DNA from: Nitrososphaeraceae archaeon
GTDB taxonomy: Archaea; Thermoproteota; Nitrososphaeria; Nitrososphaerales; Nitrososphaeraceae
DNA length: 64,000 nt
Direction: 5' to 3'
Assembly: GCA_021325295.1 (NCBI GenBank)
Contig: JAJPHM010000031.1
Span: 62,001-126,000, forward strand
Shown: positions 1 to 64,000 of the stretch, in pieces
How the letters are laid out: the number at the start of each line of letters is the position of its first letter
How positions within the stretch are numbered: the first letter of the stretch is position 1
The notes under the pieces: model-generated
What the model was told of the DNA's origin: nothing
What the model saw: the letters and a program-made list of their open reading frames with translations, nothing else
The model's database searches: none
Made by a program: the position numbers and the translations under genes

Positions 1-2139
1 CATCCAATACTGAGTAGCGGGCTGAACAAGATCGTCTGACTGCTGTACGTTGAAAGTAATAGTTGGACTTCTTGTTCCATTGCTGCTGATAACGGTGCCG
101 GTCCAGGAGGTTTGGGGCATCGGAGAGAAGAGGATACCTAGGTGCTTTTCGTGAACCAGCAGCCAGACATAGTATTCATGGTTGTATAGATACGTCTTTG
201 ATGCTGAACTTGTAGCATTATAAGTTAATGATGATGTTGTATTGTAGGACTGGAACCTTTCAGTGGTGGATATCGTATCTGTGGCAGGAGTCACTACATT
301 TTGATTCTGGTCAGACCATACAACTGTAGCCGTAGAGCCAGATACGCTCTGTCCTGCCAGAGAGCCAAGTTGGGTTCTGGTTATCGGCAGGCTCTTGCTA
401 GAATCCAACCCTGAGAGGGTTATCGTGACGGCAAACTGGCCATATACTATGTAGCTTTGGGTAGAGCATGTCCCACTGCTACACGAAGTAAACGACTTGG
501 AAGTGGTTCCATCACCGAATCGATATCTAGAGTTAGCACCATCTGTTGGTGTCGCAACGGTAACGCTAGTTGTAGCATCGCATGTAAACGACTGGGTTGC
601 AGGATTGCCATTGTGATTATTATTGGTAGAGATACCCTGCAAATTGCAGCTTACAACAAAGTTAGAAGAGAATGGTGTCAGAGTACCAGAACCGGGGTTT
701 AGCTGGATTCTGACTGTAACGGCAGGAGTATATGTTACTGTAATGTTGGTATTTGCACTGGTAAAGTCAACCTTTACCTGATGGAGAGAAGAATCCCTAG
801 TTTCAGAGCTGAACATTATTCCAACTGCAAACCATCCTGCAGACAGTTCATTCATCAGGTCGGTATTGGCTTGGCTCCCTAAGGTTATCTGCTTTGGGCC
901 TGTTGTGGTGCAAGTATTGGAATTGCTGATGTAGGGTGTTCCATCGCCTATCTCTGTCCATAGCTGAGATTGGGACAGAACAACAGGATCAGAGCCACTC
1001 TGGACCATGGGCATATAGTTGCAGTTCTGGCCATTTGTCACAGAATTGACCTGCAACCCAAGCTTTACACTTGAAACAAGGGCCGTTGAAGGAATTCCAA
1101 GTGTGGTAACACGTACATCTGAACGAAAACAAGAGGCTGTGTTTGTGCTTATTGGAAGGCTTGCCACTATTGCCAAAGTGTTGTCTATAGTATTATCACC
1201 ATAAGGGCTGCCAGGACAACCTGCACCCGTGCCTGTCGTTGTCTGGTCATTTTCACTACTGCTTGGCTGGAGAATTGCAGTGTTTGGGTCCAGCTGAAAT
1301 GAACCCGTCCAGTTGCCATAGCTGAAAGACGCAGTGGTTTGCGAGCCTGCCTTTCTAATCGCCATTGAATTGAAGTTGCTCCATGCTGACTGCAGGCTTT
1401 CGTACAAAATGGGCAAGCCATTTTTGTAAAATGCTACCATGGTCTGAGAGCCTAGTTGGGCTTTGGTCATAACCTGAGTAGTATTTGATATGGAGGTGAC
1501 ACTTACCAGGGCGCCGTTTGCAAGACGATAAGAATCAAGTGGTATATTCCAGTTCTGCAAGACAGAATACATACCAGGTATCAGGGTTGAAAACCATACC
1601 TCATGCTTTAGTGGCTGACCCTCCCTGAAAATATACATTACAGTGAGAGTTCCTGCAAGGGTTGAGAAGGTCTGCGAAACGTTGGCATTATTTCCTGCCT
1701 GATTGATGGATATCGACTTAAAAGTACTGTTGACAGGAAGAGCACTATTGTATAGCTGCCACGTCTCTTTAACTGCCGTCAAGGTGCGGGTCATGTTGCT
1801 ATCAAGCAGGGTTGCCGAGCCATTCACAAACTTGACTGCAATAAGGCCTGACTGGATCGATATCGTACCATTGCCAAGATTGTTTATCACGATTGGTGCC
1901 CAAATATTATTTTTGGAATCAAAGGCCCACATTGGCAGGCCTAAGGTGGTCGCATGAGTTCCGTTTTCATAATCGGCTATCTGATAATTTGATTCCCTTG
2001 ATATGACTGGTTGATTTGATGCGGTTGTGCTGATAGAGAAAACAGTTGCAGCATCTGCTTCCTTGAAGAAAGGAATGATAGCAAATAGATTTGAAAATAG
2101 AACAAGGACCGTTATGACAAGCGAATACCAATTGGTCAT
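1..2139 (-). CDS. Large exported surface or virion-associated protein, C-terminus outside window
   Basis: An uninterrupted minus-strand frame runs from ATG at 2139 to the window edge (713 codons, no stop). The N-terminus has a hydrophobic segment at about residues 5-22 followed by a polar ending (FKEADAAT), typical of a signal peptide. The rest is rich in Ser, Thr, Asn and Gly with many N-glycosylation sequons (NGT, NST, NGS, NTT) and alternating beta-type patterns, including a PKD-like stretch near residue 550 (RYRFGDGTTSKSF) and scattered Cys. This fits an extracellular beta-rich glycoprotein such as an S-layer-like, adhesin or viral spike protein. No enzyme motif was recognised. It is the first gene of the element seen from the left and has its own promoter. 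Confidence 0.8.
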   Translation of the reverse strand, partial: MTNWYSLVITVLVLFSNLFAIIPFFKEADAATVFSISTTASNQPVISRESNYQIADYENGTHATTLGLPMWAFDSKNNIWAPIVINNLGNGTISIQSGLIAVKFVNGSATLLDSNMTRTLTAVKETWQLYNSALPVNSTFKSISINQAGNNANVSQTFSTLAGTLTVMYIFREGQPLKHEVWFSTLIPGMYSVLQNWNIPLDSYRLANGALVSVTSISNTTQVMTKAQLGSQTMVAFYKNGLPILYESLQSAWSNFNSMAIRKAGSQTTASFSYGNWTGSFQLDPNTAILQPSSSENDQTTTGTGAGCPGSPYGDNTIDNTLAIVASLPISTNTASCFRSDVRVTTLGIPSTALVSSVKLGLQVNSVTNGQNCNYMPMVQSGSDPVVLSQSQLWTEIGDGTPYISNSNTCTTTGPKQITLGSQANTDLMNELSAGWFAVGIMFSSETRDSSLHQVKVDFTSANTNITVTYTPAVTVRIQLNPGSGTLTPFSSNFVVSCNLQGISTNNNHNGNPATQSFTCDATTSVTVATPTDGANSRYRFGDGTTSKSFTSCSSGTCSTQSYIVYGQFAVTITLSGLDSSKSLPITRTQLGSLAGQSVSGSTATVVWSDQNQNVVTPATDTISTTERFQSYNTTSSLTYNATSSASKTYLYNHEYYVWLLVHEKHLGILFSPMPQTSWTGTVISSNGTRSPTITFNVQQSDDLVQPATQYWM

Positions 2140-2457
2140 TAAAATAAAATTAATTGCGTTTTAAATTTGCAGGATCCAATGACTCTATCAACTGCTCTGA
2201 AAGGTGTCCGATTCGGATACCTTATCTGTTAAGGTTCTTGCTTCAAAATATTCAAAAAGTATTTGCAAACTACATTTCTTTCAGGTTTTGGCTGAAAATA
2301 ATATGGTTGAATATCATCTGTTGCTGTCGACATTTTGAATGCAGGTGCTGACATAGACAATTTTTATCCTATGATCGTAGGAAATGTACATCTATCCAAA
2401 TAGATTTCTTCATTTTTTCTTAATGTACAAAACCCCCTTATCAAATTGCGAGTGATA
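2140..2457 (-). promoter_or_regulatory. Intergenic region with leaderless promoter for the exported protein
   Basis: This 318-bp AT-rich gap holds no convincing gene. On the minus strand a TATA-like element (TTTAAAAC, 2158-2165) lies 19-26 bases ahead of the ATG at 2139, the spacing expected for a leaderless archaeal transcript. The remainder (2170-2457) shows no clear structure. Short frames in it are not protein-like. Confidence 0.5.
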
Positions 2458-3816
2458 TTATAGTTGGAATCCTCGCAACCCTGCCGGAAATGAATTACTT
2501 GAATTCCTAGCGGTATAGATTTCATCAAGCTCAGTAGGGGTAATCCAGCTGTCAGTCGCACCATGTCTCATTAGAATGCCTTTATCTCTGAGATAATATG
2601 GTTTGTTATCTCCTTTGAATATTGATATGACAATTACTGTTTTGGTATCTGTCAATCCTTGGCCATCGAGTTCTACCTTCTGCAGCTTGAACTTTATCGT
2701 TGAAGGCTGAATATTGCTCAAAATTCTGCAAGTTATTTTGTCATGCAGTTCGCCAAGGTCATTTATCACTTGATATCCTCTTATCTGTCCATTCTTTTCA
2801 ACGCCAAGCAGTATCCTGCCTCCATTGGCATTTGCAAAGGCGACAAAAGTCTCAAGAAAATCGTTACCCTCTTCTCGTTTAAATTCTACATTTTCATTCT
2901 CTCCTCTCTTTATCAATTCAATTATTTCTGCAAGTGGCGACTCTACTTTCACGTCAGAAGAATAGTGGGACCAACCAAGGTGGATTTCTCTAGCATCCAA
3001 TAACTCATCATTTTCACCAAGTATAGCAACTGTAATGATGTCTGGCTCGAAGTCTGCTTGGCATTCTACCGACATTGACAAGTTGAAAGTTAAGTCTCCT
3101 GATTGATATGTTCGTCTCTCTTTTGCAAGATACATCTTTGCTACTATCTTGTCAGGAGAGGCAGTTTTAGTGTCAATTGTTAATGTGACCCTCTTACCCG
3201 ATATTACAATCTCAGATATCCGTGCTCTAAAATCAGGGATAACCATAATCAATTGGAAAAGATTGCTGCTGTGGTCAACTTTTGACGATAGCCTTAGAAA
3301 GTCGGTAATTGCAGTGTATAGATCGGGATATGTCGGGAGACCTTTCCTGGACAGTATTTGATAGCTTGTCCCAAAGCTAGGCGGCCTGCTCAAGGAGAAA
3401 TTCAGCAGGTTGGATGGCCAATCGTGACCACCATAACCATAATTTGACTTGCTAAATAACAGGGTAGAATTGGCATTTTCAGATATTTCTAGAATCACTC
3501 TATCCGGCAAGACTATCTTTCCAGTGCTTACCACTCCGCTCAAAATAAGCAAGAATGCGTCTATGGGAAGTATATATGAAGTCAATATCACATTCCCGTA
3601 ATCATATACTGCTGCATCTGGAAAACCAGTCTCGCTTCGATGAAACATCTCAACTTTGCCCATTACAGGAGTCATAGTATCCTGAATCATGGCAAATACA
3701 ATTCTAAAAAGAACAGCATTAGCATAGTCTGAGCGCCGGCTTATTATAAAATCAGATAGAGACTTGACAATATTGCCTGCAGGTCCATTGATATAATCTC
3801 GATACGATGATACCAT
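2458..3816 (-). CDS. Schlafen/AlbA_2-domain protein, putative nucleic-acid-binding regulator
   Basis: 452 residues. The C-terminal third (about 315-440) matches the AlbA_2 or Schlafen-core pattern: an ENVEFKRE strand, then FVAFANANGGRILLGV, then GYQVIND and a late RHGATDSWI segment. This family is found in regulators and in defence or mobile-element proteins and is linked to nucleic-acid binding. The N-terminal 300 residues are beta-rich and unrecognised. A TATA element (CTTATAAAG, 3839-3847) sits about 26 bases before the ATG at 3816, so the transcript is probably leaderless. The gene follows the exported-protein gene on the same strand with its own promoter. Its role in the element is unknown. 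Confidence 0.75.
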   Translation of the reverse strand: MVSSYRDYINGPAGNIVKSLSDFIISRRSDYANAVLFRIVFAMIQDTMTPVMGKVEMFHRSETGFPDAAVYDYGNVILTSYILPIDAFLLILSGVVSTGKIVLPDRVILEISENANSTLLFSKSNYGYGGHDWPSNLLNFSLSRPPSFGTSYQILSRKGLPTYPDLYTAITDFLRLSSKVDHSSNLFQLIMVIPDFRARISEIVISGKRVTLTIDTKTASPDKIVAKMYLAKERRTYQSGDLTFNLSMSVECQADFEPDIITVAILGENDELLDAREIHLGWSHYSSDVKVESPLAEIIELIKRGENENVEFKREEGNDFLETFVAFANANGGRILLGVEKNGQIRGYQVINDLGELHDKITCRILSNIQPSTIKFKLQKVELDGQGLTDTKTVIVISIFKGDNKPYYLRDKGILMRHGATDSWITPTELDEIYTARNSSNSFPAGLRGFQL

Positions 3817-3838
3817 CTTGAATGGAGTGAATTGTACT

Positions 3839-3847
3839 CTTTATAAG
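3839..3847 (-). promoter_or_regulatory. TATA box of the AlbA_2 gene
   Basis: The minus-strand sequence CTTATAAAG is centred 27 bases upstream of the ATG at 3816. The rest of the gap 3848-4114 shows AT-rich sequence without a recognisable gene. Confidence 0.5.
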
Positions 3848-4114
3848 GTCTCTTGGGAGTGCAAATCTGCAATATTTTCTTGGATGTGAGCAAATTGAGA
3901 ACTCGGGAGTCGAGCATGTTTTAATTTATGTGCATTTTTAAATTTGCAAGTTACTTGGTTCTCATTACACTATCATACAATGGTGCGTTAATATCTGAAG
4001 CAGTCTTCGAAAAGCATACGGTATTTTCTTTCATGCCTCTTAAATTTCCATCGCCCTGTGAGTTATTATAATAAAAAATTAGAGAAGGGAATGTAGTTGC
4101 TTGTTGGCATTCGA

Positions 4115-4624
4115 TTATTGCTTTGCGGCTATCCTGTCTATTTCCAGATTTCTATCCATCAATGTTGAAAAGGCCTTCTTAGTCTCTGGAGTCCAGTAGC
4201 CTCTTTCATTTGCTCTTTTCTCCAGGGCGTCCATATTGACTTTATTTTCAAGAGATTCTTTTTTCAGCTCTTCCAGCTCCTGCGGAGATATCTTGTTTCT
4301 TTTCTTTGCCTCATCGCCTTTCTCTTCGGATGAAAAGTCGCATTGTTTCTTCTTCTCCTCCTCTTGTGCCGCCTGTCGTTCTTTTTCTGATGCTTCCTTG
4401 GCCTTCCCTTTGTCTTCTTCTTTATTCTTCTTTTCTACGACCTTTACTTCTGCCCTTCCCTCTTCTTTTTCCACAATATCCACTTCATTTTCGGATTTGG
4501 TAACCTGTTCAGCCACTGCCTTTTCAAATGCCTGTTTCTGTCTGTTCCCCATGTCCAGTACGGCACCTTTGCCTGAAGATAGGGGGTAGTGCTTGCCGTC
4601 TTTTCGAGTTCGAAATTGAGTCAT
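4115..4624 (-). CDS. Charged coiled-coil protein of unknown function
   Basis: 169 residues, extremely rich in Lys and Glu between residues 35 and 120, which predicts a long charged helix or coiled coil. The N-terminus (residues 1-28) and the C-terminal 45 residues are less biased and may be small folded or docking parts. An AT-rich element at 4638-4650 lies about 20 bases before the ATG at 4624 and could be its promoter. It lies just downstream of two unknown genes on the same strand. The long Ser-rich frames on the opposite strand are the mirror of the Lys/Glu repeats. A scaffold-like or virion role is conceivable from composition only. Confidence 0.6.
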   Translation of the reverse strand: MTQFRTRKDGKHYPLSSGKGAVLDMGNRQKQAFEKAVAEQVTKSENEVDIVEKEEGRAEVKVVEKKNKEEDKGKAKEASEKERQAAQEEEKKKQCDFSSEEKGDEAKKRNKISPQELEELKKESLENKVNMDALEKRANERGYWTPETKKAFSTLMDRNLEIDRIAAKQ

Positions 4625-4697
4625 ATATGCTCATAATAAAATTGGAAAAAGGTTGTATCGTCTGCTTCAAATGAAGTAGACGGTAGCTTAATTTGAA

Positions 4698-5495
4698 CTA
4701 CAGTTTTAATCTCTGGGTTCGGCTTGATGGTCCTTCCATTTGCTTGTCTGGGGAATCGCCACTCCCAGGGAGTTTATTATCTGAATTTGGGGTAACACCC
4801 TGACTCTGGTTTGAACTTGAGTTGTTTGGGTTATATCCAGCTGCTTCCAGAGTTTGAGCTATTGTTTTTTCTATGCGGGTGCAGATAGGAGATATCTCCT
4901 CCCATCCTTTGTCATACATTTCAGTCCAGTACGAATATGGGATAGTATCTGTCTCATGGTACTTCAGGTTGGGGTCTGTAAAATCAATCATGGGCTTCAT
5001 TACCTGATAGGGAAATATTCCATTTGCAGTGACCTTGTACTCTGTTACCTTGTAGTGGAACCCTCCAATTCTGATAATATATTCTGCATCGTATCTGCCC
5101 CAGGCTTGCAAAAAGTTGATGGGCTTTCTGATAGTCACTATGCCTTTCTTCTGATCCACAGACTCGCCAGGAGAGAGGTGCTTCAGGGACAGCAGCCTGT
5201 CCTTTCGTGGTCCATGGTATACCTTGCGAAAGTCTTCTATCATCTCTTTTGGGATAGGAATGATATGCTGTGTGTCGACCTGTCCACCTTCCAGCTCGTA
5301 GTATCGCTTGCCAGTCTTTGGATCCAGCGTCACATAGTCTACCAAAGCATCCATTATGGGCAGAGCCCTGTAGTATTGCTTGACATCTCTATATGATTTG
5401 TAGCCTATAAGCTCCCTGCTTACTTCTTCCAAAAATGAAAGAGGATAGCGCATCAGTATAGATTTTTTGATATTTGAGACTTCTTCCTGGCTCAT
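4698..5495 (-). CDS. Element protein of unknown function, 265 residues
   Basis: Residues 1-215 are mixed alpha/beta with many aromatic residues. The last 50 residues form a polar low-complexity tail rich in Asn, Ser, Gln and Pro. The start overlaps the stop of the upstream 165-residue gene by four bases (ATGA), so the two are probably translationally coupled and act together. No known domain was recognised. Because this pair is divergent from a packaging-type ATPase gene, a structural or DNA-handling role is possible, but that is inference from position alone. Confidence 0.65.
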   Translation of the reverse strand: MSQEEVSNIKKSILMRYPLSFLEEVSRELIGYKSYRDVKQYYRALPIMDALVDYVTLDPKTGKRYYELEGGQVDTQHIIPIPKEMIEDFRKVYHGPRKDRLLSLKHLSPGESVDQKKGIVTIRKPINFLQAWGRYDAEYIIRIGGFHYKVTEYKVTANGIFPYQVMKPMIDFTDPNLKYHETDTIPYSYWTEMYDKGWEEISPICTRIEKTIAQTLEAAGYNPNNSSSNQSQGVTPNSDNKLPGSGDSPDKQMEGPSSRTQRLKL

Positions 5496-5986
5496 AGAGT
5501 AAAATTGTAATTGCCTTTTGGAGCTGAAAAGACATTGATAAGGTAGTCAGCGTTCCATGCCGAAATCTCCCAGCGATAGAGTGCATTTTTATGCATATAC
5601 ATCACGTCTTTTCTTCTAATACCAAGTGGGCGCTTGCCAATCAACCTAACCAAACCTTCGACTGTCTTCTTGTTGTCATCCTGGCTCTTTATGGCCAGAT
5701 ACCGGTACCCAAGGGAACCTAGTGCAATCTTGTCTATTGACAGGAAAAGCTTGTCCATCTTTTCTTTCAGGTCCTCTCTGATTAGATTGGTATCTTCAAC
5801 TTCAACGCTATACCTCTCATCTCCAGGTGATGGAGGAAGGCACTCTTTACACTCAAAGTAAAGACTGGTCCACCAGAGGGCAAGATAACGCAGATACAGC
5901 ATTGCTCTTGAGCGCATCAGCCTATAGCGAAAGTCTTCTTCTGACTCTTGTTCTGTGGATTTAGGATACGAAATAGAATCCATCAT
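5492..5986 (-). CDS. Element protein of unknown function, about 165 residues
   Basis: The frame is open from an ATG at 6049, but that start would overlap the divergent ATPase gene. The tandem ATG codons at 5986 and 5983 directly follow an AT-rich promoter-like stretch, so I place the start at 5986. The protein is helical at the N-terminus (residues 1-70, YRLMRSRAMLYLRYLALWW) and mixed after that. Its stop overlaps the start of the 265-residue gene. Function unknown. Confidence 0.6.
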   Translation of the reverse strand: MMDSISYPKSTEQESEEDFRYRLMRSRAMLYLRYLALWWTSLYFECKECLPPSPGDERYSVEVEDTNLIREDLKEKMDKLFLSIDKIALGSLGYRYLAIKSQDDNKKTVEGLVRLIGKRPLGIRRKDVMYMHKNALYRWEISAWNADYLINVFSAPKGNYNFTL

Positions 5987-6010
5987 AAAAAAAATTAATA
6001 ATTTTATTTT
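5987..6010. promoter_or_regulatory. Bidirectional AT-rich promoter between the unknown gene pair and the ATPase gene
   Basis: 24 bases separate the two divergent starts (ATG at 5986 minus, GTG at 6011 plus). They are almost pure A and T. Both genes would be leaderless, with TATA-like sequences overlapping the opposite gene's first codons. This is inferred from composition and spacing. Confidence 0.45.
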
Positions 6011-7279
6011 GTGATCCAGGGAGGAAGCAAGCCGGTTATTCAACTCCATCCGTTCTATCCTGCCTATTTTTGTATTGGAAAAAAGGGTGCAGGCAAGTCA
6101 GCCTTGTTGGAAAGGATGCTTGAAGTGTATTATCAGGAGGGCTATCAGGTCATGGACATGAACTGTGCCGCCGATCTGGAATCATTGCACTGGTCAGTGC
6201 CGCATCCTGACAGGCCTTCTAGCAGCGGGTATCCCATCTTGGTTATCTTGCCGGCCAGCACGTCAATGCGGATTTTCCCAAGGACGTTGAAGCTTGCCGA
6301 TGGAAGGGAAGTTGAAGCGATAAAGACTATTTCTGACTCTACTTCCTTTGCCGAGATAATTCGAGAAGCACTCAAGGAGAAAAGAGTAATTGTCTTTTCA
6401 ATCCACCTGTATGATAGCGAGGCCAAGGGACAGCTAAAGTTCTCTCACTTTATCAAGGAATTCCCAAGGGTGGTGAGGGACCATATGCCTCGAGACCTGA
6501 AGTTTGCAATAGGCCTCCGAGAATTGTCAGACCTATCTTCAAACAGGATGCTTACCTTTTCTGGAGGAGGAGAACGTGAGAGCAAGCGAGGGCTCAATTA
6601 TTTCTCTAGAGTGGCCAGACATTCTAGGACGGTTTTAGTGCTGGACATGCAGGATCCTGACCAGGTGTATTCGGCCCTGACGGCACAGGAGGACTTTATT
6701 TTGGTAAAGAGGCTAAACAAGCACCATATACCAGAAAAGCTCAACTGGCTCAAGCAGGACATTGGCAATCAGATAGAATTTGCAAAACAGCACTATTTGA
6801 TGAGCAAGCTGCAGGCTGTTAGCCTTGATAGGTTGACAAATAATTCCTTCTACTGTGTCTGGCCAGATGGTGAGTATTCACTGGAACATAACTCCCAGCC
6901 GCAGGGGTTCAGACATCATGAATCAGACGATGACGCTTTGGCGCTGGCAGGTGTATCGCTGAAATTCCTGACAAAGCAGGAACTAGAGCAATCAGACCAG
7001 GGCAAAATAGAGTACCTGAAAAAGAAGCAGGCTGCCAAGGCCGAAAGGGAGCAGCAACTTGTCAACGCATATGAGATGTATCGACAAAGGAAGGCTGAAA
7101 ATATCGCCTATTCCTGGAATGATTGTGCCAAAGACTGCAAGTTCTTTGGAGCAGACGGCAAGCCAGCTGGAAATACGCTCCGGATTGCCATCAACAGATT
7201 GGGAGAACGCGGTGGAATCCCCAGCTACCATAAACTGGCAGAAAACGATTCCAAGGACCCTGCAGATCAGTCCTCCTGA
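6011..7279 (+). CDS. HerA/FtsK/A32-type P-loop ATPase (DNA packaging or translocation)
   Basis: 422 residues from a GTG start. The Walker A loop is GKKGAGKS at residues 23-30. A Walker B-like strand with an acidic end (KFAIGLREL) lies near residue 165. A Gln-containing strand after a conserved Arg (RHSRTVLVLDMQ) near residue 205 matches the sensor strand of HerA/FtsK superfamily ATPases, which includes viral A32-like packaging ATPases and conjugative pumps. The C-terminal 100 residues are Lys/Glu-rich, then a compact piece (about 370-410) that could be a winged-helix DNA-binding tail. It is divergently transcribed from two unknown genes. The likely role is to move element DNA, either into a particle or between cells. 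Confidence 0.7.
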   Translation: MIQGGSKPVIQLHPFYPAYFCIGKKGAGKSALLERMLEVYYQEGYQVMDMNCAADLESLHWSVPHPDRPSSSGYPILVILPASTSMRIFPRTLKLADGREVEAIKTISDSTSFAEIIREALKEKRVIVFSIHLYDSEAKGQLKFSHFIKEFPRVVRDHMPRDLKFAIGLRELSDLSSNRMLTFSGGGERESKRGLNYFSRVARHSRTVLVLDMQDPDQVYSALTAQEDFILVKRLNKHHIPEKLNWLKQDIGNQIEFAKQHYLMSKLQAVSLDRLTNNSFYCVWPDGEYSLEHNSQPQGFRHHESDDDALALAGVSLKFLTKQELEQSDQGKIEYLKKKQAAKAEREQQLVNAYEMYRQRKAENIAYSWNDCAKDCKFFGADGKPAGNTLRIAINRLGERGGIPSYHKLAENDSKDPADQSS

Positions 7280-7536
7280 AGCTATTTAGAAGTAGCGTAC
7301 AGCAGCACGGGCCGTACATTTTGAACTCTTTTCGACATTACAGCCAAATTTGAGCGTAAAAACAAGGACGAACACGAGGGCCTAGCGCGAACAGTATTGT
7401 GCAAAATGTACGTTTGTACGCTTGTTTTGGCAGTTTTGCCCCTGCTCTAGTACCTGTAACGTACTATTTACGTCATCGTGCGTGTATGCGAATTTCAATT
7501 CGAGGGGTAAAATTGTCTATGCCATAATGTGGATTC
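7280..7536. promoter_or_regulatory. Intergenic region with six GTAC motifs and a palindrome
   Basis: No gene is seen here. GTAC occurs at 7297, 7314, 7408, 7416, 7450 and 7461, several in a CGTAC context, far more than expected in 170 bases. A perfect inverted repeat CGAATT-TC-AATTCG covers 7489-7502. The region separates the ATPase gene from the convergent phosphatase gene, so it is a 3'-3' gap. It could hold terminators or protein-binding sites. Confidence 0.35.
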
Positions 7537-7923
7537 TTATGGCAGGCTTACATTGAATAGCTTTTTTAGTTTCTTGATGTGGCTTGGTTCTATTTGCGCA
7601 ATGGGCACTTTTTCTGTTACCAGATTGTATGCATCATAAAAGTCCATGTTGTATTTCTTTACCAGCACTCCTATGGCTATTGCATTGCTTCTGCTCTGTC
7701 CAGCTCCGCAGCATATCACTATTTTCTTATGCCGGTCAAGACATGATATGGCATAGTCTATCTTTTGCTTGTAGATCTCGACGGGTTGGCTTTCGTCTAA
7801 CATGTCCCTGACATCTACTATCCAAAAGTCAGTATTGTTGAGTGGGCCTTCCTGCAGGACGGTTTGCGGATACATATCCTGTCCCAGGCCATGAGTAGCC
7901 AGATTGTCTGTAATTTTGAACAT
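7537..7923 (-). CDS. Dual-specificity-like protein (Cys) phosphatase
   Basis: 128 residues, a minimal Cys-phosphatase. The signature CGAGQSRS is the C-x5-R-S/T P-loop of dual-specificity and tyrosine phosphatases, with nucleophile Cys72 and Arg78. An upstream Asp-containing loop (VDVRD, residues 36-40) is where the general-acid region is expected. These enzymes remove phosphate from Ser, Thr or Tyr, or from nucleotides or RNA 5' ends in some relatives. It is the last gene of a leftward operon led by a small DNA-binding-like protein. A phosphatase on a mobile element suggests interference with host phosphosignalling or RNA ends, but the substrate cannot be told. Confidence 0.75.
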   Translation of the reverse strand: MFKITDNLATHGLGQDMYPQTVLQEGPLNNTDFWIVDVRDMLDESQPVEIYKQKIDYAISCLDRHKKIVICCGAGQSRSNAIAIGVLVKKYNMDFYDAYNLVTEKVPIAQIEPSHIKKLKKLFNVSLP

Positions 7924-7953
7924 GACCGTGCAGCTGCCGTCAAAAATGCAAAG

Positions 7954-8232
7954 TTAGGGAAAGCGAAAGCTTTCCGGTATGCCATACACGGCCTGTACAT
8001 AGTTGGCCTTGGCATATCCCCATAGCTCGCTAATCACTTGCTCGACAGCCTTGTCACTTATCTCCACTTCAACCAAGACAGGCTCTCGTTGCTTTGCTAT
8101 TGATACCTCCAATCCTTTCAGGTCGACCTTGGAAGTATCTACCAGATTCGTTACATCCCAGCTGTCCATCTTTGCCGCCAAAAATTGCAGCTTGCCGTCA
8201 CTTGTTTTTCGTACCTCAGCTATCGTTTTCAT
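7954..8232 (-). CDS. Small element protein of unknown function, 92 residues
   Basis: Mixed beta/alpha, acidic and basic residues balanced, no Cys. A Shine-Dalgarno-like GAGAGG lies about 10 bases before the ATG at 8232. It sits between the frameshifted gene and the phosphatase gene, same strand, in one probable operon. No family recognised. Confidence 0.6.
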   Translation of the reverse strand: MKTIAEVRKTSDGKLQFLAAKMDSWDVTNLVDTSKVDLKGLEVSIAKQREPVLVEVEISDKAVEQVISELWGYAKANYVQAVYGIPESFRFP

Positions 8233-8280
8233 TCTTGTTTTCCTCTCAAATAGAGCAATAGAAATAGTGGAGGTGGTATA

Positions 8281-8653
8281 TTAGGTTGCTTGGTAGGCCG
8301 AGCGGTCCTGATGCTGTTTCGCTTGCTTCAGAAATGCTTCAATATAGCCTTGGTCATCGTGAGCTATCTCGCTGAGCCTTTCGTCATCGATTCCCAATTT
8401 CTTTTTCATTTTGTATAATCTGCATTCACCTAAGCTGCCAGGTAATGCGGAACTATTTCCTGGATCGAGGTACATAAAGAACCATGTTAGTATCTCTGAG
8501 TTTAGACCATAATCGAAAGAACCGCCATACCATTCTTTCAATGTGGGTTTCCAGAATTCATAGAGCTTGCGTGGTAGGACAAGTTTGACATTAATCCCAA
8601 CATGCTCACCAAGCTCGCCATTGTATTTGACAGGTGGTTTTTGGAGTTGTCAT
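8281..8653 (-). pseudogene. Small DNA-binding-like protein gene with apparent one-base frameshift
   Basis: A start ATG at 8653 overlaps the stop of the upstream gene (ATGA). Its frame hits a stop after 15 codons. The neighbouring frame is open and protein-like from directly after the upstream stop down to TAA/TAG near 8281, but has no ATG or GTG. Removing one A from the A5 run (T5 on the plus strand, 8638-8642) joins MTTPK to PPVKYNGELG and gives a continuous protein of about 123 residues. The restored N-terminal half contains VGINVKLVLPRKLYEFWKP, which resembles the VTIRLTVPKQLWRKYKR strand-helix of the gene at 9214-9456, hinting at a shared ribbon-helix-helix-like fold. It may be a pseudogene, a sequencing error or a programmed slip at the A run. 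If the frame is intact only from TTG at 8541, the product is 86 residues. Confidence 0.6.
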
Positions 8654-9198
8654 CTTCCCAAACTCCTTGATTTAGCCTTGGAGGTCTTTTGAAGTAATTT
8701 TGGCTCAAGTCTCTTCAGTGGATATTTTGACATAGGATTTCCCTCTTGATTGTGCTCTTTTATGAATTCAGCTTCATCCTTTTTCAATACAATGTGTATG
8801 TCTCCATACTCTTTGTTATAGGTAGATAAACCAACGAGCCCGCTGTTATCGGATTGGTGGCTTAGCACTTCCATAAAGTATTTTTTGTCTTGCTTTGTTA
8901 GTGGAACGACCTTGCAGCGCTTCTTGATTTCTGATGTTACATTCTTTTCCACATCTTTGACCAAGATTTGAAAGATATACTGGTATAGATTCATCTCCTT
9001 TTTATTTGCAATACTTCTCAATGCAGCCAAGTAGCTTCCAGGGAATTTGAAATCATCATCAAGCATAATTAGCGCAAGGCCATCATGTCTCAGCATAACC
9101 TTCAGGGCATCCGAATCCCACATCTCAAACTCTTTAGCGAATGCGTCTACCTCTTCTGGCGTTGAAAGTGATATGTATCTGCAAGCCCCTGGTTCCAT
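8650..9198 (-). CDS. Element protein of unknown function, 182 residues
   Basis: The first ATG is at 9213, but a strong Shine-Dalgarno site (GGAGGTGA) lies inside those first codons, five bases before a second ATG at 9198, so 9198 is the likely start. The protein is mixed alpha/beta with an acidic first half and a basic C-terminus (residues 150-182, KTSKAKSRSLGR). No known domain recognised. It follows the 80-residue gene after a few bases and overlaps the next gene by four bases, so it is part of one operon. Confidence 0.65.
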   Translation of the reverse strand: MEPGACRYISLSTPEEVDAFAKEFEMWDSDALKVMLRHDGLALIMLDDDFKFPGSYLAALRSIANKKEMNLYQYIFQILVKDVEKNVTSEIKKRCKVVPLTKQDKKYFMEVLSHQSDNSGLVGLSTYNKEYGDIHIVLKKDEAEFIKEHNQEGNPMSKYPLKRLEPKLLQKTSKAKSRSLGR

Positions 9199-9213
9199 CA
9201 ATCTCACCTCCAT

Positions 9214-9456
9214 TTAGTCGTCAACTGCCCAATCAAGTTCCAACCCCAAGACTTCTGGTGCTTTTTCAAACTCCTTCAGCCCAGATTCAACCCGTGCACT
9301 CCATACTCTTTCAAAGGCTTTTTGTCCAAAGATTCTCTTGTATTTCCTCCACAATTGCTTTGGTACCGTCAACCTGATAGTAACTTGTTCTGTCTCCAGA
9401 CTCTCTTCTTCGGTCCTGCCTTGCTTAAGGGCCGTTTGGCTTCGTGCCATTGCCAT
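9214..9456 (-). CDS. Small DNA-binding-like protein, possible operon regulator
   Basis: 80 residues. Residues 1-22 are polar; then comes a strand VTIRLTVP followed by helices (QLWRKYKRIFG and FERVWSARVESGLKEFE). The strand followed by two helices is compatible with a ribbon-helix-helix repressor, though this is weak. It is the first gene of the leftward operon and faces a striking inverted-repeat operator (9476-9521), so it is the natural candidate for binding it. Its TATA-like element (minus CTATATAC, 9473-9480) overlaps the left arm of the repeat. Confidence 0.6.
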   Translation of the reverse strand: MAMARSQTALKQGRTEEESLETEQVTIRLTVPKQLWRKYKRIFGQKAFERVWSARVESGLKEFEKAPEVLGLELDWAVDD

Positions 9457-9475
9457 ATTCAGACAGGCGCTAGTA

Positions 9476-9521
9476 TATAGGTCTAACCATAGGCGAATAA
9501 TAGGCGATAGTTAGACCTATA
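9476..9521. promoter_or_regulatory. Divergent promoter-operator: 12-bp inverted repeat over both TATA boxes
   Basis: The left arm TATAGGTCTAAC (9476-9487) and right arm GTTAGACCTATA (9510-9521) are perfect inverted copies with a 22-base spacer. The spacer contains ATAGGCGA twice (9489-9496 and 9500-9507), 11 bases or one helical turn apart. The outer TATA of each arm is part of the TATA box for one of the two divergent transcripts (ATG at 9456 minus, ATG at 9541 plus). Protein bound here would shut both promoters. Confidence 0.75.
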
Positions 9522-9540
9522 AAGGTGTCATTTAATAGTA

Positions 9541-9741
9541 ATGGTAATGGAAGCTCAACAGCAATTGGGTAGACGTTCAAAGCTCTACAAGTCGAATAAA
9601 GAATCAAACTCTCTCAAGACCACGGTCCCAGGGACATATGTTGACCTTTGTAATATGACGGAAAAAGATGAACTGGAATGGAGTCACGAGAAGATTGATG
9701 GAGAATGTATTTTGAGGGTCAAGGTGTTAAGAGGTAAGTAG
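9541..9741 (+). CDS. AbrB/MazE-like small DNA-binding protein
   Basis: 66 residues. The segment LKTTVPGTYVDLCNMTEKDELEW follows the swapped-hairpin AbrB pattern (strand, Pro, helix, short acidic loop, strand), then a last strand ILRVKVL. A TATA box (CTATAAAG) lies 17-25 bases before the ATG and overlaps the right arm of the operator. A Zn-finger gene follows 12 bases downstream. It may be an autoregulator or an antitoxin-like protein; no toxin was identified next to it. Confidence 0.6.
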   Translation: MVMEAQQQLGRRSKLYKSNKESNSLKTTVPGTYVDLCNMTEKDELEWSHEKIDGECILRVKVLRGK

Positions 9742-9753
9742 GAGGTAAGTTCA

Positions 9754-10278
9754 ATGTCGAGAATAACGGAAGAGGACAGAATCGAAGAAATTAGATTCAA
9801 AAATAGAGAGATTTGGGAGATGATAGCTCGTCCTGATTTTGGAGATGATGACATTGCCAATGTCCTAAATGGAAGACAGAAAGAACAAGCAAATGTAATG
9901 AAACAATCTGTCGCAGAGTTGAACAAATATCGTTGCCCACTTTGTGGCTATGAGCCTGAGTGGTCATACTACCTGTATAAAGTTTTTAAAAATGATATTT
10001 ATTCTCAGGTAGCTGCAAACCTTGTCACTCATTATAGGCATGTCCATATCAAGTATTACGACAGAGCTTGGCAAAGTAAAGCATACAGAAAGAAGATTCC
10101 CATGTATGACTATGATGGTCAGAAAGAGTTAGTGAATAACAGGGCAAAAAGACAGATGATACGAGCTCTTGTAAAAAAGAAACCTGAAAATTGGAGAGAA
10201 ATTATCAGAGGATTCAGGAACCTGAAGTACAACGATGCAAAAACACAAGAGCTGTTGCAAAGTATGATTCTTAAATAG
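9754..10278 (+). CDS. C2H2-type zinc-finger protein
   Basis: 174 residues. One Cys2His2-like finger spans about residues 56-90: CPLCGYEP near 57-64 and LVTHYRHVH near 86-94. The N-terminal 50 residues are acidic helices and the C-terminal 60 residues are Lys/Arg-rich helices. A Shine-Dalgarno GGAGG stands about 10 bases before the ATG at 9754, so it is co-transcribed with the AbrB-like gene upstream. Proteins with a single finger of this CPLCG...HxxHVH layout are common in thaumarchaeal genomes (recalled). Likely DNA- or RNA-binding; target unknown. Confidence 0.65.
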   Translation: MSRITEEDRIEEIRFKNREIWEMIARPDFGDDDIANVLNGRQKEQANVMKQSVAELNKYRCPLCGYEPEWSYYLYKVFKNDIYSQVAANLVTHYRHVHIKYYDRAWQSKAYRKKIPMYDYDGQKELVNNRAKRQMIRALVKKKPENWREIIRGFRNLKYNDAKTQELLQSMILK

Positions 10279-10358
10279 ATTGGTATCAATCAAAAGACCC
10301 CGGGATGCCATTGGAAGGGTATCATTGTCATCTACATAGTCACATACAATTTTGATTT

Positions 10359-10550
10359 ATGGAACCAATCGTGTTTGAATGTGAAAGCAAGGTATTCAGA
10401 GCTACCAAGAAAAGCCTTAGCCTTCGTACCACAATCCCAGAAGACATTGTTCAGTTTTTGAAGTTGCAGGCAGGATCTAAGGTAAAGTGGATAGCATACA
10501 TAAGGGAAGGCACTGTTACTGTCATTATCAAGAAAAAGACAGAATCCTAA
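10359..10550 (+). CDS. AbrB-like transcription regulator
   Basis: 63 residues with a clear AbrB/SpoVT fold pattern: SLSLRTTIPEDIVQFLKLQAGSKVKW, then a final strand TVTVIIKKK. It is probably leaderless, starting at the ATG within TTTATGGAACC, with an AT-rich stretch upstream. It lies after the Zn-finger gene and before the candidate origin region. Likely dimeric DNA-binding regulator of element genes. Confidence 0.7.
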   Translation: MEPIVFECESKVFRATKKSLSLRTTIPEDIVQFLKLQAGSKVKWIAYIREGTVTVIIKKKTES

Positions 10551-10751
10551 ACTTCATAGTCATTTGAATATGACTATGCAAATGCACAATAAAGCAAGAA
10601 ACCCCATGATTGATAGTGAACTCTTGTCACGAGCGTCACGAGCTTTTTACGTACCCTTAGATTTTTTTGGAGTGCTTGTAGAAAATAAAAATAAGGAGAG
10701 ATTTAAAAATAAAAAAAGGAGTAGGGACTTTTGCTCGTGACACCCGTGACA
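10551..10751. repeat. Convergent intergenic region with inverted repeats around an A-rich tract; candidate origin
   Basis: GTCACGAGC is repeated twice head to tail at 10626-10643. An inverted copy of the pair (16 of 18 bases) lies at 10733-10750. Between them is a purine/A-rich stretch (about 10665-10725) that would melt easily. A separate perfect palindrome with arms CATAGTCAT and ATGACTATG covers 10555-10578 and may be a terminator or binding site. The region lies directly beside the primase-helicase stop codon, a usual place for a plasmid or viral origin. No gene is seen in it. Confidence 0.5.
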
Positions 10752-13043
10752 TTATGAATATTGATTCATGTTTGTTTGGGAAGTATCCTTTATTCTGACG
10801 CCAACATAGACATGATACCTGCCTCCGTCCTTACGCCTTCTTTGCCTATTTTCTATACCTAAATCAGCCAATTTGGCACCCAGCGCGTTAGGCTTAAGTG
10901 GGTTGATTTGTTTCTCTGCAGTACTCTTGTTCTTACAATAATCTGTATAGATATCATAGAATTCCTTGGTTTCAACCTCACCTTCAACATCTTTGATAAA
11001 ACACTCTTGAAGGACAGCTGCAACATGATTTTCTAGCTTCAAATACTGAGCTTTTACCTCCTGCCATGATTCCAAAGCATATTCTGGATCTTCTTTCAAC
11101 TTTCTGAATCCATCCAGAGCTAAGTTGAGCAGACCAGATAGTTCATTTGGAGTCTGCAATTTTGAATCCAAGTCCTTATCGGCCTCTTCTTCGCTGAAAA
11201 CCCTCTCAAACATTATCAAAACAAGACGTCTCATTGTAGAAAACGAGTTGTCAGGTGGCGGAAGCTTGTTGAAAGAAAAGGCAAGCTTGGCACCGTTAAC
11301 AAAATGAAATATTGGTAAGCCTTTATGCTCAGCAGCAATAAGGTCACCACCACTCAATGACCTTATTATCGCCCAGTTCTCAATATCATCTGCACTTACG
11401 TCACCTGCAAAGTTGAGTATTTTTCCATAAAGCTGTGCTCTCGCAAATCGCTCATCTGCAAGTGACTGTAATGTAACCGCACTGAAATTGTCAGGGCCTA
11501 CAAATGCCCTCAAAAGTCGACCAAGGGTGCCTTTTCCATTTCGCCCTGATCCGACGAGAAAGTACAGAGACTGATATCTATAGTCTCGTGTAAGAATATC
11601 ACCCAACAGTCTCTTTACTTTATCTTGATTTTTCTCGTCTAGTGATGTTCCCAGAAACGTCTCAACAGCTGGACAGACTGCTTCTAGGTCAAAATTTACT
11701 GGCAACTGCACTATCGATAGATATTCTGGGTCATGTGGATTCAGCTTACCAGCTTGAATATCAAGTAGCCCATTTTTCACATTGAGAATATATGAATTGG
11801 AATCAAATTCCGACCTATTTGCGGGAGTAGTCCTCCTGATCATCTCAATAACTTCGTTTACAACTGCAGTCCGGGCTCTCGCCCAGAGTTTTGGACATTC
11901 TATTTCGATAATTCTCTCACCATTTGATAGATACTTGCCATCTTGGTAATAGTAAATCTCACGTGTATCATTCATAGTTCTGAAAACATATTCCTTCTTT
12001 ATCGTCTCTGCAAGCTCAAACGCCAAGTCGTTATTATCTACGAGTGACTTGTGGGATAGAATCCGAGAATATGTAGTTTGGATAATTTTTCTTGCAGTGG
12101 ATTCCCCGGCTATACCAGATATGATGGATAATAATCCCTTGTACCCCATGACCACCTGTTTCTGTTTCTTATACGTCTCTTCCAATGCAATGAATCGAGA
12201 TTGCTTTTCCTCATCCTCTTTTGTTAGCCTCAAAAAAAGCTCCTTTGCAGATTCAAGAGTGACATCATTTTTTAGCAGGAAGCCCGCTAGATATAGGCAG
12301 ATAACATTGCGATAGCACTGTTTATAGTGCTCTTTTAACAATTCACAGATTGTATCGATATCAGGATCCGTTAGCCCTACCTCATTTGTAGAGAGTGAAT
12401 TCAGTTGACTGCCTTTCTGAGAAGTTTTTGGCTTCAGACAATCACTCAGTAGTTTGATAAGAGAATTGTAAAGCCCATCTGCCACCATTATTTTATTCTG
12501 ACCGATGTTCTGATACTCAAAATCCGGATATTCTCTATGCCTAGAAGGTGGCAAGGAACAGAGGCCGCTGGTCTTGTCAGTTTTGATCTCAAATTCCTTC
12601 CCATATATGCAATCTTTAACCTTAATTGGAGGATTTGGCTCATGGGAGAACCAGTAAATATGATATCCAAAGGACTTTTTTGTTTTTGTAACAAATGTCA
12701 TTTCTCGTGATTTGTCTATTAACGAATATCTTGCGCCATTGTCAGGGTCTGCCAAATTAACCAGAATCCTAAAGACATCCTGACTATCGATATCTAAGCA
12801 ATTGAGAAATAGGTTGGTTCCATGTTCATCCTTAAAGTGAGTCTTACCGAAGCAAGTTGCAACGTTATAGAATCCAAAGAGCCTTTTTGCAAGCTCTTCC
12901 ATATCCCAGCTATTCTCATATATTGAACTCCAGGAAATTACCGGAGTTTTCGCATCGTTCCTCAATGGCACAACTTTGAAGCCGATTTTGAACAACTCCA
13001 CCACGGTGGCAGGCTTGACCATTCTTTCTGCAGCTGATGTCAT
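10752..13043 (-). CDS. PrimPol-D5 (SF3) primase-helicase, element replication protein
   Basis: 763 residues. The N-terminal part (about 10-200) resembles the bifunctional primase-polymerase domain: a CLDIDSQD strand with two acidic residues (Asp84, Asp86), GYHIYW near 126-131 and the LPPSRHR loop near 164-170. Residues 350-620 form a D5/P4-type helicase: Walker A GSGRNGKGT (498-506), a Walker B strand KILNFAGDVS and a sensor Asn in FSFNKLPPP (about 592). A winged-helix tail follows. It primes and unwinds element DNA. The start overlaps the stop of the AbrB-like gene upstream (ATGA), making it the last and largest gene of the long leftward operon. Confidence 0.85.
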   Translation of the reverse strand: MTSAAERMVKPATVVELFKIGFKVVPLRNDAKTPVISWSSIYENSWDMEELAKRLFGFYNVATCFGKTHFKDEHGTNLFLNCLDIDSQDVFRILVNLADPDNGARYSLIDKSREMTFVTKTKKSFGYHIYWFSHEPNPPIKVKDCIYGKEFEIKTDKTSGLCSLPPSRHREYPDFEYQNIGQNKIMVADGLYNSLIKLLSDCLKPKTSQKGSQLNSLSTNEVGLTDPDIDTICELLKEHYKQCYRNVICLYLAGFLLKNDVTLESAKELFLRLTKEDEEKQSRFIALEETYKKQKQVVMGYKGLLSIISGIAGESTARKIIQTTYSRILSHKSLVDNNDLAFELAETIKKEYVFRTMNDTREIYYYQDGKYLSNGERIIEIECPKLWARARTAVVNEVIEMIRRTTPANRSEFDSNSYILNVKNGLLDIQAGKLNPHDPEYLSIVQLPVNFDLEAVCPAVETFLGTSLDEKNQDKVKRLLGDILTRDYRYQSLYFLVGSGRNGKGTLGRLLRAFVGPDNFSAVTLQSLADERFARAQLYGKILNFAGDVSADDIENWAIIRSLSGGDLIAAEHKGLPIFHFVNGAKLAFSFNKLPPPDNSFSTMRRLVLIMFERVFSEEEADKDLDSKLQTPNELSGLLNLALDGFRKLKEDPEYALESWQEVKAQYLKLENHVAAVLQECFIKDVEGEVETKEFYDIYTDYCKNKSTAEKQINPLKPNALGAKLADLGIENRQRRRKDGGRYHVYVGVRIKDTSQTNMNQYS

Positions 13044-13276
13044 GCTTCAGCTCTCCTTGGATAGAACGTTATTACGAGAGAGTTGCCCTCTAGCCTCTGC
13101 TCTGTATAATATTGGTCAGCCACCAGGCCAAGGCGGTCGCTAATTTCGGGTGCTAAATGCACAGCGAGATTCTTTCTATGGTAAAAGACTGTGCGCGGCC
13201 ATTTCCTGTAGCGCCGCTTCTTTGGTTGATAGGTGGCATTAACGTTTTTATCTAAACTCTGTATAATCTCAGACAT
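13040..13276 (-). CDS. AbrB-like small protein coupled to the primase-helicase
   Basis: 78 residues. Residues 25-74 show the AbrB-like pattern (RTVFYHRKNLAVHLAPEISD, then a strand NSLVITFYP). Residues 10-30 are strongly basic. A Shine-Dalgarno GGAGG precedes the ATG at 13276, and the stop overlaps the start of the primase gene, so synthesis of the two is coupled. It could regulate replication. Confidence 0.55.
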   Translation of the reverse strand: MSEIIQSLDKNVNATYQPKKRRYRKWPRTVFYHRKNLAVHLAPEISDRLGLVADQYYTEQRLEGNSLVITFYPRRAEA

Positions 13277-13323
13277 AAGTCAAGGCCTCCTTGGTCTTGT
13301 CTTGAAGTGGGTGCTCGGTAGCT

Positions 13324-13365
13324 CCTGTCTGACCATTGCCCTGGAAAGCCAATGGGTCAGACAGG
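13324..13365 (-). other. Strong hairpin inside the replication operon
   Basis: The arms CCTGTCTGACC (13324-13334) and GGTCAGACAGG (13355-13365) pair perfectly. They extend by ATTG/CAAT across a single bulged base, leaving an 11-base loop. The hairpin is in the gap between the 94-residue gene and the AbrB-like gene. It could attenuate or protect the operon mRNA, be a processing site, or act as DNA as a protein-binding site. Confidence 0.55.
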
Positions 13366-13432
13366 GCATGACTTTTTTGCATACTAGAAAATTGTACCAA
13401 GCAGTTATCCAACTTTGGTTGCAGCCATTCGC

Positions 13433-13717
13433 TTACAAACAAGCACTATCTTCCTCCAAGTTTGTCGTGGAATTTTCCAAAGGCGGGAGGATTAGCGCTT
13501 CGTAATACTCATGGTACATCTTACCATGCATTACATTCATCCAATAATGAAATTCTTGATGGCCGAACTTTTCTGCTACCTTTACCAAATCTATCCAGCA
13601 ACCGACTGGATTGTTGGAGAAATCCCAAGCTAGATCATAGGCTGTATGCTGACAGATTTTACACATTTCTGAAAGCAATTCAAAGTCAATGTCAAAGATG
13701 GTTGGTACTATTCCCAT
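13433..13717 (-). CDS. Small helical element protein of unknown function, 94 residues
   Basis: Acidic, probably all-helical, with Cys20 and Cys23 (CKIC) and His/Trp-rich segments (FGHQEFHYWMNVMHGKMYHEYYEAL). A GAGGT Shine-Dalgarno lies about four bases before the ATG at 13717. No family recognised. It is in the middle of the leftward replication operon. Confidence 0.5.
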   Translation of the reverse strand: MGIVPTIFDIDFELLSEMCKICQHTAYDLAWDFSNNPVGCWIDLVKVAEKFGHQEFHYWMNVMHGKMYHEYYEALILPPLENSTTNLEEDSACL

Positions 13718-13723
13718 GGGACC

Positions 13724-13807
13724 TCACTTTACTTTGCTGGCTTGAGATGCTAACTCGTCTCTTAGCAGGAATTCTATCAATGAATGATTCTTGTTGTGGT
13801 CGTTCAT
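13724..13807 (-). CDS. Possible 27-residue microprotein
   Basis: ATG at 13807, stop TGA at 13724-13726. The stop overlaps the Shine-Dalgarno of the following gene, as in coupled operon genes. The peptide is polar and helical. Support is only its position and phase; it may be a leader rather than a stable protein. Confidence 0.25.
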   Translation of the reverse strand: MNDHNKNHSLIEFLLRDELASQASKVK

Positions 13808-13819
13808 GAGATACAAGCC

Positions 13820-13945
13820 CTACATGATGTCTACTAGCAGTTTCATTCGGATTTCCTTCGGTCGAAGTTTCATGTATTGAAGCAGCATCTCATGATATTC
13901 CCAACAAATGGAATCCGGAAGTTTGAATCCTGGTGGATAGGTCAT
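13820..13945 (-). CDS. 41-residue protein coupled to the zinc-ribbon gene
   Basis: The ATG at 13945 overlaps the stop of the upstream 229-residue gene (ATGA), and the stop TAG is at 13820-13822. The peptide has a Pro-rich start then a basic amphipathic helix (LLQYMKLRPKEIRMKLL). Too short for family assignment. The four-base overlap supports translation. Confidence 0.4.
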   Translation of the reverse strand: MTYPPGFKLPDSICWEYHEMLLQYMKLRPKEIRMKLLVDIM

Positions 13946-14631
13946 ATCGAGCCCTCCACTTGAGATTTCTGTCGCTGTATTTCCTTGATGTATTTCCCCT
14001 TGGTATCCTCTCGAAGTTTTTCTCGCCAGGTTGTGAGTTCTTTGATTACAATGCTCTTTTCATGTATCGTAAGTGAGTCGTACAGGTTATCAAGTATCAC
14101 TTTCAATACAACAACATGGAGAAATGCGCCTGTGTTAGAATTGAATGCACTTCTTAAAGGGTTCCCTAATTCCATTTTTTTGCGATATGGAAGATGGAGC
14201 ATTCGGCAGTATCGATGGAGAAAAATGTTGGCTTGCCTGAAGGTCTCGTCTTTTGTGAAATCAACATGGACTTTGTAAGGCCCATGCACACTCTCAACTC
14301 CTTCCTCAATCCAAGTATTTCGCGACCCAACCTGTCCTGCAGTATATCCGTCTTGTAGAATTCCATATTTTGCAAGCTTAGCAGCCAAGCCTTTACTGCT
14401 ATCGGATATCCATTCCATTTGAGTACCGTTTTTTGTTATGAGGCTTGGGTCTGAATCAGAAGAGTTGAGAAGTAATTCTCTATTGGCATCATTATTTATT
14501 TCAAACTTGAGGTTCTCAGTCTCTGTCTTGTCAATAATGCCGCACTTTGAGCAGCTAACCTCATGTTGTTCATAGTCACGCTTGAGAATGTGCATGCCGT
14601 TTGGATCTTGTCTGCATTTTTCGACTATCAT
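13942..14631 (-). CDS. Zinc-ribbon protein, possibly TFIIB N-terminal-like
   Basis: 229 residues. Near the N-terminus, EVSCSKCGIIDKTE (about 24-37) is the second half of a TFIIB-type zinc ribbon. The first half is degenerate (one Cys at residue 6 and a His near 13 in place of the usual CxxC). The C-terminal 110 residues are helical (ETFRQANIFLHRYCRML and later segments) but I cannot see a convincing cyclin repeat. It might recruit RNA polymerase to element genes, or be another zinc protein. It overlaps ParB's stop by four bases and is coupled to the 41-residue gene downstream. Confidence 0.45.
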   Translation of the reverse strand: MIVEKCRQDPNGMHILKRDYEQHEVSCSKCGIIDKTETENLKFEINNDANRELLLNSSDSDPSLITKNGTQMEWISDSSKGLAAKLAKYGILQDGYTAGQVGSRNTWIEEGVESVHGPYKVHVDFTKDETFRQANIFLHRYCRMLHLPYRKKMELGNPLRSAFNSNTGAFLHVVVLKVILDNLYDSLTIHEKSIVIKELTTWREKLREDTKGKYIKEIQRQKSQVEGSI

Positions 14632-15485
14632 TTTGCTATAGCTTCACCTTCTGTTGCTTTTGCTTCAGCTCTGATTCTCAATAATTCCTTAGTCGGATCA
14701 TCTGAAGTATTGACATAAACGGGGATCAGTAGTGCACACCTAGGACAGGGAATACTAGTATCAGTAAGTTTGCCCGCAATCATTGCTTGCTCTTCTGATT
14801 CAGAAAGGTCGCTGAAACGAACTTTCCATCTAGAATTATCATCTATTGATGATGGAACAGAAGAGGCAATGTCTGTTTTGACATCTGCTTTAACTTGCGC
14901 TGCCAATTTATCTGCTTCAATTTGCTTTACTGCTGCGCTCACAGACTTCTTCTTTTGCATAACAGCCTCAAGCAGCGGTCCATATTTTTCAGGATTCTCA
15001 CTGACAGCTGTAACGAGCTTGACCTCTTTTCGTAAAGTATCTTTCTTGACACCTAGTGCCTGCTCTGCGACAGAATAAGTTGAACCCCTTGGAAAGGTGT
15101 CTGTTTCAGACGCCTTCTCTAACTCGTCTTTACTAGGTCGATGTCCAATTCTTGTAGCCTGGATAGCTTGAATGATTGCAACTCTTTCGGTAAGCGTGTA
15201 TTCCTTTCGATGTGCATTTTCGTCAAATTCAGCCTGCAGTGGATTTGCAAGCTCAACAACATGCACAGGTACTTCTTTGAGTCCTAATTTAGTAGCACAA
15301 GCGAAGCGCCTTCCACCGCAAACCAACAGGTATCGAGAGGGACCTTTTCTGACTACTACAAGAGGTTCGAGTATGCCAAGCTCATTTATTGATGCGATTA
15401 AACCAGTGAGGTCTCCCGGGTCTTTTCGATACCGCTCTCCAACCTCAACTTGATCTAGCGGAACAATTGAAATTACAGACGTCAA
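14628..15485 (-). CDS. parB: ParB-like partition/DNA-binding protein
   Basis: 285 residues from a TTG start at 15485. The start is fixed by the Shine-Dalgarno GGGAGGAGG (minus strand, 15496-15504) ten bases upstream. The ParB/Srx N-terminal domain is clear: VEVGERYRKD, SINELGILEPLVVV, CGGRRFACATKLG, VPVHVVE (residues 12-79). A helix-turn-helix region follows (YSVAEQALGVKKDTLRKEV). The C-terminal part has a CPRC pair near residue 248 that may bind zinc. ParB proteins bind centromere-like sites and help segregate plasmids; some act in transcription. No ParA partner gene is visible. Confidence 0.8.
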   Translation of the reverse strand: MTSVISIVPLDQVEVGERYRKDPGDLTGLIASINELGILEPLVVVRKGPSRYLLVCGGRRFACATKLGLKEVPVHVVELANPLQAEFDENAHRKEYTLTERVAIIQAIQATRIGHRPSKDELEKASETDTFPRGSTYSVAEQALGVKKDTLRKEVKLVTAVSENPEKYGPLLEAVMQKKKSVSAAVKQIEADKLAAQVKADVKTDIASSVPSSIDDNSRWKVRFSDLSESEEQAMIAGKLTDTSIPCPRCALLIPVYVNTSDDPTKELLRIRAEAKATEGEAIAK

Positions 15486-15568
15486 TCGAAGCTAGCCTCC
15501 TCCCTTTGGGCTATCTCACAGAAGACAGCTCCCAAAATTTCAAATAATTTCTTTGATGTAATTTTCAT
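15482..15568 (-). CDS. Possible 28-residue leader peptide before ParB
   Basis: ATG at 15568; the stop TGA overlaps the TTG start of ParB (TTGA). The peptide is MKITSKKLFEILGAVF followed by an acidic end. The ParB Shine-Dalgarno lies within it. The overlap suggests translational coupling. Whether the peptide has a function is unknown. Confidence 0.3.
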   Translation of the reverse strand: MKITSKKLFEILGAVFCEIAQREEASFD

Positions 15569-15585
15569 ATAGGGTCACACCTCGT

Positions 15586-15638
15586 GTCGGGTTGATGTAT
15601 GCAGGAGTCCTGTTGGAAGGGACAACTCCTGCCCCGAC
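15586..15638 (-). other. Large two-part hairpin upstream of ParB
   Basis: GTCGGG (15586-15591) pairs with CCCGAC (15633-15638), and GCAGGAGT (15601-15608) pairs with ACTCCTGC (15625-15632). The two right-hand arms are contiguous, so the structure is a 14-bp stem with a nine-base bulge on one side and a 16-base loop. It occupies the gap between the small zinc-protein gene and ParB. It could be a structured 5' RNA, a processing or attenuation site, or a binding site in DNA. I do not recognise a known riboswitch or ribozyme core. Confidence 0.55.
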
Positions 15639-15642
15639 GGTT

Positions 15643-15819
15643 TTACGTTGTAGCTGCCACCTCCGATGGCCTGAAGGCTAAATCGTTCATAAGAAGGTCT
15701 GCAGCACATTTATCGCAGAAATGGCCAATGAGATTGAGATAGCGCAAGCGCAATACTATATTCCCCGGCTTTGCACAGCCAAGTCCCGCACATTGTTGAA
15801 TTGTTGAAAATTTCTGCAT
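15643..15819 (-). CDS. 58-residue Cys4 zinc-binding protein
   Basis: ATG at 15819, stop at 15643-15645. Two cysteine pairs (Cys10 with Cys15, and CDKC at about 35-38) are spaced like a small zinc ribbon; between them is a basic segment (LRLRYLNLIGHF). It lies between the AbrB-like gene and the ParB hairpin on the same strand. Likely a zinc-binding nucleic-acid or protein-interaction module. Confidence 0.5.
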   Translation of the reverse strand: MQKFSTIQQCAGLGCAKPGNIVLRLRYLNLIGHFCDKCAADLLMNDLAFRPSEVAATT

Positions 15820-15829
15820 GCATTACCGC

Positions 15830-16006
15830 CTATCGTAATTCAAGCTTCCTGAGAAAGATGCCGTTCTCTTTTTCTTCAAGTATTACATGAGCAGGCTTCT
15901 GAAGACCATATTTGATAGCAAGCCGTCTTGGAATAACCAAAGTACAAGATGCATGACCGGCAAGAAAGGTTTTGACAATTTCCTTTTGCTCTGAATTGTC
16001 AGACAT
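15830..16006 (-). CDS. 58-residue AbrB-like regulator, first gene of the replication operon
   Basis: ATG at 16006, stop TAG at 15830-15832. The sequence CTLVIPRRLAIKYGLQKP followed by strands VILEEKENGIFLRKL is a typical AbrB/SpoVT half-site binder. As the first gene after the divergent promoter it is likely an autoregulator. Confidence 0.6.
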   Translation of the reverse strand: MSDNSEQKEIVKTFLAGHASCTLVIPRRLAIKYGLQKPAHVILEEKENGIFLRKLELR

Positions 16007-16070
16007 GAAGATATTACAGTAATAATGTTAAATAAGCACTACGTTCGGTTACTAAATACTAAGTGATAGT
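16007..16070. promoter_or_regulatory. Divergent promoter of the replication operon and the 355-residue regulator gene
   Basis: A perfect palindrome TATTA-CAG-TAATA covers 16012-16024, right before the leftward AbrB start. A TATA-like element (minus GCTTATTTAAC, 16027-16037) is about 26 bases ahead of the ATG at 16006. A plus-strand AT-rich element (ACTAAATA, 16051-16058) precedes the ATG at 16071. The palindrome covers the expected leftward transcription start. Confidence 0.5.
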
Positions 16071-17138
16071 ATGCAAGCATTGGTGACTATCAAGTCTATT
16101 ATCAAAGGGGATCGTGCAGATGCAAGAATTTGTAAGTGGATATTAAGTGGCAACATCGACGATAAAGAGTTTCTTGAAAAGGGTTTTATCATCACTGAAA
16201 TCGGCAATTGGCTAGTTGATCATTATCCGCCTTATGTGGAAGAAAAACAAAGTAAGATATCTAAAAGCTACCTTCTCCATAGACATCGCAAGCAGATTGA
16301 ACATATGGTAGAGTTACTTGTCAAACTGGGTCTTCTTGAACGTGCTGGAACCAGAGTGGCCCTGAAAACTAAGGAAAAGATTCCAGCGTACAAAATCACA
16401 TCGAATGGAATGTTTTTAATTTATCTGATAAGAGCGCTCAGTACATCTGAAAAAGGACGCTCAATGAGTTATGTCGAGAGATGTCTAGAACTAATAAAAA
16501 ATCAGATAATGCAAAGCCCATCTCCCGTGTCACTTTACTTTGTGGCATTCTTGAGACAAATTGTGGAAGATGACCTAAAGATGTCGATTCTAAAAACAAT
16601 GTTTTATTTTCTCAAATCAGGGCTCGTTGTGCTAGATGAATCATTTAGTCTTTTAGATTTTTTTTCACAGATACAATATGCTACTGGATTCATGCAACCT
16701 GCGAGTTTGCAGGAAAAGGCGAAAATCGGGTTTAGTTCACTCACAACTCCAATCCAAGAAAGTATACTATATTGTGTAAAACTAGATTTTGAGCGCAGGA
16801 TTTCTGAAGCGCTTCCGGGCCTAGAGTGGGAGCAATTGCGGTATGAACACAGAAACGAACTAGTTGTCGTTACAATTGCTATTTGTGAAAAATGTCATTT
16901 GCAAACTTTTATCGGGAGACAAGCTGCATACTATCTTTTTGAATACCGAAAATTCGAGAAAAAGGATTATCTTGAGGCCTGTCCAAAATGCAAAGAAAGA
17001 GCATTGCGAATTTATGCGGTTTGGAATCATGATCTAACTACTCGCTATACAAGACACCTGCAACATAATACACCACATATTATAGGTGGACTACAGGAAT
17101 TGATCGGAGAGTTTGAAAGTGAAAGGTCAACTCCATGA
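16071..17138 (+). CDS. Putative DNA-binding protein with C-terminal zinc ribbon
   Basis: 355 residues. Residues 60-130 contain a winged-helix-like pattern (HRKQIEHMVELLVKLGLLERAG, then a short wing and YKITSNGMFLIYLI). The C-terminal part has CEKC near 278-281 and CPKC near 310-313, together a zinc ribbon. It is divergent from the replication operon across a 64-base promoter, a usual place for a regulator of that operon. A 36-residue frame overlaps its stop. Confidence 0.6.
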   Translation: MQALVTIKSIIKGDRADARICKWILSGNIDDKEFLEKGFIITEIGNWLVDHYPPYVEEKQSKISKSYLLHRHRKQIEHMVELLVKLGLLERAGTRVALKTKEKIPAYKITSNGMFLIYLIRALSTSEKGRSMSYVERCLELIKNQIMQSPSPVSLYFVAFLRQIVEDDLKMSILKTMFYFLKSGLVVLDESFSLLDFFSQIQYATGFMQPASLQEKAKIGFSSLTTPIQESILYCVKLDFERRISEALPGLEWEQLRYEHRNELVVVTIAICEKCHLQTFIGRQAAYYLFEYRKFEKKDYLEACPKCKERALRIYAVWNHDLTTRYTRHLQHNTPHIIGGLQELIGEFESERSTP

Positions 17139-17245
17139 ATAATCCATTCGATAGTTTGTTCCTAATGCTTCTTTTATCACACGTTTCAGGCCTCACAGGA
17201 AATCCCGAAAAGATTTGGGCAAGATTCAACCCTACAATTTACTGA
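17135..17245 (+). CDS. Possible 36-residue coupled peptide
   Basis: The ATG at 17135 overlaps the TGA of the 355-residue gene. The frame ends at 17243-17245, 14 bases into the convergent integrase gene. It has a short hydrophobic run (LFLMLLLSHVSG). Only phase and overlap support it. Confidence 0.3.
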   Translation: MNNPFDSLFLMLLLSHVSGLTGNPEKIWARFNPTIY

Positions 17246-18587
17246 AATCGACTTTCTTGCTTAACTCAAGTAGCTTCTGTTCCACAATAGTTTCCACTTC
17301 CTTCTTTTGCCTCTCCATAATCTCGGAATGAGCCTGGTTTGTCAGAGGGAATTTACATCTTGGATTGAGGCAGTACTGAGCATCCGGCTTGTTCGGTTCA
17401 GAGCAGTTCGGACATGGCTTTAATTTAATAGAATTTTCATACTTTTCTTTTGGCTTGATTATTCCATATGCTTCCAGCAGCGAAATGCTAGACTCGTTAC
17501 CAAAATAATGGATGTATCGTGCAGGCATTTTGCTATCCATCGACCAGCCAGAATATTGCCTCAGTACATGCTCTTTCAATATCTTCGACTTGTTGGTAAG
17601 GCCTGTATGTCTGAAAATGTAAGGGGCCCACGGCTTGGTTAGCATGCTTCTAATCAGAGCCTTGTCTGCAGGAGGTACTTCCTTATCGTCCTTTTTGAGC
17701 AGCTGGGGAAAGAATGAGTCTCTATACTGTTCTCTAAAGTGCTTGCCCAGCGCATCCTCTGTAAGGCGTTGGCCGTAAACCTGATCAGCAAGCGACACAA
17801 AAATGAAAGCATTTGGATTGTCGCCATCAGGATGGCCTCCCTGAAGCCATTCCTTCAGGTATGGCAGAGACCATATGAGTGGCAGCCGTCGGTTAGTTGT
17901 CTTACCAGACACGTCAATGTAGGCATACTTTGTTCCATCACTTGCGGAGTCATATGAAATTTGATGGATCCTTCTGCGCAAAATCTCGTGCGGTCTTGCT
18001 GAAGTGTCCAGGGCAACCATCGCCACATATGCTCTGTCACGTTTGTTCTGACAGTATTTCAAAAAACAGGCTATTTCTTGGTCGGTCCAGATATCGCCAG
18101 GTCCGTAAGCGCTGACCTCTTTTCTTGGCAGTGGACGAATATTTACACAGTCGGGTGTTTCTCTTAGTTTGGCGTTAGGTTCGTCAGGATTGTAGAGCCA
18201 TCTGAAGAATTTGCTAAAAACCATGAGTCTGTTATTATAAGTACCAATCCAGCGGTGTTTTCCATCATCTTCTTCGCTTTTTCTGAGAGTATTGAGATAT
18301 ATGATAATATCCTGCTTTGTCATGCTCTTGAATGATTTGTGATGAAGCTCCCGGGAAAGCCAGTAAAGGATTTTCAACTGCCATTCCTTGGTTGAATTTT
18401 TGATATTAAATTCCACTTGTTCAGCATCAAAAAAATCACAGAGTATCTTGGCATTGGCAGGGTTTGCCTCTAAAAGTTCAATGAACATGTTACGAAAATA
18501 TGGCCTTGAAAGTCCGTCAGTCAGCTTTACAATTCTGATTCTAAGGTTGGCAGTGGAAATCAGCTGTTTTTGCTTGAGTCTGGCCAT
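17232..18587 (-). CDS. int: Tyrosine recombinase (integrase) of the element
   Basis: 451 residues. A core-binding domain (about 35-140) precedes the catalytic domain with Arg198 (DTSARPHEILRR), Lys229, Arg326-His327 (PYIFRHTGLT), Trp348 and nucleophile Tyr358 (ARYIHYF). Position 323 is Tyr where most family members have the first His of the H-x-x-R box. A C-terminal zinc ribbon follows (Cys392, Cys395, Cys406, Cys411) and a coiled coil (420-445). A TATA box (minus TTTATAAAG, near 18617-18626) lies upstream. It sits immediately beside the 3' end of tRNA-Ser, the expected layout for integration into a tRNA gene. It catalyses insertion and excision of the element. Confidence 0.9.
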   Translation of the reverse strand: MARLKQKQLISTANLRIRIVKLTDGLSRPYFRNMFIELLEANPANAKILCDFFDAEQVEFNIKNSTKEWQLKILYWLSRELHHKSFKSMTKQDIIIYLNTLRKSEEDDGKHRWIGTYNNRLMVFSKFFRWLYNPDEPNAKLRETPDCVNIRPLPRKEVSAYGPGDIWTDQEIACFLKYCQNKRDRAYVAMVALDTSARPHEILRRRIHQISYDSASDGTKYAYIDVSGKTTNRRLPLIWSLPYLKEWLQGGHPDGDNPNAFIFVSLADQVYGQRLTEDALGKHFREQYRDSFFPQLLKKDDKEVPPADKALIRSMLTKPWAPYIFRHTGLTNKSKILKEHVLRQYSGWSMDSKMPARYIHYFGNESSISLLEAYGIIKPKEKYENSIKLKPCPNCSEPNKPDAQYCLNPRCKFPLTNQAHSEIMERQKKEVETIVEQKLLELSKKVDFSKL

Positions 18588-18649
18588 CTGAATAGGCAGC
18601 TATTGCCTTGAGTTGTTTATAAAGAGATGGCTACACTACACGAGACGTG

Positions 18650-18775
18650 CGCCGGGAGTGGGACTCGAACCCACGAGTCCCGAAGGACATCAGCTGGCGC
18701 GTCATGCATTTGACTGATCTCGAGGCTGACCCCTGTTAGGGCCGATTATGACTTACCTAGCTTGGGTACCCCGGC
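18650..18775 (-). tRNA. tRNA-Ser(CGA), with anticodon-loop intron and a probable D-arm intron; integration target
   Basis: The acceptor stem is GCCGGGG (18769-18775) with TCCCGGC (18651-18657) and discriminator G at 18650. The T arm is GTGGG-TTCGAGT-CCCAC and there is a long variable arm GTCC-TTCG-GGAC, typical of tRNA-Ser. The anticodon stem TCAGC/GCTGA encloses CTCGAGA (anticodon CGA) once a 23-base intron after position 37 is removed. That junction fits a bulge-helix-bulge (CTCG-AGA-TCA against TGA-CGCG-CCA with one mismatch). The D arm carries about 17 extra bases; removing them gives CCC-loop-GGG and an 86-base mature tRNA. The exact D-arm splice sites are not certain. A TATA-like ACTTTATG lies upstream. 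Confidence 0.85.
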
Positions 18776-18896
18776 AACCCTTTTCATAAAGTATTGCAAT
18801 TTATGCCTTTTTCGTGGTGACAAGATATCTGTTATCCTGAAAGTGAGCAAAGTCAATTTAGAAAAAATATATTGATGGAATCTATAACCAAAGGTC

Positions 18897-19331
18897 GTGC
18901 TTGCTACATCAATTAGACCTCCAAGCGTACAGGAAGTCAAAAAACTGGACGAATCAGATTATGCCATCATGTCCGCACTGGCATATTCGCTTAAGGAACG
19001 AATACAAAATTATATCGATATCGATCCGTTTACGGCACCTGATCCGTTTGACGAAAAGCAAGACTACAACTACTCCATATTTGTTGACAGGCAGAATCCA
19101 AATCGGCTAGTGGCAATGATAGCAAGTAAAAAGAATAATCCTCTCCCTCAACTCCCTTGGTCCAAGATACTTACACCTAGGCTTGCCAGAGTATCTGTTG
19201 CCAAACAAGAGGCATTAGGCCTAAAGAGTGAACTGATGCCAAAGAATACAAACAACTTTTATCCCTACCGCAGGTCAGGCAGGATAGATGGGTATATTAT
19301 GTTCGCATTTCAGATCTGCGGACAGCACTGA
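18897..19331 (+). CDS. Conserved-type hypothetical protein, 144 residues
   Basis: The only usable start is GTG at 18897. The protein is mixed alpha/beta with a Pro- and aromatic-rich middle (DPFTAPDPFDEKQDYNYSIF) and a basic C-terminal half. No domain recognised. It is divergent from the tRNA and convergent with the PqqD-like gene. It is the first chromosomal gene after the element's target site. Confidence 0.55.
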   Translation: MLATSIRPPSVQEVKKLDESDYAIMSALAYSLKERIQNYIDIDPFTAPDPFDEKQDYNYSIFVDRQNPNRLVAMIASKKNNPLPQLPWSKILTPRLARVSVAKQEALGLKSELMPKNTNNFYPYRRSGRIDGYIMFAFQICGQH

Positions 19332-19381
19332 ACTGACCCTTATTTTTTGCCTTCTCTATTTTTATCCTGTTTTATTTTGCT

Positions 19382-19678
19382 TTACTGCTTTGTTTTTTTT
19401 ATTTCAATTACGGATACTCTATCTAACTGCTTCAGCATTTCACTTAGCGACTTTCTTACTTCCTCTTCACTGTCGCTAGATATCCGCAAAACCTCAAGCA
19501 GTAGGTCGTTGAAGGATATGCCATTGCACATATTCCACAGAGAAACTGCGGTATCGTTTACTCTATATCCTTCTCCTTTTTCGTTGATGAGAAGAGGAGT
19601 ACCGTCCTTGTCGTTCCCTACCATTCCTCTCCGCAGAATTATCTTGTTGCTTCCTATTTCTCTGCTTCTTCGTAACAT
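19382..19678 (-). CDS. PqqD-like peptide-binding domain protein
   Basis: 98 residues with the PqqD layout: two beta strands (LLINEKGEGYRVNDTAVSLW) then helices (MCNGISFNDLLLEVL, VRKSLSEMLKQLDRVSVIEI). PqqD domains (RRE) present precursor peptides to radical-SAM or other modifying enzymes, but none of those is encoded nearby. It lies next to a JAMM peptidase gene transcribed away from it. The function here is unknown. Confidence 0.65.
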   Translation of the reverse strand: MLRRSREIGSNKIILRRGMVGNDKDGTPLLINEKGEGYRVNDTAVSLWNMCNGISFNDLLLEVLRISSDSEEEVRKSLSEMLKQLDRVSVIEIKKTKQ

Positions 19679-19958
19679 CGTAGCAGGTCAGCTTTTACTT
19701 GCAAAGCTCCGCCTATTATCCATTCCGTTGCGTAAGGCCTTCAGTAAGCAATTGCAGAATGGTTGTTATTTAGGAGGCAGGATTGCCTGAGGAGCCTGCA
19801 ACATTGCTGCCAACTATGCAAAGTGAAAAGATACTTGAATGCAATATTGCCTGCACCTTCTGCCAGTCAATCTTAAAATAAAAGGCACCAGTAGAGGCTG
19901 TGTATTGCTCTTTCGTAGCAGAAACGATTCCAAACAGGCCCCCAGAAGGGAGCTGGTG

Positions 19959-20324
19959 ATGACAAGACAGGTGGCAAATAGCATAATTACATTTGCCAAA
20001 ACTTGGCATCCAAATGAAGGTATCCTGATCTTACAGGGCAAGAAAAAGAGACACCAGATCATAGTTGACGGGCTGGTTATACCGCCGTTTTCCTCACATG
20101 GCCCATATTATTCTGGTTTTCCTGTCTATGAACTTCCATTCGACCTTTCGTACATGGGTACTGCCCATTCTCATCCAGGTGGCTCAAACAAGCCCTCACC
20201 AGAAGATCTGAACAATTTCTATGGGTTTGTATCTGTAATCATAAGTTATCCATACGAAGAAGAGACCATAGCTGCCTATGACAGAAACGGAAGCGACGTA
20301 CCTATAACAATAGTGGATCAGTAA
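19959..20324 (+). CDS. JAMM/MPN-domain metalloprotease-like protein
   Basis: The open frame begins earlier, but a GGGAG Shine-Dalgarno precedes the ATG at 19959, giving 121 residues. The JAMM residues are present: Glu in HPNEGILILQG, HSHP (residues ~70-73) and SPEDLNNF with the Asp ligand. The family includes deubiquitinase-like isopeptidases that process ubiquitin-like (SAMP/Urm1) tags and sulfur-carrier proteins in archaea. A second, unrelated-looking JAMM gene lies near 55.3 kb. Confidence 0.75.
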   Translation: MTRQVANSIITFAKTWHPNEGILILQGKKKRHQIIVDGLVIPPFSSHGPYYSGFPVYELPFDLSYMGTAHSHPGGSNKPSPEDLNNFYGFVSVIISYPYEEETIAAYDRNGSDVPITIVDQ

Positions 20325-20402
20325 GTAGTCAGTATGCCAGCTGACAGAAAAGAGAACTATGCATAACGCTCGTGATTTGTATCTTGTTCTGCTTATGCAG
20401 GT

Positions 20403-20621
20403 TCAGCCTCTCCGCCTAAAGTCGAGTTCTACACCTCTCTTTCCGTCATGGCTGAATGTGAAAGATTCATCAGGCATGATTGGAAAGCTGGACATGACTG
20501 TGGCAAAACAGATTGGACACTTGTCGGCTGGAAGCCTTGTCTTATCGAAAAATGTAGCACACCAGTAGCAAGTCTCGCACAACAAGAATATAGACGGCGT
20601 CTGAGTCTTCTTACTTGCCAA
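20403..20621 (-). CDS. Small zinc-ribbon protein (thaumarchaeal type)
   Basis: 72 residues. CETCYWC (about 15-21) and CPIC (about 35-38) are two zinc-knuckle pairs. The following segment (SSFPIMPDESFTFSHDGKRG) is compact and polar. It looks well conserved in style, but I can give no function. Convergent with the JAMM gene. The 20622-20865 stretch after it holds no clear gene. Confidence 0.65.
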   Translation of the reverse strand: MASKKTQTPSIFLLCETCYWCATFFDKTRLPADKCPICFATVMSSFPIMPDESFTFSHDGKRGVELDFRRRG

Positions 20622-20865
20622 ATCCCAAGGTATATGGTGGCGGTGGTTAATTATGTTGACTGTTACTTACTTTTCAGCATTCTTTATTCGATTTGGTCAT
20701 CTCTCTCTATATCAATACGAACATCCTTTGACTCATAACACTCCTCTATAGCTTTTTGTGCAAATCCTCTTGGTAGAATCGTATCTCATCATACTGCTCG
20801 ATGCAGGGCAGTACAAATAAGAAACGTAGAAAAAGGGTTCGACAACCAATAAGTCATGTTCAGGC

Positions 20866-21198
20866 TTGACATTGGAAGAGTTGCGAAACAGAGCATTTTT
20901 CCAGAATACCATAGACGTGTGGATTATGCTCTGCAATGAGAAAGGATGGGAATGGTACAATCTGGATGCATATCGCAAGTTTATATCATTTCTTAATTCA
21001 ACAGGCATCCGGATGCAGAAATTTCCACTTTGCATCAAAGAATCTGGAGGAACATATGAGCGTGGTAAGGACAAGGCAAAGTTTCTTGAGGATCTTTCAC
21101 ATCTTGGCTCAGAGGACGCATCTGCATATACTATCAAGCTTGGAGCAGAAACGATATCTGCAATTCGCTCTTTTTCATACCTCCCTATAAGCCAGTGA
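20866..21198 (+). CDS. Hypothetical protein, about 110 residues
   Basis: No ATG is available near the start; the best start is TTG at 20866 (LTLEELRNRAFF). The protein is mixed helical with Trp and Tyr clusters (EKGWEWYNLDAYRKF) and reads as a genuine globular protein. The longer minus-strand frame across the same bases has Ser/Arg-rich antisense composition. No family recognised. Confidence 0.5.
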   Translation: MTLEELRNRAFFQNTIDVWIMLCNEKGWEWYNLDAYRKFISFLNSTGIRMQKFPLCIKESGGTYERGKDKAKFLEDLSHLGSEDASAYTIKLGAETISAIRSFSYLPISQ

Positions 21199-21314
21199 CG
21201 GCCGCGGCTTCTTGGCAGATGACCATTCTCCATCTTTCAGTCTATTATTTTAAAGCTCTTTGCCATCGCAATTTCGCAGAAACATCTAAAGCATAACCAG
21301 GCAGCAGGCATCCA

Positions 21315-22076
21315 ATGTCTGCAGACAACGAGCTGCCTGTTGGAGTAATAGAAGAAGGAGGCACAGAAGCAAGCAGCCACACCAACATCCGAGCCAGCCA
21401 GAAAGGTCAAACTGCCAAGCCGAAAGCCCAGCAAGAAATGCTGTTTGATAGTATCATAGGTTATGATGATGTGAAGAGGATGTTTAATCTATCATTAACT
21501 TCGGAAAAGCCAGTTCACATACTGCTTGTGGGTCCGCCTGCATCTGCCAAGACCCTCTTTATGCTAGAGTGCATGAAGCTTGAAAGATCATTCTTTACTC
21601 TGGGCAGCCATAGCACCAAATCAGGGATGATAGACTATCTATTTGAGAAGCGCCCAAGGTATCTTATCGTTGACGAGATTGAGCATATGCCAATGAAAGA
21701 TCAGACAGCACTGCTAAGCCTCATGGAGACAGGTATAGTAGCGGAAACGAAATTTCAAAAGACGCGAAACACCCAGTTGAAGACATGGGTATTTGGAACA
21801 AGCAATTCTATAGAGAGAATGCTTACGCCGCTGCTCTCTAGGTTTGTTGTGCTGCACTTCAAGCAGTATAAATACGAAGATTTCAGACAGATTGCAATTC
21901 ATATGCTGTCAAAAGAAGGAGTCTCTAATCAAGTAGCCGAGGCAGTGGCCTTGTCAGTCTGGTCAAGCTTGAAATCAAAAGATATACGAGATTGCATAAA
22001 GGTGGGCCGGTTGGCAAAGACGCCTGAAGACGTAGGGTGGATATGTCAGACTCTAAAAAACTACCGACAGCCATGA
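21315..22076 (+). CDS. AAA+ ATPase, RuvB/MoxR-like
   Basis: 253 residues. Walker A GPPASAKT (about 74-81), Walker B YLIVDEIEH (about 116-124), sensor 1 VFGTSNS (about 153-159) and arginine finger region LLSRF (about 168-172) are present. The N-terminal 40 residues are low-complexity. The order fits a compact AAA+ core related to MoxR or RuvB-type proteins. Next to FEN1, it may take part in DNA metabolism, but that is positional inference. Confidence 0.75.
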   Translation: MSADNELPVGVIEEGGTEASSHTNIRASQKGQTAKPKAQQEMLFDSIIGYDDVKRMFNLSLTSEKPVHILLVGPPASAKTLFMLECMKLERSFFTLGSHSTKSGMIDYLFEKRPRYLIVDEIEHMPMKDQTALLSLMETGIVAETKFQKTRNTQLKTWVFGTSNSIERMLTPLLSRFVVLHFKQYKYEDFRQIAIHMLSKEGVSNQVAEAVALSVWSSLKSKDIRDCIKVGRLAKTPEDVGWICQTLKNYRQP

Positions 22077-22169
22077 GGTAGTATAGGCAAGATCCTCGGC
22101 AACAGAAATGCAGGATGTTGATGGGAGGACAAGACTTAATTCCTGAATCGACACAAGTCTAAGTACAAG

Positions 22170-23195
22170 ATGGGTCTGGACTTAAGGCCACTTATCACGG
22201 TCTCTCCAATAAAAATTGCCGATCTTTCAAACAAAGTTGTAGCCATTGACGCATACAACACTATTTACCAATTCCTTTCCACCATACGGGGTCCTACAGG
22301 GGAGCTTTTAACAAATGGCAAGGGCGAAGTGACAAGCCATCTCAGTGGCATGTTCTACAGAAATGTCAATCTTCTTGTGGAAAATATCAAACCTGTCTAT
22401 GTCTTTGATGGCAAGGCAGATGCCCTCAAGATTGCAGAACTTGAGCGCCGCCATAGGCTAAAAGAAGAGGCCTCAGAAAAGTACCAACAGGCGCTGGAGG
22501 AAGGCCGGCTGGAAGATGCTGTAAAATATGGCAAGCGCACGGCTATCATAAACGACGCGATGGTTGAAGAATCCAAGAAACTTCTGTCACTCCTAGGTAT
22601 ACCACATATTCAGGCTCACTCAGATGGCGAGGCCGCCGCCGCGTGGCTTACGAATCAGGAGATAGCCTTTGCATCAGCAAGCCAAGACTATGATTCGATA
22701 TTGTTTGGCGCAAAGAGACTTGTGCGAAATCTTGCAGTAAGTGGCAAGCGAAAAGTTCCTAACCGGAATGTGTATGTAGATGTTGAACCTGAAGTAATTG
22801 AATATGAGCGTGTTCTGAGGGAGACAGGTCTTAACCGGGAGCAATTGGTGGATGTTGGAATACTGATAGGCACCGACTTCAACCCTGGTGGCTTTGCCGG
22901 GATTGGTCCAAAGACTGCGCTAAAGCTTATCAAGCAGTATGGAAGACTCGAAATGATTGAAAAGATAAAAGACCAGCTGCAGGATGTCCCGTACCAAAAG
23001 ATAAGGGACATCTTTCTGAACTCTCCTGCGCCAGAGGGATACAATCTAGTTTTTGGTGAGGTAGACAGAGAAAAGATAATTGATTTTCTCTGTATCGAAA
23101 AGAGCTTTTCAGCAGATAGAGTAACAGGCGCGCTTGACAGGCTCAAAAAGTCGATTTCAAGCCGGAGTCAGTCGCTAGAAAAGTGGTTCGCCTAG
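22170..23195 (+). CDS. fen: Flap endonuclease 1
   Basis: 341 residues, the normal archaeal length. The N (YNTIYQFLSTIRG, FDGKADALK) and I (IPHIQAHSDGEAAAAWL, SASQDYDSILFG) nuclease regions hold the acidic metal ligands. A helix-hairpin-helix (GTDFNPGGFAGIGPKTALKLI) follows. The C-terminal QSLEKWFA is a PCNA-binding (PIP) box. It removes 5' flaps in lagging-strand maturation and repair. Confidence 0.95.
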   Translation: MGLDLRPLITVSPIKIADLSNKVVAIDAYNTIYQFLSTIRGPTGELLTNGKGEVTSHLSGMFYRNVNLLVENIKPVYVFDGKADALKIAELERRHRLKEEASEKYQQALEEGRLEDAVKYGKRTAIINDAMVEESKKLLSLLGIPHIQAHSDGEAAAAWLTNQEIAFASASQDYDSILFGAKRLVRNLAVSGKRKVPNRNVYVDVEPEVIEYERVLRETGLNREQLVDVGILIGTDFNPGGFAGIGPKTALKLIKQYGRLEMIEKIKDQLQDVPYQKIRDIFLNSPAPEGYNLVFGEVDREKIIDFLCIEKSFSADRVTGALDRLKKSISSRSQSLEKWFA

Positions 23196-23252
23196 ATCTT
23201 TCCAAGAGATCAGGTTTTACTATTGCTTGTTTGAATGATATAGAAAAAGTAG

Positions 23253-23840
23253 TCAACAGATGTCAAGCGCTCGCGAATGTTTGCGGGTATGAGGTCGTTC
23301 TCCGGGGTATTTTCTCCTCATGTGTCCTGATGGCCTGTTATAGATAAGCTCAAGGAACCAAGCCTCGTGCTCAATTTCTTCCTTGAGTATGTCCTTTGCA
23401 ATGTCATATGTTGCAGGGTCCTTGCCAATTGTCAGATTGCACATTTTATTCCAGTTCACAATGGCACCCTGTTCTGCTGCAAGGCATTTTCTCAGGATCT
23501 CGTGCATATTAGTAGGCGGTATAGGAAGCTGGAGGAATTGGCAGCCCGACATCCTGACAAACTCCTGTGCGTCATTTGGAAGGCTGCCTCCAAGCTCGTA
23601 TATTCTCTGGACACAGGACTCGTAGTGACTTAGATCTTCAAGCCGGGCATCTTCGATTATTCCTTTAACACTTTCCCCGTCCATGCCTGTGCAGTGGACT
23701 CTGAGATTGGTAAAGTAATAATATGCAGTAAATTCGACCGATGCATTGTACACAAGGCCCTTGATTATTTCTTCTACGTTGGCGCCATTTTGTTTTAGAA
23801 CGTTTATCCCAACTATGTTGGGTTTATCTTCTGATACGAT
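23253..23840 (-). CDS. DPS-like ferritin (DPSL), start codon unresolved
   Basis: The clear part begins at GTG 23753 (166 residues): YYYFTNLRVHCTGMDGE, EDLSHYE and EIEHEAWFLEL hold the diiron Glu/His ligands. Cys residues in VHCTG and AKDILKEE surroundings fit the thioferritin-like DPSL branch. The same frame continues 29 sensible codons upstream (DKPNIVGINVLKQNGANVEEIIKGL), which DPSL proteins normally have, but offers no ATG, GTG or TTG. A Shine-Dalgarno GGAGG (23851-23855) stands 10 bases before an ATC at 23840. I therefore extend the gene to 23840 with an uncertain start. It protects DNA by oxidising iron with peroxide. Confidence 0.75.
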   Translation of the reverse strand: MVSEDKPNIVGINVLKQNGANVEEIIKGLVYNASVEFTAYYYFTNLRVHCTGMDGESVKGIIEDARLEDLSHYESCVQRIYELGGSLPNDAQEFVRMSGCQFLQLPIPPTNMHEILRKCLAAEQGAIVNWNKMCNLTIGKDPATYDIAKDILKEEIEHEAWFLELIYNRPSGHMRRKYPGERPHTRKHSRALDIC

Positions 23841-23904
23841 AGCTCGTTCCCCTCCTTTTCTTCATTCCTGTGTGTCTACTTTTACCATGGCTTTTTAATC
23901 CTTA

Positions 23905-24351
23905 TTACAGGTCAAGTAGAAATCTGACTACGGTATTGCCATTATTCTGCGTTATCTGCATTTCATGATAAGTTACAGCCTTTATCTCCACTTTATAGCG
24001 ATGTCTAGCAAGGTCAAGTTTCTCTCCTCTAGCAGTCCCATCAAGTAGATAGGTATCATTCTTTCGAATACTTACTTTAAATTCTGATAATACAATTCCA
24101 TCAGCGACCAAGAGCAACATCACCTTATCAAGCCAGTCAAAGAGCAACTGGTAAAGATCATGACCACTTGCCGATATAGAAAACTCTACAGAGGGTCTGA
24201 TGGTCTGGAGATCTACCATTGTATCATTGAGGGCTTTGGCGGCGTTTTCAAATGCTTCCTCCAACGTGCTGCCATATGCCTCGATTACCGCATCAGTCAT
24301 GTGATCAAGATACCTATAGCCTCCTGCCAATGCAGCTATGATCCACTGCAC
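23905..24351 (-). CDS. Archease
   Basis: 148 residues from GTG 24351 (a TTG at 24330 is possible). The family signature GYRYLDHMTDAVIEAYG at the N-terminus carries the metal-binding Asp/His, and the C-terminus ends RFLLDL as expected. Archease activates the RNA ligase RtcB in tRNA splicing, which is relevant to the intron-containing tRNAs in this window. Divergent from hisS across 18 bases. Confidence 0.9.
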   Translation of the reverse strand: MQWIIAALAGGYRYLDHMTDAVIEAYGSTLEEAFENAAKALNDTMVDLQTIRPSVEFSISASGHDLYQLLFDWLDKVMLLLVADGIVLSEFKVSIRKNDTYLLDGTARGEKLDLARHRYKVEIKAVTYHEMQITQNNGNTVVRFLLDL

Positions 24352-24369
24352 TGTTATTTATTATACGAT

Positions 24370-25710
24370 ATGCTGGCTGGAACGCAAAATCTAAATGCTA
24401 ACGCACTGCTGCCTACAGTTGTGAAGCTGGAACTTCCGCGTGGTATGAGAGATCTCGAGAGTGAAGAGTTTTACAATATCGATTTTGTAAGGCGCACTTT
24501 CTTTGAGACGGCCGCCCTCTTTAACTTTAGGCTGATGGAGCCATCACCCATCGAGCTTTTATCTACTCTGGAGGCTAAAAGTGGAAGCGCAATCTTGAAT
24601 GACGTGTACGGCTTCAAGGACAAGGGCGGAAGGGATGTGGCGTTACGGTTCGACTTGACGGTAGGTCTCACTAGGTATGTTGCAGCAAGAAGAGACCTAA
24701 AGCTTCCATTCAAGGTGGCGGCATTTGCCGGTGTGTGGAGATATGACGAGCCTCAAGCCGGAAGATACCGGTATTTTCACCAGTGGGATGTAGAAGTTTA
24801 CGGTCCATTCAAGCAGGAATCTGATGCCGAGGTAATCGAGTTCGTATCAACTTTTTTCAAAAGGCTCGGGCTTGAAGTTATCATTGACATAAACAGCAGA
24901 CAGCTTGTTGAAGAGTATATCAGAAAAATACTTGGGGTTCCAGAAGATCAGATGGTGATGGAAATGTTCAGAGCAATAGATAAGGTTCCAAAGAAGGGGG
25001 CTCAGGCGGTACTTTTGGAGTACAAAGAGAGACTAGATCATTCCAAGTTGCAGGCCCTTATCAATTTGTCAGAGCTCAAAGGTACAGCAGAGTCCATATC
25101 AACAAAGACCGACGCAAGCAAGCTGCCAAGCTGGAGTGCTCTAGAAGATCTGATTTCCATGCTCCGGGATAGGAAAGTGGAGAATGTGAGGATAAACTTG
25201 GGTATTGTCCGGGGGCTTGATTACTACTCTGGCATCGTCTTTGAAGCATTTGATCCCTTGCTAGATATAGGTGCGCTTGTTGGTGGCGGCAGGTACGATG
25301 TTCTGGCAAGCGCATTTGGCAGAAGCGACATCGGTGCTACAGGAGTCGCCGGAGGCGTCGAAAGAATAGTGATGGCCCTGCGAAAACATGAAATTATGAA
25401 GCAGGCCTACAGTCCACTTGTCTATGTGGCATATGCTCAGGACGACTCTAGAAAAAAGGCAATGCAGATTGTTTCAGATCTTCGCAGGAGCGGAATATCT
25501 ACAGACTATGATTTATCTGGTAGAGCTCTGAGAAAGCAGCTTGATGATTCTGCCTCAAAAAGAGCCAAGATTACTGTAATTGTTACGGCAGAAGATCTGA
25601 ATACCGGGCAGGTCACCATCCGGTTGATGGAAGACGGCAGAGAAGATAGATACCCTGTTGATGGCCTTGTATCTGCTGTGGGGAACTTGCTTGAAAGCAG
25701 GGCAACCTAG
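24370..25710 (+). CDS. hisS: Histidyl-tRNA synthetase
   Basis: 446 residues from ATG 24370; the frame is open further upstream, but that part is antisense to archease. Class II motifs are clear: LPRGMRDL at the start, motif 2 FAGVWRYDEPQAGRYRYFHQWD, the His-specific GLDYYSGIVFEA, and motif 3 GVAGGVERIVMAL. A C-terminal anticodon-binding domain follows (residues ~350-446). It charges tRNA-His. Confidence 0.95.
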   Translation: MLAGTQNLNANALLPTVVKLELPRGMRDLESEEFYNIDFVRRTFFETAALFNFRLMEPSPIELLSTLEAKSGSAILNDVYGFKDKGGRDVALRFDLTVGLTRYVAARRDLKLPFKVAAFAGVWRYDEPQAGRYRYFHQWDVEVYGPFKQESDAEVIEFVSTFFKRLGLEVIIDINSRQLVEEYIRKILGVPEDQMVMEMFRAIDKVPKKGAQAVLLEYKERLDHSKLQALINLSELKGTAESISTKTDASKLPSWSALEDLISMLRDRKVENVRINLGIVRGLDYYSGIVFEAFDPLLDIGALVGGGRYDVLASAFGRSDIGATGVAGGVERIVMALRKHEIMKQAYSPLVYVAYAQDDSRKKAMQIVSDLRRSGISTDYDLSGRALRKQLDDSASKRAKITVIVTAEDLNTGQVTIRLMEDGREDRYPVDGLVSAVGNLLESRAT

Positions 25711-25735
25711 TAGCAAGAGTACTACAGGCTAATAA

Positions 25736-26044
25736 TCAGAGCCGGATCATTTCAGTGCTTTTCATCTTCACGATACCATTTGGTTTTTTGCTGTATACTA
25801 CCCTGACAACAAGGTCTGGAGGATCGTAGCTTACAAAAAGGTCGCCTTCGGCAAGTTCTTGGGTATTGTAGTTTATCTGAATGCGTTCGAGTTCTGCACC
25901 ATTTTCGACGAGCCTTTGTTTTGCCCTCTCAATCAGATCTTGATCAGAAGTATTAGGTGCAAGGAAAACCCTGGAGCCGGGTGTCTTTAGGTACTGAGCA
26001 AGGCTGCCCATGTATGGCCCAAAACAGCCGGCAACTATTAACAT
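25736..26044 (-). CDS. Hypothetical protein, about 102 residues
   Basis: ATG at 26065 is possible, but the ATG at 26044 gives a compact start MLIVAGCFGPYMG. The protein has a glycine-rich N-terminal strand, then alpha/beta (TSDQDLIERAKQRLVENGAELERI) and an Asp/Pro-rich part. Convergent with hisS. No family recognised. Confidence 0.5.
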   Translation of the reverse strand: MLIVAGCFGPYMGSLAQYLKTPGSRVFLAPNTSDQDLIERAKQRLVENGAELERIQINYNTQELAEGDLFVSYDPPDLVVRVVYSKKPNGIVKMKSTEMIRL

Positions 26045-26225
26045 TGCGGAACGGAACGGAAGCATATTTACATAGTCTTGGCGCAGAATGGAATCATGAT
26101 CGAGGAACTAAAAAGCTGTTTTACTTTGAACGTAAAGCAACTACTGGTGAGTTCCTCCTGACTTCTTATAAAGATAAAAAACAAAAAAATTTTTGTGCGT
26201 CAGAAGCAAGCACACAGATGTCCTC

Positions 26226-26501
26226 TTACTTAGAGTCTTCTGATACTTCCCGCTGGTTTATTGCCATTTCGTCTACCTTGATAGTCACTTTGTACCATTT
26301 CTCGTTGTGCTTGAAAATGTGCGCCGAGGCCTTTTTGTTGCTGGCAGATCCGTATCCACCCACTCTTTCACTAAGCCTAGATCTAAGTTTGTCTACTTGG
26401 TATTGCGCAATCATCAAGTTGCCAACAATGTTCTCTAGCTCGAGATCCCTTTCTTCTTCGTCCTGTGCTTGACCCTGATTACTTCTTCTGTTAATCTGCA
26501 T
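26226..26501 (-). CDS. Small hypothetical protein, 91 residues
   Basis: The ATG at 26501 (MQINRRSNQG) is preferred over 26546 because the extra codons overlap the upstream gene more deeply. Acidic helix at residues 10-45 (EEERDLELENIVGNLMIAQ), then a beta-rich basic end (KKASAHIFKHNEKWYKVTIK). Its start overlaps the end of the 49-residue gene by 11 bases. Unknown function. Confidence 0.55.
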   Translation of the reverse strand: MQINRRSNQGQAQDEEERDLELENIVGNLMIAQYQVDKLRSRLSERVGGYGSASNKKASAHIFKHNEKWYKVTIKVDEMAINQREVSEDSK

Positions 26502-26640
26502 TCTCAATGTACATCCTGTTTCCGATTTTATAGTGGATTTCGTCAATGTAGTACGCTGTGTCGACTACAGGGGACGAAAGGTTTGCACCACAAACCGGCA
26601 CTCCGTCGACTTCTTCTGTCTCTTCTATTAGGAGGCTCAT
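26491..26640 (-). CDS. Small hypothetical protein, 49 residues
   Basis: ATG at 26640 with the stop 11 bases inside the following gene. The sequence VCGANLSSPVVDTAYYIDEIHYKIG reads as a folded beta-rich piece with one Cys. Probably co-transcribed with the 91-residue gene. Unknown function. Confidence 0.45.
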   Translation of the reverse strand: MSLLIEETEEVDGVPVCGANLSSPVVDTAYYIDEIHYKIGNRMYIENAD

Positions 26641-26793
26641 TTGATATCTACTTCTACACATCAGATAATAACAGATAGTAGGAATCTTCTCGAACACCAA
26701 GCGAAAGAATACTTACAGTTCATGCCATGCAGGGAAAACGCTGATAGACTTAGACAGTGCATAGATAAAAGTACGGGCGATAGACGGGAGCAT

Positions 26794-27591
26794 TTACAAA
26801 TAATCAGTGATCTTTGTGTTCTCGGTTTCCTTTATCAGGTCATCTGCTCTGTCTGTTCTGTGCATATTGACTGTAACGATTTCACGCACAAATTGTGCTT
26901 CCTTGGTGGATAGGCGTATCGGACCGTATATCTGATTAAATGCAAGTTTTTCAAATATCCTCTGGAGCAACACAATTCTGCTGTAGACCTTTTGTGGGCT
27001 TATGTCTAAATCATTATAGAGTAAGGCTTTAGCGACCATTCTTTTGTCAAAACTAAATATAGTATCTATCTGTCGATGGCCAAAAGATGACAGTACTTCA
27101 AAATAATCTCCATGGCCGCTGTATCCAATAACCGTTGCAGGCAAAAGCTTGTGAATCCCATGCAGCCTTGCATATTGTGAGTGCCGTTCGTCCAGCACCA
27201 CTATGGACTCTCCAAATGTAGTGATCGCCATGACAATCTGCCTTGCAAGGCGGCTATCAAGGTTATCGCTGTCTGATTTTACTTCTACAGGTAAGAACCT
27301 GATACAATCTGCACGGCATTTTTCCTTCAGTGCAGTTCTTCTGAACAGCTGAGACCTTGCACCAAGGCTGCTCTCAAAGCTGACTGCAGTAACAGGCTTG
27401 CCGTCCAAAATCTTCCTCGGTAAACCACCCTTTGCTATCGCAATAATCACAAGGTCAAAGCCTCTAAAACAGGCTTCTTCTGATATTTTCAGCTCAGTGT
27501 GGTCAGCTGGATTAGGTAGTACAGTATTGTTCTTGATATGCCCCGATATGAAGGCATTGCAAAAAAGATGCTTGAGCTTTTTTTCGTTCAT
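26794..27591 (-). CDS. Putative PD-(D/E)xK nuclease-like protein
   Basis: 265 residues. FLPVEVKSDSDNLDSRL near 100-116 provides E-x-K, with a preceding Asp in FRGFDLVIIAIAK (about 45), then a Gln-containing helix (RLARQIVMAITTF) and strand IVVLD. This order is that of PD-(D/E)xK nucleases (restriction or repair). The N- and C-terminal parts are unrecognised. Leftward, after trpA; no partner suggests the substrate. Confidence 0.45.
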   Translation of the reverse strand: MNEKKLKHLFCNAFISGHIKNNTVLPNPADHTELKISEEACFRGFDLVIIAIAKGGLPRKILDGKPVTAVSFESSLGARSQLFRRTALKEKCRADCIRFLPVEVKSDSDNLDSRLARQIVMAITTFGESIVVLDERHSQYARLHGIHKLLPATVIGYSGHGDYFEVLSSFGHRQIDTIFSFDKRMVAKALLYNDLDISPQKVYSRIVLLQRIFEKLAFNQIYGPIRLSTKEAQFVREIVTVNMHRTDRADDLIKETENTKITDYL

Positions 27592-27716
27592 GATTTTCAG
27601 TCCACCACCATTACAAAACTGAAGATTCTACCTAGTTATTTGGCGCGATATGTTTCTCACAGTCCATCTGCCTGTTATATCTGGCTCCTGCGATCAGTAG
27701 CTAATAGAATATCATA

Positions 27717-28550
27717 CTAGGCTTTGCATGCTTTTTTCATCGAACGAGCAAATGATTCAAGCTCAGAGAGCATCAGTTTCTTATTCCCTAAATTTTCCTG
27801 TATCCTGTCGATTATGGCACTGCCGACTATTATTCCGTCTGCTCCCGCGCCTACCATAAATTTTACATGCGCTGGAGTGCTTATCCCAAAACCAACTGCA
27901 ACAGGCTTTTGGGCAAGGTGTGCTGCATATTTCGCCTTCTTGATTGCATTCGCTGTATAATCTTCAACTTTGCTCCGGGCACCAGTCGTGCCGTATACGG
28001 ATACAAGGTAAACAAACCCTGAAGATGCCTCGACTACTGACCTGAGCCTTGGCTCTGGAGTGTTTGGCGAAGCGAGAAATACTGTGCAAAGGTTCAACTT
28101 TCTTGCAGCATTTACATAGGATTCAGATTCCTCGACTGGCATATCAGGCAAAATCATTCCGTCAAGGCCTGCTCTTTGTGCCTCATTCAAGAAATTTTCA
28201 ATGCCTGTTTTGAAAGGTATATTTGAATATGTCATAGCAAGGATTGGGAGATCGGGAAACCTTGCCCTGATCCCTTGTATTGCCTTCAGTGCTTTTCGTG
28301 GAGTCATGCCATTTTCCAGTGCATAAAAAGAAGCCTGCTGCATAGTAGGGCCATCCGCAATTGGGTCTGAAAACGGGATGCCAACCTCTATTATATCTGC
28401 CCCACCGGCGACAAGTGACGCAATAATTGATTCTGTACTCTTCAGATCGGGGTATCCTGCCATAATATAGCAGACAAGCGCGGCCTCGCCATTAGCTGAT
28501 AGTTCGCAGAACTTTGCATCAACCCTGTTGGCTTCATTCCGCAGACGCAT
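27717..28550 (-). CDS. trpA: Tryptophan synthase alpha chain
   Basis: 277 residues. Motifs GYPDLKSTESII, EVGIPFSDPIADGPTMQQA (catalytic Glu and Asp), MILPDMPVEESE and VGFGISTPAHVKF are present. It converts indole-glycerol phosphate to indole, which is channelled to TrpB. It starts five bases after trpB stops, so the two form an operon. Confidence 0.95.
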   Translation of the reverse strand: MRLRNEANRVDAKFCELSANGEAALVCYIMAGYPDLKSTESIIASLVAGGADIIEVGIPFSDPIADGPTMQQASFYALENGMTPRKALKAIQGIRARFPDLPILAMTYSNIPFKTGIENFLNEAQRAGLDGMILPDMPVEESESYVNAARKLNLCTVFLASPNTPEPRLRSVVEASSGFVYLVSVYGTTGARSKVEDYTANAIKKAKYAAHLAQKPVAVGFGISTPAHVKFMVGAGADGIIVGSAIIDRIQENLGNKKLMLSELESFARSMKKACKA

Positions 28551-28555
28551 TTGTT

Positions 28556-29800
28556 TCAGGCTCCACTCCTCATGTGTTTATTTTTTAGCTTCAGATAATT
28601 CTGAACCACTTCGACATCCTTGTCTCCCCGTCCAGAGAGAGTGACAACTATGTTTTGGTCTTTCCTCATGCTCTGTGCTAGTTTGATTGAGTAGGCTATT
28701 GCATGTGACGGCTCTAGGGCCGGAATTATTCCTTCAAGCTTGGATAGTGTCAGAAAGGCCGATACAGCGTCCTGATCAACACAGGCGGCATATTTGGCCC
28801 GCTTTATGTCTTTGAGGAAAGCATGCTCAGGCCCCACACCCGGGTAATCCAATCCTGCTGATATGCTGTGTGTTTCAAGAACTTGACCATCGTCATCTTG
28901 CAACAAGTAGGTCATCATGCCGTGAAGTATTCCTAGAGAGCCGGCAGCCAGAGTTGCAGAGTGCTTGCCAGATTTGATGCCCTGCCCTCCCGCTTCAATA
29001 CCATATAGAGAAACGCTCAAGTCATTGAGAAAAGGATAAAATGTCCCCATCGCGTTGCTTCCGCCTCCAACGCACGCTACCACTGCGTCGGGTAGGCCCC
29101 CACACAATTTTGCCGCCTGCTCTTTTATCTCCCTGCCGATAACACTCTGAAAATCCCTTACCATGGCCGGGTAAGGGTGAGGGCCAACAACTGAACCCAA
29201 AAGGTAGTATGTATCTCGTACGTTTGAAATCCAGTCACGAATCGCCTCATTGATAGCATCTTTCAGAGTTCTGCTTCCTGAATCAACAGAGTGCACCTTG
29301 GCACCCAGAAGTTGCATTCTAAATACGTTTAGCTTTTGTCTCTGGATATCCTTTGAACCCATGTATATCTCAGCCTGCAGACCTAGCACAGCACAGGCCA
29401 TAGCTGTGCCAACTCCATGTTGACCTGCGCCGGTCTCAGCTATGATTCTTTTCTTGCCCATTCTTCTGGCTAAAAGTCCCTGACCGAGGGTGTTATTCGT
29501 CTTGTGGGCCCCTCCATGAAGCAGGTCTTCTCTTTTTAGAAAGATTCTTGCCCCTCCTGCATAATCTGTAAGGTTTTTCGCAAAATATAGTGGAGTTGGA
29601 CGGCCAGCATATTGCTTCAGGTAATATTCAAGCTCATTCTTGAAATCCGCATCATCTCTGTACCTGGCATAGGCAGATTCCAGCTCCTCAATTGCTGGAA
29701 CAAGAGTTTCGGGAATGTACTTACCACCGTACCTGCCAAATTTTCCATTTACAGGGTAATCGATAGCGTCACTTGACATGCGCAAATGGTTTGATATCAT
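28556..29800 (-). CDS. trpB: Tryptophan synthase beta chain
   Basis: 414 residues. The PLP lysine is in HKTNNTLGQ, phosphate-binding loop GGGSNAMG and the C-terminal SGRGDKD are all present. The N-terminal [23 protein letters not shown] is typical TrpB1. The start may be ATG 29800 or 29779. It condenses indole with serine. No other trp genes are seen nearby, so the pathway is split. Confidence 0.95.
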
Positions 29801-29976
29801 TAGAGATATTAACTAATTGAAACATGAGAGACAAAGGAGTCGCTTGGACTTGCACTTCGGGCATAAATCCAAAAGCAAATCCAGTAAAATCTGAAGTGTA
29901 ACTAGCCGATAGGTCTGTTTATGGTTCAGGTTTAAAATTTTATATGTTCCGCTAATAGATTGTATGACAAGTCTAT

Positions 29977-31158
29977 TTGGCCTCGTCAGGACAGAAGGAA
30001 ATTGCAGATTCAGATCTTTCACTGTCAGTGATCATTCCGACATTTAACGAGTCTCAGAATATTCTCAAGATGCTCGAGTCAGTGGGAGAAAACCTTCCAG
30101 CAGGACACCGTGCTGAAATTATAATAGTTGACGATAATTCACCTGACGGTACTGGCCAGATCGCTGAAGAATATGCAAGACAAATCAGAAAAGAGAAAAA
30201 ATTGTATTCTCTTGAGGTGATTCACCGGCCGAACAAAATGGGGCTAAGCTCTGCCATATTGAAAGGTATACGCTCTTCTACAGGAAGTATAGTAGTTGTT
30301 ATGGATGGTGATTTTTCCCATCCGCCAATGACGATACCTAGGCTCATAGATGAGCTTCGAGATAACCATTGTGATATAGTCATAGCATCTAGATATATAC
30401 GAGGAGGGTCAGTGGCAGGGTGGCCTTTTGGCCGCAGGGTGATGAGCAAGGGTGCTACAAAAATTGCCCAATATGGACTTGGAATCAACATAAAGGATCC
30501 CATGTCTGGTTTTTTCGCGTTCAGGCGCCAAATCATAGAAAATATTGAATTTGACGCACTGGGCTACAAGATGCTCCTTGAAGTTCTAGTGAAGACCAAG
30601 GGAGTCAAGGTCAAAGAGATTCCCTATACTTTTACAAACCGCAAGATAGGATCGAGCAAACTGGATGCGTCGGTAGCGTATGACTACTTTAAGGCCGTCT
30701 GGAGATTGTACCGGTACGGAAAATCTGTCCGCGAAAGAGAAGACCGCGCTTCGGTCCGCTTTCTTTCAAAGGCGGGACGGTTCTACAGTGTCGGTGCTAG
30801 TGGCTTTGCCATTAACTATATTGTTTCTTTTCTTTTCACCAGTGTTCTCTCAAATTTATGGTATATACACGCTACAATCATAGGCATATTATTTTCCATC
30901 TCGTCGAATTTCTTTCTAAACAAGTCATGGACATTTGAAGATAGAGACTTTAGTTTCAAAAAAACTGTTACCCAGTATGGGTTGTTTGCAGGGTTTAGTG
31001 CAGGGGGCGCAATGATACAGCTTGCCTTGGTCTATCTGCTGGTTGAGGCCTACCATGCAAGCTACACATTGTCGCTGGTTTTGGCAGTAGGCTGTGCTTC
31101 TGTGGGAAATTTCATTCTGAATAAAAAATGGACATTTAAGGAAAAGATCTGGAGCTAG
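29977..31158 (+). CDS. GT2 glycosyltransferase (DPM1-like) fused to a GtrA membrane domain
   Basis: 393 residues from a TTG start at 29977. Residues 12-230 are a GT-A fold family 2 enzyme: SVIIPTFNES, IIIVDDNSPDGT, DGDFSHPP (DxD-like) and FVIASRYI-type motifs, close to dolichol-phosphate mannosyltransferase. Residues 265-385 are a four-helix GtrA-like membrane domain with NKSWTFEDR and NKKWTFKEK loops. It likely makes polyprenyl-phosphate sugars for protein or surface glycosylation. A TATA element (TTTATATG, about 29939-29946) lies upstream. Confidence 0.85.
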   Translation: MASSGQKEIADSDLSLSVIIPTFNESQNILKMLESVGENLPAGHRAEIIIVDDNSPDGTGQIAEEYARQIRKEKKLYSLEVIHRPNKMGLSSAILKGIRSSTGSIVVVMDGDFSHPPMTIPRLIDELRDNHCDIVIASRYIRGGSVAGWPFGRRVMSKGATKIAQYGLGINIKDPMSGFFAFRRQIIENIEFDALGYKMLLEVLVKTKGVKVKEIPYTFTNRKIGSSKLDASVAYDYFKAVWRLYRYGKSVREREDRASVRFLSKAGRFYSVGASGFAINYIVSFLFTSVLSNLWYIHATIIGILFSISSNFFLNKSWTFEDRDFSFKKTVTQYGLFAGFSAGGAMIQLALVYLLVEAYHASYTLSLVLAVGCASVGNFILNKKWTFKEKIWS

Positions 31159-31776
31159 GAATCCAATTGACTTTTATTGTAATCAGCCTACTAATGGCGT
31201 TCAATCTTTAGATCGAGATAGAAAGCAATATCCGGCTTGATGGAAGGTAGTGTCATAAAAGGGCAGAACGAACTCTTTTTTGCGTTAATCAGCAGTACTT
31301 CCTGTTGTTATTCTTCTCATGTGTAGATTATTATCATGTGGATACGTAGACCTAGCTAGAATACCATTCTCTTGACACTCCACAAATCAACAAATGATAA
31401 AAATTTCTTTTATCCAGACCCATGCAATATTTCTTCGAATGTCAGTGTCTAAATCAATCTGCCTTCAACACCTGCATCTGGCAATTAGCAATATTTCGTA
31501 CAATTCTCATATTATTTAGGATAGAATTTTTAACGTTTCACATCGGGTTCTAGCGCACTGTCTATATCATTACTATTTTTCTATTTTATGATAAAAAAAC
31601 TTAATAGTGTATTGTCCCATTATCTGCCAACCAGCAAATACCTCTAAAAAGGCAGGGACCCCTCATATCAACCAGAATTTTGTATTCTGAGGCGATAGAG
31701 GGACGACCCTTCCTTGTTTCGGTACTCTTGATTCAGAACCTAGCCGCAGAATCCTTTAATCCCAAATCCAAATCAT
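31159..31776. other. 618-bp intergenic region without recognised gene
   Basis: No protein-like frame is seen. It holds two AT-rich inverted repeats: GATAAAA (31396-31402) with TTTTATC (31408-31414), and CAGAAT/ATTCTG arms around 31670-31690. T-rich stretches follow the upstream stop codon. It separates the glycosyltransferase gene and a winged-helix-like gene on the same strand. A small RNA is possible, but nothing specific is recognised. Confidence 0.3.
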
Positions 31777-32043
31777 ATGGGCACTATGGATGATGTATTC
31801 AGTGCTGCAGCGGAAATCTTGACCTTAGCTTCAAATGGCATTTCTTTTTCTTCAATGTCTGGACCGGCTGGAAGATACAACAGGCAAGATGTGAAATTGC
31901 TGGTTGATACACTTGTTTTTAAAAGGCTACTCCAATATGATAGCCGCTCTTCAAGCTACTGGACAACAGTCGAAGGAATGAAATTCTTGGAAATTCACAA
32001 CATGCTCGAATCATTCTTGAAACCTCAGAAGAATCTTGTATAA
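31777..32043 (+). CDS. Small winged-helix-like protein, possible regulator
   Basis: 88 residues. Helices (MDDVFSAAAEILTLAS), then a recognition-like helix (RQDVKLLVDTLVFKRLLQYDS) and a beta wing (SSYWTTVEGMKFLEIH). Such single-domain winged-helix proteins are abundant in Nitrososphaera-type genomes (recalled). It precedes the spherulin-4-like gene by 44 bases. Confidence 0.55.
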   Translation: MGTMDDVFSAAAEILTLASNGISFSSMSGPAGRYNRQDVKLLVDTLVFKRLLQYDSRSSSYWTTVEGMKFLEIHNMLESFLKPQKNLV

Positions 32044-32087
32044 TAAAGGCTCTAAAGTAATTTCTTGTCCGCATCTCTTTCTTAGCT

Positions 32088-32804
32088 GTGCGTACACTAA
32101 CAATCTATTATGGCTGGCTTTCTGACAAGTCAGGAGCTATTTCAGCCAACGCTAACCGTATAATTCGCACAAGCCCGGAACTACTTGTGGCAGCATATAA
32201 AAAAGCAGATGGATCCCCGAATATAATCGAGGATTTTGTATCCCGTAAAGGCAAGATGAAAATATATTCCTATATCGCGACACAATGGACTCGAAGGGAC
32301 ATTACAGATGTAGCCTCAGAGATCGTCGAAGTTTCTTGCAGAAGTGACGGTGTATTTCTAGACGAAGTAAGTGCTATGCAAACGGATTCTGATGTGGACT
32401 ATTATTCAAAGCTACATGAACTGGCAAAAAAGTGCAATCTAGAAGTGATTTGCAATCCTGGCATGGTTGCACTTCACAGAAAGATAATGGAAACATGCGA
32501 AATTCTTTGCCTTGAGCACCAGTGGATGTACATCGGCAGGATACCTTGGAGAAATAATTATCCTTCAAGCCGCTTTATGGGAGTATCAACGCCGCAGATT
32601 CAGGACGACGTATTTTGCAGCATAGATGAAAAATCTGCAGTCAATGCCGCAAAGGTGGCTGCCGAGCTTGGAATAGGATACCATTACTCTGCCACTGCTC
32701 TGACAGATCTTGATCCTTGGTACGAAGGGTATATCGAAAGACTCAGGCGATTGAGGACTGCTAGTTCACGCTCGTCTTTTCCTTGGCTCCATGAGGCCCA
32801 TTAG
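32088..32804 (+). CDS. Spherulin 4-like TIM-barrel protein
   Basis: 238 residues from a GTG start. LTIYYGWLSDKSG at the N-terminus, DGVFLDEVSAM near 90, CNPGM near 125 and the final GYHYSATAL resemble the spherulation-specific family 4 (glycosidase-like TIM barrel). The Asp-Glu in FLDE sits where barrels of this group keep an acidic pair. Substrate unknown. The 3' end overlaps the convergent gene by 39 bases. Confidence 0.6.
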   Translation: MRTLTIYYGWLSDKSGAISANANRIIRTSPELLVAAYKKADGSPNIIEDFVSRKGKMKIYSYIATQWTRRDITDVASEIVEVSCRSDGVFLDEVSAMQTDSDVDYYSKLHELAKKCNLEVICNPGMVALHRKIMETCEILCLEHQWMYIGRIPWRNNYPSSRFMGVSTPQIQDDVFCSIDEKSAVNAAKVAAELGIGYHYSATALTDLDPWYEGYIERLRRLRTASSRSSFPWLHEAH

Positions 32805-33764
32805 TTGATAGCCATATTCCAAGTTATGTTTCACATGGTTTATGCCATGGGTTCCATGGGGGACAAACTTGCCGTCAAGGACATTTTCGATATATGCCTT
32901 TGCTTTTCTGATAGAATTGAGCGCGTGTTGGATTTGGTTGTCGTTAAGTTTTCGGCCAAATTCCTTTTCAACCTCTCTCTTGAATTCTTTTGAATTTGCG
33001 AGGCTACTGTATTTTTTTAGCCTGCCATAATTGAGGGCAAGGCTTTTGATTTTCTTTATGTCCTGCACTGGGAGGCTGGATATAGACAGCTCCAGCTCAC
33101 TTTTACTTCTTCCTGTAATTTGACCGAGATTTTCGATAAGCTCTTCGTCATGGTAAGTAGCTACCGCATCTTGCCCTTGCTTGTCTGCAATATCAGCAGA
33201 GGTATATCCTGCAGCAGGGTCTTCGCTAGGTACCTTGACCTTTCTATCCTGATAGTATCTCTGTATGTTGTAGATACCTACGGCTTCGCCTTTTGTATCA
33301 ATTCCCTTTTCAAGAACAGAGGCAACATCTGCAATTATCCTGGGAAAGCTTATCCTTAGCTTGTCGTCGCTCTGTTGATAATTTTCCATTATGTCTCTAT
33401 AGATGTAGAATGTTGCATCACTGACACTTTTCGTGCTGGCGCGAGTTGGATTGATGCCCTTAATCGAAACTGCAAGAAAGTCACAGATTTCTGATTGGGA
33501 GAATATCCGTCCAGATACTGCACATGAATCGCTTACCACTTTTACAACAGTGATCCATTTGCCATAAGCGTTTACTGTTCCAAGCTGTACGCGTCCTAGA
33601 AATTCGACTGCCTTTTTCCTGATCTGCGGATCCTCGATCTTTAGAGTATCCAAAAATGATGTCAAGATACTGCCCAGAGATGCATTCTGACCGGAGGCTT
33701 TTGCCTCGGGTGATTCACGGCTTGCCACATCTCTGCCTTGGGCAGGATGGGAGGAGGGAGCCAT
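32766..33764 (-). CDS. Hypothetical protein, 332 residues
   Basis: Mostly helical. Residues 1-28 are disordered; the middle (residues 60-170) is helical and cyclin-like in density but without a clear repeat. The C-terminus has a His cluster (VPHGTHGINHVKHNLEYGYQ) that could bind a metal. A PEST-like acidic segment lies near 180-200. No family recognised. Convergent overlap with the spherulin-like gene. Confidence 0.5.
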   Translation of the reverse strand: MAPSSHPAQGRDVASRESPEAKASGQNASLGSILTSFLDTLKIEDPQIRKKAVEFLGRVQLGTVNAYGKWITVVKVVSDSCAVSGRIFSQSEICDFLAVSIKGINPTRASTKSVSDATFYIYRDIMENYQQSDDKLRISFPRIIADVASVLEKGIDTKGEAVGIYNIQRYYQDRKVKVPSEDPAAGYTSADIADKQGQDAVATYHDEELIENLGQITGRSKSELELSISSLPVQDIKKIKSLALNYGRLKKYSSLANSKEFKREVEKEFGRKLNDNQIQHALNSIRKAKAYIENVLDGKFVPHGTHGINHVKHNLEYGYQLMGLMEPRKRRA

Positions 33765-33891
33765 TACAATTCTAACAACTTGCTCTATCCTTAAAGCTTT
33801 CGCAATCCGCCTTGGCTGGCATTGTTCGACAATAGTCGTGTCTGTGGCAACCTAGGACAATCTTTTTACACTTGCTTTTAAATTCTGTAGC

Positions 33892-34221
33892 GTGGATACT
33901 CTGCAGACTATATTTGCAATGCAAAAAGAGCTTGCTTCCATGATGGATCTATCAAGATACCCAAGCTCCCGAGAAGGCCGCATATCCTCCCTTGCTACAG
34001 CAATAATCCATGAGGCAGTTGAGCTTCAACGGTTAACCAGCTGGAAGTGGTGGAAAAGACCAACTCCCTTTAACGAAGAAATGGCTAGGGAGGAACTAAT
34101 CGATATATGGCATTTCACCGTGCAGGCGTCGATTGAGTTAGGGCTCACACCAGAAGATATAATGAGAGAATACCAGAAAAAGAATCAGATAAACAGGCAG
34201 AGGCAAAAGGATGGATACTAG
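33892..34221 (+). CDS. dUTPase/MazG-type all-alpha NTP pyrophosphatase
   Basis: 109 residues, all helical. HEAVELQRLTSWKWWK and MAREELIDIWHFTVQA give the ExxE...ExxD metal-binding layout of dimeric dUTPase/MazG-like enzymes. It probably hydrolyses dUTP or another non-standard NTP. A TATA-like element is close upstream and the transcript is probably leaderless. Confidence 0.75.
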   Translation: MDTLQTIFAMQKELASMMDLSRYPSSREGRISSLATAIIHEAVELQRLTSWKWWKRPTPFNEEMAREELIDIWHFTVQASIELGLTPEDIMREYQKKNQINRQRQKDGY

Positions 34222-34241
34222 ACAAGGCCATACCATCGGGT

Positions 34242-34883
34242 TCATACTGTTGCCAAGAGACTGTTCCTAACTTTTGCTAGATCTATCTCCCCAATCATAT
34301 TACAGACTCTAACTTGATGCCTAAACCTGTCTATGTCATTCTGCGACGATTTTAAAAATGGATATGGTCCTTTTGCTCCGATGATCCTGCCTTTAGTACC
34401 GATGCCATTTTCGCACAGCGAAAGCAAGGCCTGTCCTGCTTGGTGTCCCTTCACCTCGCTTCCGCAAAGGATTATGTGGCAAAGCGTGGGGTTATAAATG
34501 GCGAACTGGATCAGAGTATCTATTCCCCTGTTTTCAGATAGTAGCCTTGCCGCAATGACAATTCTATCCATTATATCGACAGAATTTGAAATTTCCTTCA
34601 GAAGGTCGATGCTTGCCAGGCAGCATATAGCCACCTTTGAGCCCTTTCCAAGAAAATATTTTTCCTTTATCGGTAGAACTTTCTCACAGACCTTGCCGGC
34701 AAGGTCGTCAAATCTTTTCCGGGCTGTTTTTGTACCTGCTTTGTCAGCGTTCAACCACAACTCGCCTGCCCAATGGATACTTACAAACCAGCAAGCAGTC
34801 CATTTATACTGTATTACCTGATCCCCCAGCTGACTTTTTTTATCGGAGTCACTTCGACAAATGCTGCTTCTCGCTCTTTCCAT
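34242..34883 (-). CDS. MtrA-like protein (soluble domain), possible corrinoid-binding protein
   Basis: 213 residues. AICCLASIDLLKEI, IAARLLSENRGIDTLIQF, CGSEVKGHQAGQALLSLCENG and GRIIGAKGPYPFL closely follow the soluble part of tetrahydromethanopterin S-methyltransferase subunit A. The membrane anchor is missing. Methanogen MtrA carries a corrinoid; here there are no other Mtr subunits, so a different methyl-transfer or sensing job is likely. The annotated ATG overlaps the PPOX gene by 70 bases; a shorter start is possible but no ATG or GTG is visible. Confidence 0.7.
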   Translation of the reverse strand: MERARSSICRSDSDKKSQLGDQVIQYKWTACWFVSIHWAGELWLNADKAGTKTARKRFDDLAGKVCEKVLPIKEKYFLGKGSKVAICCLASIDLLKEISNSVDIMDRIVIAARLLSENRGIDTLIQFAIYNPTLCHIILCGSEVKGHQAGQALLSLCENGIGTKGRIIGAKGPYPFLKSSQNDIDRFRHQVRVCNMIGEIDLAKVRNSLLATV

Positions 34884-35221
34884 GGGTCCCTCCTAACCCA
34901 TTCAAACCGCTTGTGAAAAATATCGTACAGCTCCCTAAATTTTTTCCCTGATTCTATTATCTTTGCAGTTCCCATGACGCATACTGCTTTGTTTCCGACA
35001 GAGCTATAGATGTCGATAGCCAGCGCAACTCGGTTGTTTCTCTTTATGTTGTTGTATTTCTTCGTGTCAAAATCAGTTGCAAAGTAAAACAATCCATCTT
35101 CAAATAAATAAGAAACAGGAACTATATGCGGTACATCTCTGTAAGAAGTCGCTAGCCTACAAGCCTCATTTCGCTTTAGAAATTCTTTCTCTCCCGAGGT
35201 AAATTTGATTGATGGTGGCAT
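34814..35221 (-). CDS. PPOX-class FMN/F420-binding protein
   Basis: 135 residues with the split-barrel pattern: EKEFLKRNEACRLATSYRDVPHIVPVSYLFEDG, then YFATDFDTKKYNNIKRNNRVALAID. The last strand (VEVTPIKKVSW) completes the fold. Family members bind FMN or F420 and reduce small molecules. It probably shares a transcript with the MtrA-like gene downstream. Confidence 0.75.
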   Translation of the reverse strand: MPPSIKFTSGEKEFLKRNEACRLATSYRDVPHIVPVSYLFEDGLFYFATDFDTKKYNNIKRNNRVALAIDIYSSVGNKAVCVMGTAKIIESGKKFRELYDIFHKRFEWVRRDPWKEREAAFVEVTPIKKVSWGIR

Positions 35222-35402
35222 CCTGTCAAGACAGATGCAGGATTTTCCTGCTTATAAGGTATGGGCAGGCGCCATTTTCTAGAATGATAATTAACAAAAA
35301 CCATATTAGCTCACGCGTGGCTAGAACAGACAGTTTCTGGAGGAATTAAGCTCCATATGAATATAATTTGATGCCGCATTATTCCAAAATTGGCTGATAG
35401 AC

Positions 35403-35687
35403 TCATGCTTTCATTTTCTTGTGCTCATGCCACCTGCTGAACCTTATCATTACTATTCCTGTTGCAATTATGACAAGAGCTAGTGCAAGGACAGATGGTT
35501 TTATGAGCTGACCAAGAGGATCCGGCGCCAGCGAAGTGTATGAGCACTTGCTTACACAGTCTCTAGAAACAGGAAACATCACAAGCACTACTACAAAGAC
35601 TACCAAAAGTCCTGTTCCAACCGAAGAGATTATGGCTCCAGATTTGGCTAAAATGCTATATAGTTCTGTCAGTGGCTGTATGCACAC
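35403..35687 (-). CDS. Small membrane protein, two transmembrane helices
   Basis: 94 residues with hydrophobic helices at about 15-40 and 62-82, a loop with two Cys (RDCVSKCSY) between them, and a basic tail (RFSRWHEHKKMKA). Likely an integral membrane protein with the loop outside. No family recognised. Confidence 0.55.
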   Translation of the reverse strand: MCIQPLTELYSILAKSGAIISSVGTGLLVVFVVVLVMFPVSRDCVSKCSYTSLAPDPLGQLIKPSVLALALVIIATGIVMIRFSRWHEHKKMKA

Positions 35688-35791
35688 ATCATTGTTATTT
35701 ATTGTTGCCTGAATTTTTCTTGTTATTTTTCCAAGCTATGCTCGCGGAAAAAGGAAGAGATAATGGAAATGACAGCAGAGAATACAACCTG

Positions 35792-36394
35792 CTATACTGA
35801 TGGCAGAAGTTCGGGATTGAGCGTTACAAACCGATAAGAGCTGTTTCTGTCTACCTTGTGGAAGAGCTCATTAAAATAAAGGTATGGTTCATCGGCGAGA
35901 ACATGTTTGTCCCACAGCTCGTGGACTGCTTCGAAATAATCCTTCTTTTTCTTGCCCTTCATCCGGATAATTTCATGTGAAAGCACGTGTGAAACTTTTG
36001 CACAATTTGTATCGGCAAAATATTTTTCCTGTCTGTCCTTTGGAGCTCCTTGCAGCCTCTTCCAGTAAACCATTCCAAAATTATTTGCTGAATATCCTTC
36101 GGTATTACAATCCGTCCAGAAGGGCTTGAAATACGCCAGATAAAAGTGGTAAGTACTCTTACCCCTCTGCTGGTGGTCGCGTGTAAGGTAATTTATGGAC
36201 ATCCTGTCGAATATTTTTCCAGGGATCACTGGAAGGATATCTGCTTCAACTGAAATGTCAAAATCAAGGTATCTTCTGATCCACCAGTGATAAAATCTTG
36301 ACATCGAATGGACATAATCCCAATCTTCCTTTTGCATCTGCTGCCATTCATGGTTTTTTGCCACGTAAATAAAGAACAGCTTGTCTGCCTTCAA
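35792..36394 (-). CDS. Hypothetical protein, 200 residues
   Basis: Rich in aromatic residues and His (YHWWIRRYLDFD, HFYLAYFKPFWTDC). SHVLSHEIIRMKG near 135-147 has HE and a second His, reminiscent of a zinc-binding helix but not a full HExxH. No family recognised; genes around it are unrelated. Confidence 0.5.
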   Translation of the reverse strand: MKADKLFFIYVAKNHEWQQMQKEDWDYVHSMSRFYHWWIRRYLDFDISVEADILPVIPGKIFDRMSINYLTRDHQQRGKSTYHFYLAYFKPFWTDCNTEGYSANNFGMVYWKRLQGAPKDRQEKYFADTNCAKVSHVLSHEIIRMKGKKKKDYFEAVHELWDKHVLADEPYLYFNELFHKVDRNSSYRFVTLNPELLPSV

Positions 36395-36444
36395 TCAGCC
36401 AGATCATTTTCCCACAAGATTAAACCAACGCAATTAAAGTTGTA

Positions 36445-36615
36445 TCATTCCATTCGAATATGGCTCTGGCAACTGCAGCCATCTTGCTTGTGCCCTTCAG
36501 CAACCGAAGACGAGAGAACCTCTGGATGGATTTTGCCCATATGTTTCGCAAGCTTGTAATCAGAATCAAAAGATTCCCCACATATGATGCAGTTCTGAAA
36601 TATTTTGAACTCCAA
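36445..36615 (-). CDS. 56-residue C2H2 zinc-finger protein
   Basis: Starts at TTG 36615 (an in-frame TAG lies just upstream) and stops TGA at 36445-36447. Cys9-x2-Cys12-x12-His25-x4-His30 (CIIC ... KLAKHMGKIH) forms a classic finger. A later pair CSC and His near 48-52 may add a second site. No ATG is available. Likely nucleic-acid binding. Confidence 0.55.
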   Translation of the reverse strand: MEFKIFQNCIICGESFDSDYKLAKHMGKIHPEVLSSSVAEGHKQDGCSCQSHIRME

Positions 36616-36774
36616 TTCTAACTAGCATGCGTCGATGCATCAAAAAGAGATTAAAACCTTATGGTCTGCTCTTGTGTATAATTTACAACTCAGCGATGGC
36701 AGTTCTGCGCCGCCTGGAATTGGTATCGCAAAGTTCATAATTCAGCGGCTGTATGTTCAATGCGAGGTATTTGT

Positions 36775-37182
36775 ATGTCATTTAGAAGAGTGGGAGCTGT
36801 CATCCTGCTTGTCTCAAATATGGCCAAGTCGACAAAGTTTTATGGCGAGGTTCTGGGACTGCCGCTGAAGAATAGGTCTGAAGACTGGACGGAATTTTTC
36901 AAAGATGGTGCAGTCCTTGCACTCCATCCTGCGAAGAAAAAAAGTGGTTTGAAAGCCGGCACTGGCATGCTGGTCGGCTTTATGGTAAGTGATCTGGACT
37001 CTACTGCAAAAAGGTTGAAAGAAAAGAAGGTAAAGTTCTTCAAAAAACCAAAACAGGAGCCATTCGGCAAGCATGCTATAATACAAGACCCAGACGGCCA
37101 CCTGATATCAATAGCTGAAATGAAGCCAAAGTCAACAGATGCAGAGGGATTTGACCTTCTGGGGTTGATCGGGGCCGAGTGA
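36775..37182 (+). CDS. Glyoxalase/VOC-superfamily protein
   Basis: 135 residues. A Shine-Dalgarno GAGGT inside the first codons of the ATG at 36760 favours the second ATG at 36775. VOC fold: VGAVILLVSNMAKSTKFYGEVLGLPL, then a mirrored half with SDLDSTAKRLKEKKVKF and IIQDPDGHLISIAE, where the Glu and a His would be metal ligands. Substrate unknown. Confidence 0.8.
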   Translation: MSFRRVGAVILLVSNMAKSTKFYGEVLGLPLKNRSEDWTEFFKDGAVLALHPAKKKSGLKAGTGMLVGFMVSDLDSTAKRLKEKKVKFFKKPKQEPFGKHAIIQDPDGHLISIAEMKPKSTDAEGFDLLGLIGAE

Positions 37183-37204
37183 CCGCAGTTTTGCTTATGT
37201 GCCT

Positions 37205-38257
37205 CTACTTGTCTGCAAAGACAAGAAAGACTCTTCCCCCAAGGTCATTGAATGTTATATTGGAAAATCCTGTATCCTTCAATAGTCTGGTAACTTCATG
37301 AGCAGTCAGGAATCTATGTCCCTGCAGGGCAAAATCTATCTGCATTGCAAGAATCAGTTTGTTTTCTTCTTCTCCTTCATGCTTTTCCTTACGGCCCCTT
37401 TTATTGGATTTCCCTGTCGTGTCTGGTCTTGGTGAATTATTGTATTCAGGCAGCAGTCCTTCGACTATGGCTATTGAGCCGCCTGCCCTCAGAGCTCTGT
37501 AACAATTGCGCAGAACCTGTGCTCTATCTTTGGCAGCGTAAAGGGACTCACCTAGATATACCACTTCAAATTCATTAGCAAATTTCATTGATTCTCCGTC
37601 CATCTTGAGAATAGTTATCGATTCATTCTGCATTGACTTTGCAGAATGCACAAACGCTACCTCGGAAGGCTCTACCCCTACAAATCTAGATCTTGGATAG
37701 ATTTTGTGAAGCTTTGCCATTAGACTGCCTGCGCCACATCCAACATCCAAAAACATGCATCCCTTCTTCAACCTAGAATGGAGCTTGCTGTCTGCTCTGA
37801 TGGCATCCAGAAAAGAAAAGTGATCCCATTCCGTGGCTGCAGCTATTGCTTGGACTGTAGTTGGCGTCATATTCTCTGTCTTGCCTTCTGTGAAAAGCTC
37901 ATCGAATCCTGCGTATCCTAGGCTTCGTAGGGCAAGGTATGAAAATTGGCCTCCGAGATATAGAGGGCTTGTTTGGTCAACAAGAATGGGACGTATTTCT
38001 TTTCGGAGATACAGCCGACCATCTTTTTCGTAGAGAAAACCCAAAGCATTGGCTGCAGAGCACCACACATCAACTGCTGGAAAGTAGAACTGTTTTCTTA
38101 CTGCCAACGAGCGACGACTCACAGGCAAGCTAGCAATCTCCTTAAACAAGCCCAGTTTTGTTCCTATGTGGGCAATCCATACACCATAAAAACCGATTGA
38201 ATAATTCCATAGCTTTTTGAAACTAGCCGGCCGAGTATCCCAAGCATTGCTGGGCAT
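37205..38257 (-). CDS. SAM-dependent methyltransferase with N-terminal winged helix
   Basis: 350 residues. The N-terminal 100 residues resemble the winged-helix dimerisation part of O-methyltransferases. SAM motif I MFLDVGCGAGSLMAKLH (about 166-182), EPSEVAFVHSA and the later LRAGGSIAIVEGLLPE are typical. A Lys/Glu-rich loop (KRGRKEKHEGEEENK) lies near 290. Substrate unknown. Confidence 0.75.
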   Translation of the reverse strand: MPSNAWDTRPASFKKLWNYSIGFYGVWIAHIGTKLGLFKEIASLPVSRRSLAVRKQFYFPAVDVWCSAANALGFLYEKDGRLYLRKEIRPILVDQTSPLYLGGQFSYLALRSLGYAGFDELFTEGKTENMTPTTVQAIAAATEWDHFSFLDAIRADSKLHSRLKKGCMFLDVGCGAGSLMAKLHKIYPRSRFVGVEPSEVAFVHSAKSMQNESITILKMDGESMKFANEFEVVYLGESLYAAKDRAQVLRNCYRALRAGGSIAIVEGLLPEYNNSPRPDTTGKSNKRGRKEKHEGEEENKLILAMQIDFALQGHRFLTAHEVTRLLKDTGFSNITFNDLGGRVFLVFADK

Positions 38258-38391
38258 TTAGCTGATACCAATGCTTGCACCCAATCAACCCACATGTATA
38301 CCATACTGCATCAGGTTGAGTATGACTTGTTAGATGCAGGGCAGAAAAATAAGAGGACCAGATTTTGCTCCTTGCTCATCCATCCATTCAT

Positions 38392-39864
38392 TCATTGATT
38401 TGCAGCAGCAACCTTCTTGCCTGGGTTAAGCGTGAATTTTGGATCGAACAACGTCTTTACTTGTCTGAAGAGAGAAAAAATCTCTGGCCCGTACATCATT
38501 TCTATGTATGCTGCCCTTGCCAGCCCGTCTCCATGCTCGCCTGTGATACTTCCACCGTTCCTTACAACCCTTTCAAATGTCTTGTGTGCTATGGATTGCA
38601 TTATTCCGATTTCCCGTTCTGAGCTTGTGTCTATCAGTGGCCTTGTGTGCATATTGCCGTTTCCTACATGACCGTACATAACATAATCAAGTGCATTTTC
38701 CCTGTAGTCCAGTAGGAGTTGCAATGCATGTTCATATAGAAAATCAGGATTTACTACAGTGTCCTCTATCAGACCTATTGGCTTCCTGCTTCCAACAGTC
38801 ATCTTCATGACCTGGCTGAGCGCGCTTTTTCTTGCGTTCCATATGGTAGCTATGCTCTTATCGTCATATGCAGCTTCAACAATAAACCCTGATTCGGAGA
38901 CCTGCTCTCTACACTTGGCTGAAACTGACTCTATATTGGCAGAATCGGAGGCAAATTCTGCAAATAACAGACATCCAGAATCTGTAAAGCCCTTGTGGTT
39001 CCTTGGGTCTGTAGCCGTATGATCCAGCATCTCCAGTGCAACCGGGCCGAGCTTTAGTATTGCTGGAACTCTGGAAATTGCTGCTAGGAGGTCTTTGAAG
39101 CCGATGACCAAAAGATGCCGAAATAGAGGAATATCTCTGACCCTCAGTTTCGCGCTGGTTATCATTCCTAATGTGCCTTCTGAAGCGGCAAAAATTTTCT
39201 GAGGTTGAAACCTGCCGCTTGCTATTGCAGCATCCAAGCGATAGCCGCAAGAGTTCTTGGTGACAACTGGATACTTTGAAGATATGAGGTTCAAGTAGGG
39301 AGCCAGAAGGTTCTTGAGGCGCTCAAGCCTGTCATCAACACAATCCGCACCTGCGGTTGCAAGCGAGCCGTCAGAATATATCACGCAAACCTCATCAAGA
39401 GCGTCTATGGTACTGCCGTACCCAAGAGAATGTGCACCACTTGAATTATCTGCTATCATGCCTCCGATAGTACAATAGTTGCCGCTTGCAGGATCCGGCG
39501 GAAGGAACTTTTTTCTCTTGGCCAGTTCCTTGTCGAGAACCCCTTTGATCATCCCCGGCTCAACTGTAACAAAATCATCTCCGATTTCGATTATTTTGTT
39601 CATATGCTTGGTAAAGTCTACAACGATACCATTAGACAAAGACTGACCCAGCAGTCCTGTGCCTGCTCCTCTGGCCGTTAATTGTAGGTTGTTCGCATAG
39701 CTATATTCACATATTAACTTGAGGTCTCGCTCATCTTCAGGGTGGATTATAGCGCAGGGAGAGACTTGATAGTGGCTGGCGTCAACAGAATAGATCTGTT
39801 TGTTCCAATCATCGGATAGAACTTCGCCTCTTGCAATCCTGGCCAGTTCGTCGGCAATTTGCAT
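38392..39864 (-). CDS. FAD-binding oxidase (GlcD/D-lactate dehydrogenase family)
   Basis: About 490 residues from the ATG at 39864 (MQIADELARI); the ATG at 39915 adds residues unlike the family. The FAD-binding PCMH domain has ARGAGTGLLGQSL and VEPGMIKGVLD plus PDPASGNYCTIGGMIADNSSG; the C-terminal half has GHVGNGNMHTRPL and GSITGEHGDGLAR. It oxidises a 2-hydroxy acid with FAD. No iron-sulfur partner gene is adjacent. Confidence 0.85.
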   Translation of the reverse strand: MQIADELARIARGEVLSDDWNKQIYSVDASHYQVSPCAIIHPEDERDLKLICEYSYANNLQLTARGAGTGLLGQSLSNGIVVDFTKHMNKIIEIGDDFVTVEPGMIKGVLDKELAKRKKFLPPDPASGNYCTIGGMIADNSSGAHSLGYGSTIDALDEVCVIYSDGSLATAGADCVDDRLERLKNLLAPYLNLISSKYPVVTKNSCGYRLDAAIASGRFQPQKIFAASEGTLGMITSAKLRVRDIPLFRHLLVIGFKDLLAAISRVPAILKLGPVALEMLDHTATDPRNHKGFTDSGCLLFAEFASDSANIESVSAKCREQVSESGFIVEAAYDDKSIATIWNARKSALSQVMKMTVGSRKPIGLIEDTVVNPDFLYEHALQLLLDYRENALDYVMYGHVGNGNMHTRPLIDTSSEREIGIMQSIAHKTFERVVRNGGSITGEHGDGLARAAYIEMMYGPEIFSLFRQVKTLFDPKFTLNPGKKVAAANQ

Positions 39865-40135
39865 GTTAGGTGGTATACTAGATTTATTGGTCGTCTGTAT
39901 AAAGTAGATGCCCATGGATGGGCTGACTCGCCTGTGCCGATGCAGTGCACTTGCAACAGTTGATTGCCAAAGACATTTCTGGTATTGGGCTAGATCGTCA
40001 AGCTATTTTATTCCTGGCTGCTTTGGCGTATTTTCCCATACTAGAATGGAATGTAGGGCCTGAGATAGACGAATATTAAATTCACATTTAACATGACATA
40101 ATGATTAAATTATAGTATTTTGTTCTAGGGAGGAG

Positions 40136-40372
40136 ATGGCAGAGCAGCTTGCGAAATGCCCAGTCTGTTCTGGAAAAGGTTCAATAGAAATTACAGATTC
40201 AGCCTGCCCTTTCTGCAATGGAACAGGTGAATATACAAAGGTTGCAGAAAGTTATATGAAATCGCATATATGTCAGTGCGTTTTTCTAGATAGAAAGAAC
40301 TGCCCGTTATGCGGCAAGAAATGCCATCACAACACGCCTAACCGTCCCAAGATCTTGATAGCTCCAATGTGA
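40136..40372 (+). CDS. Small DnaJ-type zinc-finger protein
   Basis: 78 residues with CPVCSGKG and CPFCNGTG repeats (CxxCxGxG, DnaJ zinc domain), then CQC and CPLCGKKCHH, which may form a second site. A GGAGG lies about eight bases before ATG 40136. Likely a zinc chaperone-like or redox protein. Confidence 0.7.
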   Translation: MAEQLAKCPVCSGKGSIEITDSACPFCNGTGEYTKVAESYMKSHICQCVFLDRKNCPLCGKKCHHNTPNRPKILIAPM

Positions 40373-40435
40373 GCAGCTGATTAAAAGAACAAGGCTTAAA
40401 AATTTCGCCGATCAATCAAATGATGGAGATCTGAC

Positions 40436-40561
40436 TTGTGGTCCTGTGCATTTTGCAATGTCAAAACCGCCAGTGGCCAGAGTATCTGTGATAGCTGCCT
40501 CAAAAAGTACAGGATCGGGACATACGATTCTGCCAACGACGGTTGTGGATGCGACAAGTAA
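40436..40561 (+). CDS. 41-residue Cys-rich zinc-binding protein
   Basis: Starts at TTG 40436; a GGAG Shine-Dalgarno is seven bases upstream. CAFC, CDSC and CGC cysteine groups suggest one zinc site or more. Co-directional with the DnaJ-type gene 64 bases upstream. Function unknown. Confidence 0.5.
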   Translation: MWSCAFCNVKTASGQSICDSCLKKYRIGTYDSANDGCGCDK

Positions 40562-40675
40562 GTAAAGGGACAACCTAGACAAGAAGGAAATCAAACTAAA
40601 GCAAAGCAGGATCAGGGGTCAGATATTGGTATACACAATCATGGTATCATCCAGCCACCACATCATCATACCCCT

Positions 40676-41182
40676 CTAGTTGACACCGATTCTATCCATT
40701 AAGCGTTTAGCCCTAATTCTAGCCTTTTCGTTAACTATTGTTATGACAAGCCCCTCAAGTGGTTGACCATACAGCACTACCGTGCCATCTGGCACCATTG
40801 AAAAAATAGGCAGCGCCAGCATATCTTCCTCTCCATCTACCATTACTCTGACCTTTTCATCCATATTTATCGCTACACGCAGTGTCTCAAGAGCCTCTAC
40901 TGAAACTCCGCCAGGAGGATTTGAACAAACAAGCTGGATGGCTTCGTAGTTGTCTGGAATGCTTGTCCTCTTTGATCTCCTTTCCCTGCCATCTATAACA
41001 GCAAGGTCAGGCACGATGCCAAAAGACACCAACTTTTCCGTTGTGGCATCACCAACAGCAATTATCTTGAGTGCTCCTTTCACAAGCTGCAATACTTTGC
41101 GTTTTGTAACCTCTCTGCTTGGTACCAAGGTACCAAATGGTTGCTTTAATGCCTGAAGGTCGCTTGGGCTAGCTGGCGGCAT
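40676..41182 (-). CDS. GTP-dependent dephospho-CoA kinase
   Basis: 168 residues. KIIAVGDATTEKLVSFG, PDLAVIDGRERR, CSNPPGG and VDGEEDMLALPIF match the archaeal DUF359 kinase, which phosphorylates dephospho-CoA with GTP in the last step of CoA synthesis. The start ATG 41182 fits the family length. Confidence 0.9.
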   Translation of the reverse strand: MPPASPSDLQALKQPFGTLVPSREVTKRKVLQLVKGALKIIAVGDATTEKLVSFGIVPDLAVIDGRERRSKRTSIPDNYEAIQLVCSNPPGGVSVEALETLRVAINMDEKVRVMVDGEEDMLALPIFSMVPDGTVVLYGQPLEGLVITIVNEKARIRAKRLMDRIGVN

Positions 41183-41271
41183 TTATCCCATATCCGTCTA
41201 TCTGCACATCTGAAATCAGAATCGACTTGACCTTGACTTTGCTAATACAGCTCAAAATGGTGTGCCCCGTT

Positions 41272-42378
41272 CTACATGCCGTTCTGCTTTCCGCTTCCAC
41301 TGTCATTTCTACCATCATCTTGTCCCTGCTCTCTCATTTCTGCTGCAATGATGCTGACTCTGCCTGCGATCACCTTGGCGGCCTTGCTAAAAGCATGTGC
41401 CTGTACAGAGTCAGGCTCGGAGATAACAACTGGTCGACCTGTATCGCTTCCTTCCATTATCTGTGGGTGCAACGGAATCTCGCCTATGAAAGGAATGCCG
41501 TATTGCTCGCTTATCTTTCTGCCTCCGCCTTTGCCAAATAGATATACCTCTTCGCTGCAGTTTGGGCATCGCATATAGCTCATGTTCTCGACTACTCCTA
41601 CAATAGGAACATTGAGCTTGTTGAACATTCCTAGGGCCTTTACGGCCACATTCATTGCAACCTCTTGCGGTGTAGTGACAATGAGTATACCTGTGATGGG
41701 TATAGTCTGCGCCAAAGTCAGAGGCGCGTCTCCAGTACCTGGCGGCAGGTCGATAATAAGGTAGTCGAGGTTCTCCCAGTTGACATCTGTAAGAAATTGC
41801 TTTACAATGCCCGAAACTATCGGGCCTCTGTAGATCCCTGCCTGCTGGGAGCGCTCGTAGAAAAATCCCATGGAAATTACTTTTATACCTTCAATTTCAG
41901 GGGGCTGGATCTTGTTATTGACAACTTCAGGAGAAGATTTTAGGCCCAGCATAAGAGGCACACTTGGCCCATAAATATCAGCATCAAGCAGGCCCACCTT
42001 GGCACCTGCCTTGGCCAGCGCCAGAGCAAGGTTTACAGACACGGTTGTCTTACCAACTCCACCCTTACCGCTCGCCACGGCGATAATGTTCTTGACCCCT
42101 GGCAGCAACTCATCCATGGATATTGCCCTGCCTTCCATGACACGAGCTGCAACTTTTAGCTCAAGGTCCTTAACTCCTAGATTCTCTATTGCGTTCCTGA
42201 CATCTCTTTCTATATCACTGTTAAATGGACATGCAGGAGTAGTAAGCTCAAGTGTAAAGGCGACCCTGTCGCCGTTAATTGAAAGGTCCTTTATCATTCC
42301 CATAGAAACAATGTCTTTGTGAAGCTCCGGATCAACTACCTTTTTGAGCGACCCTAGGACCTGATCAACAGTTACCAT
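41272..42378 (-). CDS. Mrp/NBP35-type iron-sulfur cluster carrier ATPase
   Basis: 368 residues. An N-terminal DUF59-like domain (residues 1-90), deviant Walker A GKGGVGKTTVSVN (about 108-120), switch YLIIDLPPGTGD and the CPNCSEE cysteine pair near 290 that holds the bridging cluster. The C-terminal tail (residues 345-368) is low-complexity. It delivers Fe-S clusters to apoproteins. Confidence 0.9.
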   Translation of the reverse strand: MVTVDQVLGSLKKVVDPELHKDIVSMGMIKDLSINGDRVAFTLELTTPACPFNSDIERDVRNAIENLGVKDLELKVAARVMEGRAISMDELLPGVKNIIAVASGKGGVGKTTVSVNLALALAKAGAKVGLLDADIYGPSVPLMLGLKSSPEVVNNKIQPPEIEGIKVISMGFFYERSQQAGIYRGPIVSGIVKQFLTDVNWENLDYLIIDLPPGTGDAPLTLAQTIPITGILIVTTPQEVAMNVAVKALGMFNKLNVPIVGVVENMSYMRCPNCSEEVYLFGKGGGRKISEQYGIPFIGEIPLHPQIMEGSDTGRPVVISEPDSVQAHAFSKAAKVIAGRVSIIAAEMREQGQDDGRNDSGSGKQNGM

Positions 42379-42444
42379 GCAGTGAAAATTTTACCCTTAC
42401 CGTATTTAAATCATCATGTTTATTTAAAAAAGGAGAAAGATGAA

Positions 42445-43398
42445 CTAGAAGGGGAAGATCTTTTTTACGTCCTGGAATCTTTTTCTCAATGTGACGATAC
42501 TGATGTCGCCGGCAACAGCAATCTGCGCCTGGCTGACCTTCTCTCCTTCCTTAAGACAGGCAGCATACAGCACAGCCACTGCGAGGGCGTTTGGATCCTT
42601 GCCATGGGATATGGGGTTGTCTTTTATCGTCGTGAGCATCTCTAGGGCCCTCCTATAGGTTCGCTCGCCGATCTTGGCCTTGTTTGCAATTCTTGCCAGA
42701 TACTTGTTTGAGTCTATAACAGGAAGATGCAACTCCAGGTTCTTGACTAGCAGTCTATAGCATTTACCGGAGAATATGGGATCTGCATTTGCAGCTATTG
42801 CGATCTCGTCGAGTGTCCTTGGGACTGCCAAGTCCCTACATGCTGCATATACAGAAGCCACAACAAGTGCCCTTATCGACCTTCCCTTGATAATATGCTT
42901 GTCTAGAGCTTTGCGGTAATTGTATGCAGCCTTTTCTACCATTGTGTCGCTCAGTGAGAGCTTGTCCTTGACTGTGCTCAGGATTGCAAATGCATTTTTG
43001 AGATTGCGATGGTAGCTTCTGTTATTGCTTGATATCTTGTTCCAGCGTCTCATCCTCTGAACTTTGCTTCTCTGCTCAGCACTTATCGCCACGCCGTTTG
43101 CATCTACATTTGAATATGATATGAAAGTCGATAGGCCCATATCGTGAAATGCAAGCGATGACGGCATACCTGTCCTGCTTTTGCTTTCGATATCGTCGCC
43201 AGAATAGGACCTCCACTCCGGACCCATAGATTCGGTGTTATCGCGGACTACCATGCCACACGAGCTGCATATCGTCTCACTTGTTTCAGAGTCAAAGACA
43301 AGCGAAGCGCTGTTACAAAGTACACATCGATCGTTTCCAGCAATTTCCTGCTTTTGTTCGCTTCCGGAAACGCCGGAAAAAAGAATTTCTCTCTCCAT
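42445..43398 (-). CDS. tfb: Transcription initiation factor IIB (TFB)
   Basis: 317 residues. The zinc ribbon RCVLCNSASLVFDSETSETICSSCGMVV (about 24-51), B-finger and two cyclin repeats (residues ~115-205 and 215-310) are present. It recruits RNA polymerase to TBP-bound promoters. Thaumarchaea have several TFB copies; this is the canonical one in the window. Confidence 0.95.
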   Translation of the reverse strand: MEREILFSGVSGSEQKQEIAGNDRCVLCNSASLVFDSETSETICSSCGMVVRDNTESMGPEWRSYSGDDIESKSRTGMPSSLAFHDMGLSTFISYSNVDANGVAISAEQRSKVQRMRRWNKISSNNRSYHRNLKNAFAILSTVKDKLSLSDTMVEKAAYNYRKALDKHIIKGRSIRALVVASVYAACRDLAVPRTLDEIAIAANADPIFSGKCYRLLVKNLELHLPVIDSNKYLARIANKAKIGERTYRRALEMLTTIKDNPISHGKDPNALAVAVLYAACLKEGEKVSQAQIAVAGDISIVTLRKRFQDVKKIFPF

Positions 43399-43549
43399 CA
43401 GGCATACGTATTGTGCAATTGATTTAAGGAACGTGTTTACAATGAAATTAAAACAGCTACTCTGTGTTGCAATTAGCTACATAACAGTCTTGTATAAGAT
43501 GCAGGAGTTTCCCTTAATACTTATATCATTGTAGTTGCTCCGTAGCGGT

Positions 43550-44101
43550 TTGTCACCAACTGTAATCGAATCCAAGTCAACGGTAACTAGGTCTTTTCGC
43601 CTCAGCCCAGAAATTTTAAGCACGCTTGATGAGGAGGCGGAGCGGATGGGAATATCAGTAAACGCACTTGTAGGAACGATCTTGCAGAGGTACTCTGACT
43701 TTACCAGGTACCTTTCAAAGATAGACATGGTAGTGGTCAACAGGGAGTTTCTGACGACCCTCCTTGAGTCAAACGATGAAGAGACTGTACACCGACTCGG
43801 CATGAAGCTTGGCGAGACAGTTCTAGTAGATACGGTGATATTCTGGAGAAAGGAAATTACGCAAAAAGCGGTGCTTGACTATATTGAAAAGGTAATCTGC
43901 AGATACGGTCACTTCGGAACGTATGATGAAAAACAGATCTCTCAGACAACAAAAACTATAGTCATACGCCATCGACTTGGAAGAAAAGGCTCAAGGTTTC
44001 TTGAAGGTTACTTGCGTTCGGGAATCAAACACTCGATAGGATACGACGCGACCTTTGAAGCAACGGACTCGTCAATCAAGTTTGATATGAGAGATCAATA
44101 A
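43550..44101 (+). CDS. Ribbon-helix-helix-like regulator, thaumarchaeal
   Basis: About 183 residues. TRSFRLSPEILSTLDEEAERMGISVNALVGTIL (residues ~13-45) is a ribbon-helix-helix DNA-binding pattern. The C-terminal 130 residues look like a ligand or dimer domain, with basic ends (RHRLGRKGSRF). Two TTG starts (43535, 43550) are possible. The TATA-like TTATATC (about 43521-43527) lies 26 bases before 43550, so that start is favoured. Confidence 0.55.
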   Translation: MSPTVIESKSTVTRSFRLSPEILSTLDEEAERMGISVNALVGTILQRYSDFTRYLSKIDMVVVNREFLTTLLESNDEETVHRLGMKLGETVLVDTVIFWRKEITQKAVLDYIEKVICRYGHFGTYDEKQISQTTKTIVIRHRLGRKGSRFLEGYLRSGIKHSIGYDATFEATDSSIKFDMRDQ

Positions 44102-44208
44102 ATGAAACTGCAATACAGACTAGACTGTTAACAAAGTAAGAACATGTGCCCGCTCAAGAAATCCAAAGGTTCATAAATTGATGTTCTGCATCAACAGTCC
44201 GTACCGTT

Positions 44209-44820
44209 ATGTTTGCCATAGTGCACATGAGCGACGTTGTCAGAATTCCACCAAACAGGCTCACTAACTCTCTTAAAGATGCTGCTGTAGCAATACTCAA
44301 AGAAAAGTATGAAAGTATGATCAGCCCAGATGTAGGTTATGTCATCATGATTATAGATGCCGACGCAAACTCTGTTGGCAAGCTGGTGGCAGGCGACGGT
44401 GCTACATACCATAAAGTTACCTTCAAGGCACTTGCCTTCTACCCAAAACTTCAAGAAATAGTTGAAGGCGAAGTTGTCGAAATTACTGATTTTGGTGCAT
44501 TTGTTAGGATAGGTCCAACTGATGCTCTATTGCACCTATCGCAGATTACTGACGACTACCTAAAAAGCGATGTCAAGCAAGGGGTTATCATCGCAAACCA
44601 GACCGCCAAGTCCTTAAAGATTGGCTCAAAATTGAGAGCCAGAATTACCGCAGTAAGCTTGGGCAAGGGAGCCGCCATGGGCAAGATAGGGATAACGTGC
44701 AGGCAGCCGTTTCTTGGTGCATTTGAGTGGATAGCCGAAGAGATTAAGAAGTCAAAACAGTCTTCTGAGAAGAAAGAGTCGGACAAAAAAGACCACGACA
44801 AGAAAAAGGAAGGGAAGTAA
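44209..44820 (+). CDS. rpoE1: DNA-directed RNA polymerase subunit E' (Rpb7)
   Basis: 203 residues. N-terminal MFAIVHMSDVVRIPPN tip, the S1 domain EGEVVEITDFGAFVRIGPTDALLHLSQI, and a charged Lys-rich tail. It forms the stalk of RNA polymerase with RpoF. The next gene, spt4, starts one base after the stop, an operon common in archaea. Confidence 0.95.
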   Translation: MFAIVHMSDVVRIPPNRLTNSLKDAAVAILKEKYESMISPDVGYVIMIIDADANSVGKLVAGDGATYHKVTFKALAFYPKLQEIVEGEVVEITDFGAFVRIGPTDALLHLSQITDDYLKSDVKQGVIIANQTAKSLKIGSKLRARITAVSLGKGAAMGKIGITCRQPFLGAFEWIAEEIKKSKQSSEKKESDKKDHDKKKEGK

Positions 44821-45009
44821 TTGGCTAAAGAGCTAGCATGCAGAAAATGCAAGGCTGTGACTACAGGTAAAGTATGTCCAGTATGCAAGTCGTCTGACCT
44901 CACACCGGATTGGTCAGGGATTATACTGGTTTTTGACCCTGCAAAATCGCAGGTGGCAGCTACTCTAGAGATAACTGTTCCACACAAATATGCTCTGAAG
45001 GTAGCCTGA
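44821..45009 (+). CDS. spt4: Transcription elongation factor Spt4 (RpoE'')
   Basis: 62 residues from a TTG start directly after rpoE1. Two CxxC pairs (CRKC, CPVC) form the zinc site, followed by DLTPDWSGIILVFDP typical of Spt4. It partners Spt5 in elongation. Confidence 0.9.
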   Translation: MAKELACRKCKAVTTGKVCPVCKSSDLTPDWSGIILVFDPAKSQVAATLEITVPHKYALKVA

Positions 45010-45030
45010 GCTGAACGTAATGGTCAATAG

Positions 45031-45954
45031 ATGGATAATATACCTTCATGTTTTGCAAAAGGCATGACAATTTCTGATCTTGCCATAAAATATGATGTAT
45101 TCTGGCTGAGACAGACTCTTGCAGGCTTTCTGCGTGAAGATATCAGAACCGGCGATATTACAAGTAATGCGGTAGTGTCGGCAAACAGGCTCGCAGAGGC
45201 AGAGATTGTCTGCAAGACCGACGGGGCTACTCTGTGCGGAACATACGAAACAGAGATGATATTTGATATCTGCAACTGCATCACAAAATCCTTGGTTAGA
45301 GAAGGGTCAGAGATGCAAGCAGGTTCTACCGTAATGAACGTTCAAGGCAGCGCACTGGCAATCCTTCAGGCCGAAAGGACGGCGCTGAATATACTCATGA
45401 GGATGAGTGGAATTGCTACAGAAACCCGCCGGCTTGTGAATATTGTAAATGACAAGTCAGTACGGATTGCTGCCACTCGCAAGACTGCGCCGGGCTTGCG
45501 GTACTTTGACAAAAAGGCTGTAATAGTGGGCGGCGGACATCCTCACAGAATCGCACTCGATGACATGGTATTGATAAAGGATAATCACTTGGTTATAGCA
45601 GGCTCTGTGCGGAATGCGATGGACTTGGCAAGAAAGAATCTTGATAGAGGAGTAAAGGTCGAATGTGAAGCAAAGAATCCTGAGGAAGCTATCGAGGCAA
45701 TAGCCAAGGGGGTCGATATTGTCCTGCTAGATAATTTCAGCGAGCAACAGGTAGAAAAGACGATACTGGAAATAGAACGAAGAAAGATGAGGAAAAATGT
45801 GCTAATAGAGGTGTCTGGCGGCATCAACCCGAGCAACATTTCCGGCTATGCCAGGGCAAAACCGGACATCATCTCTGTTGGGTATATTACACATTCTCCA
45901 CATGCAGTAGATTTTAGCTTGGAAATTTGCAGATCGTGGGATCAGAAGCGCTAG
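45031..45954 (+). CDS. nadC: Nicotinate-nucleotide pyrophosphorylase (NadC)
   Basis: 307 residues. LREDIRTGDITSNAV, RTALNILMRMSGIAT, AATRKTAPGLRYFDKKAV and VKVECEAKNPEE hold the quinolinate and PRPP sites; EVSGGINPSNI near the end is typical. It makes nicotinate mononucleotide from quinolinate. It follows spt4 after 21 bases. Confidence 0.95.
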   Translation: MDNIPSCFAKGMTISDLAIKYDVFWLRQTLAGFLREDIRTGDITSNAVVSANRLAEAEIVCKTDGATLCGTYETEMIFDICNCITKSLVREGSEMQAGSTVMNVQGSALAILQAERTALNILMRMSGIATETRRLVNIVNDKSVRIAATRKTAPGLRYFDKKAVIVGGGHPHRIALDDMVLIKDNHLVIAGSVRNAMDLARKNLDRGVKVECEAKNPEEAIEAIAKGVDIVLLDNFSEQQVEKTILEIERRKMRKNVLIEVSGGINPSNISGYARAKPDIISVGYITHSPHAVDFSLEICRSWDQKR

Positions 45955-46069
45955 TGTTACTTGTTTTGCTGATCAGCGAATTTTACCTTACTTGAAACGG
46001 TAGAATATCTGGCTCATAGAAGCCGGATTCTTCGATGTCTATAAGCGAGAACTGTCAAAAATCTGTCGC

Positions 46070-47020
46070 CTAGATGATAGCAAGCATCCTGTCTATGGCA
46101 AGCTTCGCTTTGTCGGCTACTTGAGCTGGCACCTTTACTTCATAAACATCGTTTACTAGAGAATTATGTACTTTTTCCAGGTTAATTCTCTTCATGTACT
46201 TGCACACTGCATCATTTTTTATCGGGATAAATTCCCTGTCAGGATTTTCTTTTCTCATTCTATACAGAATGCCAGTTTCAGTTGCAACCACAAACTGCTT
46301 TGCTCTAGACGACCTTGCGTGTTTCATCATGCCTTCAGTTGAGAGCACAAAGGCCTGCCTTTCAAAGTCGCCTTTTGATGCATGGTATAGAGTCGACGAA
46401 GTGCAGCTGCATTCAGGATGAACCATAAAGTCTGCATTCTTCAGCGTTGCAAGCATTCTATTGATATCTTCTGACTTTATTCCTGCGTGAACATGGCATT
46501 CTCCGGGCCATATGTACATGTTTTTTCTTTTTGTTACTTCGGCAACATATGCTCCAAGGAACATATCGGGAAGAAACAGTATTTCTCTGCCCTCTGGTAT
46601 GCTGTTTACCACCTTGACTGCGTTTGAGGAGGTGCAACAGTAATCTGAGAGGGCTTTCACATCTGCTGTAGTATTAACATAGCTTACTACGATTGCATCG
46701 GGATGCTCTTTTTTCCATGATTCGAGTTCATGAGAATTTATGGTTGAGGCTAGCGAGCATCCTGCTTCAAGATCCGGAATCAGAATTCTCTTGTCAGGGC
46801 AAATTATAGAAGCAGTCTCTGCCATAAAATGAACTCCGCAAAATACAATAGTGTCCGCATCTGTGGTTGCCGCGTTCTTTGAAAGCGCCAGGGAATCGCC
46901 TACAAAGTCCGCTACATCCTGCACTTCAGGCAGCTGATAATTGTGCGCAAGAATTATGGCATTTTTTTCTTTCTTGAGCGCAAGAACCCTGTCCTTGTAG
47001 TCCAAACCAAGCATTGCCAT
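46070..47020 (-). CDS. nadA: Quinolinate synthase (NadA)
   Basis: About 316 residues from ATG 47020; the frame continues upstream to 47269, but that part has no family match and overlaps the S30e gene. ILAHNYQLPEVQDVADFVGDS, CGVHFMAETASI, YVNTTADVKA, CTSSNAVK and HPECSCTSSTLYHASKGD hold substrate sites and the three Cys of the 4Fe-4S cluster. It condenses iminoaspartate with DHAP. Confidence 0.95.
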   Translation of the reverse strand: MAMLGLDYKDRVLALKKEKNAIILAHNYQLPEVQDVADFVGDSLALSKNAATTDADTIVFCGVHFMAETASIICPDKRILIPDLEAGCSLASTINSHELESWKKEHPDAIVVSYVNTTADVKALSDYCCTSSNAVKVVNSIPEGREILFLPDMFLGAYVAEVTKRKNMYIWPGECHVHAGIKSEDINRMLATLKNADFMVHPECSCTSSTLYHASKGDFERQAFVLSTEGMMKHARSSRAKQFVVATETGILYRMRKENPDREFIPIKNDAVCKYMKRINLEKVHNSLVNDVYEVKVPAQVADKAKLAIDRMLAII

Positions 47021-47196
47021 TTCTTTTGGTAAACAAAAGCTTATCCACGCAACTACATTTAAAGTAGTACAATTTAGGAGAAGGTTGCCTTCACCGTTAA
47101 AAATAAAGGCAATACTTGCCACATCTGCCTCGCTCAGGGGATATGTATAAAAATAGCCTGTGGTAATTGGCTGCCTATACAGGTACAAGTGAAAAT

Positions 47197-47376
47197 ATGC
47201 CGACACACGGATCGTTAACAAAGGCAGGTAAAGTAAGGGGCCAGACTCCAAAGATTCAGGGCCGACCACGCTTGAGCCCTATTTCAAAGGTTCGGAATAA
47301 AGACAACTTTGTGAAGCGCTTTGAGAAAAAGAGGCTTCCGGGACAGAAGAAGCCAGAAAGGCGCGGCAGAAGATAA
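47197..47376 (+). CDS. rps30e: Ribosomal protein S30e
   Basis: 59 residues from ATG 47197 ([19 protein letters not shown]), strongly basic to the end (KKPERRGRR). It is a small-subunit protein found in archaea and eukaryotes. The frame is open upstream to 47167, but family length favours 47197. Confidence 0.9.
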
Positions 47377-47438
47377 AAGTCAAGCAGGCAAGCAAGTAGC
47401 TCGATATTATTATTAAAGGTACACGGCCTCACCGTCAT

Positions 47439-48260
47439 ATGCCAAGAACCGTCGGGATAATTGGCTGCGGGACGATAGGCACAGAAATTGCTCTTGCAAT
47501 AGATCAAGGAAGAATAAAAAATGCAATGCTCGGCGCGGTTTTTGACATTGTAGAGAAAAGAGCCTCTGACCTTGCGAGCAGGCTGCAGAGTAGGCCTGCA
47601 GTTTATTCTGACTTTGACCAGTTTGTTTCATCAGACATTGACTTGATTGTAGAGGCAGCATCACAGGATGCAGTGAGGAAATTTGTTTACACTGCACTGG
47701 TATCCGGTAAAGATGCAATGATTATGAGCGTCGGCGCGCTTGCAGATAGTCGTCTTCTCTCAAGCCTTTTATCGGCGGCAGGTAACGCGAGGACAATTTA
47801 CATCCCAGCTGGAGCCATTGCAGGAATAGACGCAGTAAAAAGCTCAAGGCATCTTCTTGAATCTGTTGCCCTGACTACGACAAAGAACCCAAAAGCCCTG
47901 GCAGGAGCTCCGTTTTTTGCAAACAGAAAGATCGATCCCGAGTCAATACGGGAAAAAAAAGTAATCTATGAAGGATCTGCTGCAGACGCGGTCAGAGAAT
48001 TTCCTTCAAATATCAATGTCGCAGCAGTACTGAGTCTGGCAGGAATAGGAATCGATAAAACTGTTGTGAGGGTCGTTGCTGATCCTGATACTAATGTGAA
48101 CCAGCATGAAATTGTTGCAAAAGGGAAGTCCGGAGAAATTTACATCATGGTTAGAAATGTTCCAAGCCCTGAGAACCCAAAAACCAGCTTTCTTGCAGTC
48201 CTGTCCGCAATTGAATGCTTACAGTCAGCTTGTGGTGGGGTTCTCAAGATAGGATCATGA
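47439..48260 (+). CDS. nadX: L-aspartate dehydrogenase (NadX)
   Basis: 273 residues. Rossmann GIIGCGTIGTEIALAI, VEAASQDAVRKFV, AGAIAGIDAVKSSR and NVAAVLSLAGIGIDKT are hallmarks. It makes iminoaspartate for NadA, replacing the bacterial NadB oxidase. It lies 62 bases after S30e. Confidence 0.95.
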   Translation: MPRTVGIIGCGTIGTEIALAIDQGRIKNAMLGAVFDIVEKRASDLASRLQSRPAVYSDFDQFVSSDIDLIVEAASQDAVRKFVYTALVSGKDAMIMSVGALADSRLLSSLLSAAGNARTIYIPAGAIAGIDAVKSSRHLLESVALTTTKNPKALAGAPFFANRKIDPESIREKKVIYEGSAADAVREFPSNINVAAVLSLAGIGIDKTVVRVVADPDTNVNQHEIVAKGKSGEIYIMVRNVPSPENPKTSFLAVLSAIECLQSACGGVLKIGS

Positions 48261-48441
48261 CATCTAGATTGCGGCAAGCAGTTTATTATTGAAATGTTTC
48301 GGCAAACTGCAATTCTTTCTATTATGAAACACTGGTCGCTAAAGATTCACTCGGTTCTACATTGGTTAGACTACTAGACCCACTTACTACGCGTCGACAG
48401 TTTATATGTGGTTATGACGCCTTTTTAGCCAAGATTCAGAA

Positions 48442-48684
48442 ATGAGCTACGGCAGAAGGGACTTTGGTCCAAAACCCGTTGAAGCTGGAAAAGAGTACGA
48501 CGTTCAGATTACCGAGATCAGCAGAAAAGGGGATGGCATTGCAAGGATACAGGGTTTTGTCATTTTCGTAAAGGATGGCAAGGTAGGTCAGAATGCAAAG
48601 ATTAGGATAAGCCAAGTTGGAAACAGGTTCGCAACAGCAGAAATAGTAAACGGCACGACTCCCGCAACAGATTCTTCAAGCTGA
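48442..48684 (+). CDS. TRAM-domain RNA-binding protein
   Basis: 80 residues. VEAGKEYDVQITEISRKGDGIARIQGFVIFVKDGKVGQNAKIRI is a stand-alone TRAM domain, an OB-like fold that binds RNA and acts as an RNA chaperone in archaea. The Ser/Thr-rich tail is short. Confidence 0.9.
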   Translation: MSYGRRDFGPKPVEAGKEYDVQITEISRKGDGIARIQGFVIFVKDGKVGQNAKIRISQVGNRFATAEIVNGTTPATDSSS

Positions 48685-48858
48685 TGCCATCAACCGCTTC
48701 TCTTCAAATCTGTTTTTACAGCCCTTTCTGTAGTTGCTTGATTTTGTCTTTCTTGCGCTTGGCATTAGATACAGCAAGCATATCATGTTTTGCAACCTCG
48801 ACCTGAATACAAAAGAAATTTAGATGGATTTTGCTACAATGACTCTGACTTCTTACCC

Positions 48859-49248
48859 ATGCGCAACAACATAATAGCAGCGGTCGTCATTTCGTTCATT
48901 ATTGTTGGAGCAATGTGGGGAATCGGAAACCTCTTGAATCCACCACCTCAGGACAATGCAAACCGCGGAAATGGCATACTGCTTGTAGCAGAGAACAATG
49001 CCTTCAACGAAACAAATCCCGATATCAGCATCAAGGTAAATGATCCAAAAGAAATAACAATACTCAATAAGGATTTTGTGCGTCATGACTTTATAGTAAA
49101 TCAAACGGGAATCACGGGAATCAATACGTCAATTCTGTTTTCTGACCAACACTTCAAGGCCTACCTTGTTGCGCAGCAACCGGGAGTCTATGAATACTTT
49201 TGCGACTTGCACCCAACAATGCGGGGAAAGATAGTGGCCACAGCCTGA
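48859..49248 (+). CDS. Membrane-anchored cupredoxin
   Basis: 129 residues from ATG 48859 (MRNNIIAAVVISFIIVGAMW), an N-terminal membrane anchor. The type 1 copper ligands are visible: His in VRHDF, then YFCDLHPTMRG (Cys, His, Met). Thaumarchaea use many such blue copper proteins in electron transport. A second, tandem cupredoxin gene lies at 54.0 kb. Confidence 0.85.
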   Translation: MRNNIIAAVVISFIIVGAMWGIGNLLNPPPQDNANRGNGILLVAENNAFNETNPDISIKVNDPKEITILNKDFVRHDFIVNQTGITGINTSILFSDQHFKAYLVAQQPGVYEYFCDLHPTMRGKIVATA

Positions 49249-49279
49249 CTTGGCTGATACCAATGGACAGATTATCTTA

Positions 49280-50401
49280 TCAAGCCGCACCAATGCGCTT
49301 TACAATCGTCAGGATATCTTCGTCTACGAGCTGGTGGTCAAGCCCCACTTTCTGACCAGCAAACTTGGCGCTCTTGCCCCATACAAGGCCGTATCGGAAC
49401 TCCCTTGCCATATTGCGGTGTATCTTGTTGCAGACATCATTGACTGTCGCCCCATTTTTTATTATCAGTGGTTCTGCAAAGTCAGTATCGCCACCTTTAG
49501 GGCGCATATAGATTCTGATAAAATCAAGCCTCTGGTATATTGTCTCTTTTAGCGCGTCAACGTTGATGTTTGCATCAGCTGAAATGGGGATGAAATTGTT
49601 TCCAATCTTTGACTGCACTTCCTTGATAAAACCTTGGTTGACAAGGTCAATCTTGTTCAGGACAACGAGCGAAGGTAAGTAAACTCTATTGCCAGCCAGC
49701 GCATCAATCAGCTGGTCGTCAGTCAGCCCGGGCTGCCTTATGATAATCCTGCAGTTGTGGATGCCATAGACACGTAAAATTTCCTTGATCAGTTTTTCAC
49801 TGATCTTCACTGGAGCTTGGACATTCACAGAGATCCCCCCAATCGAGGTTTTCTCTATTACAATATCGGGAGGTTTTTCGTCGAGCTTGATACCGCTCTC
49901 TGCCAGTTCTTTTTTGAGCACAGATAGAAGGTGCGGTTGGAAGACATCAAGAACCAAAAGCACCAAATCTGCGCTGCGCGCCACAGAGAGGACTCTCTTT
50001 CCAAAGCCTTTCCCAGAAGAAGCTCCTTCGATAATTCCTGGTAGATCAAGTATCTGGATTTTTGATCCCCTGTAGTCCATCATGCCCGGTATTGCAGTCA
50101 GAGTTGTAAACTGGTACGAGGCTACTCTGGATTTTGCATTTGTAAGCCTATTTAGGAGAGTGGACTTGCCGACGCTTGGTAGACCAATCAGGACTACCGT
50201 GGCATCTCCTGCTTTTCTCACATCAAAGCCGGCATTTTCTCCACCGGTGTGAAGAGTCCTTCCGTGGACATTCTCCTCCATTTCACGCTTAAGCTGCGCA
50301 ATCTTTGCCTTTAGCAGGCCAACGTGGAACTCTGTGGCCTTGTTAATCTGGGTTTTGTGGATTTCGTCCTGAATGGCCTTTATTTTTTCTGGAATGCCCA
50401 T
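49280..50401 (-). CDS. drg: DRG-family (Obg-like) GTPase with TGS domain
   Basis: About 373 residues from ATG 50401. G1 GLPSVGKSTLLN, G3 DLPGIIEG, G4 NKID, then the C-terminal TGS domain (residues ~295-373, FAEPLIIKNGATVNDVCNKIHRNMAREFRYG). DRG proteins bind ribosomes in archaea and eukaryotes. Confidence 0.9.
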   Translation of the reverse strand: MGIPEKIKAIQDEIHKTQINKATEFHVGLLKAKIAQLKREMEENVHGRTLHTGGENAGFDVRKAGDATVVLIGLPSVGKSTLLNRLTNAKSRVASYQFTTLTAIPGMMDYRGSKIQILDLPGIIEGASSGKGFGKRVLSVARSADLVLLVLDVFQPHLLSVLKKELAESGIKLDEKPPDIVIEKTSIGGISVNVQAPVKISEKLIKEILRVYGIHNCRIIIRQPGLTDDQLIDALAGNRVYLPSLVVLNKIDLVNQGFIKEVQSKIGNNFIPISADANINVDALKETIYQRLDFIRIYMRPKGGDTDFAEPLIIKNGATVNDVCNKIHRNMAREFRYGLVWGKSAKFAGQKVGLDHQLVDEDILTIVKRIGAA

Positions 50402-50532
50402 TGTAAAGAGCATCATATATCATGTAAATGACGATAAAAATTTTTGTGATACACGTAAAGCATTCGCTATCTTTGTCAATGGTCTTCAGTCAGAGCATGC
50501 AGGCGCGTATTTCCAAGTGGGATCGGTTGCCT

Positions 50533-50569
50533 TGCTGATATCTAGAGGGATTTTTCCACGATATCAGCA
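50533..50569. repeat. 10-bp perfect inverted repeat in the drg-tRNA intergenic region
   Basis: TGCTGATATC (50533-50542) and GATATCAGCA (50560-50569) are perfect inverted arms with a 17-base spacer. It is placed between the divergent drg start and the tRNA-Glu gene. Function unknown; operator-like. Confidence 0.5.
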
Positions 50570-50645
50570 CTGATTCTAGCAAATATATTCACCTTTTGTT
50601 CTCCAATCAAACTATTATATTGGGAAGATTTCTCCACAGAAAATG

Positions 50646-50721
50646 CGCTCCGGTGGTGTAGTCCGGTTAAGCATTTCGCCCTCTCAAGGCGACGATCCCG
50701 GGTTCAAATCCCGGCCGGAGC
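50646..50721 (+). tRNA. tRNA-Glu(CUC)
   Basis: The acceptor GCTCCGG pairs with CCGGAGC, discriminator A at 50721. The anticodon loop CTCTCAA (CUC) is within TCGCC/GGCGA. The T arm contains GGTTCAAATCC. No intron, no encoded CCA. A TATA-like element lies near 50609-50617. Confidence 0.95.
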
Positions 50722-50853
50722 ATTGTGGTTTAATTCCTGTTAGTACACTGGGTCATCGATGTATTTGCATGCATATAGTGCGAAGCAAGCATCATCATAT
50801 ACACGCATGATTTCGACGAAAAGTGAAAGGGAAAGATCGGTCTTATCGAGTGG

Positions 50854-51483
50854 CTAAACAAAAAGATTGTAAATCTCTGCCGCTCTTATGGCACCCTCTC
50901 TCAGAACTCTGGGCTCTGGCCCAGAGATATCGACTATTGTTGATTCAATTCGCTGTTTGGTTGGACCCCCATCTAGAAGGGCGTCAAATCCATTTAGATT
51001 TGAAGAAATGACTTCATCTGGAGTCTTTGGAGAAGGATGACCTGAAGGATTTGCACTTGTGCCAATAATATGTCTGCATATTGCAAGCAGCTCTAGTGTG
51101 CATCTGTTGTCTGGTATTCTAGTAGCTATTGTATTTCTGCCTGCTGTTACCTTTGAAGAGATTTTTGTATCTTTTAGCCTGCTGACTATTGTAAGAGCTC
51201 CGGGCCAGTATTTCTCTGCAAGAACTCTTCCGGTCTGATTCAGGATTGCAATCTCTTCGACGTCTCTTATGCTACCTGACAGAACAGGTAGAGGCTTATC
51301 TTCCTGCCTGCCCTTTATCCTAAAGATTCTTTCAATAGACTTGTCAAGATATGGGCTGCAACCTATGCCATATACTGTGTCTGTGGGAAAAACAAGCACA
51401 CCGCCTTTGTTGACGATGGATGCAGACGAAGCGACAGCATCCTTTTCAGAGCACCTGAATACTCTGAATGTTGAGTTGACCAT
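50854..51483 (-). CDS. sua5: Threonylcarbamoyl-AMP synthase (Sua5/YrdC)
   Basis: 209 residues. KGGVLVFPTDTVYGIGCSP, FRIKGRQEDKPLPVL, ATRIPDN and IIGTSANPSGHPSPKT carry the ATP, threonine and bicarbonate sites. It makes the activated intermediate for tRNA t6A. Short form without the Sua5 C-terminal domain. Confidence 0.95.
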   Translation of the reverse strand: MVNSTFRVFRCSEKDAVASSASIVNKGGVLVFPTDTVYGIGCSPYLDKSIERIFRIKGRQEDKPLPVLSGSIRDVEEIAILNQTGRVLAEKYWPGALTIVSRLKDTKISSKVTAGRNTIATRIPDNRCTLELLAICRHIIGTSANPSGHPSPKTPDEVISSNLNGFDALLDGGPTKQRIESTIVDISGPEPRVLREGAIRAAEIYNLFV

Positions 51484-51609
51484 TGGTAGTAGCTACACCG
51501 TTTTGTATCCTATAATGGTATACAGATATCCTTTGAGATTTGATTACTTGCTCCACAAAAGTACACTCATACCGGTTTAGCCTTTCTGCCGCCCACCCGC
51601 GCAATTGTT

Positions 51610-52767
51610 TCACTGAGATCTTGTTTTGAGCCACTGGCCTACCTTGGGAAGTACATTGTTCTGCGAGTAACTGCTGGCAATAAGACCGACATGGCCAGTG
51701 TGAAAGCGCATCAGCCTCTTGTCTGCACTTGACACCATATCGTTGAGGGGAGCACTGCACTGGGGAGATACAAGGTGGTCTTCTTCTGCAATAATGTTTA
51801 ACACCGGAACTGTTATCTTGGTCAGGTCAATAGTTTCATTGCCAAGCTTCATTTCATTCTTGACGAGAAGGTTTTGCTGATAAATGTCGCGTATCCACTG
51901 TCTGAAGGTTTCACCTGCAATGGGAGGAGTGTCGTAGAGCCATTTTTCAATTCTGACGAAATTCTCTACAAACTGCTCATTGCTACAATTCTGAACCAAG
52001 TTTATGTATTTGTTAAGACCCTGTTTGAATGGCTTGAGAACAGAGTAGCACATGTAAAGCTGCTCAGATGGGAGGTTTCCAACGGATTGTAGCATCTTGT
52101 CGACATCCATGTGCCTTGCAAGATTTCCTATCACTGTAGTGTCTTTTTCTGCATCCATTACCGGCGCTATTGTAGCAAGATTTCTGACCTTCTCTTCATG
52201 CAGGGTCGTATACATGACCGACATCGTTGCGCCCATGCAATACCCATGAAGTGTCACTTTGTCGACCTTGTTCTTTTTCCTTACAATGTCGACACAGTCA
52301 TCAATGTAACAGTTAACATAATCGTCAAATGAAACGTACTTGTCTGCAGAACTAGGGGCCTTCCAATCAACAAGATAAACATCAAAACCTTGGCTCAGAA
52401 GGCTCCGAATCCAGCTTTTATCTGGCTGCAGGTCAAGGATATATGATTTGTTTATCAGGGCATAAATCACAAGGATCGGAGTCTTGGCCGTCTTGCTCAC
52501 CATCTGCCTGTAGTGAAGTAGTCTGTATGCTCTTGTTTCATAAAGCGTCTCGCTTGGCGTGCATCCCACCTCAATTGAACCCGCTGAGTGAAGTATTGAC
52601 TTCACTCTCTCTATGTTAAGAAGCGATTCTACATATTCTGCAAAAAGCCCTGAGGCCTTTCCATCCGCCAGCATAGGAGAACCACTTACATGTTCGCCGC
52701 CAGTCTGTGGCTTGTCTGCCTGAGCCTGATCAGGTTGCAATCTGCCCTGTGGATTCATTCCGTGCAT
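51610..52767 (-). CDS. phaC: Class III-type poly(3-hydroxyalkanoate) synthase subunit PhaC
   Basis: 385 residues. The lipase-like box LHGYCMGATMS carries the catalytic Cys; Asp in EEDHLVSP and His in FHTGHVGLIA complete the triad. It polymerises hydroxyacyl-CoA to PHA. It overlaps PhaE by 38 bases. The N-terminal 30 residues are Gln/Pro-rich. Confidence 0.9.
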   Translation of the reverse strand: MHGMNPQGRLQPDQAQADKPQTGGEHVSGSPMLADGKASGLFAEYVESLLNIERVKSILHSAGSIEVGCTPSETLYETRAYRLLHYRQMVSKTAKTPILVIYALINKSYILDLQPDKSWIRSLLSQGFDVYLVDWKAPSSADKYVSFDDYVNCYIDDCVDIVRKKNKVDKVTLHGYCMGATMSVMYTTLHEEKVRNLATIAPVMDAEKDTTVIGNLARHMDVDKMLQSVGNLPSEQLYMCYSVLKPFKQGLNKYINLVQNCSNEQFVENFVRIEKWLYDTPPIAGETFRQWIRDIYQQNLLVKNEMKLGNETIDLTKITVPVLNIIAEEDHLVSPQCSAPLNDMVSSADKRLMRFHTGHVGLIASSYSQNNVLPKVGQWLKTRSQ

Positions 52768-53341
52768 TTACCTCCTCTAGCCGTCCTTTCAGATCGCGAA
52801 CGCTTTTCTTCAGGTCATGGATATCCCTCAGGATTTCGTCAACTTCGCTCCTTGTTGGGAGATTCAGAACCTTGACGCTCCTTTCAGCCATCCCTTGCAG
52901 GCTCTTGAGTATGTCAAGCTGGTTACTAAAGAGCTTGCCGTATACAATGGCAAATTCTTTCGAATCGAATAGCTCGGTAAAAGTCTGCTCAAATGCCTCT
53001 ATCATCACTTTCCGGTAAGTTTCAAAATCTTGTTTTGACGAAAACTTTTTTGGAGAATTTTCCAAAGTCTGCTTGTATGCCTTGGCAAATGCTGAATTTA
53101 TTAATACCCAGTACTGGTCAGCATTTGCCTTTGATTCCAACAATGTCTTACCGAGATTAAAAAGCTCTTGGGTAGAGGAGCTTGCATCTTTGGAAAATGC
53201 ATATAACGGACCTATAGTTGGAAGCTTTGCAGCTTCGAGCCAGAAATCCATCATTTTTGCAAATAGTTGCTCTTGGCTGATGCTCTGTGGCATGCCTTCA
53301 ATTTCAACATCTTGTAATTCTTTGTCGTTCTGTTTACTCAT
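52730..53341 (-). CDS. phaE: PhaE-like PHA synthase subunit
   Basis: About 203 residues from ATG 53341; ATG 53383 is possible, but a TATA-like ACTATAATAGC sits just upstream of it, leaving a short leader to 53341. Helical protein with a coiled-coil end (RDIHDLKKSVRDLKGRLEEVN). PhaE activates PhaC in class III synthases. It overlaps phaC, so both are co-translated. Confidence 0.85.
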   Translation of the reverse strand: MSKQNDKELQDVEIEGMPQSISQEQLFAKMMDFWLEAAKLPTIGPLYAFSKDASSSTQELFNLGKTLLESKANADQYWVLINSAFAKAYKQTLENSPKKFSSKQDFETYRKVMIEAFEQTFTELFDSKEFAIVYGKLFSNQLDILKSLQGMAERSVKVLNLPTRSEVDEILRDIHDLKKSVRDLKGRLEEVNARNESTGQIAT

Positions 53342-53383
53342 GAAATTTCGCCTAATATGACATTGATCATAGGAGTTTGCCAT

Positions 53384-53719
53384 TATCTTGCTATTATAGT
53401 TTCTTACGTGTAAAAATTAAAAAAAATTATACAGTTTTTGAATAATAATTTAATACAAGTTCAAAGTTAAAATTTAAGCAAAAAGTGTCAATATAAACAA
53501 ATTTTTTTGTTGTCCACTGGCAGTAGAAATGCCTTACAGATAGCACTATGTAACTGAAATGAAGATACGTTTGCAGATTCTATAATAAATTGACAGTTTT
53601 TTAGTGAAAATGCAGCTGTTCGCAGAATTATGTTAAACCTACTAATGGCAGATTAGTTATGCCCGGATAAAGCGTCTTGCTCATAATATATTAAACGAAT
53701 GTAATAATAATGCGCCTCG
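53384..53719. other. AT-rich 336-bp intergenic region before tRNA-Arg
   Basis: No gene is seen. It is strongly AT-rich around 53400-53510. It holds the phaE promoter at its left end and a TATA-like element (TAATATATTAAA, about 53683-53694) about 30 bases before the tRNA. Confidence 0.4.
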
Positions 53720-53812
53720 GGGCCCGTAGCTCAGCATGGACAGAGCGCCTGCCTTCTATTCATAAAAGAAGAAAGCCGGAAGTCGTGGGATCGAAGCCCA
53801 CCGGGCCCGCCA
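53720..53812 (+). tRNA. tRNA-Arg(UCU) with 15-base anticodon-loop intron and encoded CCA
   Basis: The acceptor GGGCCCG pairs with CGGGCCC, discriminator G at 53809 and CCA at 53810-53812. Anticodon TCT at positions 34-36, followed by A37 and an intron TTCATAAAAGAAGAA. A bulge-helix-bulge is visible: CTTC pairs with GAAG, with three-base bulges TAT and AAA. Mature length is 75 plus CCA. The anticodon stem has one U-C mismatch (CCTGC/GCCGG), so check against a covariance model. Confidence 0.85.
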
Positions 53813-54010
53813 TACTTGGAACGCTGAATGAATAGATATTGCGTTGTAATTGTGATATTGGGTAAATGAGATTGCAATTGCTGTATTAACCTGATAGCAT
53901 CTCAGAATCTCCTGCCTTTCAATTTGTTTTTGTTAGATATGGTCCAGCAAAGGACACATGCATCGATGACTTGTAGTGCTAGAAATGAGCAATTGCGGAT
54001 GTGTTGGAAA

Positions 54011-54034
54011 GGATTATTTATGTCAAAATAATCC
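54011..54034 (+). promoter_or_regulatory. Operator-like inverted repeat on the tandem cupredoxin promoter
   Basis: GGATTATTT (54011-54019) and AAATAATCC (54026-54034) are a perfect 9-bp inverted repeat with a 6-base spacer. The TATA-like TTATTTATG lies within the repeat, 26-33 bases before ATG 54046, so a bound protein would block TBP. Confidence 0.6.
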
Positions 54035-54045
54035 AACTAGACACA

Positions 54046-55206
54046 ATGACTGACTGGGATCTCTTAATCCCCGGGATAGGTCTTGTGTGCATTGGAATCA
54101 CCGGCGTCGGTCTTGCTCTGGTGGGAATAGCTGCGACTTTTATGGAAGGAATGCATGCTGTTTCCCTTTTGCTTATGATGATTGGCCTTATCTTTGTAAC
54201 AACGGGAATTTTCAAGGATGGTTTTCCGACTTCTCCTAGGGCAAAATCTGCCACCTTTATTACACTTGGATTTCTTGTGACCTTTGGAACCGCTGCCGCA
54301 GTTACAGTCAGCACTCAGGTTCCAAGTATTTTTGCATATATTGGCTTGATGCTAATCATTTCTATTCCTGCCGCAGTGCTTACAGTCGCTTCATATAGGA
54401 GAGTGCCGTACCTGAGAGCGCTTGCGGTAATATTTATCGGGTCAGGAATTGTTGCCGGCTCTACTTACTATGCATTTGGCCTCGTTTCTCCTAAAGCACC
54501 AGGCGAATCCAACCAGAATCAGACACAGACCGCCAAGCCGCCTACGCCAAAACTCTCAATGATCATAAATGCGACTATTCTGCCTGGAGCCTCGGCACAG
54601 GGAAACCCACCTTTTGCACCCGCAGACTTCAAAGTTCCAAAAGGTGCAGGTATAATGTGGACAAACAAGGATAATGTTCTTCACACAGTTACAAGTTTCA
54701 GCGACAACGGCAAGACTTTTGATTCGTCAGCAATAAAGCCGGGAGATACATATCTCCTCGATACTTCAAAGCTAGCAGAAGGAACATACGAGTATTTCTG
54801 CACTTTCCATAACTTTATGAAAGGCAAGTTTACCGTGGTAAGTGCAAACTCCACTTCCTCCGGCTCTGGTAACCAGAGTGCTAGCTCATCAGGCAAGCCC
54901 CCAGTACAGGTCAGCATTGTCAGTGGAGCCTCAAGCCTAGGTGACAAGGCCTTCTCTCCAAACCCTGTCACAGCTAGTGTAGGCCAGACAGTCACGTGGA
55001 AAAACGATGATACTCAAGCACATACAGTGACTTATGGAACGGGCGCAAGCGACCCTGCCAAGGGAACTGTGTTTGATTCCTCTCCAAACTTTAATCCATT
55101 ACTGACTCCTGGCGCTACATATAGTCATGTATTTGACAAGGCAGGCAACTTTCCATACTTTTGCCAGCTTCATCCGCAAATGGTAGGAAAAGTATCTGTC
55201 TCGTAA
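54046..55206 (+). CDS. Membrane protein with two tandem cupredoxin domains
   Basis: 386 residues from ATG 54046 (the frame opens at GTG 54001, but the promoter favours 54046). About five transmembrane helices occupy residues 5-150, then two extracellular cupredoxin domains (about 185-275 and 310-386) each with His (VLHTVTSF, AHTVTYG) and Cys-His-Met (YFCTFHNFMKG, YFCQLHPQMVG) copper ligands. A Ser/Gly linker joins them. Likely a membrane copper electron carrier; a copper-handling role is an alternative. Confidence 0.85.
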   Translation: MTDWDLLIPGIGLVCIGITGVGLALVGIAATFMEGMHAVSLLLMMIGLIFVTTGIFKDGFPTSPRAKSATFITLGFLVTFGTAAAVTVSTQVPSIFAYIGLMLIISIPAAVLTVASYRRVPYLRALAVIFIGSGIVAGSTYYAFGLVSPKAPGESNQNQTQTAKPPTPKLSMIINATILPGASAQGNPPFAPADFKVPKGAGIMWTNKDNVLHTVTSFSDNGKTFDSSAIKPGDTYLLDTSKLAEGTYEYFCTFHNFMKGKFTVVSANSTSSGSGNQSASSSGKPPVQVSIVSGASSLGDKAFSPNPVTASVGQTVTWKNDDTQAHTVTYGTGASDPAKGTVFDSSPNFNPLLTPGATYSHVFDKAGNFPYFCQLHPQMVGKVSVS

Positions 55207-55228
55207 ATCCCTGCTATACAAGCTAGCG

Positions 55229-55615
55229 ATCAGTCGCGCTCATTTTGAGCAACTATGTTCGCTGGCCCAAGTCTGCCTTCCTCTTGAATCCTGTGCTATT
55301 TTGCTTGGAAGGAGGACCGGAAATTTTTTTGAGGTAAGTGACATTATCCCCATGGCCACCTCAAACAATTCGCGGACAAGTTTTACCATAGATCCGCAGG
55401 AACTCTTTGCAGCATATAGACAAGCTGAAGACCGCCAGCTTGACGTGATAGGTATATTCCACTCGCATCCTGCGGCCGCCTCTCCATCTGAAACAGACCT
55501 TCAGTTCATGGAGTTAAATCCCGTTGTCTGGCTAATTTACTCTACAATTTCGCACGAATGCCAAGCATTCATTTTAGAAGATGAACTAAAAGGGGTAGAA
55601 GTTGACAGACCCTGA
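55229..55615 (+). CDS. JAMM/MPN metalloprotease-like protein, start codon unresolved
   Basis: Clear JAMM domain: GIFHSHPAAASPSETD. The catalytic Glu sits in LPLESCAILLG (about 55284), upstream of the first usual start (TTG 55301), so translation must begin earlier. The frame is open back to 55202 with only CTG or ATC codons (55211, 55229, 55262); I mark 55229 as a working start. It lies shortly after the cupredoxin gene. The family cleaves isopeptide or cysteine-linked ubiquitin-like tags. Confidence 0.75.
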   Translation: MSRAHFEQLCSLAQVCLPLESCAILLGRRTGNFFEVSDIIPMATSNNSRTSFTIDPQELFAAYRQAEDRQLDVIGIFHSHPAAASPSETDLQFMELNPVVWLIYSTISHECQAFILEDELKGVEVDRP

Positions 55616-55655
55616 ACTGAAATGACCAAGTCTGATTCTTGTAATTGACAATGCA

Positions 55656-56939
55656 TCACGGTGTCAGGCGATTGGAATCTCGAGGATAGAGTACAACATC
55701 TCTGACATTCTGCGCGCCTGTCATGACCATCATGAGCCTGTCAAATCCTAACCCCCAGCCTGAGTGTGGAGGCATACCCCAGTCAAACGCCTTGAGATGT
55801 TCCGAAAAGCCTGAAGGGTTAAGACCCTGACTTTGTAACCTTGCTTTCAGTTTTGTGGGATCATGCTGCCTGCGACCGCCCGACGCAAGTTCCAAATACC
55901 CAAACTGAAGGTCAAAAGATTCTGAAACCTTTGGATTGTCAAGCTTTTCATGAATGTAGAATGGTTTTAGGTCGGTAGGCCAGTCAGTAATGAAGTAAAA
56001 TCCTTTATGGATTTCTCCAAGCTTGCGCAGTGAAGAGTCAGAGAGGTCATCTCCGAACTTTATGTTCTCTCCTTCAGCAGCAAGCTGCTCAAGACACTGC
56101 TCGTATGTTAATTTGGATATTTTGTCAGGAATTGACAACTGGCTAACTGGCGCCTGAGCATATTCCTTATGCTTTTCAAATTCCAGAGCCACTGCCCTGA
56201 TCACTGTCTCCAAGACGTACATTACATCGGTGTAATCCACAAAAGCAGCCTCAATGTCTACGCTAATAAACTCACTTAGGTGTCTGACTGTGTGAGAATT
56301 TTCAGCCCTAAAATATGGTCCTATCTCAAATACTCTATCAAGACCAAGAGTTAGTTGTTCCTTGTACAGCTGGGGGCTCTGGGCCAAGAATCCTTTCTTT
56401 TTAAAATAATCAAAGCCAAAGAGGTTCGCGCCTCCTTCGCTGGCACTTCCAATAATCTTTGGAGTATTCACTTCGATAAAGCCCTGCTCCCTTAGAGCAG
56501 CTCTTACAGCATGCAGCCCTGCTGATCTCAGCTTAAAGATGGCTGACACCTTTGGGTTCCGCAAATCAAGCGGTCTGCAATCAAGCCTCTTGTCCAGAGA
56601 AGACTCTACTCTGCCAGTAGGGTCGATCGGTAGGGGATTGACGGCTGGAGTAAGAACATTGTACTCACTTACTTTTATCTCAACGGCAAAATCCTTTGCC
56701 TTGCCCTTCTGAACAGTGCCTGATGCCACCACTGCACTCTGCCTTGGTGTTTCCTTGGCAGACTGGGCAGCATTGCCTGTTACTACCAGCTGCATAGCTC
56801 CTGTCACGTCCCTGACAGTAACAAAAACAAGCTTGCCGATATCTCTGATATCTTCTACCCATCCTGCTACTTTCACCTGTTGATCGATAGTATTCTCGCC
56901 AAGCTGGCTTGCGTAATGCGTTCTATGGATATCTGCCAA
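55656..56939 (-). CDS. aspS: Aspartyl-tRNA synthetase (archaeal type)
   Basis: 427 residues. OB-fold anticodon domain (KVAGWVEDIRDIGKLVFVTVRD), flipping loop, motif 2 FEIGPYFRAENSHTVRHLSEF and motif 3 GWGLGFDRLMMVM. The length is that of the compact archaeal enzyme. Discrimination between Asp and Asn cannot be told here. Confidence 0.95.
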   Translation of the reverse strand: MADIHRTHYASQLGENTIDQQVKVAGWVEDIRDIGKLVFVTVRDVTGAMQLVVTGNAAQSAKETPRQSAVVASGTVQKGKAKDFAVEIKVSEYNVLTPAVNPLPIDPTGRVESSLDKRLDCRPLDLRNPKVSAIFKLRSAGLHAVRAALREQGFIEVNTPKIIGSASEGGANLFGFDYFKKKGFLAQSPQLYKEQLTLGLDRVFEIGPYFRAENSHTVRHLSEFISVDIEAAFVDYTDVMYVLETVIRAVALEFEKHKEYAQAPVSQLSIPDKISKLTYEQCLEQLAAEGENIKFGDDLSDSSLRKLGEIHKGFYFITDWPTDLKPFYIHEKLDNPKVSESFDLQFGYLELASGGRRQHDPTKLKARLQSQGLNPSGFSEHLKAFDWGMPPHSGWGLGFDRLMMVMTGAQNVRDVVLYPRDSNRLTP

Positions 56940-56976
56940 ACTCTACTCTGCCCTGCCTTCCTGTTCTTTCCACCGG

Positions 56977-57486
56977 CTACCTGTTTGTCTGTTCAAACTC
57001 TACAAGTAATTCTATATTCCTTATTGTCTTTGATATTTGCTGGATCTTCTTGACATCTAATCTCTGGGCGTCTTTGTTTGCGACTACTGCCTTTGTTAGC
57101 TTTGCCCCGTCTGGAAGCCAGAAAAAGTTCACACTCACAACTCTAGCTGGGTAAAGCAGGTTTTCTACAAATACCCTGTCCGAAGCCTCAGCCTCAACGA
57201 ACCAGACCTTCCCACCAAATTCATTTTCCACCTTTCTTGCGATAGCAGGGTCATGTCTGAGAACAGACATGTCAGGGCTTCTCACTACTAGTACATAGTC
57301 GCCCGATACTTGTGCTGCACGCACCACTGTGAATTTGTTTATATCCTGATTTTTCTCGGCAAGCCTTGTAAGTCTTATCGATGCGTCAATATCATCATGT
57401 GTAATATCTCCAGAGCTGAGCTTTGACTCGCATTTTGAGCACAATACGCCAGTTTTTGCATCAAATGAACAAATTGGAGTTTTCAT
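56977..57486 (-). CDS. NusA-like KH-domain protein with N-terminal zinc site
   Basis: 169 residues. Zinc-like CSF...CSKCESKL at the N-terminus, then KH-like regions (ARKVENEFGGKVWFVE, VENLLYPARVVSVNFFWLPDGAKLTKAVV) seen in archaeal NusA-related proteins. RNA binding is likely. It lies 37 bases upstream of aspS on the same strand. A TATA-like TTATATAG lies upstream. Confidence 0.7.
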   Translation of the reverse strand: MKTPICSFDAKTGVLCSKCESKLSSGDITHDDIDASIRLTRLAEKNQDINKFTVVRAAQVSGDYVLVVRSPDMSVLRHDPAIARKVENEFGGKVWFVEAEASDRVFVENLLYPARVVSVNFFWLPDGAKLTKAVVANKDAQRLDVKKIQQISKTIRNIELLVEFEQTNR

Positions 57487-57732
57487 TCAAGTAGCTGCCT
57501 GTAAGCCTTTGTTATATTATGAGAGGGCTATATAACCTCTTGTGGGTGCATTTGATATTCACTTGTTTTTAGCAAGCCTGTTAGAGGTTACATCAAGTTA
57601 CACCAATTTTTTGGTAAATATCAGTCTAACCCACTCTCTACCTGTAGGTACGACAGCAAAACCTGCAGTATTGTTTTTTGAACTGTCAGAGGGTAAGCTA
57701 TTATACGTGCAGACCAAAGTCAAAATGCCACC

Positions 57733-58689
57733 ATGCCTGGTACAACGCAGGTTAGACTTGAAGTCTCAGAACTTTATGTTCAGTATCCTACTCCAAAAGG
57801 CGTTATCAAGGCCGTAGATGGCGTAAACTTTAGCCTCAAAAACGAATCTCTCGGAATTGCCGGGGAGTCAGCATGTGGCAAGAGTACTCTCGGAACTGCC
57901 CTGATTCGCTCGGTTCAGCCACCCGGCAGAATAGTAAAGGGCAGAGTTATGTTAAACGATGAAGATCTCATTCTGCTTTCTACTAATGAATTTAAGAATA
58001 GAATACGCTGGAAGAGGATCGCCATGGTCTTCCAAGGTGCAATGAATGCTTTGGACCCAGTTTATACCGTTGAAAGCCAGATGAAGGAGATACTAACAGA
58101 GCACCAATTTGACGGTGACATGCGGCAAAGGATTCTTGACGCTTTGGACCAAGTAGGTTTGGACAGGTCGGTCGCAAAGAGATATCCACACGAGCTTTCT
58201 GGTGGAATGAAGCAACGTGTAGTCATCGCCATGGCGTTGCTCCTTGATCCGGATGTTCTGATTGCAGATGAGCCTACAACTGCACTTGACGTTCTGGTGC
58301 AAGCTCAGATCATTAACCTGCTCAAAAAGGTACGCAAAGAAAAAGGGATAATCATTCTACTGATAACACACGACCTTGCAATTGTTTCTGAATTGGCAGA
58401 TAAAATAGCTATCATGTATGCAGGCCGGATCGTGGAATTTGGAAGCTCTGCAGACATTTATCGTAACCCAAAACACCCATATACCCAATCCTTAATCGGA
58501 GCAATCCCGCGGTTACGAGCAAATGAAAAAAAGATCCGGTTCATAAAGGGAAGTCCGCCAAGCCTGATCGACCCACCAATGGGTTGCCGGTTTTTCGCCC
58601 GCTGTCCTCAGGCTATGGATGCTTGCAAAAATGACCCGCCAGAGATCAAGACTGAGACAGGATATGTCAGATGCTGGCTATACAAGTAA
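57733..58689 (+). CDS. OppD/DppD-type ABC transporter ATP-binding protein
   Basis: 318 residues. Walker A GESACGKSTLG (residues ~45-55), signature LSGGMKQRVVIAM, Walker B LIADEPTTALDV, and the oligopeptide-type C-terminal Cys pattern (CRFFARCPQAMDACKNDPP). It normally works with OppBC permeases, OppF and a binding protein; none is adjacent on either side in this window. Confidence 0.85.
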   Translation: MPGTTQVRLEVSELYVQYPTPKGVIKAVDGVNFSLKNESLGIAGESACGKSTLGTALIRSVQPPGRIVKGRVMLNDEDLILLSTNEFKNRIRWKRIAMVFQGAMNALDPVYTVESQMKEILTEHQFDGDMRQRILDALDQVGLDRSVAKRYPHELSGGMKQRVVIAMALLLDPDVLIADEPTTALDVLVQAQIINLLKKVRKEKGIIILLITHDLAIVSELADKIAIMYAGRIVEFGSSADIYRNPKHPYTQSLIGAIPRLRANEKKIRFIKGSPPSLIDPPMGCRFFARCPQAMDACKNDPPEIKTETGYVRCWLYK

Positions 58690-58975
58690 AACTACAAGAA
58701 AGTCCTGTGTCACCTACTGCTACCCTATTCAGAATATTTTATTTCTGCCCTATCAAGGCAGTACGCCAACGTTAAAAAGGCTGAATCAATCTAGGATGAT
58801 ATCGCGATAATGTCTTTATCTTCTACCCAGCCTGCTTTTTCTAAACTACCCACCATGGTCCATGCAGAAAAAACCCTCTTAGATATTCCTTCGAACCAGA
58901 ATCCACAATACTCCAGACCCGTTGGTTCAACTCGACCCAAGGGTAAAAGTATGCTGTATGCCCGGTGAGTTCTGC

Positions 58976-60685
58976 ATGTCTCTTCAGCAATACTTTCCCT
59001 TCAAGACGCTAAGGGAGGGCCAGCGAAAGGTTCTTCTAGAAATTGAAGACGCATTAAAGTCAGGTTACAAACACATATTCCTTGAAGCACCTGTTGGATT
59101 TGGCAAAAGCCCTGTCGCAATAGCTATGGCCCGTTATCTTACAACATCCCATATCTGCACCGCCACGAAGGATCTTCAGGCACAGTATTCCAATGACTTT
59201 CCATTCATTCAGACTGTAAAGGGAAGAGGAAATTTCCCGTGTATAGTGAAAGAGGACATGGGCCTTGAAGAAAACTGTGAATACGGACCATGCGTTCAGG
59301 ACGATGAATACATCTGTCCTTACAAAACATACATCGGCGACTACAAGGTAGAATCTGAAGGAACACCGGCTGAAATTATCCAGCTTGATGGCGCTGCAAG
59401 GAAAAAATACATTGAAAAGCTCAAGGCCAGATCCAGACTGGTTGACCTTGAATGGAGGCCGTGCCACTACTTTCACCAAAAGTGGATGGGCATGAAGGCA
59501 AGCCATACTATATACAATTACAGATATTTTCTTTCAGATCTGTTCTATTCTGGTGGAATACAGAAAAGAAAACTCTTGGTACTTGACGAAGCACATACGC
59601 TAGAGTCAGAAGTATCTGATTTCAGAAGTTTTGTGTTTTATAAAAACTCGCTACGCTTTCTGCCAAGATTGTCACTTCCAGATAGAAAAGAATATGATAT
59701 TCAAACTTGGATTGACTTTGGACTGCTCTTACATGAAAAACTTGCCGCATTCATTGAGCAGGCAGAGGGATTTCTTGAGCGCGGAAGGTCATTTGAGCCC
59801 TACACAGAAAGAAACCTGATTGACGCAATGATCAGGGAAAAAAATCTAGTTTCTGTCCTAGATGATATACGATCCAACAAGGATAACTGGATCATAACCA
59901 ATGTAGAGCGAGATCCTAGCTCAAATCACATAGTCAGAGCAACACTGACGCCTCTGGAGGTTTCGCATTATTTTGATTCTATTCTGAACAAGTGCTCGAT
60001 TTCACTTTTCATGAGCGCTACCATCTTGAGTAAAGAGTATCTATGCAAAATTGCTGGATTGAACTCTTTAGATGTCCGCTTTATACAGGTGCAAAACTCT
60101 GACTTTCCTGTCAGGAACAGGCCTATTTATCTAATGAACATAGCTTGGCTAAATGCAAAGACGATGAGTGAAAACCTGCCCAAAATTGCTCAGGCAGTGG
60201 ATAATATTATGACAATCCACCGCCATGAAAAGGGGATAATCCACACCACTTCATATTCCCAGATTGAACAGATAAGGAAGGGTTTGTCAAAAGAAAACGC
60301 CATCAGATTGATTGAGACAGGCTCTAACCTTGACAGGGCAAAACTGCTTGAGAAGCATTCTAAAAGTAGAGGCCCGACCGTAATAATATCTCCATCGATG
60401 TATCTTGGCGTGGATCTCAAAGATGATCTTTCACGGTTCCAAATTGTAGTCAAGGTTCCATATCCTGATCTTGCAGACAGGAAAATCGCGGCAATGAAGC
60501 AAAGAGATCCAAGGTGGTATACATGGAATACTGTACTTCGACTTGCTCAAAGCTATGGCAGAAGCGTCAGGAATCGAGAGGATTTTGCACATACCTATAT
60601 TCTGGATAGCAGCATTTCGTACCTCCTCAATTCTGCCGGTGATATGATCCCTAAATGGTTCTCAGAAGCTCTGGTACAAAAATAA
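58976..60685 (+). CDS. XPD/Rad3-like DNA helicase with FeS-cluster cysteines
   Basis: 569 residues from ATG 58976 (MSLQQYFPFKTLREGQ). Walker A APVGFGKSP, DEAH box LLVLDEAHTL and motif VI YGRSVRNREDF are present. Cys residues in FPCIVKED, NCEYGPCVQDD and YICPYK make the 4Fe-4S cluster domain of XPD-family helicases. It unwinds DNA 5' to 3'. Confidence 0.85.
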   Translation: MSLQQYFPFKTLREGQRKVLLEIEDALKSGYKHIFLEAPVGFGKSPVAIAMARYLTTSHICTATKDLQAQYSNDFPFIQTVKGRGNFPCIVKEDMGLEENCEYGPCVQDDEYICPYKTYIGDYKVESEGTPAEIIQLDGAARKKYIEKLKARSRLVDLEWRPCHYFHQKWMGMKASHTIYNYRYFLSDLFYSGGIQKRKLLVLDEAHTLESEVSDFRSFVFYKNSLRFLPRLSLPDRKEYDIQTWIDFGLLLHEKLAAFIEQAEGFLERGRSFEPYTERNLIDAMIREKNLVSVLDDIRSNKDNWIITNVERDPSSNHIVRATLTPLEVSHYFDSILNKCSISLFMSATILSKEYLCKIAGLNSLDVRFIQVQNSDFPVRNRPIYLMNIAWLNAKTMSENLPKIAQAVDNIMTIHRHEKGIIHTTSYSQIEQIRKGLSKENAIRLIETGSNLDRAKLLEKHSKSRGPTVIISPSMYLGVDLKDDLSRFQIVVKVPYPDLADRKIAAMKQRDPRWYTWNTVLRLAQSYGRSVRNREDFAHTYILDSSISYLLNSAGDMIPKWFSEALVQK

Positions 60686-60789
60686 ATCTAGCTGGCTGAC
60701 CCATGTTGGTTGGTACTTTTGCAGCCAGAACACCATAGATCAGCTATAGAACGTTTTTATCTGGCTATAGATAACACAAGACCGGCACA

Positions 60790-61854
60790 TTGTCATTCAG
60801 TGACGACAAGGGCGCCTCCTCTTCCAACAGGCCAGCATCCAACCAACAATCCAAGATTTTCGGCCTGAATTCAAGCATTGCTGTGACACTTTTGCTTACA
60901 AGTCCAATAATCTTTTCCCTGGCAGCATATCCTGACAGCTTTAACTTATCGTGGAACCAAGGCAGAGGGGGATTTCTGTTTGCAATGGCCTTCATTGCTG
61001 CAGAGCTTTTGGGTCTAAGATATGCAATAAAGCACTCGCGCTTTTACATTGTAATGGCTCTTGCAGGCGCTGCGATTGGATACTTTATTGCGCTTCCGCT
61101 TGGTCTGGGCGACTTGATCAAAAACTCGCACTCAGAATTTCATGTTCTTCTTGTAGATAGCTGGACGTGGATGTGGGACTTTATTGTCATGGCATTATTC
61201 GTAGGCATCTCTCTAGCTGTTCTATTTGGCAAAAAGTGGTACAAGGTCGCCCCTGCGGGACCGATTTACCTTGGAGGCAGCGCGGTGATTCTCTCGCTTG
61301 ACGCCTTTTTTCCATATGACTCTCTTGGACCGCTCCAATTCATAGTCCCAATTTACCTCCAGATAGACCAAGCGATAATAAAGTTCTTGGCTCTGTTCAT
61401 GAATCTTGGCTCAAGCACTCCTGCCACTGCAAATGGGAATATTCTGGTTCTGAACGGACTGCACGGACCTTTTGCACTTCAGGTATTCTGGCCTTCTGCC
61501 GGCGTTCACAGCATGATAATATACAGCTTGGTGATGCTTGCGTTCCTCCTAAAGATGGAAATGCCGCTAAGGCGAAAGCTTGGATTCTTTGCAATTGGAG
61601 TTATAGGCACTGCTTCTGTCAATGTTATTCGAATAACCCTTCTTTCACTTTATGCTATACTTGTTACTACAGATGTAAACCAATGGCAGGCTTTTCATTC
61701 TGTTGCAGGAGAGATAATGTTCCTCCCATGGCTAGGCATCTACCTTGCAATTGTTATGCGCCTAGAAAGCAAGAGGATACGCAAACTTCGGGCACATGCA
61801 GCTTCAATAAGTAGCCCTTCTGCAGGACCTGATAGCTCAACTAAGGGCCCATAA
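60790..61854 (+). CDS. Thaumarchaeosortase-like membrane transpeptidase, catalytic Cys replaced by Ser
   Basis: 354 residues from TTG 60790. About eight transmembrane helices. The exosortase/archaeosortase signature is present at residues 234-238 (WPSAG) with Ser236 where the usual Cys stands, Arg281 (NVIRITLLS) and His303 (AFHSVAGE). The family cleaves and anchors proteins with a PEF/PGF-like C-terminal sorting signal. It likely handles surface proteins; activity with Ser is uncertain. Confidence 0.75.
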   Translation: MSFSDDKGASSSNRPASNQQSKIFGLNSSIAVTLLLTSPIIFSLAAYPDSFNLSWNQGRGGFLFAMAFIAAELLGLRYAIKHSRFYIVMALAGAAIGYFIALPLGLGDLIKNSHSEFHVLLVDSWTWMWDFIVMALFVGISLAVLFGKKWYKVAPAGPIYLGGSAVILSLDAFFPYDSLGPLQFIVPIYLQIDQAIIKFLALFMNLGSSTPATANGNILVLNGLHGPFALQVFWPSAGVHSMIIYSLVMLAFLLKMEMPLRRKLGFFAIGVIGTASVNVIRITLLSLYAILVTTDVNQWQAFHSVAGEIMFLPWLGIYLAIVMRLESKRIRKLRAHAASISSPSAGPDSSTKGP

Positions 61855-61958
61855 GTCAGCCGTTGAGATGATGCAGCAGTCTCAATTCAGCGCTAATGTT
61901 CGAGAAATACTTTTTTTGATTGTTCCTCTATTGCATGCGATGAATCGACTTTTCCAAT

Positions 61959-63107
61959 TTATGTTGAGCCAATAAAGTCGGAAATGGTGTTCTGCCCAGA
62001 ATTATTCTTAAGATCGGTCAGCTTTACTCCGAGCCTTCTTACTCTAAGCTTGGCACTTACCGCGTCATCTGTGCTCCAATCCATTGCCTCATCAAGGATT
62101 GACTTGGCAACAGAATATAGTTCATTATAGTTTGTGCAATGGACCTTGAGTGTCTTTGACCTTGTAATATTTTCTAGGTCATGCAGGATCAAAAGAACTC
62201 CGATTGTCTTGAAAGCTACCTGCCTTTCAGTTGCTAAATCAACGACAAGACGACACAGTCTTTGGAGGTCATCGTACATTTCCGTGCTGCGTGATGCATC
62301 TTTTTTCAAAGTGATTATCTTTCCTATCTGCTGTGTTTGACCTGATTCTGTTACAAGCTCATTGTCTATTCCCTTTGATGCATTGTAAAGGCAGATGCCT
62401 GATGTTCTACCAAACTCTTCAACTAACCTGAATGGGTCACAACATGAAAGTTGCCCAAACGTTTCCATACCCATTGCAAAAAGCTTCTTTGTTGTCTTGG
62501 GACCAACTCCGGGAATCTTATCTACTCTAAGACGGGATAGAAAATTTTCAACTTCTTGTCTTGGAACGACCGTCAATCCATCTGGCTTTTGGAAGTCAGA
62601 TGCGATCTTTGCTACAAGTTTGTTTGGTGCCACACCAAGCGAGCAAGTCAGGCCTGTCTTTTGAAAAACACTGCTCTTTATTGTCATGCTTAACTGCTTT
62701 GCCTGTTCAAAGTCTGCATTTGTAGAATCTGTTACGTCGATAAAGCATTCGTCTAACCCAACATATTCATACTTGTCTCCAAAACCTCTGATAACCGACA
62801 TTGCCTCCTCAGACTTGGCTGCGTAAAACTTGATATCCATTGGCAAAAAGATTGCATCACCACGATCTGCAAGTTTGGACCTTGCCACCTTTATGGGAAT
62901 ACCCGATTTTACACCATAATTTCTTGCAATATAGTTTGATGTACTCACGACTCCGCTATCGCCAGTTCTTCCTGAAAAGACGCATACCACAATAGGTCTG
63001 CCTCTGAGACTGGGATTTCTGATTTCTTCACACTGGGCATAGAAGTAATCAAAGTCTATGCATACGATAACCCTTGTCCTATCTGATCTGCGCGAAATCA
63101 AAGACAT
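61959..63107 (-). CDS. dinB: DNA polymerase IV (Y family, Dpo4-like)
   Basis: 382 residues. CIDFDYFYAQCEEIRNPSLRGRPI, GLDECFIDVTDS (catalytic Asp-Glu), helix-hairpin-helix IPGVGPKTTKKLF, and little-finger domain. The C-terminus GQNTISDFIG resembles a PCNA-binding box. It performs translesion synthesis. Confidence 0.95.
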   Translation of the reverse strand: MSLISRRSDRTRVIVCIDFDYFYAQCEEIRNPSLRGRPIVVCVFSGRTGDSGVVSTSNYIARNYGVKSGIPIKVARSKLADRGDAIFLPMDIKFYAAKSEEAMSVIRGFGDKYEYVGLDECFIDVTDSTNADFEQAKQLSMTIKSSVFQKTGLTCSLGVAPNKLVAKIASDFQKPDGLTVVPRQEVENFLSRLRVDKIPGVGPKTTKKLFAMGMETFGQLSCCDPFRLVEEFGRTSGICLYNASKGIDNELVTESGQTQQIGKIITLKKDASRSTEMYDDLQRLCRLVVDLATERQVAFKTIGVLLILHDLENITRSKTLKVHCTNYNELYSVAKSILDEAMDWSTDDAVSAKLRVRRLGVKLTDLKNNSGQNTISDFIGST

Positions 63108-63213
63108 CAGCTGTCAACCCAACCTCAGTTCTATACTTTTCTTGGAGCCAAATTATGCCGCATGATAAATGGGCAGCATGGCAGAATACAATAAATTAAT
63201 CGAACGCTAACAT

Positions 63214-63489
63214 TTGGTATTGGCTAGCATTGACAAGGACTATCCCGTAATAGCCGAACCTGATGGCATTAAATTGCGAACAGAGAAAATGATCAAAGAC
63301 AAGCTATATTACTGCATATATGAGAATAAGGTATTCCTATTTTATAAAGACGAAGACGAGCTTCTCAATTGCTATGAAGTCGAGAATGCTGACGCAGTTA
63401 AGGAAATTGCGGAGAATCCTTCTGAAATCGAAAATATACTCAGGAGATACTCGCAAGATACAGAATCATCAGGTAGAGAGCAGCAATAG
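63214..63489 (+). CDS. Small hypothetical protein, 91 residues
   Basis: Starts at ATG/TTG near 63214 (MVLASIDKDYPVIAEP). Beta-rich first half (YYCIYENKVFLFYKDEDELLNCYEV), acidic helical second half. Divergent from the polymerase gene. Function unknown. Confidence 0.55.
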   Translation: MVLASIDKDYPVIAEPDGIKLRTEKMIKDKLYYCIYENKVFLFYKDEDELLNCYEVENADAVKEIAENPSEIENILRRYSQDTESSGREQQ

Positions 63490-63736
63490 AGGGAAATTTA
63501 CTGTGTCAAAATATAGCTGCGAATTACAGAAATAGTACATTGAGAAAATCAATCGAAAATTCCAAGCCGGCTTTCATAAGCAACAAGGGCCATAAAGTAT
63601 TGCCACAGGCAAAGCAGGCAATAGCGAGGTAAGACTTGCTAGATGTCGAACTAGTCTGTGGCTTTTTTTTAACTATGTTCGTTATGTTGATCAATTTTAT
63701 GAAAAATAAATATGTCTAAACTTTTCGTAAAAAACG

Positions 63737-63746
63737 TTATATTATA
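63737..63746 (+). promoter_or_regulatory. TATA box of the Alba gene
   Basis: TTATATTATA about 26 bases before the Alba ATG at 63769, consistent with leaderless transcription. The stretch 63490-63736 before it shows no gene. Confidence 0.55.
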
Positions 63747-63768
63747 CCATGCAGAGTACCTTTGCACA

Positions 63769-64000
63769 ATGTCGACAAGCAACACCTCAAATCGCAGCCA
63801 GGCAAAAGCAAGTAACGAGATATTTATTGGCAAAAAACCGATCATGACCTATGTCACAGCCACTCTTGTACAGCTGGCAAACGAACCTACAGTCATAATA
63901 AAAGCCAGGGGAAAGAGCATAACAAGAGCTGTAGATGTAGCCCAGATTATTGTAAAACGCATGGATACTCTGGGATATAAAATAGGGCCAGTCAGGCTAG
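63769..64000 (+). CDS. alba: Alba chromatin protein, C-terminus outside window
   Basis: 77 codons are visible from ATG 63769. EIFIGKKPIMTYVTATLVQL and IIKARGKSITRAVDVAQIIVKRM contain the conserved GKKP and the RGKSITRAVD segments of Alba, which binds DNA and RNA as a dimer. Confidence 0.95.
   Translation, partial: MSTSNTSNRSQAKASNEIFIGKKPIMTYVTATLVQLANEPTVIIKARGKSITRAVDVAQIIVKRMDTLGYKIGPVRL

Follow-up and report, generated by a model that had tools for sequence, protein, structure and literature searches.

A probable plasmid-like integrated element at a tRNA-Ser gene of a Nitrososphaeraceae archaeon, and a repeat structure behind its PrimPol gene

Mobile elements of ammonia-oxidising archaea are mostly cryptic. 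Replication, partition and motor genes lie together beside a tRNA-Ser gene of a Nitrososphaeraceae archaeon, and the question is what kind of element they form and how it might replicate. We analysed a window of 64,000 nucleotides (positions 62,001 to 126,000 of contig JAJPHM010000031.1, here C14). A preliminary description had placed an integrative element at positions 1 to 18649 of this window. Integration at tRNA-Ser was upheld but the extent was not: the element spans 25.8 kb, beginning 7.2 kb outside the left edge of the window and reaching the tRNA-Ser 3′ end (18649-18667). The target is an intron-containing tRNA-Ser gene (about 18650-18775, minus strand). It was identified by reading, ARAGORN and Rfam giving no call, and in other genomes orthologous sequence has the same gene beside it. 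The attachment-site core, GCGCCGGGAGTGGGACTCG (18649-18667; the right core starts at C14:80649), has the second copy that was expected to the left. This copy, identical over 19 bp to the 3′ end of the tRNA and located at C14:54818-54836, marks the left end of the element outside the window (C14:54818, window coordinate about -7182). When 300 random 180-nt queries were compared with the same left flank, none (0/300) gave an exact match of at least 19 bp, and the longest was 15 bp. Adjoining the tRNA-Ser 3′ end is a tyrosine-recombinase integrase with a C-terminal Cys motif (17232-18587, minus strand), which has relatives in 53 of 70 genomes of the family with identities of up to 56%. Convergent with it is a gene for a 355-aa protein (16071-17138, plus strand), a putative winged-helix regulator judged by position and reading, with no Pfam match; this gene position is common to elements in L055, L056, L091 and L093. 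The right flank of tRNA-Ser is conserved in six genomes, and the left flank differs among relatives, so that no empty site can be read directly. At the level of sequence, the ends of the element, its integrase and its target tRNA-Ser are established. Among 300 genomes of the order, we found no CRISPR-spacer-like match to the part of the element inside the window.

The replication and partition genes form a run on the minus strand. The PrimPol-D5 (SF3) replication protein has 763 aa (10752-13043; primase_Cterm, E=1e-55), and the IMG/VR scan gave no relatives of it. Its start overlaps by 4 nt a gene for a 78-aa protein (13040-13276), which is positioned like orf56 of plasmid pRN1. A 94-aa unknown gene (13433-13717) and a gene for a 229-aa Zn-ribbon protein (13942-14631) lie between this gene and parB (14628-15485; Pfam ParB_N, 1e-10; TIGR00180, 3.5e-14, slightly under its cut-off). 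The start of the Zn-ribbon gene overlaps the parB end by 4 nt. Pfam matches this protein to the TFIIB zinc-binding family only at E=0.097, and it lies downstream of parB, the reverse of the TFIIB-parB coupling in thaumarchaeal integrative-conjugative elements. On the plus strand, three small genes (9541-10550) encode proteins of 66 aa, of 174 aa with a Cys/His motif, and of 63 aa, an AbrB/MazE-like regulator.

What is new here is a cis-acting repeat structure behind PrimPol. Immediately 3′ of the PrimPol stop, tandem 9-bp repeats (TGTCACGRG) stand in inverted pairs on either side of an A+T-rich spacer. Read on the minus strand away from the stop, the putative replication origin (10625-10751) consists of TGTCACGGG TGTCACGAG C, an A+T-rich spacer of 89 bp, and GCTCGTGAC GCTCGTGACA. 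For 19 thaumarchaeal PrimPol genes and 222 control genes, we compared the longest inverted-repeat arms in the sequence behind each gene, with a spacer of 50-140 bp. The arms were longer at the PrimPol loci (p=2e-7, an optimistic value, as are those below, because PrimPol loci are related to each other), and arms of at least 10 were present at 11 of the 19 loci as against 17 of the 222 controls. The excess was reproduced more weakly in fresh sets from Nitrososphaeraceae (n=10, p=0.025; lag-9 excess, p=0.016) and from Nitrosopumilaceae (n=25, p=0.013). The arms were shorter than 10 in 8 of the 19 discovery loci and in 7 of the 10 loci in the fresh set from Nitrososphaeraceae, the host family; the structure is therefore not universal or was missed by our criterion. 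The layout recurs behind other thaumarchaeal PrimPol genes and the repeat sequence varies. The TGTC motif, which was chosen after the discovery set had been seen, is mostly in the opposite orientation at the Nitrosopumilaceae loci.

The likeliest reading is that this structure is probably a replication origin, positioned like that of pRN1. Replication of pRN1 needs a stem-loop of approximately 100 bp at the same position (PMC4234260). Plasmids of the pRN1 family, from Sulfolobales, likewise have a PrimPol-SF3 protein with a small gene before it. Immediately 3′ of their replication gene, paired arms enclose a spacer, with the layout conserved and the sequence not; judged from sequence alone, this position and layout are present here. 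Unlike that family, our element integrates and is larger. Moreover, its arms consist of 9-bp repeats in tandem, and in some relatives (e.g., L034) the two arms differ in repeat number, which suggests that the repeats bind protein and do not just form a stem. In the literature searched, no replication origin is described for mobile elements of ammonia-oxidising archaea. With a recognisable short site behind PrimPol, the question of the origin becomes open to direct test, and the repeat site and the PrimPol operon together could provide a minimal replicon for shuttle vectors of these archaea.

To which class does the element belong? From its gene content (integrase, convergent putative regulator, PrimPol-D5 and ParB operon), it is probably an integrative, plasmid-like element of a known class, the thaumarchaeal cryptic integrated elements (Krupovic et al. 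2019, PMC6563490); this judgment covers the class together with the life cycle proposed below. Members of this class range from 2.6 to 98 kb, and the median attachment site of thaumarchaeal integrated elements of all classes is 17 bp (PMC6563490). In common with them, the element has a tyrosine integrase, a tRNA 3′ target (intron-containing tRNAs are included) and short attachment sites, here direct repeats at a defined target; some of them carry a fused PrimPol-S3H, and they lack virus and conjugation signature genes (PMC6563490). Such genes are absent here as well: Pfam recognised no capsid, type IV secretion system, terminase, relaxase or conjugation family among the 27 element proteins, as the preliminary description had stated, and PHROGs agreed for the main candidates. 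The element differs from the class in its ATPase, 265-aa and exported-protein genes, for which no close relatives were found, and in its ShosTA cargo and ParB operon, the latter tied to conjugative elements in PMC6563490. The earlier view that the gene combination matches no element type is not supported; its platform of integrase, convergent gene and PrimPol also occurs in G007, G041, G119 and G176. In G007, from another genus, the orthologous tRNA-Ser holds an element of 14.8 kb (L093:2846-17641). It is bounded by the same core in a 21-bp form, and its cargo is unrelated (IetAS, SIR2 and Fic genes). With a common attachment core and exchangeable defence cargo, one integration site acts as a defence hotspot across genera.

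The part of the element without close relatives centres on an FtsK/HerA-type ATPase of 422 aa (6011-7279, plus strand), a divergent motor without a membrane segment or a recognised partner. Divergent from it are genes for a protein of about 164 aa (5492-5986, minus strand; 185 aa from an upstream start at 6049), a 265-aa protein (4698-5495, minus strand) and a highly charged, low-complexity 169-aa protein (4115-4624, minus strand). Further to the left is a 1041-aa exported, C-terminally anchored surface protein (1-2139, minus strand); its N-terminal 713 aa lie in the window, whose edge cuts the gene, which continues to C14:61014. No other long open reading frame is strongly hydrophobic at both ends (here in segments at residues 7 and 1014). 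The protein has a PKD-like stretch by reading only and no Pfam match, and it gave only weak local matches in the genomes searched. We tentatively propose, as a possibility somewhat on the unlikely side, that the motor, these divergent genes and the exported protein are an undescribed archaeal module for intercell DNA transfer (as a particle or as direct dsDNA) on a standard integrase/PrimPol platform. That the genes divergent from the ATPase form a structural module, as had been suggested, gained no support. They have no Pfam or PHROGs family, no convincing homologue of the 265-aa or the 164/185-aa protein was found in 400 genomes of the class, and the 265-aa model is uninformative (pLDDT 34). 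A weak hit linked the 185-aa protein with a Cdc6-like gene in G177 (E=5e-4, 400 genomes searched); on reading of the locus we took it for chance. The ATPase has remote homologues in Nitrosopumilus (phmmer, 6e-14), in a metagenome-assembled genome (L057) and on an IMG/VR contig (L101), and the genes beside these bear no relation to those beside this ATPase. Searches with the ATPase alone or the 265-aa protein gave no IMG/VR relatives, and the ATPase had no match in phage records. PDB neighbours of its low-confidence model (pLDDT 54) are mostly G-protein chains, so that only a P-loop fold is supported.

Could these genes instead be a provirus, with capsid proteins too divergent to recognise, in which the 164/185-, 265- and 169-aa and exported proteins form a particle and the ATPase packages DNA? 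In the viral library, the ATPase model has packaging ATPases among its fold neighbours (A32-like, Haloarcula virus PH1, Corticoviridae), and related ATPases occur on the IMG/VR contig and in an element of Nitrosopumilus (L053, L109) that encodes many exported proteins. The two genes beside the ATPase, of about 164-185 and 265 aa, come close in size to capsid pairs of the single-jelly-roll type. However, the PDB fold search gave nothing at E≤0.001, PHROGs had no match for the candidate particle genes, and ParB, the cargo and the element's small size are in keeping with a plasmid. A hydrophobic-segment scan of the element detected no small two-TM capsid protein of a spindle-shaped virus; no capsid family match for a double-jelly-roll provirus lies beside the ATPase, itself only remotely A32-like; and Pfam and PHROGs gave no terminase, portal or HK97 capsid of a tailed virus. 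We therefore regard a provirus as quite unlikely. Conjugation by a minimal element that moves dsDNA with one FtsK-like motor, or the remnant of a thaumarchaeal integrative-conjugative element, is unlikely too. Actinomycete elements transfer double-stranded DNA with the single FtsK-like motor TraB, and the tRNA integrase, PrimPol and FtsK/HerA motor without a relaxase would fit this, as would the coupling protein TcpA, a fold neighbour in the PDB search with a probability of 0.99 but E=0.004. Thaumarchaeal conjugative elements typically carry a ParB operon (PMC6563490); they share the integrase and, in some, PrimPol, but have the whole conjugation apparatus. Here the Pfam scan gave no VirB4, VirD4 or VirB6 family and no TadC-type membrane protein, clustered 8-bp clt-like repeats were not found, and the Zn-ribbon protein encoded downstream of parB is not convincingly TFIIB.

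A self-replicating satellite of a tailed virus that borrows helper particles (P4/PICI-like) would share with P4 and SaPI satellites the P4-family primase-helicase replicon, tRNA integrase, regulator, defence cargo and lack of capsid genes. SaPIs have an A+T-rich origin flanked by repeats, as does our element in its putative origin. A tailed provirus in the same genome (C18) encodes an integrase related to that of the element (44% identity), and DprA-PRTase pairs, present here as ShosTA, occur in a P2-phage defence hotspot studied beside that of P4 (PMC9122126). Against this, the part of the element in the window shares no DNA with the C18 provirus, its sole other match in the genome being a phosphatase copy on C22; no capsid-redirecting or packaging-hijack gene is recognised, ParB and an FtsK/HerA motor are unexpected, and the host is archaeal. 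We give this reading only a slight chance. A fixed chromosomal island, no longer mobile, would agree with the element not being seen in relatives and with the phosphatase copy elsewhere in the genome, but intact open reading frames, identical cores and an intact putative replication site make it quite unlikely. The finding that would have marked the block as chromosomal, its presence in many genomes without an integrase, was not made: the ATPase and the 185- and 265-aa proteins have no close relatives in those searched.

For the cryptic integrated element that we prefer, a life cycle can be proposed. The integrase would excise the element by recombination of the two 19-bp cores. PrimPol-D5, made with the small upstream protein, may assemble on the inverted 9-bp repeats that immediately follow its own gene, melt the A+T-rich spacer between them and prime replication. 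The ParB operon would maintain copies in the population, and the defence cargo (ShosTA, Schlafen/AlbA_2 and Panacea/DarG-like) may be the element's payment to the host. In the least certain step, the divergent FtsK/HerA-type motor might serve DNA transfer or segregation, possibly together with the large exported protein.

The genes named in the preliminary description (PrimPol-D5, ParB, a P-loop ATPase, a dual-specificity phosphatase, the integrase at tRNA-Ser and a large exported protein) were all confirmed. It did not mention the ShosTA, GNAT, acylphosphatase and Panacea/DarG-like genes, the Zn-ribbon gene overlapping parB, or the PrimPol repeats. The ShosTA-type anti-phage pair lies at the left end, outside the window (PADLOC: ShosA, 3.4e-74; ShosT, 1.1e-20), where a DprA-like protein gene adjoins and overlaps a phosphoribosyltransferase gene; the GNAT, acylphosphatase and Panacea/DarG-like genes are also left of the window. 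A gene for a Schlafen/AlbA_2-domain protein (2458-3816, minus strand; Pfam SLFN_AlbA_2, E=1e-18) is probable defence cargo: its homologue in G049 (5.9e-136; L088:2337-3674) adjoins AbiEii-like and type I restriction-modification genes. The dual-specificity phosphatase gene (7537-7923, minus strand; Pfam DSPc, 1e-9) is 70% identical in DNA to the C22 copy. Upstream of it on the same strand are four small unknown genes (92, 86, 187 and 80 aa; 7954-9456). The cores at both ends of the element are identical, and the open reading frames are intact.

The host belongs to the ammonia-oxidising Nitrososphaeria. Its genome is 2.69 Mb (99.7% complete), and the window corresponds to C14:62001-126000. An intron-interrupted tRNA-Ser gene was placed at 18650-18775 (minus strand) by reading of the sequence and by orthologous copies that adjoin the same flanking gene in other genomes; ARAGORN and Rfam made no call for it. 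The integrase gene (17232-18587) adjoins the 3′ end of this tRNA. When the genome was searched with the tRNA region, an exact 19-bp copy of the tRNA-Ser 3′ end, GCGCCGGGAGTGGGACTCG, was found on the integrase side at C14:54818. To control for chance, 300 random queries of 180 nt were compared with the same 42 kb on the left; their longest exact match was 15 bp. The element is therefore about 25.83 kb long and begins outside the window, 7.2 kb to the left. The preliminary description had proposed an integrative element at tRNA-Ser, and a search leftwards for a second 3′ repeat. Both the target and the repeat were confirmed, whereas the extent of 1-18649 was too short. In addition, CACGAGACG at 18639-18647 and its inverse at L004:14849-14857 lie just inside both attachment cores and are possibly integrase arm sites.

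A 14.8-kb element (L093:2846-17641) occupies the orthologous tRNA-Ser in G007, a genome of another genus. Its integrase is 46-47% identical, and a 21-bp repeat that shares our core flanks it on both sides; it is an independent check on our boundaries. Its cargo comprises IetAS, SIR2, Fic and Panacea-like genes, and the site that holds it is a defence hotspot. The right flank is kept in six genomes of another genus without such an integrase adjoining, and the tRNA was present beside it in the two that were read. Because the left sides differ among the six, the empty site is not directly readable.

Of 70 host-family genomes, 53 carry an integrase of this family. In the elements of G119, G176, G007 and G041, the integrase, a convergent gene at the same position and PrimPol are retained and the cargo differs. 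The combination had been described as matching no element type that could be named with confidence. However, judged by this shared platform, the element falls among the cryptic integrated elements already defined in the literature. Its integrative nature is real and its class is known; the set of motor and surface proteins that it carries is unexplained. The host genome also contains a tailed provirus (C18:1-20000) with tape-measure, neck and tail matches. Its integrase is 44% identical to that of the element, and it is a possible helper virus.

The part outside the window, on its left, holds overlapping genes for a DprA-like protein and a phosphoribosyltransferase, which match the defence pair ShosTA (PADLOC, 3.4e-74 and 1.1e-20). 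This part also encodes GNAT, Zn-ribbon, acylphosphatase-domain and 151-aa Panacea/DarG-like proteins. The window edge cuts through the gene for an exported protein of 1041 aa that is anchored at its C terminus. Inside the window, small genes, a Zn-ribbon gene and parB lie upstream of PrimPol-D5, a 355-aa gene is convergent with the integrase, and an SLFN_AlbA_2 protein is encoded, whose homologue in the genome G049 adjoins AbiEii-like and type I restriction genes. Small regulators are also encoded. The phosphatase gene (7537-7924), which has four small genes upstream, has a 70% identical DNA copy in the host genome (C22:10607-10994) and a 74% identical one in G086, and is probably host-derived cargo. 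A 15-bp inverted repeat between divergent genes (9476-9521; TATAGGTCTAACCAT / ATAGTTAGACCTATA) is operator-like.

Three genes without known identity run divergent from the P-loop ATPase gene (6011-7279, plus strand). For their products (164/185, 265 and 169 aa), no relatives were found and no usable model was obtained; therefore, the structural module suggested earlier is putative and not refuted. Relatives of the ATPase are all remote, namely Nitrosopumilus elements, one MAG contig and one 34-kb IMG/VR contig. A D5-type helicase is near the relative in two of the Nitrosopumilus loci read (L050, L052). Packaging ATPases, A32-like ones among them, are viral neighbors of the fold model, which is of low confidence; its PDB neighbors include the TcpA coupling protein amid many G-proteins. 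These results support an FtsK/HerA-type motor but do not tell whether it serves packaging, conjugation or segregation. In the IMG/VR contig (IMGVR_UViG_3300028581_000007), the related ATPase matches a helix-turn-helix at its C terminus, and another FtsK-like gene is present. A Nitrosopumilaceae element on a 56-kb contig (G126:C6) also has a related ATPase; after it come many exported or membrane-anchored proteins, one of them of 1243 aa. This element appears to be a virus or plasmid not described before.

Immediately after the PrimPol stop (10625-10751), two tandem 9-mers, TGTCACGGG and TGTCACGAG, are separated by 89 bp from two others in inverted orientation. G+C between the arms is about 31%, and the strand folds better than 200 of 200 shuffles (z=-4.0). 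The same layout with different sequences was found behind other PrimPol genes. Because repeat numbers can be unequal on the two sides (in L034, one clear copy versus five), we favor predicted protein-binding repeats over a simple stem. Replication of the Sulfolobales plasmid pRN1 depends on a stem-loop of about 100 bp at the corresponding position, which is conserved in its layout though not in its sequence (PMC4234260). The present site resembles it: paired arms lie directly behind the replication gene, in a layout common to relatives with varying sequence. The site at 10625-10751 is a probable replication origin, which is new and testable.

We used a fixed measure, the longest inverted arms with a spacer of 50-140 bp from -40 to +330 of the stop. 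Arms behind 19 PrimPol loci were longer than those behind 222 control genes (p=2e-7; the loci are related, so this p-value and those that follow are optimistic). Arms of at least 10 were found at 11 of the 19 loci versus 17 controls, and TGTC lay within the left arm at 8 versus 2; many PrimPol loci have no long arms. By the same measure, fresh loci gave p=0.025 in the host family (n=10; TGTC in 2, p=0.0096) and p=0.013 in Nitrosopumilaceae (n=25). In the latter, TGTC in the discovery orientation occurred at only 1/25 (p=0.27), and TGTC or GACA in an arm at 6/25 versus 5/222 (p=0.0002), the second orientation having been admitted after inspection. Fresh host-family loci with arms of at least 8 showed a 9-bp period (n=6, p=0.016), but neither Nitrosopumilaceae (p=0.11) nor the controls (p=0.06) showed it clearly.

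Elsewhere in the window, a tRNA gene at 53720-53809 was called by Rfam and missed by ARAGORN; it probably contains an intron.

Follow-up and report, generated by a model that had tools for sequence, protein, structure and literature searches.

We analysed a 64,000-nucleotide stretch of DNA from a Nitrososphaeraceae archaeon (the window, 62001-126000 of its contig) and found at 10625-10751 a 127-bp repeat module that is very probably the replication origin of an integrated mobile element of about 25.8 kb, of the kind that lies downstream of its initiator gene. A sequence-only reading had proposed that iteron-like repeats and an easily melted tract beside the primase-helicase make up an origin at this place, and the proposal is well supported by the conserved architecture and by the homologous site of pRN1, which is experimentally essential for replication (PMC4234260, PMC3869888). 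The anatomy of the module, its 9-bp pitch and its recurrence, in different letters, behind related D5-type helicase genes were established by comparing sequences. By analogy with known systems, the iterons are most likely read as duplex DNA by the winged helix of the primase-helicase itself.

The repeat module and its element

Exact copies of GTCACGAGC occur in tandem on the plus strand (10626-10634 and 10635-10643) and once on the minus strand (10733-10741). When extended, these copies give two inverted arms of 19 nt each (10625-10643 and 10733-10751), which are 89% complementary and separated by a gap of 89 nt. The right arm is a 9-bp tandem too, reading TGTCACGGG|TGTCACGAG on the minus strand. 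Inspection of the sequence, an inverted-repeat search and an array scan gave four iterons: L1, TGTCACGAG (10625-10633, plus strand); L2, CGTCACGAG, one 9-bp step from L1 (10634-10642, plus strand); R1, TGTCACGAG (10734-10742, minus strand); and R2, TGTCACGGG (10743-10751, minus strand), which adjoins the stop codon of the primase-helicase gene (10752-10754) without a gap. The iteron core in this element is GTCACG. The earlier description of tandem copies facing an inverted pair across an A-rich tract, beside the 3' end of the primase-helicase gene, was thus confirmed by the exact copies, the complementary arms, the composition of the tract and the contact with the stop codon; it had the plus-strand tandem pair on the left side right and overlooked the tandem nature of the right arm on the minus strand. 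Its start at 10551 was too early: a small convergent ORF ends at 10550, and 10551-10624 contains an unrelated 9-nt hairpin (10555-10578) and no iteron. Between the arms, sequence and composition delimit an A+T-rich tract of 89 bp (10644-10732, 73% A+T), which is a candidate unwinding element. T runs are present on both strands of this tract and could end transcription of both convergent genes.

The module lies inside an integrated mobile element bounded by a 19-bp direct repeat that encloses 25,831 bp. One copy of the repeat is at 18649-18667, in what looks by eye like the 3' end of a tRNA, and the second is outside the window, at window coordinate -7182. A tRNA-like sequence with an apparent intron was seen by eye on the minus strand at 18649-18777 and appears to be the integration target; ARAGORN called no tRNA there, also when introns were allowed. 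Beside the right repeat copy is a gene for a tyrosine-integrase-like protein (17232-18587, minus strand; PHROG integrase, E 1.1e-20). The proposed initiator is a primase-helicase of 763 aa (10752-13043, minus strand), identified by Pfam, PHROGs, alignment and a structure model, and on the other side of the module a small convergent ORF of 63 aa (10359-10550, plus strand) resembles AbrB/MazE with a weak, below cut-off Pfam MazE match (E 0.0049). The element also encodes a protein with a Schlafen AlbA_2 domain (2458-3816, E 1.1e-18). A ShosA-like gene was called by PADLOC at 5008-6443 of locus L032 (window -6992 to -5557, E 3.4e-74), and the ORF that overlaps and follows it resembles a phosphoribosyltransferase by eye; judged by eye, a ShosTA-like defence pair appears to sit just inside the left attachment repeat. 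Other ORFs in the window were recognised by eye as flap endonuclease, archaease, HisS and TrpA/B, and the gene content is archaeal-like.

A single 9-mer is unremarkable, with nine matches in the window where 7.9 are expected when one mismatch is allowed. We therefore relied on an array score for a tandem pair of words followed, after 30-150 nt, by an inverted tandem pair. The score of the four-copy inverted arrangement was reached by none of the dinucleotide shuffles in three tests (0/100, 0/200 and 0/40), and among 853 overlapping tiles across the element the module came out on top (0.889; runner-up 0.685). GC skew, which had been suggested as a check on the excised form, gave no support: the detrended skew of the element has its minimum at 15.9 kb and its maximum at 2.4 kb, not at 10.6 kb. 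Since the minimum falls in a divergent intergenic region (15486-16070, 585 bp) in which we found no iteron array, we read it as gene-orientation bias; it still counts against the origin at 10.6 kb. This region contains a G+C-rich, hairpin-prone stretch seen by eye at about 15570-15700, and a second AbrB/MazE-like ORF (15830-16006, minus strand).

Relatives of the helicase and their downstream sites

In the same archaeal family, 24 of 70 genomes had a match to the primase-helicase. Peptide patterns drawn from the window protein alone confirmed no relative in either sequence collection, so that proteins sharing roughly 22-46% identity had to serve for the comparison. When the DNA after the stop codons of 16 relatives was inspected by eye, about 13 had the layout of the window module, in other letters.

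A scan of 260 nt from the stop codon detected other-family sites in only 3 of 27 loci at ≤2/200 shuffles. This window missed many of the sites because the arrays overlap the non-conserved coding tail of the helicase, and the scan window was therefore moved to the end of the helicase profile. In six loci (L068, L069, L070, L077, L078 and L087) the array runs into the 3' end of the helicase ORF, and the same bases then belong to both the coding sequence and the putative origin. The resulting 600-nt scan was a second look, set after inspection of the data, and its control used an identical scan of the 600 nt before the helicase domain. A score of at least 0.74 was obtained in 19/27 loci of the same family (window included), 10/27 genome loci from other families in the phylum, 5/44 viral contigs and 3/21 plasmid or phage records; the controls gave 0/27, 0/26, 0/40 and 1/19, respectively. 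Loci below this score numbered 8/27, 17/27, 39/44 and 18/21 in the same order. The sequence-only reading had named conservation in relatives as a check, and what is kept behind related helicases is the architecture and not the letters (19/27 in the family against 0/27 in its control). When loci were instead counted at no more than one of 40 shuffles, the four sets gave 21, 15, 15 and 6 and the controls 0, 1, 2 and 2, counts that include A/T-run artefacts. Some 'significant' matches below the threshold are such artefacts, and the 0.74 match of L028 is T-rich.

Several features of the samples bear on these counts. Near-copies were counted apart, so that L068, L094 and L096, from one genome, make up three of the ten other-genome loci. 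Three family, eight other-genome and 15 viral loci were left out for profile reach, shortness or duplication; among them L093 had an earlier score of 0.78. From the first set of loci, tested earlier, 19 with an unmatched C-terminus and one duplicate (L030) had been removed. pRN2, positive in an earlier test, is outside the 21 plasmid and phage records, as its stretch contains no gene. pDL10 did not score in the array test, and the score of pSSVx came from an A/T run. Bordetella phage BPP-1 and all eight other bacterial phage and plasmid records (L107-L114) were negative in the 260- and 450-nt tests, though L114 scored 0.89 in the longer 600-nt scan. In 34 of the 37 high-scoring loci, A+T content was higher between the arms than in the flanks.

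Stems found by pairing only, with repetition ignored, were concentrated at the same place. Within 300 nt after the stop codon, significant stems were found in 16/29 family loci (window included), compared with 1/29 upstream, 0/25 at 600-900 nt downstream and 0/29 inside the gene. The corresponding counts were 17/45 against 5/41, 0/43 and 2/45 for viral contigs, and 7/27 against 2/19, 0/25 and 2/27 for other genomes. It was the in-gene stems of the other genomes that revealed the frequent overlap of arrays with the coding tail.

Iterons, stem or another kind of site

These stems raise the question of which property of the module is the functional one. The origin may act as a cruciform or stem-loop, as proposed for pRN1, with the replication protein assembling on the hairpin and the repeats within the arms being incidental. 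We consider this unlikely here, although several observations speak for it. Single-strand folding is strong at the module (z -4.06, 0/200 shuffles), and eight of ten Sulfolobus-type stems pair at 18-20 of 20 positions. In pRN1, one stem mutation replicated only after the opposite arm restored symmetry, and purified ORF904, the pRN1 replication protein, gave neither a specific gel shift nor a footprint at its origin (PMC4234260). The mutant rescued by symmetry favours pairing over iterons in pRN1.

Pairing does not, however, predict 9-bp repetition within an arm. Among 32 regions of 260 nt (family loci together with pRN1, pRN2 and pDL10), 17 had a best period with z≥4, and for 15 of them that period was 9. 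Even when arms were chosen by pairing only, identity within the family arms at lag 9 was 120/176 (from the 16/29 loci with a significant stem), and the remaining lags between 4 and 14 all gave 0.19-0.29. The Sulfolobus-type set of ten, in which five loci were placed by resemblance, gave 46/99 at lag 9 (9/10 loci) versus 0.15-0.30 at other lags. In the viral set, lag 9 reached 0.47 and lag 8 0.44, with 0.23-0.36 at other lags; as lag 8 rises almost like lag 9, the pitch is not exactly 9 everywhere. The near-identical viral contigs L121, L122, L127 and L128 have 8-bp steps (TTTCCATG type) rather than 9-bp ones.

A stem under selection for pairing should make stem partners more alike than non-partners. 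In the 37 high-scoring loci, which were picked by a score that treats the two alike, partners agreed at 579/666 positions, non-partners at 574/666 and words within an arm at 577/666. Mismatches between the arms spared the iteron core, with 17/370 at positions 1-5 versus 70/296 at positions 6-9, and none of 300 simulations was as low; the phase was fitted to TGTC, and the simulation imitated this step. Because partners are no more alike and the core is spared, pairing in these 37 loci looks like a by-product of inverted iterons. At locus L016 the iterons, counted by eye, are unevenly divided, with about five to one side of the tract and one or two to the opposite side, which speaks against a stem. 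In pRN1, the stem pairs at 20/20 positions although its two iterons differ, and therefore both constraints may act there.

A bidirectional transcription terminator between convergent genes is a quite improbable explanation. The module does lie between convergent genes (10359-10550, plus strand, and 10752-13043, minus strand), and its T runs on both strands would suit a terminator, but 9-bp tandem inverted arrays are not required for termination, and in several relatives the array is inside the helicase coding tail. In pRN1 a separate terminator hairpin could be deleted whereas the arms and loop could not, according to one report (PMC4234260); another describes poor growth for a pRN1 deletion similar to that of the terminator hairpin (PMC3869888). 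High-scoring arrays are also seldom found elsewhere, as only 8 of 1070 control tiles, taken from flanking DNA and from the window outside the module, scored at least 0.74. Of these eight, one duplicates the L006 locus, five fall within or next to the 3' portion of other primase ORFs (L044, L046, L047, L049 and L051), one is about 520 nt after a Halomarina plasmid primase (L056) and one is within a plasmid primase gene (L063). L046, L047 and L056 are good array candidates downstream of their ORFs; the four in coding sequence (L044, L049, L051 and L063) were not counted as arrays.

The element encodes a ParB_N-domain protein (14628-15485, minus strand; Pfam E 1.4e-10), which raises the idea that the module is a centromere-like parS site for it. 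Inverted repeats can serve as ParB sites. We give this idea very little weight, because in relatives the site goes with the helicase gene and the site of pRN1 is required for replication itself, and ParB is not needed to explain the origin. Finally, the arms resemble 19-nt terminal repeats around 89 bp, as in a tiny MITE-like insertion, a reading with almost no probability given that a genome search with the 401-bp region returned one match only at E≤0.001, no target-site duplication is visible by eye beside the arms, and different letters occupy the same place behind other helicases.

The putative initiator and known origins

We examined the primase-helicase as the putative reader of the iterons. 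Pfam placed D5_N and DUF5906 above cut-off, and alignment revealed an SF3-type ATPase with the Walker A motif GxGxNGK. The N-terminal Prim-Pol match was weak (19.1 bits versus a cut-off of 22.8), so that the AEP assignment is weak as well; no TOPRIM family was among the four Pfam matches. Single-sequence structure prediction gave a pLDDT of 35.6, and we used instead an AlphaFold2 model built with the alignment, which covers residues 340-763 at pLDDT 91.2. In this confident model the protein ends in a predicted winged helix, with the C-terminal order H-E-H-H-E-E. Its best solved fold match was the SaPI5 primase-helicase (7ola_C; Z 32.0, rmsd 5.8, 375 residues aligned; Foldseek E 6.4e-22), and the family profile also matched this protein (7ola_A, E 1.5e-37). 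The C-terminus of the family profile matched RFX-type winged helices (E 6e-5 and 0.009), and 10 of 20 family members matched the Pfam RFX domain with E values of 1 or below, the best being 3.2e-6; the sequence of the window protein by itself gave no Pfam RFX match. The tail domain of a related viral helicase was reported to resemble both the origin-binding domain of P4 and the winged helix of Rfx1 (PMC10516667). Iteron similarity correlated weakly, and not specifically, with that of the winged helix (Mantel 0.157) and of the ATPase domain (0.171). As the winged helix tracks the iterons no better than the ATPase does, it is not proven to be their cognate reader.

We propose the following sequence of events. 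The C-terminal winged helix would bind the iterons as duplex DNA with two subunits per arm, and each arm would nucleate one hexamer, giving two hexamers in opposite orientation. The A+T tract may then be melted by ATP-driven SF3 action, the Prim-Pol domain would prime on the opened strands, and a host polymerase would extend both ways after the element has been excised. Since the site adjoins the gene for its proposed initiator, the two are passed on together as a single cassette.

The nearest known counterpart is the pRN family. As in the window, its origin is directly downstream of an AEP-SF3-winged-helix gene and has inverted arms of about 20 nt around an A+T-rich middle; the window module shows each of these pRN1-type traits (the gene-adjacent site, the inverted arms of about 20 nt with a loop, and the predicted C-terminal winged helix). 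The pRN1 arms read TGTCCATAG|TGTCCAACT, and the arms of pRN1, pRN2 and pHEN7 share the 9-bp step of the window. The pRN stems pair nearly perfectly, whereas pairing in the window is imperfect and conservation is in the iteron core, and the loop is 58 nt in pRN1 compared with 89 nt in the window. A region of about 100 bp downstream of orf904 is needed for replication of pRN1 and restores replication when moved (PMC4234260, PMC3869888); the former describes the downstream 'stem-loop' as having no iterons, and the latter proposes rolling-circle replication for pRN1. Pfam and PHROGs searches, with ten proteins scanned in each and covering part of the element's ORFs, gave no match to a rolling-circle Rep.

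The self-loading D5-type helicases of SaPI and SCCmec (Cch2) have, like the window module, iterons directly 3' of the helicase gene. The module shows this SaPI-type trait as four 9-bp copies 3' of a D5-type helicase gene, and the best fold match of its protein is the SaPI5 enzyme. According to one report, the C-terminal domain of Cch2 binds its putative origin and the inverted repeats are not needed for binding (PMC7581432), which also places the SaPI and SCCmec iterons directly downstream of the gene. These systems differ in being bacterial and in the Cch2 iteron sequence, AAGTG, and their likeness to the window module is known from description and not from sequences. Phage P4 alpha is a primase-helicase fusion whose winged helix binds origin repeats, as described in PMC4234260. 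The window module and its helicase resemble P4 ori/alpha, again by description, in the primase-helicase fusion, the winged helix and the repeats at the origin, but P4 alpha has a bacterial TOPRIM-type primase and the window protein instead has the weak Prim-Pol match, with no TOPRIM family among its four Pfam matches.

Taken together with the survey of relatives, these comparisons lead us to lean slightly towards a wider reading, in which AEP/D5-helicase replicons have a single origin design in common, across integrated elements of archaea, plasmids of Sulfolobus and some of the viruses. In this design, inverted tandem pairs of 9-bp iterons, two in number, would flank an A+T tract where the initiator gene ends. 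The letters would diverge freely, the pitch of 9 (8 in some viruses) would reflect the placement on DNA of neighbouring winged helices from a single initiator hexamer, and the pRN1 'stem-loop' would be the same module seen via pairing. An origin downstream of its initiator is a known kind; what would be new is the rule of inverted 9-bp iterons, together with the way it recasts pRN1. Our literature search, largely of open-access text and partly of incomplete sources, returned no description of inverted 9-bp iterons for this replicon class, and a survey of thaumarchaeal elements lists AEP-SF3 primase-helicases, in its available part, with no origin (PMC6563490). The rule would locate origins in archaeal mobile elements with primase-helicases independently of sequence, from the 9-bp pitch, the inverted pairs and the helicase 3' end. 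How AEP-SF3 replication proteins recognise their origin, given that no specific in vitro binding was seen with the purified pRN1 protein, would become testable by mutation. The design may not be confined to this class of helicase: GTTACAT-type inverted 9-bp arrays are present downstream of long primase ORFs in two further loci (L046:1846-1962 and L047:1068-1191), whose C-termini have no match to the window helicase.
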